Positions 1-64,000 of a stretch of 64,000 nucleotides of DNA are shown piece by piece. The DNA is from Tubiluchus corallicola (taxonomy: Eukaryota; Priapulida; Priapulimorpha; Priapulimorphida; Tubiluchidae). Every line of letters starts with the position of its first letter. The stretch's first letter is position 1. The position numbers and the translations under genes were made by a program. The notes below the pieces were generated by a model, which was not told where the DNA came from, made no database searches, and saw only the letters and a list, made by a program, of their open reading frames with translations. The stretch covers positions 372,001-436,000 of the forward strand of contig JAQGDQ010000114.1 of NCBI GenBank assembly GCA_030141605.1. The letters are read 5' to 3'.

Positions 1-222
1 ATAAATTCTCTGTAACGACTGAAATTTAAATTTGTTGAATTTTTCATTACAGGCAATCGATAGGGGCTCATCTTCACTGATATTGGGCATCTTCTTAGAT
101 AACAGTTGTCTCCGCTTTTTCAAAATTAATTCTTTTAAAAGAGGCATATCTGCTTCTATGTAACACAACTCGTTTCGTGAAGAATATTTTATTTCCAGTA
201 GCGCTTTCACAACTTTATTGTA

Positions 223-824
223 TCAAACAGCGAGTGCTTTAAAGTATGACGTTAACCAAGTTTCTGCAGCGTAAACCAGCGCACTTGTAATGCAAGTATC
301 TGCTAGAGTTTTCTTCGGCGTAAATGGCATATTATATTTATAGTTGATGAACGATATAAATTTCAGCAGGTGTTTTGTTTTATCATGAACATGTTCTCGC
401 ATAACAGACCACACATCTCCATCGTCTGTTATTGGTGAGCCTGAGCACCAGTACGTTTTCGTATAGTTAATCTTGAGATTTCCAAAGTGAAATTTGTAGT
501 GTCTTCGGGGAATTATTAACAACAATAAATTGTCTTGTCTTTGTTTACCACCATTCCGTAATCCTTACAAAACTCGAGTAGTAATTCAAATTTTGTAGCA
601 CATGCTTGTTTACTGGCAGAAAGTATAGCAGTGTTGTCCATCAGTAAAAGTGTGTGAAGATTTCCAAGGAAGCCGTCAATAATCTTACATCCCATGAAGT
701 CTAGATAAAACACAAAGAGCAAACAACTCATTGGCGCTCCCTGCTTCACACCAATTGATGCATCAATTATGATAGTTCGTAATGATAAACGTGTGCACTT
801 ACACATTTCTCTAATCGCTATCAA
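223..824 (-). pseudogene. Reverse transcriptase remnant of the LINE
   Basis: Two overlapping open frames on the - strand carry the RT palm motif (MDNT in place of an intact YxDD) and the downstream thumb/connection region, which includes SPITDDGDVW and YAAETW. The change of frame between them near 520 shows a frameshift. The order and motifs are those of a non-LTR retrotransposon RT, and no intact enzyme can be read. Confidence 0.8.
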
Positions 825-1744
825 AAATCTTCAAGCACACCCAGCGTTTTTCAGTAAGTAGATCAGCTTATTCCGGGATACCTTATCGTAGGCTTGTTTA
901 AAATCAACAAATTATATCTAAAATTTTCTCCTTTCACTTTCGCATATTCGATTAATAAGCGTATTGCTAGTATCTACTCCAAGCAGCCTCTGTTGTTTTG
1001 TTCTCCTGTCTGTTGGGCACGAGGTTTATACCATAGGCTAAACCGCAATGCCATTATTGTCTCATAACTGTTTGCTTAACCTGTCCAAAACGACAATCCC
1101 TCTGTAATTGCTGCACATCCTTTCTTAAAAATTGCCTCTAGTTAGAGATGCACCATTGGGCAGGGTATTTACCATACCAACATATTTTATTGAATAAATC
1201 CAAAATCACCACTCTCCAATGAGATGAAGTTAAAAAGACTGTCGTTCCAGCCAGTTGCAGTCCAGAGACTTAGAGTCTTTGTTAACAATTAACTACCTCC
1301 AGTAATTAACCTGATTGTTCCAGTCATTCGCTGCATGGCTAGCAGTAGTATATAGCAGTAGACATGACTATATATATCTAATATACCATCAACACAATAA
1401 GCTAAATCAATGAAATTCGTGTAATCACTTATATAATGATCAGGGAGACAACCATAAAAGTTTTTGTTACCAATATTACAGGATTTTAGCGCCTCCTAAC
1501 TGTATTTCCAACATACGACATTCCTGAAGCAGAGGCTTCTTCTGAAATAGCTTGCACATCTATGCCTGTTATGTGATTAGCATTCAACAAAACCGGTGCA
1601 TGATCAGAGTGACAGACATTACTGGCAGGCCTTTTTAAGAATGAATGTAACACGAACGAAGCAGTTTTCTACACATAGTACATAAACTATTTCCGAGATA
1701 TATCGACCAAGCCGTCTAGGCGTCAAACCAGTTTTAAATAAGTG

Positions 1745-2060
1745 TCAATTTACAAACAGGTTGTTCACAATACACAGATCATTATCTCCACAAATGTCGC
1801 TTAACATGCTTCCTGACATATTACAAGTGGTATCCTCGCTAGCAGTGTAATGTACATTATTTAAATCATCAGTATAGACAAAGGATGGTAATTCCCAATG
1901 CGCGCATTCATATCCCCTCCTAAAATAATCTGTTTTCCTGTACGTATGCCGAAATTTTTCCTGTATTCTAGCAAACAATATAACTCTATCATCATAAAAC
2001 ATTGAGTCAACTGGCGGTACATAAACAAAAATAAAAACAATATTTGGAAACCAATTAAAC
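1745..2060 (-). pseudogene. AP-endonuclease remnant of the LINE (3' part)
   Basis: An open frame on the - strand begins with FNWFPNIVFIFVYVPPVDS and continues to SDICGDNDLCIVNNLF. This is the centre of the exonuclease-endonuclease-phosphatase fold found in LINE ORF2 proteins. The usual GDxN motif is not intact here (RGYECAHWELPSF lies in its place). The matching upstream part of the domain lies beyond the SINE insertion at 2640-2778. Confidence 0.7.
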
Positions 2061-2064
2061 TCTA

Positions 2065-2638
2065 CTAAAATGGAATCATCATTTTCACACGAAGAGTATG
2101 GTTGGTTGGCATCCTTCTGTCTCGGAAGACAATGGAGTGTGCGCCAAGAGAGTCAGTTATTGATCACATTGATGGAGCTGCAGCGTCGACTGTGGCTGAG
2201 CAGTGCGATCCTTGAACGTCTCCAGGGCGCACGCCTGGGCAAGGTGTATGGAGTTCCTGAGTTGCCTAGACAACAGTAACCCCCTCTCTTCCTCGCTGGT
2301 GTAGTCCAAAGGAAAGCGGAGCGATACGTTTGGCACCAGGTTGGCTGCAGGAGCTGCCGGAGTCAGTGAGCATGCTGCACTGGTCCGCCTCCGGGGCTCC
2401 ACTCCTGATTTGGAAGGCTTACTCCTCTACACATGGCCGTTGGGTCACTTGACCTCCTCCGCCCTCTAGCCGTTGGCTGCTTGTGCAGCTCCTCCGCCTA
2501 GTGTCGAGATACAGTGTGGGCGTCCCGAAAGCCTACAGCACCTGGTATTCCTAGGCGGTCACCCATCCAAGTACTAACCAGGCTCTACTTTGCTTAACTT
2601 CGGTGATCAGACGAGAACCGGTGATTTGGCCGTAGTCA
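2065..2638 (-). mobile_element. 5S rRNA-headed SINE inserted in the LINE endonuclease
   Basis: On the - strand the element begins with a 5S rRNA-like head (2637-2531) and continues into a GC-rich body of about 450 bp, ending near 2065, where LINE endonuclease sequence resumes. The body is clearly richer in G+C than its surroundings. It has an incidental 81-codon open frame (2402-2157) and another on the opposite strand (2070-2279); I consider neither a gene. 5S-derived heads define the SINE3 class. I did not find a convincing target-site duplication, and the inner end is placed only to within about 10-20 bp. Confidence 0.65.
2531..2637 (-). ncRNA. 5S rRNA-derived SINE head (not a functional 5S gene)
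   Basis: The - strand contains ACCGGTTCTCGTCTGATC, then GAAGTTAAGC, then TTAGTACTTGGATGGGTGAC and finally GGTGCTGTAGGC. These match the A box, intermediate element and C box of animal 5S rRNA in the right order and spacing. The 5' arm (GACTACGGCCA) is followed directly by the A-box side, so about a dozen bases of the 5' stem/loop are missing. This rules out a normal 5S gene and fits a SINE head that keeps the internal Pol III promoter. Confidence 0.75.
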
Positions 2639-3285
2639 CAAGAAGAATACTTGCAATAAGTAGCTAAAACATTTCTTACAAAAAGGCATACCCCTCTTCT
2701 TCTTGCATGTGGAGTATCACTTCTATAACTCAAATAGCCAGGTAAGTGTAAATCATTATTACATTTTAGTTCACTCACAAAAATAATATCATACTTTACT
2801 AGCTTATCTTGTTAAGTCATGCCATGCAGTTGATTTTTCGGACCGCCAATGTACCATGTAAACACTGATAGAAAATCAGCCGTTTGTCAATCACGAAGAA
2901 ACATTAATTTCTGAGAGGGTTTAAATTCGTCGACGACCGTACAATTTTCTGTCTTTTCTTTTCACTTCTGTTCCTACATTCTGGATGCTATATAATCTCG
3001 CCCATTCCTTTGTTTAAGAAAATCTTCTTAGTAATAACATTGTCTTTCAGTCTTTTGCTCTGATTTAAAGTTTTCCGGCACACACATGCTTTCTCGAAGA
3101 CTAGCAGTTTAGGACGCGGCCTTCCAGCATTTATCTTTCCGGTTCGCCTAGTTTGCTAATTTGAAACTACCATCCTCGGAATCATCATCATAGCCACACA
3201 CCTGAAGAATAAATTTCACCTAGTTATCTGTTGTACACCCTGCTAATGACTCATTCTCACTTATTTGCGCGATGAAATTTCTCTC

Positions 3286-3603
3286 TCATTCCTTTGCATC
3301 CATTCGATTCATAAAACGCTGTTGCTCGTTCAGAATCTCACTGTGCTTATCAATAGTCTTGATAGTTTCACCCAAACGCTGTTCTAATTCTGCATTCTCC
3401 GCTTGCAAATCTGATATTATGTTTGGTCTCGCCCCCATACACGCTATGATTTCATTTTTCATAGCAATCATCAGATCCAGAATATTCCCCATTGTGATTC
3501 TGTCTTCGTCTCTCGTCCCATTGTCGTCGTTCAGCGCATTACGCACCACTTTTGCTGCTTCTACCATTTTATTCTTTGTCATTTTGCTGAACTCGGACAC
3601 CAA
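3286..3603 (-). pseudogene. ORF1-like coiled-coil remnant of the LINE
   Basis: An open frame of 105 codons on the - strand ends in a heptad-like stretch (LQAENAELEQRLGETIKTID) typical of LINE ORF1 coiled coils. Its position upstream of the endonuclease on the same strand supports the assignment. It has no recognisable RNA-binding domain and could be truncated. Confidence 0.5.
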
Positions 3604-3690
3604 TATGTTTTTATATAGCCAACATTTAAGCCATCCGACTCGTCTGAATTGTTTATGGCACTATTATCATTTGACATAATTGGCTTATTT

Positions 3691-5355
3691 CTCGGAGGTT
3701 ACGAGAAGCTGTAAAGTTTTTCATAAATAACGTTCGTCTCCGTATTTCTCAACTTTTAGGATAGTATATACAGCACCGCTAATTTGTATCTCAATTAGAT
3801 AATTTACTGTACTATCGGGAGCTACGCAAACATGTGTCCGTCTCACCGGCTACCGGCTCTTACAAGTTTAGATAAAGTTTACATAAAGTTCAGGCAGATG
3901 ATCGAAGGAGTCACTTCTAATACAAAGCGGCATTAGCCGGGATTAAACAATTCTATGAGTTTTGAAGCTAGTTTTGAATTCCAAAGATTAGAAATAAAAT
4001 GTATGTGTTATAGTTTTTTTGTATTTTTGCCAAAATATTTTTTGTGTGTATTTTGAACAGTGATACACTGATGGCCTGCTGTGCTGAAACTTTCAGCAGA
4101 CAAGTAGCAGCGCAACACCTGACAGAGCGACAGTGCTCTAATGTATTTAAAGGCCTAACTTCATAATTTTTCCTTTGGCTGTAGATTAAACTAGTTATAA
4201 GATGCCCGATTTCGTGTGAAGGTGAGTTTGCAGTGGTCAATAAAATTGAACAGGAAGGATCTGTTCCTTGAGCAACGCTAATAATTTATATTATATGCAA
4301 ACGATTTAGGGTAGGTTCTTAATGTCATTACAACTCTTGATAATGCAGCATGGGTATGAAATGGTTGTGGAACTATTTTCGGTCTATCTAAAAGCTATGC
4401 CATCTCACCTGTCACTTTACTAGATTCTTTTAAGGGGCTGTTTAGCCAGTTTAGGAAGTAGCAACATTAAACTCCAATAGGGCTCCAAAAAACGAACATC
4501 CATTAGTATTTTAGCACTGGGAGGGGGAGACTCGCACTTGTAACACTCCGCACCCACCCACCTAATGTACTCGGCTATACTCTTACTGTTTTCACGCGAA
4601 GTCGGGAACTCTTTAGATGTAGAAGGGTGCACGTTTCCGTATAAAGAGATTGTTAATATGATCCAGCTAGTCTGTAAACCCAAACCTATAAGCAATTTAT
4701 TTCCCAACATTCAAGTGCCCTTGTCCACATCGATTAAATTCTCGAGAATGCTGATCAAATTTACTCAGCTTAGCTGGCCTGTTATAATTATGGCATGCTG
4801 CTACAACATGGTGCTACCGAGTCACGCTACGTTTCCATGTGTGACACCTTTTGGCGTCTTTTCTACTTCAACAATGTATTGAGTTATGTTTTATTCATTG
4901 TCAGAACAGCACAATTTTAGATGGTACAGATGAGACAGATGTTTGCAGAAATCGTTGAATAAGAGACTTACTAACTATGGACCAAGTTCTTGGCACCCAC
5001 TCCTTGAGTTACGGTTGTGACTTTGACCTTTGACTAAAGAGTTTCAACGCGTATAGCTCATAATATAATAGCGTTTTCACAAAATTTTGTTGTGATTTTA
5101 GCCTTTGATTTTTCAGAATCATAGCACTTCTACTACTGTAGTATATGAAAGACACTACGTGGAAAGTGCATGAGTTATTGATATTGGTAATGGGCAGGTA
5201 ACATTAACGGCTAGAATATAGGCTTACATGGCAATATTTTGACGTAAAGTAAAAAGTATCATACACTAATATGCAGCATATAAACACGATAAAATTTACA
5301 AGAACATAAACTAGAGTCGCAATTTCAATTCAATATGTTGTAGACTAAATAGCTG
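3691..5355. other. Intergenic, probably repeat-derived, no gene seen
   Basis: Short open frames on both strands (for example 4420-4710 - and 4565-4882 +) have no motif I recognise and no splice context. The 4400-4880 block looks more complex than its flanks and could be an old transposon, but I cannot assign it. Confidence 0.4.
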
Positions 5356-5925
5356 TATGGGCACGAAAGTAGCAACTTCTCATTTCTGGAATCAAATGCA
5401 TATTGGCTCAATAAATCCTTGTTACGATGGTGTGATTCTGCCTTCGGAGGACCAATTTAAGGATTTAGGTGTAACATTTAGTAAACACCTAAAATGTTCA
5501 ATACACTGCAGTACATTAACATTAAAAAGCTAATTGTGTTAGCAACATCCTGTTTCCATACTTTGCCGTCCCCGATAAAAATAGTTTATTAATTGCCTCC
5601 AAAATTATGTTCGCCCCCCAGTGGAGTATTGTAGTCCAATTTGGAACCCCTATTTCCTAAAAGATATTGATTTAGTTGAAAATGTTCAGTGGCGTTTCAC
5701 TCGCAGGCTATTTGCTAAGTTTAAGCATGTCATACATACCCTGGCCGATAAACGTTTTTAAATCTTGAACCACTTGACTTTCGCAGCCTTGGCTCTTTGT
5801 GCTTTTATCCGTAATCTTTTAATAGCCCTTTTATCTGTAAATTTGTATTCTATGCTGTATATACATTTTATCCTGCTTTTAAATTATATACTTGTAAATA
5901 TTTTTAATAAAGAGCCCCAAACAAG
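5356..5925 (+). mobile_element. 5'-truncated non-LTR retrotransposon, RT C-terminus
   Basis: On the + strand an open stretch from 5357 reads MHIGSINPCYDGVILPSEDQ and then FKDLGVTFSKHLKCS. After frameshifts comes YVRPPVEYCSPIWNPYFLKD and, near 5740, a decayed version of the block that normally reads YPERLKxLNLESLxxRR. This is the connection region of Jockey/CR1-type reverse transcriptases. The sequence ends with an AATAAA near 5908. Only the 3' end of the element remains and it is broken. Confidence 0.75.
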
Positions 5926-6640
5926 TCATACGTGCTAGCTGAGGGCAGCAGCGAGGAATCAAACCTCCAAACAGCTTGCCTTTCAGCAGGTACGGTGACA
6001 CAAGAAACACTTAGGTAAAGTCACAAATTAAATAAAGACCCTAAGTAATAACAGCGCTGATGACTTAAGATGTGGCATCCTTCTACACAGGGGCGACTTT
6101 TTTCTACACGAAAATGACTTCTTCATTTTGAATTTGCATTACTTTAGGGGTACAAACCAATCTTGAAAATTAAATTAGAAATCGGTGTATATGAAAATGT
6201 CCAGAATTTGAAAACTGTTTTTACTATGGTGTTCGTCTTTCTGAGTTAAAACGCCCTGAAACAATTTAATATAAGTAAATTAACACAGTTATTAATTCTC
6301 CATTTGAAAATAAAATAATACTGATGTGCTAGTAACCAACAAATAATGAAAACTTAAAGAAAAAAGTTTTCCTGGTAGTCTCCCTTTTATTTGCTGAACT
6401 GGCGCAGCATTGCCTATCTTCGGTCGCCAAGCACACAGTCACACACCGTAATGAATCAGCATAATGCGAATAGTTCCTACGTCGTTTTGAATCAAATTGC
6501 TTCTAGGCCCCAGCTTCTTGTCGTATAGAATTGAAATAACAATTATGACATTATCCATGGATTTATATTATTTGTTCAGCTGCGTCAGCATTGATCAGTA
6601 TAGATTAGCGTACAAGCAGTGTTTACCTATGTCATCTTCT
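5926..6640. other. Upstream region of the sif/TIAM gene
   Basis: No coding sequence or repeat was recognised. The transcription start and any non-coding first exon of the downstream gene must lie here or further upstream. I see no clear TATA or CpG-rich promoter. Confidence 0.35.
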
Positions 6641-6647
6641 CTTTCAG

Positions 6648-9600
6648 ATCTGCCATGAACTAATTATTACAGTAAAATGGGCAATAAGTTTAGCTGTGCA
6701 TGCACGCCATTATTGAGGCGACCCATTAAAGGAGAGTCACCTTGGCAAGCCTCGAAGAGAAGGGATGGACATTTGCTCAGGTTAGTGGTTTCGGAATGTA
6801 AATAGGTAATCGTGTGATCGGATTTTAGTATGTGTAATTGTACATGTATGAGTGGGTTTCATAGTCATGAATACAATCATTAAGTGGTCTAATAACCTTC
6901 AAATGCAGGTTAAAATGTCATTCCATTTATGCAAGAAATATGTATAAAATTGTGGAATCTGGATTGTTTTCGAATTTTTTTCATGTACATCCCTTTTATA
7001 CAGGATGATGTTTTTAACTAACTGTAACGGCCCTTAGTTAGTTGTGGTGGTGTAAAAATATTGTGATACATTTGTTGTTACAGTTATAATTCAGAATTAT
7101 TAGTTTCTTTTTATTTCCACGTTGTTTGAATTAGCTACATTGCCTGAATAAGAAATTCTTCATTGGCACGTTTTAATTATTGCTTCCATAGTTGATAATA
7201 CTTGAGACTACAATTAATGGGCCGAGACTTTATAAAAATTACTTAAGACATATAAATGTTAATGCCTGCAAGCGGCGTTTACTATACTAGCGTATGACTG
7301 CTGAAATACGGACGCTACGTTAATTTTGCTTGGCATTACCATTTAAATTATCCCACAGTCCCACATTGCCGCTTTATGCCGCCGTGATATGAAAAGCGTG
7401 GTCAGAATGCAAATTCTACGCACTGAGAATTTATCAAAAAGACGGTTCTCTGTAAATTTCACAATCTCTTTTTGAGAAAAACACAAATATAAGTCTTCTC
7501 AATTCAGTTCGCATCAAATTTTTATTCCGATTGCTCAGACGCTACCTATGAAGTACAAATACTAAAATGAAATAAAATACAATGTAATAAAAAATGACAA
7601 GATTATTTATTTCTCTGGTTAAGGCAGTTGCGTCAAGTGCTAAAGTGTTTAGGTGAAGTTTAAGTGATAATGGGCAGCTGTAACCGTGTGGTAATTTTGT
7701 CACAATTAATTTTTTGAATCACAATCACCAACAAAAAATTATTAGCTGAAACGAGTAGTTTTGTAATTTGTAGTTTGTGTACAATATTGGTTTTATTTTG
7801 TGTTTGCATTCTGTCAATCAATCGGTATTTTAACATCGCTGATCATACACTTTAATTCGCTACATCAACTCTTCATAATGCAGGCAGCGCATCGACTATT
7901 GTATGCACGTCCTATCTACATCCCATTCAGCAAATATTGATACGATTTATGAATTTTCTAATACGGCCAAACGACTTGCATTATGCGGGAGACCGATTGA
8001 AATCCAGTAATTTGCTTGCTTGCATTTTGTCGAGCAACGAGATCACCATCTGAAGATGACTTGGCTGTATTTGTTCCGTGTGAACAGTCTTGAGTTATCG
8101 ATTCGAAGCCACGACTGCTTGCAGTGGTGGCTTTGCTTATACGTATCGTATTGATTTTCCCCCGGTATAAAAGGGGCCATGCACTTCGTGTAACACTATA
8201 AACCACGCTTTGTATATCTATTATATCACGGAGTGAGACATCCGGCTGGTATAGTTGTCTGATATTGATAGGGACATCGTATAAGTGTTGTTCTGCAAGG
8301 TGCAATTTCCGTTCACGCTGTGCCACACTGCCAGTTGCTTGTCAATAGACACGTTTGTCTTCTTGCCTTTGATTTTTTTTCTAGAAATTCTTCGCGGAAT
8401 TAATTACATTTGTTCGAACTGGCTTAGAACCACTGGCTTGGAAAATCCGCTTGGCGAAATATTACAACACTTTTTTTCAATTTCTCGGCAGTGGATTGTC
8501 TACTAAAGTTATAGAGAGCATGATATAAATATTTCAGACAAAACATAAAATGTACCTTTAGAAAAGTAATTTATGAAGATTTTCTCTGATGATTATCTTC
8601 TGTTTACTGGTAACGCAGAATATGTGACCAAACAGTCCTAACAGGCAAACAGACTAATGGGCTGCAGAACAGATAGGGCTACTGGTTTAGCGATCTACTC
8701 TTGATCTGTAGTGCCATGTATGACTGTTTTATCTTATTTTTAGTTTTTAATTTAGCTTTAGTAGCATGCTAAAGTTATTCAGCGATTCATACTAAATATA
8801 AATTGCAATATTGCATATTACAAAATGGGTTTTTAGAAAATTACACGTATTCTGTCAGCTCTAGTGACCCTCCTCATATGATATGATTTCAAATATACTA
8901 GTTCTCACCAATAGTCAGGTATAGCATTGTTTTCCTTAGAAAATGTTTTATTGCGACTTTGTACTTCAGAGTGGATGTTGTTGTTGTAAACAGTTTCTTG
9001 TTTCATTTTACAGATTATGGGCTGAAGTATTTCGGGTTGTTGTAGAAGGCCAGCATTTGAAATGGGCGAGGGTTTCAGATGATCTTCTTCCTGTCAATAT
9101 AACTTGCGTTCAGGATACTCCTGACTGTATCTTCCATATAACTGCTTATAATTCACAAGTGGAAAAAGTACTGGATGTGTACCTTCTCCAGCCTGGTAAG
9201 TGCTGAGTACCTTCCTAGTAGTGTGTATATTCCACAGAATTTAAAAAGGAAATTACATAGAAGAAAGTCAAGTAAAAGGGTTGCTGAAGTCATACTGAAG
9301 GGCATTTGGACAGTTGATATTTTTTGTGTATTGCGTAGGGTTTTTGTCAATGTACTATAATAATTGTAATTGTAATACAGCTTGCATTAGCAGTACCGCT
9401 GTATAAAACTTGTAACTTTAAACTCCTATGCTGATAGTTAGGCCCAGCCATTTAAAGGTCATTTTAAAGGTGCTTTGAATAAAAAATTGAAGCACGTTCA
9501 GATACATTGCCTAAAGTTATAAAAATACACAGAGTATTTGTAGCACAATTCACTAACACAGCAAAATAAAAATTTCTTTATCTTGTCAGTAATAATATGT

Positions 9601-12600
9601 TTTTGGTAAACCAGTGTTGTTTTTGGTACACACTGGGGTGACCCAGTAACATTTCAACCCGTGAGCGTATTACCAATAGAGTAACTAGTGCTAAATTTTG
9701 AGGGTGCTAGATTTTAGGGGGCCAGTGTTAAAAAAAATTTATTGTCGAAATTGTATTTCCTGTCATATTCATATAGAGCGTGCAGTTGTGCAACCTCTTT
9801 AAATATAGATCTATGCAACTATATTTAATTAAGTATAACGGTACTAGATAATAGTACTAGTAATACACCACAGTACTGCAATTATTTTTGTATTGTGCTT
9901 CAGCTGTAAGCAGCCATAAATCCTCAATAACAATCTAACAAATTCACAGTAGACTGAATTATCAACTTCAATCATCATGTGAAGGCATCATGTGATACAT
10001 CCCTGGTTTTACCAGTTGGTGCAAACATTTTAAATTATTAAGAATTTTCTTTTCCTGTTACATAACTCATTCAAATCGCTAAGCGTAATACTAAATGATA
10101 TAGGGTATGTTTCTGTGGAAAGTTATTTGGCACATGCTTGAAATTCTCTTTTCTTTTTCTTCAAGGTCCTTGACTGTTATTTGCAGTTGTCTGTTTTTAA
10201 CACCATCTAACACCTCGGACTGCAAATCATAACTGAAACCTGGAAAAGGGAGAAACAAAATTAATTTATGATACTTATTTTTTGCTGTTAACTTTTAAAC
10301 CCTGGAGTTTGTGTTCAAATTTTTAGCAATCTAAAATTTTGAGAATTTTGGACCAAGGCTACGTTTACATTCTGACCTTGTTTTCTATTGTGAATGAAGT
10401 TTGTGTTTTTACTTTAACTGGAACCCAAAAAGCATTTCATCTAATCATTTTGCTTCCCTTTATGAAATATAATTTTTTCTCAAGACAGACTCGATCTGAG
10501 TTTCACATTGTTTTCATTAAAGTTTAATGATCGTTTAATGATTAAACCCTCAATTACTATAAATTTTACCATTCCTACATGCAGAACTGTTGATTATAAA
10601 TCCAGTTTTTCCATCAGGCTTCTTATTTGTGGAAGTCTACCAGAAACCTTTTTGTGAGAACTTAGATCAGTAACTGTTAGTTATAATTCTGCTTCTCTCA
10701 GTATATATTCATTTTTACTTTTCTCTTGTACCCCATTATTCGGAGTGCCATTTGTGTAAAAAATGGTATCTCTCTCGCTAGATATGATTTGAGAGATATA
10801 GAGACGTATAGTGCCATTGACGTATAAATTTTTTGTCAATTTTTTTATATCATCGTGAGTTAGTCAAGGAATGTGAACAGCTGGCCACCTAACCATTTAA
10901 ATGTAGAGGTGCTGTGTTCTATGTAAAAGGCTTTCTGCTCTTTGTATATGACTTCTCTTCATTAATGTTGAGTCCTCTGAGTGACTCCTCTTAGCGCTGT
11001 TTTGCGACTTATGTCAGGAATTATTATCACGGATCCTATTATCTCATAATGTAGCCTTCTCTGCTTAGAATGTTCTTATTCGAATTGTGGCACTTTCAGC
11101 TAGCAAAAGAAGATGAATTATTAAAGCTTTGTGGAAAATAAGCTTATGTCTAGAAGCAGCTATCCATTGTGGGATAAGGGCATTGGATATAACCACGCTG
11201 CCCTGTATAATCCTATTGGGTTGCTGAGGAAATGCGCTTAATTCTGAGTGCCTTGTTTTAAGCTTTTACATTAAATTTTAGTAAATTGGTAGTGTCAGCT
11301 ATTCTTATATTGCTAGTGATGACAGATTTTTAGGTTTGACCTTGTATTATTCAAAATTGCATTTGGTCAGTGGTCAGTGATTTAGTCTAGCTTCTCACTA
11401 CAGACTTGAATCCCTGTCCACATTGCTTGAGTCTGATACGTTAGCACTGGTGTAACTATACACCTCAATCGTTGAAGGAGTAAAGGGGGTTAGTTGTAAA
11501 GACGAGTACCTCCACAGTTGAAATTTATGCTCAGTAATAGACATTTCGTAATCTGACATTGACATCAAAGTAAAACACATGTATGCAAGAGTGAATGCTG
11601 AATTTAGAAGCTAAGAGTAGGTTACCTGGGCCTATTAACTGTTGCTTATAAGTCATAGATAATCTTTTTTGACCTAGTTTTTATTTTGTCATTTCTCAAA
11701 TTTTTAAAAAAAAAGCTATTGCAAAGATTGTAGAACTGGTGCATTTGCAGGCGTTTGAAATTTTACGTTTTGAAGATAGGGGCCCCTGGAGTCATTAAGG
11801 CAACTAAATTTCGCCATTGGTCGTTACTTTTCTTCATAAGAAAATGAAACTGAAACATAACTCCTGGTGGCATATATATATATATAGTATATATATAGAC
11901 ACACGATAATTAGGCCTATTTCTAACTAATTATTAATCTAACTAACTACAGTTAACAGCTGATATGTTGAGCTTTGACTTTGGATTTTTATTTGTACAAA
12001 GAACATTGCACTTGAGAAACATTAATATTTCTGGTATGATAGTATGATAACTTATGGGGCCGCATGGTAATAACATTATAAAATTCAGATACACATTTTG
12101 AGAACACTGTAAATTTTTAGCCCTCATTGAACAGTTAAGTTCTCAATCTATGAAATGGTGAACAGTCATGGAAAATCTCAACGTGGCACAAATAAAATTT
12201 AGTGCAAAATCTAAACACATTTGAGTTTCATGTCAGTATGTTTTTTAAGGTAAAGCCTTGCAAGAATTTGTGTTTCCAAGTGCTTTATTTCCATTTGAGT
12301 TCAATTCAGAATCTTTACGAATTGGACTCCAGTTTTGACTCAAATCCCTGAAAATTATAGAGGCTTTAATTACTTTAAATTCTCATGATTACAAATTGGT
12401 GATATATTAAGTGGCTTGTAAAACAAATATGTATTTCAGCCTATATGTTGAAAACTTTGCTATAATTTATTTTACGTTTTATTACTCATTGACTTTGTCT
12501 TGGCTTTCACAAGCTTTAAAATCTGCTATTTTGAATTCGCGAATTTGCATATTTGTCGTTAAATCTATCTTTACTGCTTTGCCTGTTTTAATGAGTTTGG

Positions 12601-15600
12601 CTATAAACCTCGTTAAGCTTGTCTTTCTTTATTTTAGACGACTACACTTAAAGAGTTTTCTCAAGTGCACCTATTTCTTCTCTGCACTCTTTTTCCCTTT
12701 TTTAGCTTTTCTCCTTTCCTTGCTTTTTCATCTCTCCTACTTCTTCCCTTTCATACTGTCTTTTTTGTTTTACTTTTACTCTGTATTCCTTTTAAAATTT
12801 TTAATTTTATTTTTCTCCATTTTTGATAAAACGAGAAGCATTATTTGCAATCTGCAATATCCATATGCATTTCTAAATTTTTACTATGATTATGTTTATA
12901 TTAAGTTGTGGAAAAGTAAACTGTTACCCTATTTAGCATTCGCCTTTATATTGGCAAGTTAGTAATTTATCTGCACATAACTGGCCATCTGACTGCTCCA
13001 GTAACACACTTGTACTGATATTAACTATTAATTTATATCTTACAAAACACTCTCTGGTTGTGTTTAATTTAAGGAGTTTTTATTCCCTCAGTGTATGACA
13101 TTTTCAGTTTTATCCCCTGGGCATTTATATCCACTTATATTGAATAGGCTTTCGATGCACTTTAAAATTTTCTACCTTGAACAATTAACATATTTAAAGT
13201 AACAGCTATTTTTTGTACAAGTTATCAACTTACATTCTGCTGTCAATTACAAAGTTAGAAATTAAAAAACTCAAAAAAATCTGCTAAAAGTCTAATTTAA
13301 AATGGCTTCATTATGTTAATGTTCGCGTTTTCTGCTGTTAGATGTAGTCCAACGTGCAAGGAAATGAAGTTATAATACTTGCTTTGCATATTTACATTCA
13401 GCTGTCCATGAAAGATAATTTGGCTTCATCACAAAAATTATTTTTATAGGTACTAAAGTTTGCCAAACTGCTGAGTGTTTTGTTTATTGGAGAGATGATC
13501 GTTTGAAGGTGACATGGGGTCTTAATTTTACATCTCCTATCGATGCTGCTCATTTTAGGGATACTTGCTCAGTAAGTCCACTTTAAAGTAGTGAGTAGCA
13601 AATAGACATTGCTATCGATATAATCATCTTTGCGTATGTATACGTTCTACTTGTATCTATTTGGAATGAGCTAGTTGTTTAAAATAACTGAATTTCTAAG
13701 CATGACTGTAGTAGCACTTGTGTAATATTTGAATTTACAATTCTTTAAATTGTTAACACTTGGCCAGGGTGATATCATGTTAAGGCACTTTGCAAAAAAC
13801 AAATTAAAAGCATTTCTGCAAGCAAATGCTCCAGTTGTCTTGCGTAGTCATAAAACCTTACCAATGTCTGATCTGAAAGAGTTTGAAGAGTAAATGATCT
13901 GTTGCTATATAATTAATTCAGCTTGGCTAAGTTTGTTTTTTAGTTTTGTTTTATTTTTAATTTTGCAGACAACAATACAGAGATTTGCGAGGCGGGCCTC
14001 ATCTGCAACATCACTGAAGATGGAACCTCCTAGCAAAGTACCTAAGTTTTTTCTTACTATACTATATCTAAATTACATTTTACTATATTTACATGATGTT
14101 TCAACTATTGTTATATAACCATAAGGGTGCGCACAAAAAAGATAGTATAAAGGCATATGCAGTCGATGAACAGCAATATTTTTATTAACACGTCATTGAT
14201 TTAGGTAAAGGTTGTTCAAATAAATATTTTCCTATTGTTTGGTTTGCCAATTGATTTTTTTCTTCATTTCTTCATTTTTGTGTTTGCTATTATTGAGTGT
14301 TTTCTGCAAAAGGGAGACTACTAATTTTCATAAGCCATGTTTTTGTACATAGCGTTTAAGAAAACCAGAAAAATTTGGAACATCATCTACCCCAAACTCT
14401 CCATCACATTGTGGTATGCATCATGGTGTCTATGACAACTGGGTATCTGAGAACACACCTCACATTGAAGTAACAACACCTACAACTGCTAGTAATTCAC
14501 CGATTAGATCAGCTACGATGGGTAACTTGAACAGTGCAACAAAATCAGCAGGTACGTTTAAAACTATATTAAGTTTTTTGCTTCTAATAGATTTTTTACT
14601 GTTATCCATGTTCTTTGTTCCATCACTTCGAACAAGTGCACACTTTTGTGCGTAATGGAAATGGAAAAGTATTAATTCTTAAATCCACACTGTGGCTAAA
14701 ACAAAATACCCTTTGAGAGATACCCTTGAGTAAGTCCTATGTACTTACCTTGCAAATGCATTTTATCCAAAGCATTCTCAAATCAATGAAACAATGGCAT
14801 TATGCATGGACTGATAAACTCATAAAAAGAACAGAAACTTGTACAACTGAATCGTGGTTTAATGACCTAAGCCAAAACTTACCCATTCTTCTTGAAACCA
14901 TTTTATAGGAAAATGTTTCATGGATTAAATTTTTTCTAAGGAATTACTTTCAACTCATAATAATCAAACTAGGTTTATCACTAGAGCATGTTATAGATAG
15001 TTTGTAATGTGCCATTTGAACAAGGGCATGATTTAATTTCTTTTCACTTTTTTGGCAGTTCCTGAAATAGCAAAGGTGAAATCTGCCACTCTTCCATGCC
15101 ACCTACAATCTTTCTCAAATGAAAGTATGCAACAGCATCATAGATCATCTTATGAAACAATGGCTGCAGGCAAATTGCCATTATGCGGTACATTTGCACC
15201 ACACCCTTGCATTAAGCCAACACAAGGAATGAGTCAATCAACTCGACCAATAACGATGCAACAAAGGCCAGCAAGTGCCATGGGAGGCGCGCAGAGGATA
15301 ACACCATTATCACTGAATCAGCCCTGGCAGTCGGCATCCAATCTAAGTCAAATGCAGCGGTCGGTCTCTGCACTAGGACATGAGAAATGTATTGCAATTA
15401 ATCAGTCCTTGCGCCGTGGAACATCATTAGACCAATCCAATATACAAAACTCAGCAAAACCAACTAGACCTTCATCTGCAATGAGTTATCCTATATCCAT
15501 AGTAAAACAACCAGGTAAATTTTAAGTGCTTTTCTCCAGCAAATTATTACACTGATGTAAAATTCCTTTTATTTGAACTTATACCAGAAAAAGATCGATA

Positions 15601-18600
15601 TTTTCTTGACAACTGTTTTATAATAAAAACACATTTTCTTGACAACTTTTTTATAGTAAAAACAATCCTAACAGCTATTTTCTCATTCCTGTTATATAGC
15701 AAATTGCAGTAGAAAGAATTTACTATAGTCATGTTAGTACCTGTTGGACATTAATATACATATTAAATTCACAGTTTTGCTAACTATAACTGTGAGTTAG
15801 TACAGAAACTGCATATATCTAGGAAACGATAAGTTAAACTAGTACTTGTTCATGCCTATTAAATTTTATTTTTTTTAGCATAGTTTAGTAGCTCATGTGT
15901 TGGCTATTATAAAGTGTACTTATCTAGGTTAAGGTTATTTAATTTTCATCTTTGGTAGATTACATGTTTTGTCAAAGATAGAACCTATATGCTAAGATGT
16001 GCAAGCAACAGTTCCATATTCAGTTATACTGTTTATGTTGTTTTTTCAGAACTGAGACAGGCTCAAAGTGAAGAAACTGTATTTAAACCCACTAGCCATC
16101 CAGAAATAACTAAACCTCCAAGAACAATGTATCGACCAGGTCCATTACTCCTTGGTTCTGTAGGCCATGATTCGTCTACTGATGAGAAAATTTTAGAACA
16201 GCAGGATTCAATTGTTGTTAACGGCACAACTCTACACTTGCCTGCTTCGCCATTTGATGTCGACAGCTTCACTTTGCAAAAGATGCTAAAATCACTTCCA
16301 CCATCTCCTGCAACAACGTCTCACAATGCTTCTCCAGAAAATCAGTTAAACTTTCCGGAATCTAATCCATCTTTACTGCAAGAAGTTATTAAAGCCGCTA
16401 ATGAAATTGCAGAGAGAGTTGGTAGGGCTTGTAATGATGATAGGAAATTATCAAATGAATTGAAATCTAGTCAAAGTATGCAAAAAACAAATGTGCCCGT
16501 TAATGTACCGTATAGTGAACTTGATACAAAAGTTTGTAAAACTACTAGTGATGCATTTGATGCTAGCAGCATGTTGATGGAATACGAGGCTCAACTACGG
16601 GATATTCTAGCAAGTGGACTTGATCAGTTTGAAGATAATGACAAACTGAGCCCAACCGAGCTTTTATCATCATTTCATTTGTCAGACAGTATTGACTTTA
16701 GTGATCTCGGTAGTACGCAATCAGTGAATGAACCTCAAGTAACAAGAGAAAGACCCGCATCCGAGAGCAGCGGTAGAGTTGCTACTTACTCGGAAGTGAG
16801 CACTAGGGTCACGAGGACTCCTAGTGAGTGCAGCAGTTGTTCGACGGGTAATTCCAGTGACAAACGGCGGACAATGTTGACAGTGGAGGGGGAAGCAAGT
16901 TATCAGGTATGTGTATTCGTTTTTTTAAGTACTGTCTTAAAACTGCTTATTTTGCATTATGGTTTGCTAGGTTGCATTAGTCTCATCTTTTATAGAAAAA
17001 TATGTGAAACTATTGACACAAGTTAACGATATAAACATTAGGTTGCATTTGTCATATGGCTAACCTTGCAAGAGGAAGAAGCAAACCACTGGGACCATGC
17101 TCACAACCAGAACTCAGTTATTATTGAAAAATAATTTCAAAATGGTAGCCCAGCGATTGCAAGCCCATTAAATTTGTGCATCTATGTTTGAGAGAAAAAA
17201 ATGGGTTTATTACAGCATTATATACATTTTCAGTCTTTGTAAATATATCTTTGTCAATTTTGTCTTCCACAAACATTGCAGTAACACCCAAATTAAAAAT
17301 TTACAGACAATTATTGGTGACTTAATGTCAATAAACAATAAGTAAGAAAAAAATACTACCAAATGGTAGATTGGTATTTTGATAAATCTAAGAAATACAT
17401 TTTCAATTTCTTTTGCAAGGATTTATATGGTTACTTGAATACACAAAATAATTATTTGTTTTGACAAATATTTTCTGTTACTGTGCCACTTTTCATTTAT
17501 ATAGTTATTGTAACAGAAACAGTATTATGTAATTAATGATAGCATAATTTTTATGTCCATAAAATGTAAGAAATTGTAGAGCTAACAATAATTTGGCAAT
17601 TTACCTAAAAAGACACTTATAATTTTTTTCTGTAGACTTCTAATATAAATTTATGATATAATTATATGTAAGATACAGTTATTTTCATCTTTGTTTGTTA
17701 TAGTTATCAGATGAAGATGAAGACGATTCAATGTGTAGTGAAGACACTGCAGATGGTAATATTTGTCCTTTCTTGACTCGTTCTCCAGCAAGCCAAAGTG
17801 TGAAGTCTGGAGTTGTGCGAAAATCTGGGTGTGCCTAAATAGTAGTTTTTTTAAAATTTTATACTATTAATAGGATAATTACGCAAACTTTTGTACAAAG
17901 AATGAAGTTAATCATTTATTGCAACTTGTGTACCATAATTTGCTTTTTAACACACACTTTTTCATAGAACTTTTCAAATTCATTATTTGGCTACATATAT
18001 GTTTATCTGCTGCTTGATCATTTACAAATTCTGATTCCAGGTGGTTGTCTGTTAAAAATTGTTTAAAACCTAAAAAGCGTAAAGTTGAACTAGCACCCAA
18101 GCGTGGCTGGAAAAAATACTGGGTATGCCTTCGAGGATCACTCATTATGTTCTACGTCATCAACCATAGTGGTAGAGAGCCAATAACGGAGGACAGTGCT
18201 TCAAAACACGTACTTCCAATAGAAGATGGCCTTGCTCAACCTCTTCCTGAGCATCCTAGAAAGGAGAATATTTTTTGCGTGAGCAACAATCTTGGTGATA
18301 CTTTTCTCTTCCAGGTAGGGTATTTATTCATGGCATTATCTTCTTCCTGGCAGTGTATTTATTGATATTATCTGACTGAATTCCTGCAATAAGTTATAAG
18401 GCATATGAATCAAGTAGATTAGATATTTTACTGTGTGAACAGTTTACTTATGCTGCGTCAAAAATGTTCTTATTTGAGTTTTGTTAATTTTCATTAGAAA
18501 TCAGAACATAAACAAGCATCTGCATTTTTAAGTGAGTGCATCTTCATAGTTTGACATGACATGTTATTCAGCACTTTTCAGGATTGTCTGCTGCTAGTCT

Positions 18601-21600
18601 ACTACTAACGTTGAATAGTTGAAATGAGACCAAAACCTAAAATATTATAAGATAGATAGCCATAGGTAGTGTTGCAGACAAAATTGGCCAAAAGCAGTTT
18701 TCTCAGCTTGTGCCTGTTCATTTACTAACCAGAGAGTTTTGCTTTGCTACAGTCGCCAAACATGCACTGTGTGACCACTCAGCTATATCATTTGGTATTA
18801 TAAAACTTATTAAAGCTAGCTGATAAGTCAGTATTGATTGAGAATTACGTATAAAACCTTATATTTAGATAAAAGTTAATCAGTTTCTAAACAGGCTCTA
18901 ATAATTATAATGTATGCCTCTTGCTGCTTAATAAGCTGTTAAAATACAAACTTTAGTATTGCTAGTTTTTTTATAATCTACAAACATGATTGTACTTGAT
19001 CTTCTGAAAATTTCCTTACATCAATGTCAGAGTTTTTTGTGTGCAATCATGGTTGCGCATTCGTTTTTACAGAGGAAACTGCTTCATTGTGTCAGACATG
19101 ACTGATTGACGCATGTAGATCAATCATGTTGATAACTGTGAACCTCTTCTTATTTGTTGATTTTAGGCCAAATCAATGGCAGACCTCGAAAGCTGGATTA
19201 CGGCTATTCATACGGCATGCGCTTCAACATTTGCTAGAAATCAAGGAAAAGACAGCATATTGAGATTACTGAAAAATGAAATTGAATGCATGGAAAAAGA
19301 AATTGATACAGTAAGACATTTTCACACCTTTTTACAGGACTTTACTTCTTGTTTCTTCTCTGTTTCCCTTTCTTAATATTGTAATTTATGCAAATTTACT
19401 GGTCCAATTTGATTGGTCTAAGGCAATTGCCTTGCAAAAGGCTCCTGATTCAAATCCATGCTACATTCCAACTTTTTTCACATTTTTTTCTTTCAAGTTT
19501 GGTATCAACTTTAATTACTTGTGAGTTTGTACCATCCTTAATAATAATCTTGACATTATTTTATTTTTCTGTGAGTTTCATATTTAGCCTACATTTCAGT
19601 TTTATTTATTGTGTCACTGCAAATGCTAGTTTGTTTATATGTTCCAAACACTAGTTAAACAGTTATTAAAATTTAAAAAATGTATTTAGGATGTGAGAAT
19701 GAAAAAGATGGCTGAGTTACAGCTGACTGTTGTCGACGATCCTAGAAGTAAACTTGCAATACAAAAGCAAATACTGCAGTGGGAGGAGCATTTAGAAAAA
19801 CAGTTTGTTGATCAATACAGGCTTCGTTGTTACATGGCCTCATTACAGGGTCAGGAGTTGCCAAATCCAAAAGTAAAGTGATTACTAAAATCAATTTTGA
19901 ACTGAAAGTTAATAAATATTTTTCCTTTTCTTCATTTTATTGCATCATGTTCTGCTACTTTGTATGGAATACTTTTCTTATTTTTAATTAAGTGAACCAA
20001 GCAAACTGTTTGATGAACTTGTGTATTTTCAATATGTGAGGATACATCAAGATGCCAGTTGCTCAAAAACGGAAATTATTTCTATTTAGAACAACTGGCA
20101 ATAGCGACTAACATGTATTCGTCAGTCATGTTACCGGGACCTGTGATCACGTGATGACATTCTGCCTTATTTGTGTAATGCAACGGTTGTATAATTATGA
20201 AACAGCTGTTAAAATACATGTCCGAAATCTATACTAAACACAATTATAATTTAAGTTCATGAAATTAAATTCTTTTGTTTAAAAAAATGTAACAATTTCC
20301 TTTCACAAGTTTACAATCTTTTCAGCAAGAAACAAAGCCAGTCATTAACTTTCAGTTTAATTGTTTCTAAGATTTGGTGAAAATCAATGTGACAAATATG
20401 CCTAAAAATTCTGAAACTTTAAAATAAAGACAGAATCCGGATGAGGGAAGTAATCAACATCTATTACGAGTATATAAAATGGCAGGCACAAAAATTTTGT
20501 CTAGATTACCCTACATGTATAATGAGAAAGTGAGTGCTAAATAAATAAACACAAATACCTTTTTGCCAGAGATTTAAACAAAATTGCATTACTTTTTTTG
20601 TTTTATTATATTGCGGTTGCTTTCTAATGCTTGTTTACATATACATGATTGCATGCAGACGCCAGTTGCTAATCATTATTGCTTTGGTTTGTCGTCAGAA
20701 CACTGGTTGCTAATTGCCTTGGTGTATCATAGGCTTTAGACACCCTGCAGTGCTACAGTTAATTTGAGATACAGAATGATATCACCAGAGGGTAATAATT
20801 GTGTCTTTAATAAGTCCTATTCTAAGATGAATCATTTTCAAAAATGTTTTTCAGGTATGTTATATATGATAGACCAAGCAACTAATGAATAATTGAGTTT
20901 TGTTCTACTCATTAAATTTTATAATAATTTCAAGTTTTTTGTTTTTTCACGTGGTTTTTACATTTCTTACTTATCAGAGCGTGATTCTGATTATTGCAGT
21001 ATACTTCATTTGGTGCTTTTAATTAATGTCATAGAACAGAAGGTAATGATTCCATAGAGCAAATTCTGAAATCTACTGAAGTTTTAAATATTTGTGCATT
21101 CTTTATTTGAATGTAATATTATTGTGAAGAATATCTGGGGGGCAAATTGATAGATATGTCACCTTTTTTTCACTCTCACTATAAGGGCATCTGAACCCAC
21201 CAAAACAGTAGGACTTGAAACACACTTTAAAATATACTTGATATTGCTTTAAATATTTCCATTGCTGTCAATGGAAATCATTTCAATGGAAAAGTTTTAT
21301 GAAGAAATTATCCTCTTTCTAAATTTTTCTTGTGAAGAAATTTTTGATATTTATATATATTTCAGAATCTACTTAGCTGTGTTTCTCGTCAGACCAAGAA
21401 TGCCTTAAACAAATTAGGGATATTTTCTGCGTCAGCTGTGCATGCTCATGTGTGTGCACGTTCGTCATCGACCATGACAACAAGATCAAAAAGAAGAAAT
21501 GAAATGCAAAGTAAAGCAATATCACCAAAGGGAACACCAAGGTAAAGTTTACATATCTATTTTGTTTTGCCAATTTCTAGAAAATACTTGGTTTCTGATA

Positions 21601-24600
21601 CTGATTTAATGTTTGCGTGCAAGGTTAAAACTATAAAATATTGATTTATGAATGTGTTCACAGGCTTCATGTTAACTGTAAAACAATTACTTTACTTCCT
21701 GGAAGATGGTTTTTTGGAATTAGGTTCTTTTGTCTTTTGTCTTTTTTGAATTCCATACTGCTATTTTCTGAGTTTGTAGGAACTTTGTAATTTTTCCATG
21801 AAAAAAATGTCTGAACGAAGATTGTTTAAACTTAATAAGGTAATATTTTAGTGCTGCTTCTAAATCTTTTACGATATTTATACTACAGACATCTAAATCC
21901 AGACCTAGTCTTTATGCTAGGTTGTTATATATATTCTGTATACTATGCTGTAACGAATTTGAATATACAATGCAAAACATGAAAGGAGCCTGCTGTCTAC
22001 TTGGCAAAAGGACTGCATTTAAACCGAGATACTTCAAATTCATTTCACTGAAGTTAAAAATGTGCATTTTCTGTCATGTTTTTTTGGAGTAGCTTTTATG
22101 ATGTCTAAAGCATAGACTGTTTGTGCAGCACCAGGACTTTTTGTCCAGATCCTGGTCTACCCACTGTAAATGGTGGTTGAAATCGTGTCTGGTTTCCTTC
22201 ATGTGTCCAGTTTCCGGCATCCAGTGACCTGGGTATTTGTTTCCATAATTTTCAAGCAGCTGATATTGTCAAAAATTGCTCGCCGAAATTTTGTCTTTTA
22301 TGTTGAGTTTAAAGCAACATTGTAAGTAAGAAATATTTGAAGGTGCTATTAGTTAAAAATAACTGACCTAATTACAAATTTGTGTTTAGTATGTTGGGTA
22401 ACACATACATTGCCATTAAACATTAAGTATTTGACAGTTGCACTACATTTTGCACTTTTACTTTAAAAGTACTTGGTAATTGACTTACCTTTCTGCACTG
22501 TATTATGCATTATGCAGTTAAGAATGTCAATGCTTCTGCATTATTAATAACTCTGTGATTTGTATTCTACAGTAAGTTGTCAGTACACTGTATAGATCAC
22601 AGTAGTCAAAACGGCAAAGTGTTAACTGAAAGCAATATTGATGAACAGCTTGTGATAACACCAGATGGCACGCTGAAGCTGGGTGAAACGCTGCTCAGAG
22701 TCAGCATGCCGGGAAATCAGGTATATTATCGATTTTTTACTGAAAAAAACTGTTTTCTGAAATTATGTGGTTCATAATTGATAAACGGTTTTTGAAAATA
22801 GGTTTATTAAGTTTCATTTTACTCAGTATGCTAGTTGCTATTCCTCAGTTTTCTGTCTTTTTTTGAAAGCGAGAGTTTATTTATTAAACTTTGTAAGTTT
22901 AAATGTCTCAAACATGTATTAATTTTTAGAGCATAACTTTGAATTTAAAAGAGGGAATGAGAGTGAATGATGTACTCCATGCCTGCTGCATTCAAAGGCA
23001 CATGCATCCAGATGATTACTATGTGAAGTTAAGAAGACCAGATGCACCTGATTTATTTTTTGTGCCTGATAGGACTGCAGTGTTGGAAAAACTGGTAAGA
23101 AAACAACGATGTGATTGCACTGCTTTGTGCCAGTAATGCATTTAATGTGTTTTATATTGATGCTGTCATTCTGTTACATATTAACAATTCTTGCAGGCTG
23201 CTTTCTTGTTTCTCAGGTATACGATGCAGTGGAAATTGTCGAAAAAATTAAGTACCAAGTTGAGTTAATTCGAATCACCAAAAGCCAGTCATTTGGCTTT
23301 ACAGTCGAAGCTGAACTAAGTGAAAGCCCTGGACACGAACACGAACTTCGAGTATTTGTGAAATCAACACAGCCTGGAGAACTTGCCCATAATAAAGGTT
23401 AGTAATACTAGTAATCTGTATGTAATGCAATCATTGCAAACAGTTTAGAGTCAGGCAGCTGGGATCTTAAGGCTGGAGACAGGTTCAAGTAATGTGGACA
23501 AAATTGAATGGATTTTAATATTTGACTAGTGTCTCCTTTAGTATCTTGAATTTGTGTAGCAGCATTCCAGTCCCGATAATGCATTTACATCATCATATTA
23601 AGTGTGCCACACTGGTGCACAAAAACAGTAATAAAGCCTGTGCCTTCTGTTCAGGGGACCTAATATTTTTGTGGATTTTGCTAATGGTTATGGATATTGG
23701 ATCTAACCAGGAATAAGTATAGCTGTAATTGATTATTGTGTTGCATTTCTGATCAGCTGTTGCTAGTTTTTGCATTTTGTTTCTGTAATAATATTCCTAT
23801 ATTGTTGTTTCCAAATACTTTTTGTAAAAGCATAATCAAAAGCTACATGTAAAGAATCACACCAGCACAGTTCTTAGTTAGTAAACTGATTCATTCTTAT
23901 GTCATGTGGTGTAATGCAGGTATGACACCTGGCGATGAAATTCTCACAATGAATAGCCAAGCAGTCAAAGATCTTGACATGCTGTATGTGGAGAGTTTAA
24001 TAGATCAAAGTTTGTCACTATGTTTGACGTTCCGAGGTTACCAAACACGAGGCCATCATTTGATTTCTGGAGAACACCAGAAACATAGTACACCAGTAAC
24101 TGCCAATACTGACTCTTACATCAACAAAATGATGATTCCTGCACCTCCCCAGCAGTCCTCACTTTCAGATGAGGATATCGGTGATCTTATTGTGCCAGCA
24201 CCAGGTAAGTAAGTTGTTACTTGTCTAAGATTTTGAAGTCTTTGTCTTTCTCAATCAGTAAAAAGCCTTCACCAAGCCAAAAAGGTATTGCCCAGGCCCA
24301 AAAGGTATGGAGTGGAAAAGTTGCACCATTCTGTGCAGAATTTTTGGGCCACATTTTAGGCGGTCTTTTATTTTCAGAAATGTCTGTCTGATTTAGAAAT
24401 ATTAGGTAAAACAGGGTTGAAAAAGGAAGGAAGAAAGAGAAAAAGAAGGTAGCTAGTAAGGAGAGAGAGAGAGAGAGAGAGAGAGTGAGAGAGAGAGAGA
24501 GAGAGAGAAATGACGAAAAATAAAATGGAAGCAATATTGGTATCTTTGGAGTTCTTGGGTTCCTGGGGATTGGGTTTTCCCACGAAATTATCAGCATTCT

Positions 24601-27600
24601 TCTAATGTCATTGTTATCATTTTAGTTGCTGAGATTTTTTTATTTTTTTGTAAATTTCCATGTAGTGATTTGATGTCAGATATAAACTAACATAACTGCT
24701 TATGTTTCTGCTTTATAAATATTCAGATCAAAATGGGACAGAGAAACGTAACGAGAAACATGGCATCTCACCAGATCCAGTTAATAAATTACTTCAAGTA
24801 AGGAAAACTTGTTTTAGCAATATTTAATGTCCCATAGATGTATCGTTTTAAGTACCGTAAAAAGATGAATTGATGAATATGCTTTGATAACAAAATTTCA
24901 AAATCTGACTGAATGAAAATCAAGGTTTTTTATATAATGCTATTATCAAAATGCTTTGCTTCTATTATTAATTATTCATGATCTTTTCTACATATTTTCA
25001 GCAATTCTTATCCTAAGTGCGATTTCACATTATTATACATAAACTGAATAGTCAGCATGGCAGTAGATCAAATGGGAACACTCGAGCTTTTTTGTTCTGT
25101 TTGCTCTGACTTTGAATATTTTTGACTCATGTTAACTGTTAATTATAATGATTAAGTAAATTAGTCAGCCCTAAATGTAAAGTGAACATTGTAATTTAAA
25201 ATGTTACATAAGTATGTAGACTTGTCTTTCTAATTTCGCACAAACCTAAATTCAAAATTGTGTTGTGTTATTATCTGTGTTCTGTTTTTTTCTCTATATT
25301 AACAGAGTGCTAATCAAGTAACACTGATGTGTGGTCTTGGTGATTCACCTAGCAGTAGGGCTCTTAACAGTCCATCATCACCAACAATGAGAACATTAAC
25401 GCATACAGAAAAACTTATTAAAGTTATTTCAGAGCTACTGGAAACAGAGCGAGCATATGTAAAGGTACAAACGAGACTTCTTGTATGTGATTAGATTTTG
25501 TAATGGAAACGAGCTATTATGCAACAAAACACTGCTCAAGATGCCCAAGACTAAGACTTTAGTATGCTCTCGTAAAAGTAATATAAAGCATAAAAAGGTC
25601 CTAAAACTACAACTGTTAATTTTCTTTTAAAAATTTTTGGTTATGACATTGTGTTTCTAAATTCCTTTTGTACATTTTTTTACATTATTGTTTTTATTAA
25701 CGTAAGTGTTTACAACTATAGTTTTAACATTTGATTTACAGTGAAGTGGTGCTCATAGTTACTGCACCTCAAGCCTTCTTTCTTCTTTGCTCTTATTTTT
25801 AGCTGCACTGATTATTAGGACTAAAACATGTATCAAATGAAGCTGTAATCAGGAAAAATTATGCTACAAATCATTCTGTACATGTTAAGATATTCACGCT
25901 ATCTAATTCCAAGGACTAATTGGCACATGATTGTTAACTGGTGCTAAAGCATTCTTTGTGTCATTTTAGATTTCTGACTTGTATATTCTATTTTCTAGGA
26001 TTTAAACTTTCTCTTGGATTGCTACCTCCTGCCTTTAAAACAAGAATCTTTCTTGTCAAATGATGAGATTGAAGCACTGTTTGGCAATATTCAAGAAATA
26101 GTTCAATTTCAACGATTGTTTCTGCAAAGTCTGGAGGAAGCTTTCCAATCAGAGCAAAACTTTTACAACTATGATGAGCCACGCCAGTTCACGGTATGTT
26201 AGGGAAAGATTTTCTCATCTCGTTTCGATGAGCAAGAAAACATTTTGTAGGAGAATTTTGTTTTATTTTTTTAATTTAGTGGCTTTTACATGTGAGGAAA
26301 TCACAACCAAAAATTATTTCTATCACTTTTAATTTACAAAATGTCTTGATGTCTTTTTTTCAGAGAATATTGTTTTCTCTTGGAGGCTCATTCTTATACT
26401 ATGCTAGTCATTTTAAGCTGTACAGCTCATTTTGTGCCAGTCATTCTAAAGCACAAAAAGTGCTCCAACCAGGTAAGTAGCTTTAACTATTTGCTTATTT
26501 ATTTACCTGTTTCTTCTTGATTTTTTATGGTGTTAATGCACAGCTGCAGCTGATAGAATAACAGACATTCTTCCTTTCCTTGCATCTTGAATCTTTCTCA
26601 GTCTATAGATTAAAAGGATTAGACATTATTCAAAACATAAAGTAATTTGTAATGTAATATGAATTTTCTGACTTGTTTTCACTCTTAGCTGATGATAATC
26701 AAGCATTTATGGAGTGTCTATCTTCAAGAAATCCAAACTAACAGCATTCTTGTACACTATAGTCCTACCGTATTAAGCCAATACAGAGAATTCTAAATTA
26801 TCCGTTACTGCTGGCTCAGTTTGATTAAAAGGATTAGACATTATTCATAACGTAAAATAATTTGCAATTTAATATGAATTTTCTGACTTGTTTTCACTCT
26901 TAGCTGACGATAACCAAGCATTTATGGAGTTTCTGTCTTCAAGAAATCCAAACCAACAGCATTCTTGTACATTAGAGTCCTACCTCATTAAGCCAATTCA
27001 GAGAATTCTAAAATATCCGTTACTGCTGGCTCAGTTAAAGTCTCTTACCGAACTGGACACAGATGAACATTATCATTTGTCAGGTAAGAAGTTCGAAATC
27101 TATGTTTTACGTAAAGTCAACACTGTGTCTTCACCATTATTGTTACGAAACTAGCGATTTTTCATTGCTTATGTGCTCTCTCTCTCTCTCTATAATTAAT
27201 AGCAACTGCATTTAATTTGAGTGCAAATGCATTGTTGACACCATGCCGCTTAAAGAATTTTCCAAATAAAACTATACTTAAGCATCGCAAAATCTGTCAC
27301 ATCTTGGTTAGAAATGAATTTTCTGGAAAATGATCACAATGGTATAACAAACCTCACCGAGTGTGGTGTAGATCTCCAGCACACCTTTTCCAATATTATT
27401 ATTACATATCGCTAATGCATTATTTTTGCAATTTTTTTTTGTTGACAGAAGCGCTACGTGAAATGGAAGCAGTAGCAAATCATATTAATGAAATGCAACG
27501 GATTTATGAAGAATATGGGGAGGTTTTTGAAGGTCTAGTGCAGCAGCATCTGCAAACTTCAAAGCAGGTAAATATCGTTCCTGAATCTCATTTGATTTCA

Positions 27601-30600
27601 TAGTGTAAATTTTCTGTAAACTTTTACGACTGAATTACATATTCATCTCTGTTTAAGTTAATTTTCTCTAGAACATTTCATGAACCTGTTTGAAAAGAAT
27701 TAATTGTCAGGTAGCCATTTTTCCAGTTATTAGTATTTCAGTTTTGTGTAAGTAATCTTTCACATTGTCTACATGCTTAGGTAATGTTTTAGAAGTATGC
27801 GTTTTTAATGGATGCTCCTGAATACTCAGTAAATTCTCCTTTCCAATCCCAATGAGGTGGAAAAACAAACATAGCTCTACTACTCACACTTATAGAATTG
27901 TGATATGAATTATTGAAATAATAATAAAAATTGCAACTCCAAATCAATTTTTATTATGTTCAATCTAGTAAAGCTGTTGTTAAATTAATAATTTAACTTA
28001 GCTCTTTTCAGTTTTCATTAAATGCATTTTTGTGGCAGAATTTAATAGAATAATGGGTAATAAGATTTTATTTTTGCAAGTTGAGGATTATTCCTAAAAA
28101 TGATTGGCGAGTTGCCAAATTATTCTTTTCCTTTCTAGTTGAACCTTACTTCATCTTATAGCTTTTCATATTGTAATTGTATAATATTGCAGTGTGTGAG
28201 AACAGTAACTGTAAAAAATATATTATATTGTTGTTGAAGGATATGTTTTTAAATCATTTTCAAGTACAACCTCATAACTATTCCTTTATAAAATCTCCGT
28301 AGTCTGTTTTTCTTTTGCCGCAGATTGTGGACCTTAGCCTTGGAGACATGCTTTGTTATGGATGCATTGAATGGGTTAATGTTTTGGACTTTATTGGAAA
28401 GATGAAGAAGGGTTTAGATCTGTTTACCATTTGCTTTGTTTTTCGGTCGGCTCTAGTCATCCTTTGCAAGGAAAAGAACAAGCAGAAGAAGAAAATAATG
28501 GTGAGCTGTTTGACAATTGTGAACCTTTTTATTTTTTTGTCTTACCTAAGTTTTCTCCTATTTTCCCCATGATTTTTATAGTAAACTAATAAACTTTTGT
28601 TGAAGTTTGGGTAATAGATGTCTTTGTATGTTTTTGCCGTAAAATGAGTATTTTTAAATTGTGTAGGAATTAAATTAAATGTGTTTACCCAATTACAGTA
28701 ATGGGTATGGCACATAAAACAAAAAAGTAGCTTAGTTATTTTTTAACAAAACGATCAAGCTAGAATTCTGTATTGAATCAGAAACCCCAGAAGACATTTT
28801 TAGGGCAACTCAAACTCTTAAGGATAATTTCTTTTGCAGCTTTTTTGGCAATCTCTGTCGGATACATTGCAGTTTGTGTCACCCCTTTATAAACTGTACA
28901 ATGGGATGCTTTTCAACTATATGTGTTACACCAAAAACTGCTAGAATTACCATTACAATAAGTGATATAGTAAACCAAACAGTTTATTTCTGTAGTCGAA
29001 TACTTGTGTAATAAGTTTTTTTTTGTTTATTTTTTTTGCAGGGTCCTAGTAAAGTTGCTCCTGTAGATGCTGATGTCATCCGGTATCAAGTGATGATTCC
29101 TGTGAAAGAAATTGAGGTTCGGAGTCGTTCGTACGACGACATCGATTCAGCTTATTACTGGGATTTGGTTCACAAGGAATCTGAAATGCAAGATAGACCT
29201 GAGAGAGTGTACCAGTTTGCGAACAGGTATTTCTGCTTAAGCCTAATATTAGAGAATGATTATACATTCCGTAGTGAAATACTAATATTTCTGACATACT
29301 AATGCTTGTCTCTAGAACAATTTGTGTTTTATAAAATTCTGTAAATTCAAAATTTGATGTGGATTGCACGAATACTGAGCATCTGGTTTTTTGAACAGCT
29401 GTGCTGAAGAAAGAGACATGTTTGTTAAGTCAGTGAGAGACATTATCAGAGAGACGGTTCGCAGGATGTCACCACCAAAGCAACCTCTTTTGACTTCTGC
29501 AGTGCAGAAGCAGTTACAACAGGTTTTGGAAAGGAGAGCAGAAGCTCTGAGGGAAGGTTTTAAAACGTCACACAGCAAACCTTTCATTCCACATCCAAGA
29601 GAACCATTAGACAGACCTGCATCCGAATGTCTAGGTTTGAAATTAACAATTAGATTTTTGAATTTTTGTTTATTACGGAATTTTTTACGGGGTTTCGAAA
29701 TCAAAACAGCCCTGTTTTACACAACAAATTATTGTAACTATTTATATCTTTCTTTATGCAGTAGCGACATTTACCTTTACAAGGGAGTACAAACAATTAG
29801 AAAACTTTAGACTTTTCTCCTTGCATTGCTTACAAAAGATTAATTACCGCTTCAGTTGCTTTTTTTATTGGCATTTCAGTTCAAAATGTCAATGTTTTTG
29901 AAGCAAAAACTGCAAACAGTAATTCAACGCAAAGTTGCAGTGATCTTTCTAACATACCCGAACCGCCTCACGGTGAAAAAGAGCAAATAATTGTTGTTCA
30001 GAAAACACCTGATAGTAACATTGAAAGGTCTTATGAACGTAAGTATTGCACATTTTTGATAATATTTGCAACTGATTCAACTTGTTTTTAGTTTTATTGC
30101 CTTAGGTTGTAAATTTATATAAATCATATACATATAGTATAAGTTATATTTATACCTTTTATGCATACTGATTTGGCATTAAATAAGACGTTCAAGCTGT
30201 TTTTTATTTGGTTAGTGTATCTACCATTAATAGAGGAAAAAGTACTTAAATATTTATCCTAAATTTGCAGCTGATTTAATTCACCTTTAATTGCCTTTGA
30301 GACATTTCAAGCTGCTTTGTTTATTTTATTAATCTACATACATGACTAGAGGAGTGCTTAATATTTGTTGTTTCACATTCCTAGCTTTAATTTAGCATTT
30401 TTGTAAACCTTGGTAAAATAATTGATGGAACGTTAACTTTGTTTTTGCTATATCGTGCTGGTCCTTTGCGAAACAGGGTACCTGTAAGAGAGGAGAAAGG
30501 TATTTCCAGTCGCGACTAATAATTCACATACTCGGGCATTATATGAAAATGACCTAACTTTTTGGGATGGCAGAGAAAACACTAATAATTATGTAACAGT

Positions 30601-31972
30601 AACAGAAAGCACAAATGAATCCCACAGCTGTGGTTGAGTAATAATTCTTACTGAATATTTGTGTTTGCTACAGTAAGCTCCACATGTGGCTTTTTATTAT
30701 ACTGACACAGATGTTCACTGTCCAGTGTAATGTGTTCTTATCAGAGTCCATGGATGTTTTATTTCAGCTGATAGAATTCAACCAACATTTACCACATTCA
30801 GAGGTCTGCAATCTGATGACCACACAGGCAGTAGAGTAAGCAAGTTCAGCAGCAGTGTACCAGGTCCTCCAGTGTGGGGTGGAGATTGCATTGTTGTACA
30901 AAGTGGTACACATCAGGTTCAGCGTGTGCATGCAGTACGACCAACTTTACATCCTGCAAATATGACAACCAGTCACTCTTATCAACACAAACAAGGTAAC
31001 ACCACATGAGTTTCATGAAATTTATGAGTTTAGATGCTTTTTTAGTTATAAAGCTCAAAGCTTTTAAAACCGTGAATTTATTTGAGATATGCCTTGCCTT
31101 GCTCATTTTTTTCATATTAAAATTAAAAGTGCCCATGTATCATTTTAGGTAGTGGATTGCAGTACAATCATTCTTCAGCTGTAGAAAAATCTAGTAGGGA
31201 ACTGTCGAGTGTCTTTGCTTCCTCACAACCATTATCTTCAACATCTGATGATAATCTGCCCGTTCCACCACAGCGACTTAGCAGTTTTGTACAAATTGCT
31301 GGTCCTGCAGGAAAACAATCAGATTGCCAACCACAACCGGAGGCCACCTGTAAGCAACAGGATTATCAGCAGGTACCTAGCAAAGCCCAGCAATGCAGTG
31401 ACATGATGACAACTAGTGCTGATCGAACAAAGATGCATGTTGTACATAGTAATAGAACAGACACACCGCCTGCTGATCCTCAACAGTCAAATAAAATTAC
31501 TCGATCAAATATTATTCCGATTCAATTGTCAAACCTCACTTGTGATCATGAAGAGCATAATCCTTCGCCATATTGCCTGCCCCACCATGACATGGTGCCT
31601 CGCCCACAAAGTGTTAGTCTTCCAATGAGGCATCCAGTCAGTCTTGACATGGACAATTTTATGCGCAGTGGCAGTTCAACCAGCCTTTACGGCATCCCAG
31701 GTCAAGCAAAGCTGCCCGGGTCAAGCGCATTGATGACAAAATCCCCAAGACCAGAGAAAGAGAAAAAGCATGTGCAGATTGCACCTGGCACCCTAGTAAA
31801 ACTTTTACATTCCAGTCATTCACCTGCCGAGTATTCCACTCCACCTGAGCCTGTAAGCTCACCCGTATGGAAGCCCCGAACTCCTGTGAATTCTCCTTCT
31901 GAGCCTCCAAAAAAGTCTCCTATTTTACAGGTGCCTGATTCAAATCATACTTCTTTTCCCAGTGGTTCTTGA
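6648..31972 (+). CDS. sif: Still life/TIAM-family Rac GEF, complete 28-coding-exon gene
   Basis: Multidomain Dbl-family exchange factor expected to load GTP on Rac at membranes and drive actin remodelling (known for TIAM1/2 and Drosophila Sif). Coding starts at ATG 6677; a likely 5'-UTR splice acceptor ends at 6647. The 28 exons, listed below, join in phase to 6312 nt (2103 residues plus stop). Domains: G2 myristoylation/Cys palmitoylation-type N-terminus; WH1/EVH1-like about 35-150; Ser-rich linker 160-690; PH about 698-818; CC-Ex about 820-960; RBD about 985-1066; PDZ about 1078-1170; DH about 1283-1487; PH about 1500-1640; disordered tail. The WH1 domain and N-terminus match the Sif form, not vertebrate TIAM1, whose N-terminus differs. 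Introns not listed separately are mostly 120-750 bp (the one between exons 18 and 19 is 534 bp), and I saw nothing else in them. Exon borders are inferred; no transcript data were available. Confidence 0.95.
6677..6780 (+). CDS. sif: sif exon 1: start codon and lipidation N-terminus
   Basis: Encodes [13 protein letters not shown] through GHLLR (residues 1-35, ends in phase 2, donor GTTAGT). G2 with S6 fits the N-myristoylation consensus, and C7/C9 are candidate palmitoylation sites. Drosophila Sif starts almost identically, which fixes this ATG. Confidence 0.93.
6781..9013. other. sif intron 1 (2.2 kb)
   Basis: AT-rich intron. The 7958-8326 stretch is less AT-rich and has a 122-codon open frame on the - strand. 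It lacks recognised motifs and is probably an old repeat. Nothing else was seen. Confidence 0.5.
9014..9195 (+). CDS. sif: sif exon 2: first half of WH1/EVH1-like domain
   Basis: Residues 35-96: [20 protein letters not shown], then [20 protein letters not shown] and [17 protein letters not shown]. Close to Drosophila Sif over its full length. Acceptor TTTTACAG, donor GTAAGT, phase 2 in and phase 1 out. Confidence 0.95.
9196..13449. other. sif intron 2 (4.3 kb)
   Basis: Largest intron of the gene. It holds a short (TA)n run at 11871-11895 and a pyrimidine-rich stretch at about 12660-12830. The latter yields a 183-codon low-complexity hydrophobic open frame (12411-12962), which is not a gene. 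No other feature was recognised. Confidence 0.5.
13450..13571 (+). CDS. sif: sif exon 3: second half of WH1/EVH1-like domain
   Basis: Residues 96-136: [16 protein letters not shown], then [20 protein letters not shown]. This closes the WH1-like fold and matches Sif ([18 protein letters not shown]). Acceptor TTTATAG, perfect donor GTAAGT, ends in phase 0. Confidence 0.93.
13969..14037 (+). CDS. sif: sif exon 4: basic segment after WH1
   Basis: Twenty-three codons, [20 protein letters not shown] then PSK. RRAS is a basophilic-kinase-type site. Phase 0 on both sides, so skipping it would keep the frame. The donor is the weak GTACCT. Confidence 0.85.
14353..14551 (+). CDS. sif: sif exon 5: linker
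   Basis: Residues 160-226, Ser/Thr/Pro-rich ([19 protein letters not shown] and further). No domain. Enters in phase 0, leaves in phase 1, donor GTACGT. Confidence 0.85.
15059..15514 (+). CDS. sif: sif exon 6: disordered linker
   Basis: Residues 226-378, rich in Ser, Gln and Pro with repeated RPxSAM-type pieces ([18 protein letters not shown]), which look like phosphosite-bearing disorder. Phase 1 on both sides. Acceptor TTTGGCAG, donor GTAAAT. Confidence 0.88.
16050..16906 (+). CDS. sif: sif exon 7: long linker exon
   Basis: Residues 378-663. Contains a possible helical segment ([20 protein letters not shown]), acidic stretches and a Ser-rich end ([16 protein letters not shown]). No known domain. 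Starts after a T-rich acceptor in phase 1 and ends in phase 0 at donor GTATGT. Confidence 0.9.
17704..17828 (+). CDS. sif: sif exon 8: acidic run leading into PH
   Basis: Residues 664-705: [19 protein letters not shown] through SGVVRKSG. The end aligns with the TIAM1 segment just before its PH domain (TVRKAG). Joining across GG|GTGTGC to the next exon restores G-W-L-S in phase 2. Reading on instead gives Cys-Ala-stop at 17836. Confidence 0.85.
18041..18314 (+). CDS. sif: sif exon 9: N-terminal PH domain
   Basis: Residues 705-796: [16 protein letters not shown], then [19 protein letters not shown], then [20 protein letters not shown] and Q. This is the TIAM PHn domain, which in family members binds phosphoinositides and helps membrane targeting. 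Ends in phase 0. Confidence 0.96.
19167..19310 (+). CDS. sif: sif exon 10: PH C-terminal helix and start of coiled coil
   Basis: Residues 797-844: [20 protein letters not shown] contains the invariant PH Trp, followed by [17 protein letters not shown] of the CC region. Phase 0 on both sides. Confidence 0.95.
19410..19556 (+). mobile_element. tRNA-derived SINE, copy A (in sif intron 10)
   Basis: GATTGGTCTAAGGCAATTGC resembles a Pol III A box, and GATTCAAATCC 30-odd bases later resembles a B box. The tail (CAACTTTTTTCACATTT and GAGTTTGTACCATCCTTAAT) is shared with the copy at 33112-33262. Borders are approximate. Confidence 0.6.
19690..19872 (+). CDS. sif: sif exon 11: CC-Ex subdomain
   Basis: Residues 845-905: [14 protein letters not shown], then [20 protein letters not shown] and [15 protein letters not shown]. 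Matches the TIAM coiled-coil/extension that with PHn forms the PHCCEx module used for membrane and adaptor binding. Phase 0 on both sides. Confidence 0.96.
19873..21365. other. sif intron 11 (1.5 kb)
   Basis: AT-rich. A short inverted pair TGCCAGTTG/CAACTGGCA flanks 20053-20097, and a related CCAGTTGCT occurs near 20662. I found no target duplication and call nothing here. Confidence 0.4.
21366..21541 (+). CDS. sif: sif exon 12: end of Ex region, basic patch
   Basis: Residues 906-964: [20 protein letters not shown] aligns with the TIAM motif GRLGIFSVSSFHALVAAR. A basic stretch [13 protein letters not shown] follows. Ends in phase 2. Confidence 0.93.
21542..22572. other. sif intron 12 (1.0 kb)
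   Basis: No coding sequence recognised. A block at about 22090-22290 is somewhat less AT-rich and may be an old repeat, but I cannot place it. Confidence 0.35.
22573..22720 (+). CDS. sif: sif exon 13: segment before RBD
   Basis: Residues 964-1013: [20 protein letters not shown] through [10 protein letters not shown]. The last part begins the Ras-binding domain strand. Acceptor TTCTACAG, ends in phase 0. Confidence 0.85.
22930..23094 (+). CDS. sif: sif exon 14: Ras-binding domain
   Basis: Residues 1014-1068: [20 protein letters not shown], then [20 protein letters not shown] and [11 protein letters not shown]. Ubiquitin-like RBD as in TIAM (HSAHYLRLKF, YVPQPEEDIYELL). Phase 0 on both sides. 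Confidence 0.93.
23217..23397 (+). CDS. sif: sif exon 15: first half of PDZ
   Basis: Residues 1069-1129. The carboxylate-binding loop reads [11 protein letters not shown] (GLGF-type SFGF). A nearer alternative acceptor at 23196 (TTGCAG) would add 21 nt in frame and put LLSCFSQ-like residues in; I prefer TTTCTCAG ending at 23216, which keeps EKL-VYD as in TIAM. Confidence 0.88.
23920..24204 (+). CDS. sif: sif exon 16: second half of PDZ and linker
   Basis: Residues 1129-1224: [20 protein letters not shown], then SLCLTFRGY closes the PDZ domain, followed by a disordered linker with [15 protein letters not shown]. Phase 1 on both sides. Confidence 0.93.
24461..24508. repeat. (GA)n microsatellite in sif intron 16
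   Basis: Almost pure GA dinucleotide run, with one GT interruption near 24485. The Ser/Leu-rich open frames it creates on the opposite strand are artefacts. Confidence 0.97.
24727..24797 (+). CDS. sif: sif exon 17: short linker exon
   Basis: Residues 1224-1247, [20 protein letters not shown] through LLQ. Bounded by ATTCAG and GTAAGG. It fits the phase 1 to phase 0 transition needed between exons 16 and 18, but sequence similarity alone would not reveal it. Confidence 0.7.
25306..25464 (+). CDS. sif: sif exon 18: start of DH domain
   Basis: Residues 1248-1300. After a Ser-rich lead comes [18 protein letters not shown], the CR1 helix of the RhoGEF domain, with the Glu that contacts the GTPase switch region in Dbl proteins. 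Ends in phase 0. Confidence 0.95.
25999..26193 (+). CDS. sif: sif exon 19: DH domain
   Basis: Residues 1301-1365: [19 protein letters not shown], then [20 protein letters not shown], then [11 protein letters not shown]1-CR2 of the exchange domain. Phase 0 on both sides. Confidence 0.96.
26364..26472 (+). CDS. sif: sif exon 20: DH domain
   Basis: Residues 1366-1402: [20 protein letters not shown] then [16 protein letters not shown], nearly identical to the TIAM1 segment [19 protein letters not shown]. Ends in phase 1. Confidence 0.96.
26608..26822 (+). repeat. Upstream copy of a 215-bp tandem duplication (pseudo-exon 21)
   Basis: Both copies open with GATTAAAAGGATTAGACATT, at 26608 and at 26823. 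The unit covers the 3' part of intron 20, the acceptor, and the first 133 nt of exon 21. This upstream copy has a good acceptor (CTCTTAG ending at 26688), but its exon part has TAA at 26739-26741, a second stop soon after, K-to-N and other changes, and no donor. It is dead. Confidence 0.93.
26689..26822 (+). pseudogene. Dead partial copy of sif exon 21
   Basis: Reads [17 protein letters not shown] then stop, against [19 protein letters not shown] in the live exon. Translation in the splice phase meets two stops before the truncated end at the duplication breakpoint. Confidence 0.93.
26823..27036 (+). repeat. Downstream copy of the 215-bp tandem duplication
   Basis: Contains the end of intron 20 and the intact first 133 nt of exon 21. 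By eye it is roughly 90% identical to the upstream copy. Confidence 0.93.
26904..27083 (+). CDS. sif: sif exon 21: DH core, CR3
   Basis: Residues 1402-1462: [20 protein letters not shown], then [20 protein letters not shown] and [37 protein letters not shown] is the CR3 signature of RhoGEFs. Phase 1 on both sides, donor GTAAGA. The copy 215 bp upstream is broken; this one is intact. Confidence 0.97.
27449..27567 (+). CDS. sif: sif exon 22: last DH helix
   Basis: Residues 1462-1501: [20 protein letters not shown] then [19 protein letters not shown]. The TIAM equivalent is MNKVASHINEMQKIHEEFG. Leads into the DH-PH hinge. Ends in phase 0. Confidence 0.96.
28324..28500 (+). CDS. sif: sif exon 23: C-terminal PH, first strands
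   Basis: Residues 1502-1560: [20 protein letters not shown], then [20 protein letters not shown] and KKKIM. Equivalent to the TIAM PHc start (ADLSMGDLLLH). Phase 0 on both sides, donor GTGAGC. Confidence 0.95.
29042..29226 (+). CDS. sif: sif exon 24: C-terminal PH, middle
   Basis: Residues 1561-1622: [20 protein letters not shown] then [24 protein letters not shown]1 has HMIPTEALQVR and KSESEGRPERVFHLC at the same place. Ends in phase 2. Confidence 0.95.
29399..29634 (+). CDS. sif: sif exon 25: PH C-terminal helix and tail
   Basis: Residues 1622-1701: [20 protein letters not shown] closes the PH domain. A tail follows with helix-prone [19 protein letters not shown] and then [14 protein letters not shown]. 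Ends in phase 1 at the weak donor GTTTGA. Confidence 0.9.
29880..30038 (+). CDS. sif: sif exon 26: tail
   Basis: Residues 1701-1754, no domain ([20 protein letters not shown] and further). Phase 1 on both sides, acceptor CATTTCAG, donor GTAAGT. Assigned by splice sites and phase. Confidence 0.8.
30768..30995 (+). CDS. sif: sif exon 27: tail
   Basis: Residues 1754-1830 ([20 protein letters not shown], then [19 protein letters not shown]). Disordered tail, phase 1 on both sides. Preceded by a 729-bp intron in which I see nothing. Confidence 0.82.
31149..31972 (+). CDS. sif: sif exon 28: terminal coding exon
   Basis: Residues 1830-2103 and TGA at 31970-31972. Ser/Pro-rich with SH3-type proline clusters ([26 protein letters not shown]). 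The tail is not conserved enough for me to compare with other species, but it is open throughout and in phase. Confidence 0.9.
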
Positions 31973-32770
31973 TAAGTATTCTTAATTAACTTGCTGTAAA
32001 TGATGATACAAACTTAAAAAGCTGTAAAAGCTGCTATATCAAATATAGTTCTCTAAATAGTTTTGTTGCATCATTAATTTTGTTTTAGCTAAATAACAAC
32101 ATTAAGGTGTTTCTACTAAGAAGTGATAGTTGCCAAAAATGTTTTCTGTACTTCTTTACTTTTACAGGGATTGCATATATGTGAATATGATGTAAGATGC
32201 ATATGTACAAATTATTTCATACTATGCATAGTTTGTGCGCATACCATGCAAATGTTAAATAATCATGTAGTATTTACTTTTTCCATTATTTACTGGAGAA
32301 AAGTAAATAATTTTTAAATTTTGCGTAAGTTTTTAAGGTGAGTGTTTTCTCCAACCAAAACTTGGATTTTATGCTAGGATGTAAAATTGCAGTATTATTT
32401 GCTAACTGTAATATGGTATATCTAGTAGAAAAGTAATGATGGAGATGTTGTGAACTTTAGTGAGAATAACGATATTATTATGAGCTTCTTGTGGAAGTCT
32501 GTGTACAATTTCTATATTGAAGAAAGCGCAAATAAAATCTTATCTAATCTGATGTAATAATTGTCTTTTATATGGAGCTTTGGTTGCCCTTTAATAAATT
32601 GCGATAGATCTAGTAATAATTATTATCTTCCAGCTATACCTATCACTGTTGTAACACGTTTCTAATGTTACTATATTAGTAATTTCTATACAAGTGATTG
32701 CTTATTGTCACAGCTGTTTATTGTGTCTCTAGGTGTATTGTAGCACATTACAAGCAATAAATAAAGTTTC
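31973..32770 (+). other. Probable sif 3' UTR
   Basis: Poly(A)-signal hexamers AATAAA occur at 32531 and in AATAAATAAAG near 32757-32767, downstream of the stop with no gene between. Which one is used cannot be told. Confidence 0.5.
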
Positions 32771-33111
32771 TTGGCTAATTCTTTATGTAGGTTAATAGCA
32801 ATATATTACTTGATATTATTGTGCTGCATTTAGGAACACGTACCAATGTTTGCTTGTTATCATTTGTTATACCTGACCTGTTAAGCGATGTTGTATGTTG
32901 TTTCATTTATTTTTGATCTTCGTTTTATAATTTTGTTATGACAGTTTATAAAAAGACCAATGTTGAAAAAACAAACAAGTAGTCGTAATTAAATCAATGA
33001 ATGTTTTAGCCCCGTTGTTGCTCAGAGGCAAAACTTTAAGCATGGTGCAACCCCACAATTAATGTGATGAACTTTGGACTGCTTTGATCACTGGGGTAAT
33101 ATATTGGTTTA

Positions 33112-33262
33112 GCAGTTCAAGGCATTTCCCTTATAAAGAGCAGGTTCCTGGGTCAAGTCCAGCCTGTATAGCAACTTTTTCACATTTCCTGTCTATTAAA
33201 TTATAAAGATTTAATTAATTGTGGATTTGTACCTTCATTAATAATGATCCTAATATGAAGAG
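33112..33262 (+). mobile_element. tRNA-derived SINE, copy B
   Basis: TTGGTTTAGCAGTTCAAGGC (A-box-like) followed by GGTTCCTGGGTCAAGTCC (B-box-like), then the same tail words as copy A: CAACTTTTTCACATTT and GGATTTGTACCTTCATTAAT. Just upstream, TTGCTCAGAGGCAAAAC at about 33016 may be part of a longer or dimeric head. Confidence 0.65.
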
Positions 33263-35502
33263 TCTAAAAATTAATTTTAACTTATTTAGAGATGACTACC
33301 TGCTTTGTTTTTCTTTGAGCATTGGTCTTTTTATGGATCTCAACTTAAGATTTCCTTCATGGCAGATTCAGAAACACAAAAAGGCAGCATAGAATAAGGT
33401 TGATTTATATTTTATGGGGTGTGCCAAATATACCAATTTCATTGATGTGCGAGTCTAATGCATAAAGAAAGAAACTGATGTTTTTTTATATTAGGGGCCA
33501 CTAGTTTGTGTTGGTTAGTTGGTTTTAAAAGTTTGCCTAAAATTTGCATCATGTTATTAAGCCATTTATACGAATGTTTATGAGCATGAGTAGCGAGCTT
33601 AATACATTGTTAGCCTAGCAATTTTAAATTTCTAAGCGATGCAATTTCACCGGCCAATTTAAAGTTATCATATTTTTAGAAATGATAATACTCTTAGTTC
33701 ATATGTATATTTATTCTGCTTAGGTATATCCTTATACTTTCTAGGAAATTAATCTTTTATCTCATAAAGTGCAAAAGTGCAGCAATTTTGCATTATGTAT
33801 TTAGCTCTAAGTTTACTGTAAAAGTTGCCAATATAATTACCTGTACATGTGTAATTGTGCACCACCGTGATGTTATTGTTTGAAGTGAATCTTCTTGCGG
33901 TAAATGTCCCTGTTAAGTATTTAACTAGCTCGTTTATTTGAAAGGGTACCATGTTTATAGCAAACTAAAGATTTTAACATACAAAAGTTGTTATTTGTAA
34001 TCATAAATGTAAACACAGAATAATTTTGTTTGTGTTGGCATTTTAGCAAATTAACGGACGTACGTTACTCTGATAAAAACAGGAAATTATAAAGTTTAAA
34101 ATGCCTTTCTAATAATAGATATAGCAGTGTATATAATAGTGAATTATTAAGATTCTGCATATAGCAAAATCTTAGTGTTTACGTGTTGTTTTTCTTTTTT
34201 GAAATATGATTTAATCTTAATTGCCAAACGTCTAAATGCTTGTAGTTCAGTTTCAAATGACATCACAAAAAGCCTTTAAAGTTTGCGTACATCAAACGTG
34301 TTATGCCTTATATTTTCAAAGTATTTATCGGTATTTTGTAGGCTTAGTGTGCAAAACAGTATATGTTCACGTTGCTTGGAAGTGGCCTAATTAGGTTGTA
34401 GCTTTTGCTAAGCTGGAAAGCAAGCTTTTCATAGACTTTTTATATCGCTTTTTGATTATCTTCTTATTTAATATTTGAGTTAAATTGTATTACGTCGTGC
34501 TATACTGTAGACTTTTATCTGTGAACGAAGTGATTGCAATTGCTAAAGAATTATTTTACATTTACTGTTTAAAATGCAAGAATTTTGTAACAAGGAAGCA
34601 AGTTAGTTAAGTTATAAAACTGATATCAATATTAGTTGATGATAATATTTGTTTAAAACTTCACTAACATGTAACAGTAACAGTGACAATTAAAAATGTA
34701 ACAGTAACGCAATCTTTGCCTTTGTTAAAGCTTGCTTATAGTTGTTAACTAAGTAATGATATATATATATAGTTCATAATTAATATGGCATAATGTTACT
34801 GTTCATTTATTATTACTTAGCTGTTAGTAGCTAAGTAAGTAGGTACCTAAGAACCAGGCATGAAATGCTTATGTGTTTTTGATTCCTGATTCTATGCTGG
34901 TTGTAAAGTTGTATTTATTACTTTTGGTGACAAATTGAAAATACGTAATTCTTATGAATGAAAAGAATTTAAGGTGAATTTGGGATTTTGTCATATTCTT
35001 CTTCTAGTAAAGAAAATAAGCAGTTACTATGACAAATCAAAATCGCATAATCACATAAAAAGCGCATTCGTGCTTGTTGAATGTTAAACCAATATAATGC
35101 ATTAAATTAAAATTAAATGACTAAAATGTACATGATTTTATACGTCTTAATCTTGCACGTTTATGAATCTCTACAAATTCCTAACTGTACATGCATGGGT
35201 AGGTGATGTTAAGGGCCCTTCGTTAATTATACATGTATGAAGGGATTTTGGGTTCGTATATATTTTTGTGTTGCACGTATGCATGGTTATGTTAATAGCT
35301 GCATGTGTTTTCTATACTTGTAATATAATTAATAGCGTGCATATGTACTCCAAATTAGTATAGTGCATTTCACTTTTAATGCGTCATCAATCCTGTTGAA
35401 AGTGACAAATGGAAAAAAATACTCACAAAGCGTCGGTAAAAATGGCACTTGAAGTTCTAAGTAATAATTTGCAACTAAAAAATAAGTCAGAGTACTTAAT
35501 AG

Positions 35503-35507
35503 TAATA

Positions 35508-35537
<30 letters not shown>
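35503..35537. repeat. (TAA)n microsatellite
   Basis: About eleven TAA units with one interruption. Confidence 0.95.
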
Positions 35538-35538
<1 letters not shown>

Positions 35539-36170
35539 TGTGTCACACTTTACCACCGTACAACTGCGACGCTGTTTCTTTTACATGATTATTTATTGTA
35601 CCAGCTTGAAGAAATAACTATGATTTCGTACGTACGAGTACCGACGTCATTGGAAGTCTCCACGCCTCCGTTAATTGCGACTAAAAAGAGTTGCCTTCGA
35701 CAGATAAAAAGAGAGTACTTAACAAGTTCAACAATTACTAGTAGGATTTTGCTCCCAAACAGTTAACGACTTGACATGCTATCAAATTTGCGAAGTAACA
35801 GTTTAAAACAGTTGTGTCATAATTTGTAAGAAAATGATAATTACTAAAACTGTACCAAAGAGCGAATTAAAACAAATACACATACGTATTTTTATTAATT
35901 TACTATTCGGCAAGCTTGTTGTTATGACAAAGGTATCAAAACTTATGATAACTTCGTGTTGTATAGTGGATGTATACTTATATAAACCAGTAGTCTATGT
36001 CCTGTATCATTTTTTCATTGCAGAAGAAATTGTGAGAACAAATTAAATATTTTAGAGTCCTGTTAACTGCTGATACAAACTGGAGACTCTCTGCATTAAT
36101 GAACATCATAGGACTACATGTAGGCTTATTGTTATTAGTACAATTTTTAGGCTTATTTTTAATAATGAAG

Positions 36171-36464
36171 TTTATTAGTGACGTCCAATAAATTTAACAA
36201 GCACAACATTACAAGAAGTTATAAACTAGCGACGTATATCCAGTCTGAGCAAAACGATGTATCACAATAGCAGCTAGAGTTGCAAGAAATTACTACTGAA
36301 GTTATATAGATACAACATTATAGCAGCTATGTCTCTAGCATTTAATATATGTTACTACTTATACGTTATATACATTTAAATGTCAAAGAAATAAAAATCG
36401 TACCTTCGGTAAATAGGCTTATGTACACATACAAAAATAATATATAAAAATAAATGCGTAAAAA
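36171..36464 (-). other. Probable Olig 3' UTR
   Basis: From the stop codon to an AATAAA read on the - strand (TTTATT at 36171-36176 on +). No other feature. Confidence 0.45.
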
Positions 36465-37223
36465 TCACTTTGGTAATGGAGAGTGTTGAAATTTGGATAA
36501 GCATGTTGGATAAGGCACTGTACGTGTGCACTGAGTACAAGCACAGGGAAGTGGCCACCGACTGTACCCCTCAACACCCATGTGGAAATTGTGTGGAACT
36601 GTTGGTAATTTCGGTATCTCATCCTTCAAATGGCTGTGAGGGGATAGCGCCTCGGGAGAAGGATGTTGTCGCAAGGCTGGAAGACGAGGGGTAGATGAAG
36701 TAGGTAGACGCGGAAGTGGACTAGTAGTTGAGGGTGTCACAGTGCACAGAGATGTCCTCACTCTGTTAGTTATTGGGTGACTTTGATAAACATCACTAAC
36801 CAAACGTTTCATTTCCTCTAGCGAGCTGGACAACATCAGAATGTAGTTCCTTGCCAGCAACAACGTTGCGATTTTGGATAGTTTTCGAACAGAGGGACCA
36901 TTAGCGTAGGGCATCACCTCTCGAAGTCCATCCAGAGCGGAATTCAGGTCATGCATTCTCTTCCTTTCTCTACTGTTGATCTTTAGCCTCAGGTCTTGCT
37001 GTTCTTCTTCGCTCAGGTCCCTTGTGGACTTCAGTGAGTTCTTGCGCGCTGCAGCCGCCAGCTTAACGTACGGTTCAATGTCATGGTCCTTGAAGCCCAT
37101 CGATTTCAGATTCTGTCGAGAGAACTTGTCCCTGCTCATCTCACTGTCATCTGTTGAACAGCTATTGCAGTCGCCATCATCTGTAACGTTAATCAGTTGT
37201 TCTGGAGTTTGTTCTGATGCCAT
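36465..37223 (-). CDS. Olig: Olig-family bHLH transcription factor
   Basis: Intronless, 252 residues, start ATG at 37223 (MASEQTPEQ). A TTG 21 nt upstream keeps the frame open but is not a start. The bHLH spans about residues 79-140: [20 protein letters not shown], then [20 protein letters not shown], then [20 protein letters not shown], nearly identical to vertebrate Olig2 ([17 protein letters not shown]). NSRERxRMHDLN binds E-box DNA, and the Olig group usually represses transcription in neural/glial progenitors. A second Olig hallmark lies near the C-terminus, residues 223-232 ([10 protein letters not shown]), equivalent to Olig2 WGGMPCPCSMC. Between them is a Pro/Ser-rich linker. Vertebrate Olig genes are also intronless. 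A poly(A) hexamer lies at 36176-36171. Which Olig paralogue is closest cannot be told. Confidence 0.95.
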
Positions 37224-40200
37224 AGCGTTACACAACCGCAACACAGTTTTAGTAAAATCTTATTGTTACAATAATTATTTTCTTAAATTTTTAGTCCTTT
37301 TGAATTTCTACTCCTTTGTCACTTAAACGAGTAATTCGCTTGCCAACAGAAAGGAGCGTTTCTTCGTAGACATTAGACCAGATGTATTCATTTCCACATT
37401 TAGAAGACCACGGTTAGCCCACCACACGACGAGTTCGTCAGACTGACTGAGTATGTCTTTTAGACTTTTACATTACTCGTTCATTACCTGTAAAGCCACT
37501 TCTGCGATGTTCACACCTTTGGTCAATAGCGCCGAGGGAATTCTAGTAGAATGCCAAAGATATTATGCCGAAGTCAAATAGCGCAAATTGCACAGTTCAC
37601 TGCTCTCAAATATGATGTTTAGAACACCTTCTGTTGCCTTGCGGTTGCAAGACGCATTGACTTTAATTAACAGTCTTCAACATGTATTGTTGTATTGCTT
37701 GGTACAGTTTGTTAAACACTTTGTACTAATTGGTAATTAAACAAAGTCTTGCTTGGAACTTCAATAACCGGTGGCAAGGAGTAAACTTGAAACTACCCTT
37801 CAAAAATAATTCAAATGTCAGTGCAAATTTAGAGGTGTCTTGCGTCGTCTAGCACGCACAGGTGAGTTGTGGGTGATTAACAGCAACTACATACTACATG
37901 GTCCCTGGACTGAAACATATGATTTTAACGCGTTTCCAGGTTTATATGTACGTCACTTATAGACTCCAATAATTACGCCAGCATTGAGACCTCCTGCAAT
38001 CAGGGACCAATCACGCAACAAAGTTCCATTATCGTTACCCAATCAGGTGACGGCATGTTGTAAGTGGAGGTTGGTGCATGCGGCGCGTGCCCCATGAATT
38101 TGATTGTGCAGCCGGTCGCTTATTGTGAATTCAAGTTAGGCAGCTAAATCATAAGCGGCAAACAGCTTTACTCGACTATTTTATTGATGAAGCAGCAGTA
38201 AGAGACCCACAATAAACAGAAAAGCTTTGTCAGGCAAAATCGCAGACAGATATACGACCATGGCGTTTCTGTAGGGCCAACAATTAACAATAAGTTACTA
38301 AACAGGGGCCTTTCAGTTATTTATAAAATTTGCTGAAAATTTTATGAGGAAGGTAACTCAAACCACAAGTATTAAAACTCCTGAAAACGCATTCTTTGCA
38401 TTTTTTTACTGTACTACAAGGTACTGTAACCTTTCCGTTCCTGTCATTATCCGCGTCTATATTTGCCGTTATTATATATTCACATTACCTGAAAATTAAA
38501 CTACTGGCCTGCCGAAATGTAAAAAAAACAGAAAAAACTTCACTCAAGCTGTGAAATTTACTCTATTACCTTACTTTTTAGCCCAAAACGAGAAAGAAAA
38601 TAACGCATAATGGTAATTTGATTCGTAAAACATTAATACCAAATAAAATTGATTTTTTTTGCAAATTTATGTGTTAAAATAATTCGTAATTATAACGCAG
38701 TAAAAAGAAAAATGTACCATTGATGGTAGTAAATTTATATTAAATTAGCCTAGCCGGAACCTTACCAAATATAACAAGATGGTTGATGATTTGATGTAAA
38801 GTTGCAGTACAGCTCATTCAGAAAGTGGAAATTGTGCATTAATAACTTATTTGCATTGGTAATTTATAATATGGGTTGTTAAAAAAGTACTTAAGATGTA
38901 TCTACGTTATAGTATCAAATAAACTAAAGGACAGAACATTTTCTGTTCAGAAAATAGGTAAATGACAATCAGACTGAATATAGCCTAATTATCAATTTAA
39001 TAATGCACATAGCTGCTTTTTCAACAAAGTCTTGTTTTATTAATTAAATTCTAATGCAAATTAAGTAAATTATTTATTGCATAATTGGTGACCTGCGTGC
39101 CGTTTTGAAATTTACAATTTTTGCTCGCTTACGTATTATAATATACACACATTATCACTTAATAACATAGCCAGAATAGCTGAAACTAGTATTAAAAACA
39201 AGTAGTTAAATGTTCGCTGACTTTGGTTAAATGTGTTTATTTACTGACTTCTCAAAAAACTGATTTCGCTAGTGCATAGAGCTCACCTACTTTAAAACGA
39301 TAGTTTAAGAGTAATAAAATTTACTTGTTGTAAAATGAAATTTTTGAGACACAATTTTGAAATATCAGAACAACACTATTAGCTTAGAAAATTGGTAACC
39401 GTTGCTAAAATTTACATGGATAGCCTGTATCTTTTACGAATTTGTTTCCGAATTAGAGGCAAATTTTTCAGAAAAATGTTTCTATAAGAAAAATGCGATA
39501 AACAACTAAGGAAGCAGATAGGTAAGAATTCAAAACTATTAGAAAGATTATCGACCATGCAATTCGCCAGATTGACAATGCGCTTCATTAAAAATGGTAA
39601 CGTTTCCTGTAAAAGCGTTTTTCCTGGCTGTGATGTTACAAAGCCGTTGTTGGGCCCACACCTACTTATGAGTCTTACTCGCTGCAAACCACGAGTGGCC
39701 AATTAATAGTACCAGAAGTGATGTCTCATTTTACTGCAACAATATAATTTCCGCGTTTTTATGAGTTATTTTGTGTTTAGTTTGAATGGGAGCATTGAGG
39801 AAAACCTTGTCGACGGGCTGTTACCACTTGGAACAAACTCTTTTATGTAACGCAGACGGGTCTAACACAAATCTGACAAGAATTTGACTGGATTAGAGGC
39901 TTTATGCTCTTTATGTGCGCCTGCTTATAGCACAAATAACCTCTCCAACTTGCCACCAGCCATGCTTGTAATCTCTTGTACCCCTTTAGTTTATTCTTTG
40001 TATACGAGGAAAGAGATATGGAACACAATCTGCCAAATCTAGATCCTGTTATGCAACTGGAGTTAGGGCATCGTGGATTACGGGTGGTTGCCAGGTATAT
40101 CTCAGCAATCTTGTGACTTATGTGTTCATAATGGTGGACGCACTAACAGGTGGACCAGGTAACTAAACAATAGGTAAATAATCTCTCCCTCAGTAAATTA

Positions 40201-42100
40201 CACAAATGTGCACGCAATACCACACTAAACTGCTCAGTGTTGGGTTTATATGCAAAATACGTTAAAATTCCGATCTTTATTGGTAATATTTTAACTTTAA
40301 ATGTCCAAATAAGCGTTCGGCGTATGAAATGCAAAAGAGAGTGTTGTTATATTAAAAGATTAGATTGTTGCAAACATGCAGGTTTTATTTATCTAACAAA
40401 TAACATAACACCACTATTTCCTATAACACGAAACTAATTCTTAACGACAAAAGTAGATACAATTTATGAAAATCCCAAAGCGAAGGAACAGAAAAAACAC
40501 GACATTTCAGTCCACCAGTGTGAATTAGCTTCAGGTGAAAAGAAAAAAGGAAAAGCCACAAAGAATTACTAGATACTGATTTTTTTTATCTTTTTACTAA
40601 CACATTCAGAAAATTACTATTTAGTAATTCTTCGTGTTTCTTTTTATTTTTCATAGTGATAGTTTGAAACGACGTCGCCATTTTTCTCATTCTTCATTGT
40701 GTGATTTTTAGAAATTGCTAATTCAATTTTCATTTTACTATTTTTATCTGTAAGCGAAAATCGTTGAAACAGCCATTTATGTTCAAATTAACACCCAGTA
40801 GAAATAAACAAATTATTATTCAAAGATAAGTTCGGTTTTAAGTGAATATTCAATTTTTAATATTGAAAATGAAGCTACAGAAACTGGCGCAACTCTTCTG
40901 ACTAAAAATGTAGACCGTTAGAGCTGCCCTTTTAGGCCCGAACAATGCCAATTAGTATACGTATATATTAGAGAGACAGAAAATGTAAATTAATAGGTTT
41001 GTATTATGTAATTGTTACTATATTTTATGGTGTTATTAAAATTATAAGAAATGTTTAAATAATGTAATAGCAATTGTTAAGGGAAAATTTTTACCATCTT
41101 TGAAATGTATTGTTGTTTCGCAATACGCACGGCGTGCTGTTTTGTAAAATTGTATCATTGTATCTCACTTGTCTCGCTCACTGCTATCTCGTTTATTTAC
41201 TGTCTTCTTGTTGAAATACCTTTTACTCTTTGAGAGTCATTGTACTTTCGTAATGTGATTGTATTATTCAGAGCCGAACGCAATTTTCTATAACAGTTTA
41301 TGCTAATTTAGACAGTCACTGAGGAAACGATTTACCGTTTTATTATAAATTCTATTTTAAGATTAAATAAAGATGTTTATTGTCGCTATCACAGCAGTAT
41401 CGCTATCGTAAACTAAAATTAGCGAACATTCGTAGTAATGTAAGGGTCACAATTTTGTCTAATTAGTACCATCTCCTTAAGTACACAATTCTCGAGCAAC
41501 ACGGATCTTCATGAGTGTGCAATATCCGTGCAACTACCATACATGCAAACCGATTCTAACCGACGAGGCGTTAGTAAATGTTTATGGTACTAAATGGCCT
41601 TATCCGAATTTTTAACTAGTTGAAATATGACCACTACAGTTTATCATAATTGATTTTCAAAGAGCTAAGCGCTGTTATTGCCTTTGGGGTTCTGGAATTC
41701 TGCATTTTAAAGCGTGTCGATGACAGATTGCTAAATTAAGGATGATAGAGCGATTTTTGCGATGATAAGAAATTCTAAACAGGTGTCGCCGTTATCACGA
41801 CAGTTCAACACAATTAAGACAAACAAAAACTGTGGTTATGTTCATTTTGCCTTTTTCAGCTATATCCTATTTTTCATTTAGAATTTCAGGCTTTATTATT
41901 GTTTAGAAGTAACATTTGTTTCATTATGATTAAACTAATTGCTGTTTTTCACTTGTACATTCTGAAACTTTGGGAAAGTAAGAGTTAATAAATGCGAAAT
42001 ATTTATTAAATGTATTTACAAAATAAAACCTTGTCACATAATTTACTCAAAGAGCAAGCAGCATAGCAAACAACAAATCTTGTTACTGGGTACAGCCTTA
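37224..42100. other. Upstream of Olig; no gene seen
   Basis: This is the 5' side of Olig. Two CCAAT-type boxes lie at 38010 and 38040. The rest is AT-rich without open frames over 100 codons or recognised repeats. Regulatory DNA for Olig may lie here but cannot be shown from one sequence. Confidence 0.4.
38005..38070. promoter_or_regulatory. CCAAT/E-box cluster, candidate Olig promoter element
   Basis: GGACCAATCACG at about 38008 and ACCCAATCAGGTGACG at about 38039 place two CCAAT boxes and a CAGGTG E-box within 50 bp, some 0.8 kb upstream of the Olig ATG. The nearby sequence is locally GC-richer (GCATGCGGCGCGTGCCCC). This is a motif-only call. Confidence 0.25.
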
Positions 42101-43950
42101 AAGCTAGGCTAATCGCCGAGTGCCGACGGTCCGATTTTTTCTCGCCGGTCTGTTTGTTGGTATGACAGCTTGACTCTCGCTTACCTGCCTGTCAGTTTAT
42201 TCCACTAGCCCATTCGTTTAAATGTTTGTATCTTGCTGCTTAGCTGACACTTCTTCTCTGCTTGCCTGTCTATGCAACTGCCCGTTTACCATCTTGCTTG
42301 CATGACCAGCAATTATTGTTGACTTGTCAAATTTTACCAAACTGTAACTGATAAAAGTTACAATTCATGCAGCCAGGTTACTAACTAATCTCTTAACACC
42401 GTAATACAAAAGCATGCGAATAGCGCCCAAACCTTGACCAAGGGGGTTGCCTTCATTTGTTCTTGAAGGTGTAGATCCAATTATGATCGTCAATTGTGCA
42501 GACGAAATGTTTGACCACTAGTCTACAATGCCACCAACCATGATTAGCCATTGTAGGAGGGTCGAAATATGAGCACTGAACGAATATTCTTTGTTTTTCT
42601 TGATTGTTATTGTTTGGTCAGCAAGTATTACCTCATTACTTGAAAATTCTTTAACAAGATCATTGGGAGTTGTTATGTAGGTTCACGCAGAGAGCCAGAG
42701 GTTCGCAAAGGTCAGTGCTTGATGCAGGCCAATTAAGAAGTCGGGTGGTCGTTTCTTTGCATTGTTGGGACAGCCTAAACTCAGCTGGAAAACTGCAATA
42801 AATATAATAGTGCACGATATAGCCAATTACTAATCTCACTGTGAGACTTGGAAGTGATTTAACGTTTCGACGAAGATTTCAAAACTAATTTTGCCTTCCA
42901 GTTAGCTAATATACATTTTCCTCTTTTGGGAGTATAATATATTATTAAGCATGATCATTTTTAGAACTTTTTATAGCCTCATTTAATAGGCTATAAGCCT
43001 ATAATGATCAAGTAACCCTTTGAACAATGATCATTAATGAGCTTACAGGCATTCATCGTTTCAATGCCAGCGTGTTATAGATTGGATATATTTTTAATGC
43101 AACTAACGTAACTAATTGTGAAAAGCCACGACTTTCGTTCAACCATTAGCGTGAAAACTTGCCTTTTCACTTTGTTTGTCGTTTTGCAGAAACAACAATA
43201 TTGGGATGTCAGGTTTAATTATTCAACCAGTGCTGTTTCTATGGTTTCCGAATGTCCCAATATGGGCAACAAAACAGTTTCTACTCGTTACTACATTAGT
43301 GAGTGTCGAACTAAAATGTCCATCGCCACAGGGTTAAGCGGCTGTTAGTGTTATATATTGCATTCTTTTGGGGCTAACTCTGGTCGCCTAGGAAAATTTG
43401 TTCGCTAAATCTAATATGACAAGCACAATTGTAAATTGTCAAAATAGTTTTAATATCCTCACTAATTTGGCTGCAGGCAATGCTAAACGATGTTAAAAAG
43501 AGTTAAAAGGTGTTTGCAACAGCAATGAAGTACGTTTAGCAACAGCTGTGACTCACACGTTAAGCCATACTGAATTCTTTTATGACGAAACTGTGAGATG
43601 GCTTTTGGGTATCCCATCTGTCAGAGACCTGCCCCCATTAGACTGAGTTAATATCTTCCTCTGAGCTATAAAGCGTAAAGAATTTTTATTGGACTACTAC
43701 TAAAAGAGCTAATTACGAATCCATTACACCTGAAAATTTTACCATTGTGCTCTGTTGATCACCACACAAAATGTGATATTTGATATTTATAATACAAAAT
43801 ATGTGATATTCATACTGTAGATCGCAGGTTGCTTTGTTTTTATGCGTTTCTAATTCAAATACATGACATAGAAGCTGATAAATTATATAGATTTTTGCGT
43901 CTTAACCAGACAAAACCAATATTCTGGCGTTCTGAAATTTAACGTTACTG
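42101..43950. other. Intergenic, low-complexity patches
   Basis: 42160-42310 is a decayed pyrimidine-rich simple repeat (TGCCTGTC-like words). 42960-43040 repeats ATGATCA words and the palindrome GGCTATAAGCC. An open frame at 43118-43348 has no recognised motif. Confidence 0.4.
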
Positions 43951-44114
43951 GTACGCGTAATGGATAAGTTGTTTAGTTGCAAATTGGTGAACGTCAACCT
44001 AAAGTTGCCAAACAAAGCAAACACAGTACCGCAGCTGCTGCAACAATTGTTGATAACTACAGCATTGCGCTACGCCACCATCACCACTACCAGTTGTAGC
44101 CACCAAAATGCAAT

Positions 44115-44185
44115 CGTCGTTGTCGTGGTGGTAGTAGTAGTCGTCGTCGTCGTCATTGTCATCGTAATTATCATCATGATTACCA
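44115..44185. repeat. Degenerate (GTC/GTA/ATC)n trinucleotide tract
   Basis: A run of GTCGTTGTCGTGGTGGTAGT followed by pure GTC units and then ATCATC-type units. It makes poly-Val/Ile on + and poly-Asp/Tyr on -, which explains both open frames here (43960-44265). Confidence 0.9.
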
Positions 44186-44884
44186 TCATCGCCTAAGCCT
44201 AAAATAGCACTGACAGCAGCCAAAAAGCAACAAAATAGCAGTTGACACACTACGAATTTCAGCATCGTCCAGACTTACTCACTCATCTCCATTTGGTCAT
44301 ACAACGTTTAAAAATGTTAGGAATTTGATGTTCGGTTAAATTGTGCACAGAATTCCTAGGATTTCATTGTCTAATCATTGTCTACATTTATTAAGTTGCT
44401 GAGAACACTTCGTCTTCATCCCTTTCGCAACTTTTCGTCCTATTTCTATGAAAGTAACACTACACATTATAATTATTTATGAATACAATGAAACAATATC
44501 TTTGCTGTCTTGGTAAGCTGGCAAGAACTTATCCATCTGGCTAGTACGAGCTATGTAATTATACTATTATAGTACAACAGAAAAATTTATTCAGAATCCA
44601 CGGGTGTGCCAACCACTATGCTCCCCATATGTCTGGCTATTTTATATTACAGTAGCGACGCATGCACTAATGAAGGATTGATCTTAACAACACAATTATT
44701 ATGATTTCCTGCATTATTCATCAAAAGTGTTAAGTTTACGTGAGTGCCTGTTCTGTAAGTTTACCTCGCGTACACTTAAGAATTCATATAAACAAACATT
44801 GTAGGTAAAAGAATGAGAAACTGCTCAACGTGTAATTCAGTACATTATAGTTTGCAGAGTTACTGCTACTTATTTATTTGCTAC

Positions 44885-45070
44885 TCATTCATTCATTCAT
44901 TCATTCATTCATTCATTCATTCATTCATTCATTCATTCATTCATGTTCCTTCGTTTTGTCATTTATTACCCGGTTGCCCATTCATTTCTTCATTTTCCCA
45001 TTCATTCGTTCATTCGCTCGTTCACTCATTTGCTGGATTATTTGTTCGTTTACTCGTCCGTCCTTTTCTT
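44885..45070. repeat. (ATTC)n tetranucleotide array with decayed flank
   Basis: About fifteen perfect ATTC units from 44885 to 44944, followed to about 45060 by degenerate units (ATTCGTTC, GTTCACTC). The His/Ser/Phe-Ile open frames here are artefacts. Confidence 0.95.
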
Positions 45071-48000
45071 ATTTCATTGCCTTATTAACCGTGAAAAATA
45101 GTTTTCTTTCAGTTAGGACAAACAGTAATATTTTAGAACGTATGGTGGTTAATAAAATCACTGTTGTATTTAAAAAACTTGAAATTTTTGGGAGTAAGTT
45201 ATGATGCGTCTTCGTATAAAAAACCGGCAAGATCCTAAAAATACGAATTTTTGCAGGGAAAAATATATATTATGCTTCAGCTTTTGAACCCACTGTTCAA
45301 CCATTTGAAGCTTACAAAGACAATATCGATAAATTACTAAAAATGGGGAAGAGATTTATATGAGTTAATAAACCGTACGGCTCATACTAAACACTTATTC
45401 AAAGATTTGATCATTCCAACCGCTGCAACAATTGGCTAAATCAAAAATCGCGCAGACTTAATGTTTTGTTGCGCTAATAATTCATTATCAAATGTTTTCT
45501 ACTCATTTTTCATTTCAAACAGAGATCGACATACCTTTGAAGCAATGTAGTGAAATATTTATCAAACTCCAATATGTAATAGGACTAATGTAAATTTTCA
45601 GTTTATTTCATGTCAAGTTGATGTCCGCATGCAATAGGCCCAATTTATTCATTTCTGCTAAAGACTCTCCATTACTTTGTGTTTGAAGCGAAGCTAAAGA
45701 TCCCGTTACATTCTTTCAGTGTATTTTACCTGCTACGTATATTAATTACGTTATTGCAAATCACTACAAATATTTAAATCTGCGACATGCTAAAAACCTG
45801 TATTTTAGTTGAAAAATAATCTTGGGCTTCAAAATGTCGTTAATTTATAGTGTTTTAGTTTTATTTTATAGTAACTGTGAACTATGTTTTAACTGTCTGC
45901 ATTTAGTTGTAACATTTTTTAATGTTAAGGCTATATAATTAGTTAATTAATTTAGTTCTTTTATGTTATTAAATCTTTTTATTGACTTACTTAGGTGTTC
46001 ATTCAATATTTTCTCACAGATTTGCTGGTGTGAGTCCAACCATCCAATCATTAATATTGTTATTAACCATTTATGAATTTATGAATTCATAATTGTTATT
46101 CATTTATTTATTATTTCTTTGTTTACTTAGTCATTTTACGTACCATCGGTTTATTTATTTGTACACTCATTTATACAAGACCGTTCTGAGACAATATTGA
46201 AATTTATTTCGACTCAGTTTAGTTCAATTCAATTTACTTATTTCACTATTTGTGTATACCCGCGTAATAAAGATTGATGGAGTGATAATGTAAATCTATT
46301 AGCATGACTTTGCAATTTCCACGCACAGTAATACGAAAATGGTACATATATTTTATGCTTGCTTTAAGAGCATATATGGGCTTTTCATTAGCGCCTGCTC
46401 ATTAGCAGGCGTTTTCCATTTACCATTGTTTTTATACGAATAATGCAAAAACTTTCAATAATTTGTAATAACATGTACTATTCAGAATGGATTAATTTGC
46501 ACATGCTTAGGAGACACATGGCATGTTCAATATGGTGAAGAAATCGGCTTCACTCTATCTGTTTCAAGGCACTTAATCTGTGAATGTTAAACATAAAAAG
46601 AGCCTTTCGTCGATATTTTTTTCCTTTTGACGTAGAAAGTGTTGTTGAGTAATGGGACCTAATACTACGTGTATATAATGTATCATCCGTAACTATTGTT
46701 TAGCGCTTAGTATTTGCTCAAAATTCGATCTGGCAGCTAAACACATTGAAGTTGAAGGTTAAATAGATAAATTATGTGGAAGACAAAGACAAAAACAACA
46801 TTTATTTACCGTCGTTTATTTAACAGGCAATATTAGCATTAACAGCTATAGTTATTTAGCTACTTACACTACAGATAAGGTCAACAGACAACACAGGTAA
46901 GGATGCAACTCACGTAAAAACGAATAACATGTAAGGTATATGCTCTGGTATTTAGCAGCACCGATGTAGTCTCAAGGCTGGGTGGGTTACAGTCTGAAAT
47001 CTAGAACCCCAACCCAAGATGATCCAATACGTGCGGTGTTTAAGCAACTTCAACAAATTAAGACTAAAAAAGCTACTTCTTTATAAGAATAAAGTTTGTT
47101 AAGCTTTATTGTATTTTTGCGTTCTTTCAGAACCTTTGTTGATTGATTTTTTTTTCTTACTCTTGCGTCTAGAGCTCAGCCGGGATGTTTTCACGCTGAA
47201 CGAGCAAACCAATTGCAATTGACGAAGTGTTTATAATAGTTTAGCGATTTCAATCAAGTTTTCACCATATGCAACATCATAATTATCATATTATACGGTG
47301 CAAAGCCTGCAGTGCAAAACCATAAGAACACCGTGTGATGCGTATGTAGACTGTAAGGAATTATAGCAATTTGTTGAGGTTTAGTTGTGATTGCCCGCTC
47401 TGCGGCATTAATTACCTCCTTGCCTCCTTACATTACATACACCCTGATTGTGCCCGTCTGACTTTCAGTTGGTAATAAAGCCAAGGACCAACTGCTGCTA
47501 GAGTCGGATTCCATTGTTAGGCTTTAACTAAATAACCTCCCTGTTCTGGTCTCTCTCTGGGTCCCATTTTTCCCGTACTCCTGGGAGCAGCCAGTAAACA
47601 ACAGCCTCGCTCAAGTGTGATAATTTAATAGGAGGGTGATGTGCGTGGAGGTTCATGTTTCGTGCCAGCACCCGGCTCCCCATATTGAAGTGGCATGCGG
47701 TTATGAATGCGAACGGTTATGTATGCGGACGCAGTTGCGCTTGTAAGTCGACTATACTTCTTTTCCGTGTTAAAATTAATCTCTAAATTTTCGGTTATAC
47801 GGCTACCGTTCATAAAGTTAATTTTAATAACGACGGAAATGAGCGAAAAGTTTATGAAAACAGAGCCTATGGGCACCATGACCGGCCCTACCATAATTAC
47901 CTAGGACGCCAAATTTTGGGGGGCCCCATATATTATAATAAGTTTATATATCATCATTATAACCAAGCGGTTAATTACAGTACAACACAAGATTACAAAA

Positions 48001-48140
48001 TATATTTTTTAAAAAGAATAAGCAAGGTAGAACATACAGCGACAAGCACTGTCACACTATTACAAGATACATGAACGAAACAAACTAAAATTTGGAAATT
48101 AAGTAAGCCATATGAGATAAAACTTTTATTGAATCTCTCT
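45071..48140. other. Intergenic; no gene seen
   Basis: 45935-46260 is a decayed TTTA/ATTA simple-sequence stretch. A perfect 8-bp hairpin sits at 46392-46411. 47500-47920 is locally GC-richer with overlapping open frames on both strands (47625-47904) that match nothing I know. Confidence 0.4.
46392..46411. other. Perfect short hairpin
   Basis: CGCCTGCT-CATT-AGCAGGCG gives an 8-bp GC-rich stem with a 4-nt loop, followed by TTTT. It is not the histone stem-loop. Confidence 0.5.
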
Positions 48141-48149
48141 GTACTGTAA

Positions 48150-48910
48150 ATAGGTAAGGGGTTTTTGAGATGATTCGAATGTTATATCAATGAGTATGGG
48201 CATCTGCCATTAGAGTGTGGGTTTTATTATTAGAATTTTGAATTGATAAGAACAACTTTTTGTTATAATTCTCGCGACGGTAAAATAAAAGTTAAGGATT
48301 AGCCAAAATAAGAGCATTCGCATAGTTTTCATTTGGGAAAAGTATTTTCAATGAGCCTTTTTGAACAGTTTCTAGCAAATCAGGGAGATTTTGGGAGAGG
48401 GATGACAAGCGTATTCAACAACTGGCTTTATCACGATGCAGTACATTTTTATCATATCATTAAGAGATGTCCCAGCTCTTTTCATTAGTAGCAAAAAAAT
48501 TCTTTTACTGGCTTTAGCGTAAAGTGAACAGACATGGGTGTTCCGTGTTAAAGCTTTAACTGTTTATACATCTAAAAGCTCAACTCTTTTTACCAGCAAA
48601 TTAGAGACGATAATAGGAGAAATATAAGAAGGCTTCATATATAAAATAAAATGTCTATGTCTATGTATGTCTATGCTTAGCCATGAAAGTCATAATCATT
48701 TCATTGAATCTAGACATATTGAAATTTAGATTATTGGCGTTTGCCCATTATACGGCCTGATTAGCTAATGCCTGATTAGCCAGTAGAGGTGCCAATGCCA
48801 AATATATTTGTGTCGTCAGTATACTTGACATCATCACATAGTGTGTGTAAATCATTGATTATTGTAACGAACAGATCCGATCAAGTTTTAGTACCTTGTC
48901 TGTACTATTG
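48150..48910 (-). mobile_element. Decayed LINE reverse-transcriptase fragment
   Basis: On the - strand 48860-48770 reads INDLHTL, then CDDVKYTDDTNIFGIGTSTG, then a stop. This is the RT palm motif ([F/Y]ADD form, here YTDD) with its INDL lead-in, as in Jockey/CR1-type elements. Downstream sequence to about 48150 has only stop-ridden traces. Borders are approximate. Confidence 0.6.
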
Positions 48911-49094
48911 AAAGATAAACTTTAAGTTTTGACTTTAGCATAAGTAATAACATATGCGTGTAATTGTTCAAGCGAACAAACCCTTTAATGAGAAAAGAAC
49001 TACTTATGTCACAATGTATGATTTGTCCACGCTAACACCAACCTCTCTTCCCTCAGCAAAAGACTTTCTACTTCTGCTTTACCTGGCAGATTAG

Positions 49095-49391
49095 CCATTT
49101 CATGCAGACATTACTGAAGCGTTTCCCTGCGTTTGCCCATATGGAGCTTATATTGTATACAGCAGCAGACTTTTTCAAGAAAATTCTTGCAATAGCAGTT
49201 ATCTAATTTCGCCAGATAAACACGAAAGAATCGAAGCCTTCGGGAGGGCATCACATGAAACAAACGGTAAAAAGCTGGCAGACATTGAACGGCAAGAAAA
49301 CTTGCTCACGAAGTATTTGCAACCAGACTATGGTTCCCAAGACGATAAAATGTACAAGGAGTATGTACAAGGAGAGTATGCAAAAATGTAG
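49095..49391 (+). other. Open stretch of 98 codons without Met start (unresolved)
   Basis: Follows a possible acceptor (TTAG at 49091-49094). It is open to TAG 49389-49391 and reads PFHADITEAFPCVCPYGAY, later LISPDKHERIEAFGRASHE and LLTKYLQPDYGSQDDKM. An AATAAA lies about 160 bp downstream at 49553. The composition looks protein-like, but an open stretch of this length is expected by chance several times in 64 kb of AT-rich DNA. It could be a last exon, a transposon scrap or chance. Confidence 0.25.
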
Positions 49392-49559
49392 AAATTTTGA
49401 TTGCTTCCAAAGACCAGATCCATATGTTCATAAGTTCAATTTCACATGAAATAACTCTAGGTGAAAATACTATTATTAATTACAGTGAATAAGTACACTT
49501 CAATGCATGTATAAGCCTAATACACAGGTGCCATTATACTTTATTTGATACAAATAAAA

Positions 49560-52500
49560 ATTCAATTTCTTGTTATGTATGGGGTCTGTGAGGTAAGGTT
49601 TTGACAGGTGAGGAAAGGGCCACAGAGGCTTGCCATGAAAAATAAGAATGTTGTTCGACTCAAATTATTTCGTCGCGATGATTTTTCGAAACAGGAACAT
49701 TTTCAGTGCTAGGTATCTTAAACAAAGGTATGAAATTTTGACGTATATATGTTTGGGCACACTGGACACACAACGAATGGACACGGGTAGTGCGCACAAT
49801 CTAGTTTAAACAAGGACAAGTTTGGATGCAAAGAAGTTTAGAAACAGGCAAGTTTGGGATACGGAATGGTTGTGCACTGACAAATTTGGTGTAACAATGT
49901 CCAGTTGTCCCCACCTAAATTCAAGTTCTGAAAGCAAGTTCTGGTTTCAAGGTGGCAAAATGTGGGTAATGCCTAGCTACAAATTATTTGTGTTCTACAT
50001 GTGTAAAAGTTGCCTTAGTTCTGAATACCACATACTATGCGTACAACTCCTTTTTGCGCTTCATTGGACGCGTCTGACTGGATGCGTAACTCTGATGTTT
50101 CTTGTTAAGGATGTGCAACAGGACGCGCTAAGGACTGTGGTACATTAATAGGTATTGAGTTTACGCATTCAGAGGCCATGCCACTCCGTAATGCTTGGTG
50201 TGTTTTTACTGGCACTGTGAAAAGAACATCGGGCGCTTACATGAAAATAACTTTACACTTAATAAAGTCTTAAATGACGTTTCACTCAAACCGTAATGGT
50301 TTCCGATTCTTGTTTCTAGCCTAGATCGTTTCCAATCAACTTTGTTGTTCACTACACGTACTTCTGCCAGTTTCACATTCATTCGTAAATCGCAGTACTG
50401 TAATACAACTGATTTTCTTTACTTTTAAAGAGAACAAGTGAAATATGTTTCCGTGTAAGAGACGAATTCACACATAATATGTAATCTCTGTACTATTTTT
50501 ATAACCAATGCATATTTTTAGAAACAGTAACTGTAGCTGATCTTGCTGACAGATCTCAATAAAAAGATAGCTATACCCACAAGAATTATGCGTAAACGTC
50601 AATCAAGTCTATAATTCATAATTATAATTTTTGCCTCAGTTACGTTTTGGTTAAATGCGTGCCACTTTAAATATAATGATGGAAAAACAAATACAATATT
50701 TAAATATTAGGCGGAATAGCTCCGCATCATGCAGATACTTGATTAAAATACGGAGGACAAAACGAGATAAATGTTACACAAGCTAATGTCGAGACATCAA
50801 CATCATCTCGATTCACACTAAATTTCGGACGAGTTAAAGCCAAAGAGATAAAGTATTTTGTCCGTGTTTGTCTGCCCGTCAACAAGAACAAATTTATTAT
50901 CGCCAATTTAAGGAGTAATGGGCCCAGGTGGTGGAGCTATAGGAGATTTATGCGTAAAACCAGCAGATGAGCATCGTAAATTTGGCCAGCTATTGTCCAC
51001 TAACGGACAAAATTAGGAATTGGTAATACGTCTAAACGATGTTTGTACCTATCACCTGGCGGTTTTAGCATTATAATCTGCACCCGCTATCATTTTTCAC
51101 CATGAAAGTGTCGTCTGATTGTGCGCTTATTCCTTTTTAAACAACTTTGTTCTGTGCGAATAAGTTAGCGTAATAGACAAATACGCCAATAAATGGATAG
51201 GCGGTCCGGTCCAAGATGTGAACTATGCTCTCTGGTCTGGCTAAATCTGCAAACAATAATGACCAGTACAAAGTAACTCTCTAATGTTAGCTGTTTCCGT
51301 GTATGCTTTTTGTTTGATTATCTTAGAAAAGGTTTCTAAATCAGCAATTATACTATTACGTACGTAGGACAGGCCTAATGTTGGAAAATGATTCAAAATA
51401 AACTTAACCGCTTAAGAAAAGTTATTCACGCAAAATGTCATAGCATAACGGCTAAACGCTTTTAAAACGGTATTGCACAATACTATACGGTTTCAAGTTA
51501 TAAATTCATTAATTTTCAATTTCGTGTGCAATTATCTAATCAAAGCATGACATTAAAAAAACAAATACGATTCATTGCAATAAGAGTGCCGAAGATTTTG
51601 ACTGTAAAAATTTGTTAATAAGAATAAACAAAAACTGTTTAACAAAAGTATACAAACTCAGTTGTGTATCTGAACCGTAGCAGTTATTTACAATTATTTA
51701 AATAAATTAATAGTGGTACACTAACAATAGACTATATAATATCAGTAGACAAAAGCAATGCCAAAGTATGCCAAAGTAACCAAACAGCCCTCCTGAAAAT
51801 TTGTATGGCAAAACTACCTTTCCTTCAGTCGTTTTTAAACACACTGAACTGGTCTTGTTAGAGAACTTAGAAATATTTTCTTTCCATTAAATACTAAAGA
51901 AGTGTCATGTGATTTCAATAACGAAGGAAAAATGATGATATCAAAAATGTTTACTTCCAGTCGCCTTTATGGGCAAATCGACAAAACTTGCAGTTGCAAT
52001 AATAAAATTATTATGGGAGCATTGATATATCACCACAAGTACGGATTTGTTCTTTGTATCCTGCACAAACTTACAATTATGATAATTGATAAAAATGCTT
52101 TTTTCCTGGCACATAAATACAGTTTTGGTTTTTAGCAATAAATATTGCCAGTATGTTCATGTAGCTATAATTAAAAAAAGGTATACCTGGTAAGTGTGTT
52201 ACGTCAAATAAAATAGTATAACGTCAATCTTCGCGCATACTAAGCATAATCAATACAGGATTTTAAAATATTAACGCCGATTTTTTGCACCAACGCTATT
52301 AGTTTCATAATTTAAAAATCGTAATGAATCTAATTCGTAAACTATTATGACAACGTTTTTCACAAAACTGTCCAAATTTGTATTATAATGTAGTGAAATT
52401 TTGTGCATATTGTCATTTAAATTAGTTTTGCCACCTAGACGTCTGTCCAAATAATTTTTCATATAACTAGATTAAACAGGCATCGTCCAGCTAGGAAGGA

Positions 52501-53540
52501 TATGAACATCTTGTTATTTTGCAAGGGAAAATGATTTTAAATGAAAATTATAAGAATATTTTTGTTGCTATTGTTGTCAGTACACTAGTGCACACAAAAT
52601 AATGTCGTTTGTCGCGTAACATTTAAAAAAAACGTTGGACATACCTAACCATATGAGAAAAAATGTTCTTACAAGTGTCAGGCAAAGATTTTACAAAAGT
52701 TGTAAGAAAGCGACACCTATATGCGCGCTCCCTTTAAAGCAAAATAAATGATCTTGCAATAAGTTTTCGCAATCTCACACAACATGTGCGTGTAGCCAGC
52801 GTCAACCTGACATATTTCAAACATCTTTAATGTTGTTGTAAATTAGGAGTCACTTTGTGGACGAACTTACTTTCCAAAATGAACCTTTTATGCCAAACTT
52901 GCTTAGGACGACTCGCAATTGAATATATATCGTAAAACTGTCATCTCGTCATCTTCTTAGAGCCAAGAAAAATGATAACGATTTTTCGTCGAATCTCAAA
53001 TGATGGCACTATCATGCGGTTGTACACTCATGCCTAACAAAGTGAGAATGCCGCGGCGACTGCGTCTGACTGTCATGGAAACCATGATTGCAAAAGCTCG
53101 TAAGATTACCTGTAAAATGTCGGTGTAACGCTTATTTATGTTTACCTATCATATATTTTACAGGAGTTACGCTAATTACGCGGAACCAAAACGTGAACTT
53201 CTACACACCTTGTTAGGCCATCTGCGAGGAAAAACTGCGCATAGAATTTTTTCTAAAGCATTAATTGTTATTACATCATTTTAACTTTCCAAGGGCATTT
53301 TAGCTACTGAGAGCCCGCAACTGTTATTAGGGTTACATCATAGTCTTAATGATGTATAATAACTGATACTTTGATCATAGTGACATTATTGGGGACGATT
53401 CACTATAGATTAACTGCAAACTGCAAGAGGGTCATGAATTGTGAGATAGAATTTATTACATTCTGTGCAGTATTATTAGGATCGCTGAGAAATGTGCCGT
53501 CGTTACAGCTGTAGCCTCGAATCTTATAATTATATAATTA
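49560..53540. other. Intergenic; no gene seen
   Basis: 49750-49890 contains imperfect repeats of ACAAGTTTGG-like words. The 108-codon open frame at 49822-50148 has no motif. The remainder is AT-rich with no recognised feature. Confidence 0.4.
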
Positions 53541-53570
53541 TACATATGTATATCAAAAACCACCGAAATT

Positions 53571-53740
53571 AATATATATTTTCTTATATATATATTATCT
53601 TTTCATATATTTGTATATATATATATCCAACATTAATCTAGGCTTGCCATTGGCCTACTGTTATCTACTGTACTGAAGCAGTTCTTTAGCAACAGTGATG
53701 TATAATTTTTATTTTATAAATAATAGTAATAATAATAATA

Positions 53741-53771
<31 letters not shown>

Positions 53772-53773
53772 TG
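53571..53773. repeat. (TA)n and (AAT)n simple repeats
   Basis: Broken TATATA runs at 53571-53625, then AAT units at 53724-53741 running into a nearly pure (AT)n tract to 53773. Confidence 0.92.
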
Positions 53774-54639
53774 TTGTTAGTCAGCGTAAAAGCACTGACC
53801 AATGGAAAGCGCATTTTAGTTTTATATAGTTAACCAATGAACAGCTTCGAGCTGTTATGATTCTGTTACAAAAATCGGGAATGAAGTCTTGTATTAGCGT
53901 TATACTGCAAAAGTATTTTTTGAATTCTAGCAAGTCAGAAGTGCGTAGCTTTTTTCTAATATTAGACGTTAGTGGACAAAACTAAGTAAGCCATTTCAAT
54001 TTACTATGGTAGTGAGTCAGTAACACTGAGGAGACATAAACGGCCATTGAGCGGCAAAAAATTAGTATATGACAGACTTTGAATGACAGAAATGGGTTAC
54101 AATTGACAATTTACAAGTAATTACAGGAAGCAAAAATAATTTTTAGGTGGGCCTGATGACTGTTCATTGAGAGCTAGAGTAGAAATTTAATCAATTTTAA
54201 CAGCCAACATTATCATAGTCATCCTTAAAGTAAAAAGAAAACAGGGAGCAAGGAAGAGAAAAACCAAGCTGATTCTGCATCTATCAATAATGTAATTATG
54301 TTAGTCAGCTTAAGCTGTTAATATTAATGTACCTGCTCAGAGACTGAGTGCTGGTATTTTTGTAATACAAAAATGTAGTAATGTAGATTGCCAAAAAGCA
54401 ATTAGTAATTAGACGGTATGTCAATATCTACTAAAGAAAAGGCAGTTCAGATAGATCCATTTCCATTAGTTTTGATAAGTGATCAAAATAAACTGTTGAC
54501 CATAGTACACCATAGTTCTCATTAAGTTGAAAATTTTGGTCTGCTGCTCCAAAACAAAGTTGCAGTTCTTGACTACGTTGAAAGTGTATTTTTTGTTTTT
54601 TGTTATACTTTTGCTGCTGTTTTTGTTATTTATTTGTCG

Positions 54640-54985
54640 TTAAGTTGAAGTCGAATTCGAAAATTCATTACCTAAAATTATAACTTCAAACACATGTAAT
54701 TCAGCACTTCAACTACTTATGTTCTTTATCATTAAAGCTTTAATTAAAGCATTAGGCAATAAAAAACTTTTAGTTGTCATTCAGTACTGGGCAAATTTTC
54801 GAACAAATTATTAGCATTTTTTTGCAAAACATGCCCGATTTCTGTGAGACAGTTTTTTATTAATGATTCGAAAATTTATTTGAAAACCTTTAAAATTGAT
54901 TTCGAAACTTCGAAATTCTGTTTTACTCACGCTCGAAAGTCACAAATTCGACTCGAATTCGCCTTTCTGGCAGACTGGCAGAGAA
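54640..54985. repeat. TTCGAA-rich dispersed repeat, copy A
   Basis: Shares TTCGAA-type words and two longer blocks with 63235-63712: one around ACCTAAAATTAT and one reading TCGAAAGTCACAAATTCGAC then TCGAATTCGCCTTTCTG. Class unknown, perhaps a MITE. Confidence 0.55.
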
Positions 54986-57020
54986 GGCTTCTTACATTTA
55001 CCTGTTACAAGTACTGTTGCAGTTGTTTCTGCTATTGTAGTTGTTAGTGTTGCAGCAGCTGCTGCTGGTGTAGTTGATGTTGCTTTATTTATTTACACAG
55101 GCGCTTGCAAAACTGACATCTCACTTAAGGTAAAAGTCACGTGGACTCGCCATAAAACAAGCTCGAGTTGAACGCATTTGTCTAATCGTTGCGTCATTCG
55201 AAAGATGCCCCTTATTTATAGTTTTCTTTTTCTTGAAAACTCAAAACGTCGTGTGAGTGAACCTCGGTCGTGGAAGAATGAGAAGTGTAAAATCTGGTGT
55301 TTTATTATCGTTATCTAGTGTGAATTTATTAATCAAACTGTACTTTAAAAGCAACTGGTAAATTTATTAACTCGTATCTTTTGCGTATGTATCAATTCAA
55401 TTTCGGTTTATTGCTCAAGTACCTAGTGATAGAAAATCGTAGTTAAATATTGTATTTTTCAGCAATGTGAGAAAAGAAAAAATGACATGAGAGTAGTATC
55501 AGTTCAAATATTCGTTGTTGAAAGTGACTCTTAAGTCTAAAGTCAAAGAATACCAGATAATTTTTGACATATAATTAAGTGGTTTACCATATTGTAGAGT
55601 TCTGTAAGATGTCGTGTGTAGTAACTGGGCAAACATCATCAGTTGCACCACTTTACTAGATGTTTACCTTTGCAACTACCCCTATGATTTTGACACTTAT
55701 TATGGCTTTAGTTTGGTGGTCTTTGTGAAAGGAACCCAAAAACTTGGTTGTATCACACACTCATTTTTTATACAACTTTTCTTTGGCTCTTGCTGATCCA
55801 GGTTATTCATTTTTAAAGCCAATGGCAATGATTTATATGAGGTTTCCAAAATGAATCAGAGTTTTTGCATAGTACAGGTATTACTCAAAAAAAATTTTAC
55901 CTGTTCCGTTTCTGATCCACAGTAAGTAATTTTGTATTATTTGTGAGATTCCATTCTTTACAACATAGACCAATTTGAAGATATATATCATTTTCGATCA
56001 CTAGCAGAGATATTTAATTACTAGTTGACCTCAAAAACTAATCATTCTGAGGTGAAACCATACTTAACTTACCTGCAAAATTTCAGCCTTACAGGTGGAA
56101 GCGCTTGAGCTAGTTGCTATCACAGATATGTGATCTGTTCACAGGTTGATAGATATGACTGACATTTAACCTTTACCAGAGTCACTTATGTGCACACTGA
56201 CCCGGAAGTCTAATCATTCTCTCACTCAAGCAATAGATTACTCTCATCAGATGTCTAGACTCTCTCACAGATTGGCCTGATTTCATCTAAGGATGTCCTT
56301 TCATGGGCAGTATGGTTTTAATTGTGGGGCCTGGTGCTATAACGTATATATAGCTGGATACATTGTGAGTCGTACAACAAATTGCTCTCTTGTTCTTATT
56401 GGTATTGTTTTGTTACTGATGTTAAGGTGTTACTGATGCAGAGAAACTTGCTTCAAGCTTGTAAGCTATTATATAGTGGTTTTCATTTTGGTCAGGTAAC
56501 TTATCTATATATAAGAATTATAAAATTTTGTTTAAAATTATTAATGGCGTGCGGTTATGACGTTTTTGTAAGTCGAGTATGATTATAAACATTAGTACTT
56601 CCAATTGTACCCGAGTAATTACCTGCACTGTTTGTTATCGAAGTTGCATAATTCTACCTAGTTTCAACAATGAAAATGCAGGCAATATCCATTGTTTAAG
56701 AATTTAAACTTTAAATGCCACCCTCTGCTGCACACTGCTACAGTACAGGTACCTACTAGGTACAGGTACCTACTCCTGCGTTAATAGCTCGCCAACCGAA
56801 AACCAGTAAGGAGATGACAGATCAAACCACTTTTTGCCGTAGGGTGACTTACTAAGAACAACTATGATTTCTTTATGAAAAGATTAAATATCTAAATGGA
56901 TCATTGTTAAGTTTAACTGCACATAGAGAGTATAATATAGATTATTACATTCTCCTTATTCCTAAGCTGTACTAATAGTGCTCAGTGCAGTACCTAGGCT
57001 GATATTGCAAAAATCAGGTA
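54986..57020. other. Intergenic upstream of the CCDC149-like gene
   Basis: No gene recognised. A short tandem GTACAGGTACCTACT occurs twice at about 56742-56776. A first exon of the CCDC149-like gene could lie here or between the hAT element and 57880. Confidence 0.35.
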
Positions 57021-57028
57021 TTCAGCAG
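57021..57028. repeat. 8-bp target-site duplication (left)
   Basis: TTCAGCAG, repeated exactly at 57627-57634 on the other side of the hAT element. Confidence 0.85.
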
Positions 57029-57626
57029 TAGGCCTGTAACAATACATCGATGCATCGCGATATCTTTCATTACGATATGTGTATCATCAAAGTGAACCTG
57101 TATCATGATAATCTGAGTCAAAGATATTTAGCAAATTAGCGCACACTTGACCGTATACTGATAAAAACAAATATGGAGTACTGAGCTGCTGCTGTAGAGT
57201 CTATTATAGATACACAACAATCAGTGCAATGGGCAGTAGTTGACTTAACACAGCAGCCAAAGTGGTTTGAAAATGCAAGGTGTTTAATCTGTAGTAGGCT
57301 AATTATGTTGTTTACGTATAAACTTGTGAAATGGCAACAGTGACCCAGAACATGTGCATGCGACTTTTAAACCTAACGCATTGATATGTTAGCTTTTCTG
57401 GTGGCTTACAATACAAGCGAAATGCTACACATTGCACAAGTAATAAATACAAAGCATAAAGTTTGTGGAATTATTTTAGCGTTTAGCAATCCTACAACTC
57501 TTGCTTGATAAAACTGTTGCTTAGCATGTATTATCAACGACTTCATCTAGTTTTTTTTTATAAAACTTGCAAATGTGTATTGTGATACTTATCATATCGC
57601 GAGGTTAGTATGTTGTTACAGCCATA
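57029..57626. mobile_element. Non-autonomous hAT-type DNA transposon
   Basis: A 598-bp element with imperfect terminal inverted repeats. The left end is TAGGCCTGTAACAATACATC with TCGCGATAT shortly after. The right end, read in reverse, is TATGGCTGTAACAACATACT, then TCGCGATATG. It is flanked by an exact 8-bp duplication TTCAGCAG, the size hAT transposases make. There is no transposase frame inside, so it depends on another copy. It lies about 300 bp before the CCDC149-like start, probably in its 5' intron or upstream region. Confidence 0.85.
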
Positions 57627-57634
57627 TTCAGCAG
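57627..57634. repeat. 8-bp target-site duplication (right)
   Basis: Exact second copy of TTCAGCAG bounding the hAT element. Confidence 0.85.
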
Positions 57635-57900
57635 TAGACTAAAGTCAGCAATCAGTTAGCTGCTTTGCAGCAGACTAAAGTGCAAACAGTGTAAAATATT
57701 GGATAGGGAGTATATAACCTCAGTCGGTTAGTAATTATCGTAGCCGGTTGGTCGACTTGGAGTAAAACGCGCTTGGTAGATTAATTGTCAAAGAAAAAAA
57801 TCGAGTTATGGGTTTGTATTGATTAACTTCACATCACTAAAAATTGTGGTAAAATAATTTGTAGCACATCGTGGTAATTCATGCTTTGTTTTCATTTTAG

Positions 57901-59457
57901 TGGACTATATTAACACACATTAAATTCTGCAAAATGGATCAACAATCTCTTGATAACCAACGATTAAGAGACTTTGATGTGCCTTTTCAAAATCTGAAGC
58001 ACGAATTGAGTGTTGTCAAGCAAAAGCTGGATAGTAAAGTAGAGGCACTTTTAATCTTGAGCAAACAACTTGATTCCTGTCAAAGTGAGCGAGATCAGTT
58101 CAAATTAATGGCTGAGCAGTTGCGAGATCGTTATACATATTTAAAGAAGCAACTTCGTGAGTCACACGAACTTGCTCAGAATCAAATACAGAAGAAATCA
58201 CGTTTATGTGAAACTGATGAGAGTTTGGTTCAGTTACTTTGTGAAACCAGAGAGCATAATAAAAGTCTTCAACTTGAATTAAATGACTTGAAACATAAAC
58301 TTCGAGAAGCTCAGGGAGATGTAAAGCTGCTTCGAGAACAAATAGCCAGACAGAGAGTGGGCACAACTGATGAAGGTGTAAATACTCGACATTTTCCTGC
58401 TCATGAAAGAGAAAGTCTGGTTAAACAACTTGAAGCCAGCGGTGAACAATTCAGTATGCTTGAAAGAGATTTGCAGACAGTGCTTGATGAAAAAGAAGAG
58501 CTGGTTACCGAACGTGATGCATACAAACACAAAGTTGAGCGGCTAAACAAAGAGTTAAATTATGTGCTAACTGGAGATGACAAACGAATTGTAGATATCG
58601 ATGCACTTTCCATGGAAAATGCTTATCTAAAAGAAAAAACCAAGCAGCTTGAGCAAGAAAAGGCAATAGCAGCATCTACTGTCAGTAAGTACAAAGCTGC
58701 TTTTGAAAAGAGGAAAAAAGGTGGAATATTAAAACTTGGTTCCTCCAGACTCAATGCAGTCATTGTGTCTCAAAAACAAGTGCAAAATTTGCTAAAAGAA
58801 TCCCAGAATGCTGAACTGCTAAATGCTGAAGCCACAGTGGCAGATCTCAGAGCTTTGGCAGTAGCTCTTTATGAAGCTAATAATGACAAGAATGTAGCAT
58901 TGTCTCATCAAAAGAAGACAAACAAAATACTAGGAGAAAGGGTTACCGAGTTAGAAAGAAAATTAAAAAATATTGAGACATCTGAGGTTTATACCCACTG
59001 GCTGCAAGAACAAAGATTGGAATTTTGGGAGAACTCTTATGACATGCTCAGCCAAAAACCAACATCTGATATCGGTTTTGATAGTAGCACTGTTGCAAGT
59101 AGCCCTGTTTTGCCTGGCGAGTTTGAAAAAGGTAATAGCACAATTGGAAGTTTGCATGATAACGGCGATGATGCTAGTGAAATCACAAACGACGATATCC
59201 ACTTCGATAATAATTCAATTGAATGCGAAGAAGAGGACAACCTGAAAACAAGTGCCGCACAATCTCCTGTTAGCATAAGCAGCGACTTTTCTGTCAGAAT
59301 TCGCTGTAAAGGAAGCAATGACAACCTCTGTGATGGTAATGACCTTTCAGTTTCTAATTATTGCAATGAAGATGAGAATCTTGAGGTTTTGAATCAGTCC
59401 ATGATAATTGGACAGCTAAGCTCAGAAATGCAGGATCTTTGTAAGACAGAAACTTAA
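57901..59457 (+). CDS. ccdc149: CCDC149-like coiled-coil protein, single coding exon
   Basis: Coding 57934-59457, 507 residues. A good acceptor (TTGTTTTCATTTTAG) ends at 57900, so the 33 nt before the ATG are probably the end of a 5'-UTR intron junction. The ATG is the first in the exon. Residues about 18-260 and 305-350 are predicted coiled coil by their heptads. The family block is clear: QGDVKLLREQIARQRVG, then RHFPAHERESLVKQLE, then KVERLNKELNYVLTGDDKRI, then VDIDALSMENAYLKEK and SKYKAAFEKRK, all close to vertebrate CCDC149 (DUF2353-type). Residues about 375-507 are an acidic, Ser-rich disordered tail. The molecular role of the family is not established. The whole conserved region lies in one exon, whereas vertebrate CCDC149 is multi-exon. 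Confidence 0.9.
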   Translation, partial: WTILTHIKFCKMDQQSLDNQRLRDFDVPFQNLKHELSVVKQKLDSKVEALLILSKQLDSCQSERDQFKLMAEQLRDRYTYLKKQLRESHELAQNQIQKKSRLCETDESLVQLLCETREHNKSLQLELNDLKHKLREAQGDVKLLREQIARQRVGTTDEGVNTRHFPAHERESLVKQLEASGEQFSMLERDLQTVLDEKEELVTERDAYKHKVERLNKELNYVLTGDDKRIVDIDALSMENAYLKEKTKQLEQEKAIAASTVSKYKAAFEKRKKGGILKLGSSRLNAVIVSQKQVQNLLKESQNAELLNAEATVADLRALAVALYEANNDKNVALSHQKKTNKILGERVTELERKLKNIETSEVYTHWLQEQRLEFWENSYDMLSQKPTSDIGFDSSTVASSPVLPGEFEKGNSTIGSLHDNGDDASEITNDDIHFDNNSIECEEEDNLKTSAAQSPVSISSDFSVRIRCKGSNDNLCDGNDLSVSNYCNEDENLEVLNQSMIIGQLSSEMQDLCKTET

Positions 59458-60732
59458 ACTGCCAAAATAGACAAACTTGGTTTCCATGTGTTAATTATCT
59501 AACATGTTTAGTGCAAGCATAAATGAGATGCTGCACATCAAAATAGGACCAAAGTTACCAAGTTTGATTGTGAGATATTTGGTTTGTCTTCCAGTATACT
59601 TTTCCAAAAATTTACTTAAATGCAATTACAAATAACTCTGACAATATACAATGTGAAGTTGCATTCTTTTGAAGGCATTGTTTCTTCCAACCATTTAAGC
59701 AAAAATAAGAAAAATGGTAATGTGGCAACAACAATGTTGAGGCAGATAAATATTTTACAAGTTTACTGGCATCATCAGAATATCTACTCTTTTTCAAATT
59801 GATCATAATTGAATTATTAATGTTCTGAAAAATTTCACTAGGTACCTTGATGAATGTGATAATTCCAGTAAATGGCAAAATATTGGCTTGCTACAGTAAA
59901 GTTATTGTTGCACAGTACATTTGGGTTGTAGCATTTAATTGGTTAGAAAGAACATTAACTTCAGCATTTAGTATAACATTAGAAAGTCGCTTTTTGCACC
60001 GTATTTACACAATTATTGCAAAGATCAAGTTTATTGTAATATTCGCAGTAGACATTTAGTTCTTTTTTAGGTTCTGTCTATTTTCAGTCTTTTGTCCTCT
60101 GGTCTTTCTAATTTCTTTATTAAATTTTATTTTTTGTGACCTCGATCAGCTTCTGTTAGTTTATTATAAACTTGGTAGATGGCAACACTAGCCACCATTG
60201 TAAACAGTGCTGTTAACAGTGTAATATGCACATGCAGAGTGGAATTGTTAATAACTGGTGCTCCTTTAGTCTTGAAGCATTAAAAAATTAAAAGTAGCTA
60301 ATTTTTAAGGTTCAGACTGTCAGGCCTTACCAGTCTGTAGATAAGCTGGCAAATTTGTTGAGCGAGAGTAACTTCATAATGTGTGCAAGTGCTGCATGGA
60401 CTATGTGTGCTTATGTTGTAATGAAAGTAGTGAATGGTAATCATGTTTTGCCTTTTCAAATATAATATGTCATGTACATTGCAGTACATGGTTATTGTTT
60501 TTATTTTTTACGGTATGAGGACAATTGAATTCATTTGTGTGAGATGTACTATACAGCAGTTATAACATGTTTTTCAGGGTTAATTTTTTATTTATTAAGA
60601 ACTCACCGTAAAGTCGCAGATCTTGTCATTTATTTTGACTACGTGTTCCTGTCACTATGATGTAACAGGTATTCATGAAATAGTCAGGCTAGTGTCAGGC
60701 TAGATGTTTGTTTTTGCTTGGAAGTTTGAAAA
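59458..60732. other. Probable 3' UTR and downstream region of CCDC149-like gene
   Basis: No open gene. ATTAAA variants occur, for example near 60120; the next AATAAA I noticed is at 61500. There is no poly(A) tract directly after the stop that would mark a young retrocopy. Confidence 0.4.
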
Positions 60733-60734
60733 TA

Positions 60735-60920
60735 CAGTCAAACTTCTTTATACCCCTACTTTGTGACTACAAAAAAGTTGACGTTATAGCGAGTTTGGCA
60801 TTATAACAAGCTTCAATAATACTTACATATCTGTGCTAATATAAATATTTTGTTTTGCTAAAAATTTGGCGGAAGTGAATTTGACGTCATAAAGGAGAGT
60901 GTTATGACAAGATTTGACTG
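60735..60920. mobile_element. pogo/Tigger-type MITE
   Basis: A 186-bp element. The left end CAGTCAAACTTCTTTATACC and the right end, read in reverse, CAGTCAAATCTTGTCATAAC form inverted repeats. TA flanks both sides (60733-60734 and 60921-60922), as expected for the Tc1/mariner superfamily. Internal words GACGTTATAGCGAGTTTGGC and GACGTCATAAAGG are typical of Tigger-like ends. No transposase. Confidence 0.85.
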
Positions 60921-60922
60921 TA

Positions 60923-63150
60923 CTGTACTATTTGTAGTTCTTACCAGTAATTCTTGGTAAATTTATTTGTAGAAAATTTCGTTGTCTAAGGTATTGGCCG
61001 TATTTCATTATAATTGTGCTCAGAATTGTTATTATTTACAGGGATACAAAAATCAATGTGCACTAGTCAATAAGACCATTGTGAAGTAAAAGTAATTATA
61101 TTTTGTTGTTTAGATTGAGTCAAATAAGTAATTCTTAATATTTGCTTATTTAGGTATTTATAAATATATATTTATACAGTAAGTTTACGTTATGCAGATG
61201 TTTAAATGTTATTTTTGTGATCAGCAATCGTGCAAAATTCTGATTTTATGGCAATGTTTTGTTGCTTGCAAATTTATAATCGTGGATAACTTCATTCTCA
61301 TTAGGATGCAGAGAACCTTATTTGTGTCTAGTTGGTATATGTTGTTTGTTTAATAAGTATGTTCCTATGCATTGGTTTAATTTATTTCATTATTAGAAGT
61401 TAAAATTGAGTGGTTTCTGATATATTAATCAAGGGAAGTATCGCTTGTATTGCTTTAAATAATGGAAGTATCTTGTCAAAAGATTTATTTTGAAAATTTA
61501 ATAAAACTTATTTAAAGTGTAAATTATTATGACTACAGAAGAATTTATTTTCCTTTGACTTATGTACAAAACAAAGCACACATTTTGATATAATGTGGCT
61601 TATAGACCTCCACAGTGTTGGTACACTAAAAGAGACATATATTTACAACACAAAGTAAATTTATAATGCTAGTGTAGATGCAACTGTCAAAATTCATTCA
61701 CTCAAGTGCCTTTTTGATGGATGCTAAAATGGAGCACATACAGCTTCTGATGATAATGAGTTTCAAAGAGAAGTAATCCTAGTGAAAAACGACTTTGTCA
61801 AACAGTGGCATAGCAGTGTAATAAGAATAGCTTGTAAGGTCACCTCTAATACTACTAAACTTTATGTCAGTATTTGAGCAAAATCTGGAAAATTCGATCA
61901 AGATTAGCACCTATAATTTTATGAAAAACCTACAAAGGTCGGCTTTAAGTCTTCTAATCTCATATGCTTCTAAATGTGGTGTTTGCAGCGATAACCAGTT
62001 TGAGAGGCGGACATCCCCGAACTTAGCAGTTTAGCCATTTAAGACACCGGTAGTAGATCTCCCGATGTAGGACGTAGACCAATTGATGTCTAACATAATG
62101 TCAGTCATTTTCGTTGACTGCTCAATCAACGTGCAAGTTATTTCGCACCCCTGCAGAGCTTAATTAACGCAGGTACGTTCGGGACATTTAGATACAGCTC
62201 CGTCTAATGCTGTTATGAAAAATGCTGAACTTTTCATTAGTTAGCGAGAGAAATATTGGCCCGGTTCTAGATTTTATTATTGTCAATTGAAATTGCAAAT
62301 GAATTAGTTGGAAATATATAGTCTAGTTTCGTTTTATAGGAGGAAATGCACAATGCTTACGTCTATGAGTTGTTCATTAAACCATTTTGCAATCAAGAAA
62401 ATACCCAGTTTAGTTTAGATTATGGCTTTGCAAGTTAGATAAAAACAACTATTTGATTAACTTTAAATAAAGACAAAACAAAATGTTTTCTTTTCAGGCC
62501 AGTTTTTATAAACCTTATCTGTACAGTCAAAATTAATTCAAATGTGGCCAAAACTTATATTATACAATATACATCAATGCAATATTAGCTAATTCTACGA
62601 TATTTCTGGTTATAATCATGGTTATAAAAGATGCCATTGGGACTTATGTGACTCGGGCATTCAATATAAGGGTCGTCCATGGAATGGAACAGTCAAGTTT
62701 ATTACATTTCCGTAGCCTGACAAACGGAAAAATACAAAAACTGAATAAATCTTGCAGACGAGCACATGATTAGTTAATACAGAAAGATGCATCGCAGGCT
62801 TGATGTTCGTTTGTTTGAAGGCAAGAGAAACTTAATATTTTTGTTGCTAATTCATTGTAAAGCAAAGCTAACTGGCTTAGTTTTTTCTTGATTATACTTA
62901 TGTCTCTGTATTTTGTAGTGCTTTGAAAGTGCGTCTCTACAGTCTGTTTAAATTGAAAAATCATTTTTTTGCTACTTAAAGTGTTAATTTCGTGTAAAAA
63001 TAGCTCTGCAAATCTGTGTTTATGAAAAAGCGCAATCAGTTTGACTGCTGATTAGATATTGGTTGTGACAGTAATGTTGTTTAGTTTAGTTTAGTTTACA
63101 CAGTTGTTGTCCTGCGTGAGCTGTTGTCCTGAAAGCTGCTGAGCGTGCTA
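60923..63150. other. Intergenic; no gene seen
   Basis: AT-rich. 61980-62170 is somewhat less AT-rich without a recognisable motif. Confidence 0.35.
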
Positions 63151-63159
63151 CGTTACAGC

Positions 63160-63181
63160 GGGGGCGGAGCGATAAACCAAT
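63160..63181 (+). promoter_or_regulatory. GC box and CCAAT box
   Basis: GGGGGCGGAGC at 63160-63170 followed at 63177 by CCAAT. The pair could belong to a promoter facing right, toward the possible exon at 63772. Motif-only call. Confidence 0.25.
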
Positions 63182-63234
63182 ATGTTTAACGTCAGTTGGG
63201 TTATATTCAATTCAGCATGACATATTCAGCAGGG

Positions 63235-63712
63235 TTACCATCTAACGTTCGAGCTCGAATTGAATTCGATTCAAGCGAGCTTTTTAATTCAAATTCAATT
63301 CGAACCTAAAATTATGAACTCGAATAATTAAAGCATACAATTAACACTACAATACATACAAGCATACAATACAATAAAATAATATTAAAATTTTGATATA
63401 AAATTGAAAAATAATTCCATGAAATTTGTTCAATCCCTACACAAGAACTAATTGCAAGAGTGTCTTGTGGTGAACAAGTGGAATATTTTGCTGGTGATTG
63501 TTGTTAGAGCACCAAATTTGAACTTTTTAAAGACAGATTGAGGACTTCAATATAGCAATGCTGTAAGAGACCAAGGTTTTTTAGTCTGTAGTGTTATAGT
63601 GTCGAATCTAATAATTATATTTCTTATTAGTGATTCGAACATCTTGAAATTTGGCTTGATTCTAGTTCGAAAGTCAGAAATGCGATTCGATTCGAATTCG
63701 CTTTCTGATAAA
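63235..63712. repeat. TTCGAA-rich dispersed repeat, copy B
   Basis: Begins with TTCGAGCTCGAATTGAATTC and ends with GATTCGATTCGAATTCGCTT then TCTG. Shares blocks with copy A at 54640-54985. Confidence 0.55.
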
Positions 63713-63771
63713 GAATGCTCAATGTTCATTGTTCACGTCTAAATAAATTAATACTCAGAAATTTTCTCCAG

Positions 63772-63901
63772 GCAAGTCCTGGGAAAAGAGGCAAAATACG
63801 GAAAATTTGGCTGTCGCGAGAATGGTCTCTGTGCGATATCCCATCTTGAAACTAATGCTAACTGGCAAAAGTGGGTTTCACGTGAGTTATTTTGACGAAG
63901 G
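63772..63901 (+). CDS. Possible first coding exon of a further gene (tentative)
   Basis: Bounded by TTTTCTCCAG and GG|GTAAGT, with an open frame throughout. The first ATG, at 63822, gives MVSVRYPILKLMLTGKSGFH then VSYFDEG, ending in phase 2. The strong donor and open frame are the only evidence. I do not recognise the protein, and the next exon would be outside the window. Confidence 0.3.
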
Positions 63902-64000
63902 GTAAGTGACTTACGAATGCCGTTTTTCTATTTTTTAAGAGAGTTATTATAATTTACGTATCTCGGCTGTAGTAATTATTTAAGAATAAAGTGTCGACTT

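Follow-up and report, generated by a model that had tools for sequence, protein, structure and literature searches.

The window analysed here is a 64-kb stretch of the Tubiluchus corallicola genome; it lies in a contig (C1886) of 608,008 bp, of which positions 282001-526000 (244 of 608 kb) were surveyed. It holds a TIAM/still life (sif) gene and, directly beside it on the opposite strand, an Olig-type bHLH gene. In window coordinates, the features are as follows:

6677..31972, + strand: TIAM/still life (sif) gene, 29-exon spliced model, 2,176 aa
6677..6780, + strand: TIAM exon 1; the protein begins MGNKFSC, possibly a site of N-myristoylation
9014..13575, + strand: TIAM exons 2-3, WH1 domain, flanking the longest intron
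18041..19872, + strand: TIAM exons 9-11, N-terminal PH and CC-Ex domain (model, Pfam, PDB)
22573..24204, + strand: TIAM exons 14-17, Ras-binding and PDZ region, both below the Pfam cut-off
25319..29226, + strand: TIAM exons 18-25, catalytic DH and second PH (model, Pfam, PDB)
31973..36464, no strand: convergent intergenic stretch, 4,492 bp
36465..37223, - strand: Olig-type bHLH gene, single exon, 252 aa
37224..57936, no strand: no identified gene from Olig to CCDC149, 20.7 kb, on the 5′ side of Olig
57937..59457, + strand: CCDC149 (next gene), uninterrupted frame, start approximate

The TIAM model was anchored by hand on open frames and runs from an ATG at 6677 to a stop codon at 31970-31972 (2,177 letters with the stop); its 29 exons are phase-consistent, with a single terminal stop. 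The introns sum to 18.8 kb, the longest (9196-13449) being 4,254 bp. Several splice choices are weak (e.g. the exon 3 donor; exons 4, 24 and 25 are uncertain), and the exact protein is therefore provisional. Pfam searches with pieces of the model returned the domain order WH1, PH, CC-Ex, RBD, PDZ, DH, PH. The WH1 domain (E=3e-7; 30.7 bits, cut-off 22.4) precedes the PHn-CC-Ex module of TIAM/sif Rac exchange factors (PH, E=4e-13; Tiam_CC_Ex, E=8e-28); RBD and PDZ follow in the expected order, each below its cut-off (25.5 bits versus 25.7, and 19.6 versus 23.2 respectively), and the DH domain is accompanied by the TIAM-type second PH (RhoGEF, E=1e-40; PH_Tiam1, E=3e-20). In the PDB, the N-terminal PH exon matched TIAM1 (3a8n, 4e-23) and TIAM2 (3a8p, 5e-21), while the DH-PH piece matched TIAM1 at 2e-89 (1foe), the next best match being at 6e-21. 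An N-terminal WH1 domain is typical of invertebrate Sif, and the MGNKFSC N-terminus resembles that of Drosophila Sif. The gene is apparently an ordinary, intact and complete member of the sif type. TIAM proteins are Rac exchange factors and, judging from the family, this should be the role of the gene described here. Within it, 26597-26821 and 26815-27036 form a tandem duplication (∼221 bp, 91.6% identical) that spans most of one DH exon plus its acceptor; in the first copy the exon frame is interrupted by two stop codons, as would be expected of a decayed pseudo-exon.

On the minus strand, the Olig frame extends from an ATG at 37223 to a stop codon ending at 36465. It encodes a bHLH domain (Pfam HLH, E=1e-15), and the three PDB matches of the protein are NeuroD1, Twist1 and TAL1. 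Compared by eye with OLIG and Beta3/BHLHE22 sequences, the bHLH domain probably reads as OLIG. A search of the genome with the protein gave 13 matches, the next best being 56% identical over query residues 66-167 (102 residues) and scoring equally on two contigs, C1198 and C2055; the copy on C1198 bears residues that we take to be those of Beta3/BHLHE22. Because this next relative is only 56% identical and Beta3-like, we count one Olig-type gene. That the gene beside TIAM is itself Beta3 was rejected as improbable, given the separate Beta3-like gene (again judged by eye). No relatives of Olig were found in viral and prokaryote contigs. Judging from its family, Olig should be a bHLH regulator of neural cells; the family is central to motor neurons and oligodendrocytes.

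TIAM and Olig are convergent, lying tail to tail with their stop codons 4,492 bp apart. No other gene was seen between them, and no ORF of at least 90 aa lies wholly inside 31973-36464. A MITE-like element occupies about 32948-33334 of this stretch; its 35-nt inverted ends are 80% complementary, and its inner part has many genomic relatives at 69-79% identity. Genome-wide, the PH_Tiam1 domain (PF23014) gave two matches, both to exons of the gene at 6677..31972. By this diagnostic second PH domain, only one TIAM locus is matched in the genome, and a second locus that would blur the pairing was rejected, the PF23014 matches being confined to one place. A sequence-only reading of the window had named the two genes, placed them tail to tail with about 4.5 kb between their stops and called them single copies. 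The names are borne out by the domain, PDB and HLH matches and the layout by the measured 4,492 bp; the copy numbers hold as one TIAM locus by PF23014 and one Olig-type gene plus a more distant Beta3-like relative.

Beyond Olig lies CCDC149 (PF09789, E=9e-110 on the frame 57901-59457), and the 20.7 kb between the two, on the 5′ side of Olig and away from TIAM, are the larger of the stretches beside Olig in which its regulatory elements might lie. The genes identified on the contig are a UBASH3 pair, HSP70, a Spec3-family gene, TIAM, Olig, CCDC149, Prospero and a PPP2R3-like gene. The UBASH3 pair consists of two tandem UBASH3-like genes with long open frames on the minus strand (C1886:282.7-289.5 kb). 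The Prospero exon, located at 475 kb via a sequence motif, carries a homeo-prospero domain (3e-27), and two frames upstream of it, which have no Pfam match, are taken as its earlier exons; the PPP2R3-like gene is so called from a weak similarity to the PP2A B′′ subunit (E=0.007). There are several more coding-like frames; one of them, near 492-495 kb, may resemble ANKEF1, with no decisive Pfam match. Of the identified neighbours, only UBASH3A is known to be on human chromosome 21, at 21q22.3 and not 21q22.1, and the neighbours form no obvious 21q22.1/6q set. Further uninterrupted large frames (a RhoGEF frame of 1724 aa; CCDC149) hint at many intronless genes in this genome. The window also contains a full-length 5S rRNA match at 2530-2637 on the minus strand (72.7 bits), beyond which an Rfam search at gathering thresholds found nothing in the window, and a reverse-transcriptase fragment at 516-830.

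For comparison with other animals, human TIAM2 lies at 6q25, roughly 17 Mb from OLIG3; the 6q duplicates resemble the Tubiluchus pair in sharing one arm and differ from it in distance. Human TIAM1 and OLIG2 are transcribed divergently, an orientation that differs from that seen here, and GRIK, BACH, MAP3K7, RWDD2, SCAF, SYNJ and IFNGR are families common to 21q and 6q. In Drosophila, sif and Oli are on different chromosomes, as are tiam-1 and hlh-17 of C. elegans. A 2.78-Mb duplication at 21q22.11 takes in TIAM1 and OLIG2/OLIG1 (PMC5102301), OLIG3 is placed at 6q23 (PMC5520018), and a bovine map of the 21q22 counterpart is indexed for TIAM1, OLIG2 and synteny (PMC2447486). A gene list for 21q21.3-q22.13 runs from TIAM1 to OLIG2 through SOD1, SCAF4, HUNK, MIS18A, MRAP, URB1, EVA1C, TCP10L, CFAP298, SYNJ1, PAXBP1 and C21orf62 (PMC12652779); these are 12 named protein-coding genes by our own reading of the list, with presumed non-coding, LOC and read-through entries left out. 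Human 21q22.11 thus resembles Tubiluchus in carrying the same two families on one arm, within a 2.78-Mb segment (PMC5102301), whereas the genes that are direct neighbours in Tubiluchus have those 12 between them in human, where conserved adjacency accordingly fails (PMC12652779). Among the titles and abstract openings listed in searches of the openly licensed PMC literature, none reports the TIAM-OLIG pair outside mammals, and neither name occurs in the main text of two microsynteny papers (PMC8851819, PMC5429095).

The sequence-only reading had named both human linkages and proposed that they predate the vertebrate genome duplications. The literature supports the first point for TIAM1 with OLIG2/OLIG1 at 21q22.11 and for OLIG3 at 6q23; the second is partly supported by the documented 21q22.11 linkage. 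The adjacency itself has not been kept in human. If the 6q genes are linked as stated, the vertebrate data alone date the linkage to before the vertebrate duplications, and to this vertebrate linkage the Tubiluchus window adds an invertebrate observation.

We searched the Tubiluchus genome exon by exon, a procedure that can miss matches, for five families from the human TIAM1-OLIG2 interval: CFAP298 and the Pfam families Syja_N, CID, Npa1 and GCFC, which we take to stand for SYNJ1, SCAF4, URB1 and PAXBP1 respectively. Syja_N, CID and GCFC are multi-gene families and were counted at the family level, not per orthologue. Syja_N gave nine matches (on C1810, C1483, C1925 and C175), CID eight (C2265, C2286, C4, C719 and C19), CFAP298 three (all on C409), GCFC five (C1839 and C408) and Npa1/URB1 a single weak one (C2331). 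In this search none of the five was found on the 608-kb contig of TIAM and Olig, and no contig was common to any two of them. Because the contig amounts to 0.6 Mb of 343.5 Mb, so that few matches would be expected, this result weighs little against a shared ancestral chromosome; it weighs more against a preserved block, there being no compact 21q22.1-like block around TIAM-Olig. A wider 21q22.1 block on the contig was rejected on the same count of zero out of five.

ISL-SCAPER served as a positive control for kept linkage. SCAPER_N was matched on contig C1023 at 262 kb and a homeobox on the same contig at 142 kb, the latter among 118 homeobox matches listed (150 of 186 candidates scored). By eye this homeobox is Islet, and two frames upstream of it encode LIM domains; the Islet-like LIM-homeobox gene and SCAPER thus occupy C1023:132-263 kb, 119 kb apart. 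As described in PMC5429095, the Isl-Scaper pair is conserved in animals, though not in Nematostella and C. elegans, and has predicted enhancer-like elements in the Scaper introns. The likeness to TIAM-OLIG is that a developmental regulator goes with a larger intron-rich gene, both of them on C1023 in Tubiluchus; the difference is that Isl-Scaper is seen across animals, with chromatin evidence from a sponge (PMC5429095), whereas TIAM-OLIG is drawn here from the sequence of one genome. The control concerns a shared contig and not adjacency, and the comparison covers a single animal genome. With ISL and SCAPER on one contig, this genome can evidently preserve old linkages. Of the 118 listed homeobox places 20 were fetched, and 19 of these 20 gave a readable homeodomain; by eye, Hox-type homeoboxes were named twice on C1190 and three times on C1217, the others being alone among the places fetched. 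The posterior Hox types and the Prospero exon look lophotrochozoan-like. On C2085 an NK4-like homeobox is accompanied by two almost identical Msx-like ones, and C2308 carries a further Msx-like homeobox together with an Lbx-like one (all names by eye); these are possibly what remains of an NK cluster in which Msx was duplicated.

How, then, did the two genes come to adjoin? With moderate confidence, we favour the reading that TIAM and OLIG were on one chromosome in the bilaterian ancestor, a chromosome that we infer, and that their adjacency here is a local accident. The vertebrate genome duplications would have copied the linked pair to 21q22 and 6q, and shuffling of genes within the chromosome would have left the two adjoining in Tubiluchus and 12 genes apart in human; no shared function or regulation would be needed for this layout. 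Ancestral linkage is favoured because the human linkage is documented on 21q and, as far as OLIG3 is concerned, on 6q, and because a linked pair is likelier to adjoin. On an ancestral chromosome of an assumed ∼1,000 genes the chance of adjacency is ∼1 in 500, against ∼1 in 10,000 for unlinked genes, so that with these assumed gene numbers a shared chromosome makes chance adjacency ∼20 times likelier. The gene identities, the one TIAM locus, the human linkage and the retained ISL-SCAPER and Hox groupings all speak for a shared chromosome. Against it stand the zero count for the five interval families, neighbours that are not the 21q22.1/6q set and genes that are unlinked in fly and worm.

The same unfavourable observations suit a coincidence peculiar to this lineage, in which TIAM and OLIG came from different ancestral chromosomes and were recently joined here, the human linkage being unrelated. 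The different chromosomes of the two genes in Drosophila and C. elegans, the other identified neighbours (not known from 21q22.1/6q) and the lack of matches to all five interval families on the contig fit this account, as does the fact that the finding was chosen after the fact. Yet a given unlinked pair adjoins rarely: for the named pair the chance is ∼1e-4, assuming about 20,000 genes, and for any Olig neighbour from the ∼8 families common to 21q22 and 6q it is ∼8e-4, both figures being post hoc and ignoring the number of windows surveyed. Both human pairs are, moreover, linked. We regard coincidence as unlikely.

An ancient microsynteny held by regulation would have TIAM as a bystander whose introns or 3′ flank contain Olig enhancers, the genes having been adjacent since the bilaterian ancestor. 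That the two genes adjoin directly, in a genome where ISL and SCAPER have likewise stayed on one contig, would suit it, as would the nature of Olig, a small gene with one exon whose family consists of developmental regulators, and the human 6q pair, documented for OLIG3. The orientation, convergent here and divergent in human, does not. Nor does the space available: the larger stretch with no identified gene is on the other side of Olig, 20.7 kb against 18.8 kb of TIAM introns. Olig enhancers could lie in the TIAM introns or in the 20.7 kb of 5′ space, and the measurements do not favour TIAM at all. Preserved adjacency is disfavoured because 12 genes intervene in human, because the orientation differs there and because the two genes are on separate chromosomes in Drosophila and C. 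elegans. Human TIAM1 is still linked to OLIG2/1 (PMC5102301) and ISL-SCAPER offers a precedent in which enhancer-like elements are predicted within the introns of the bystander (PMC5429095), but 12 genes split TIAM1 from OLIG2, so that adjacency was not kept there (PMC12652779), and the main texts of two microsynteny studies name neither TIAM nor OLIG (PMC8851819, PMC5429095). We consider regulatory preservation distinctly unlikely. Its boldest version, in which the two genes already adjoined in the bilaterian ancestor and TIAM contained Olig enhancers, the block being intact here and broken but still linked on 21q and 6q, seems to us improbable.

That the contig fuses two unrelated pieces between TIAM and Olig is highly improbable: the assembly does have redundant-looking contigs and contigs with inverted match pairs, and a 5.6-kb stretch across the junction occurs only once in the genome (40 of 391 candidates scored), with no second haplotype or copy to confirm the join, but the sequence is free of gaps and has no long self-match near the junction. 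No N letters occur in the 64-kb window or in C1886:322001-486000. Comparison of the surveyed 244 kb (C1886:282001-526000) with itself gave 18 off-diagonal matches; no match was both 400 bp or longer and 90% or more identical, none reached 1,000 bp, and none ended within 403-410 kb, the span that holds the junction. Among the matches listed, the intergenic repeats share 69-79% identity over at most ∼230 bp, or 93-95% over 41 bp, and they are poor substrates for misjoining. An assembly join, named beforehand as what would overturn the adjacency, is thus unlikely on inspection, with no gap, fold-back or long repeat near the junction. Elsewhere in the assembly, 13 contigs (among them C457, C628 and C2254) matched one RhoGEF frame with identical score, and in three of the 13 the match had the same coordinate; inverted match pairs occurred on the single contigs C175, C1977, C19 and C2015, which suggests redundant and fold-back contigs.

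The adjacency of TIAM and Olig is currently a single observation in a single genome. It would belong among old gene linkages; as a conserved adjacency, which is the stricter class, it does not hold in human. Found in an invertebrate, it hints at, without proving, a chromosome that TIAM and OLIG shared in early animals. Should the linkage be ancestral, the two genes would be a marker pair for reconstructing the chromosome behind parts of human 21q22 and 6q, and the locus would be a candidate for an ancient regulatory landscape of Olig.
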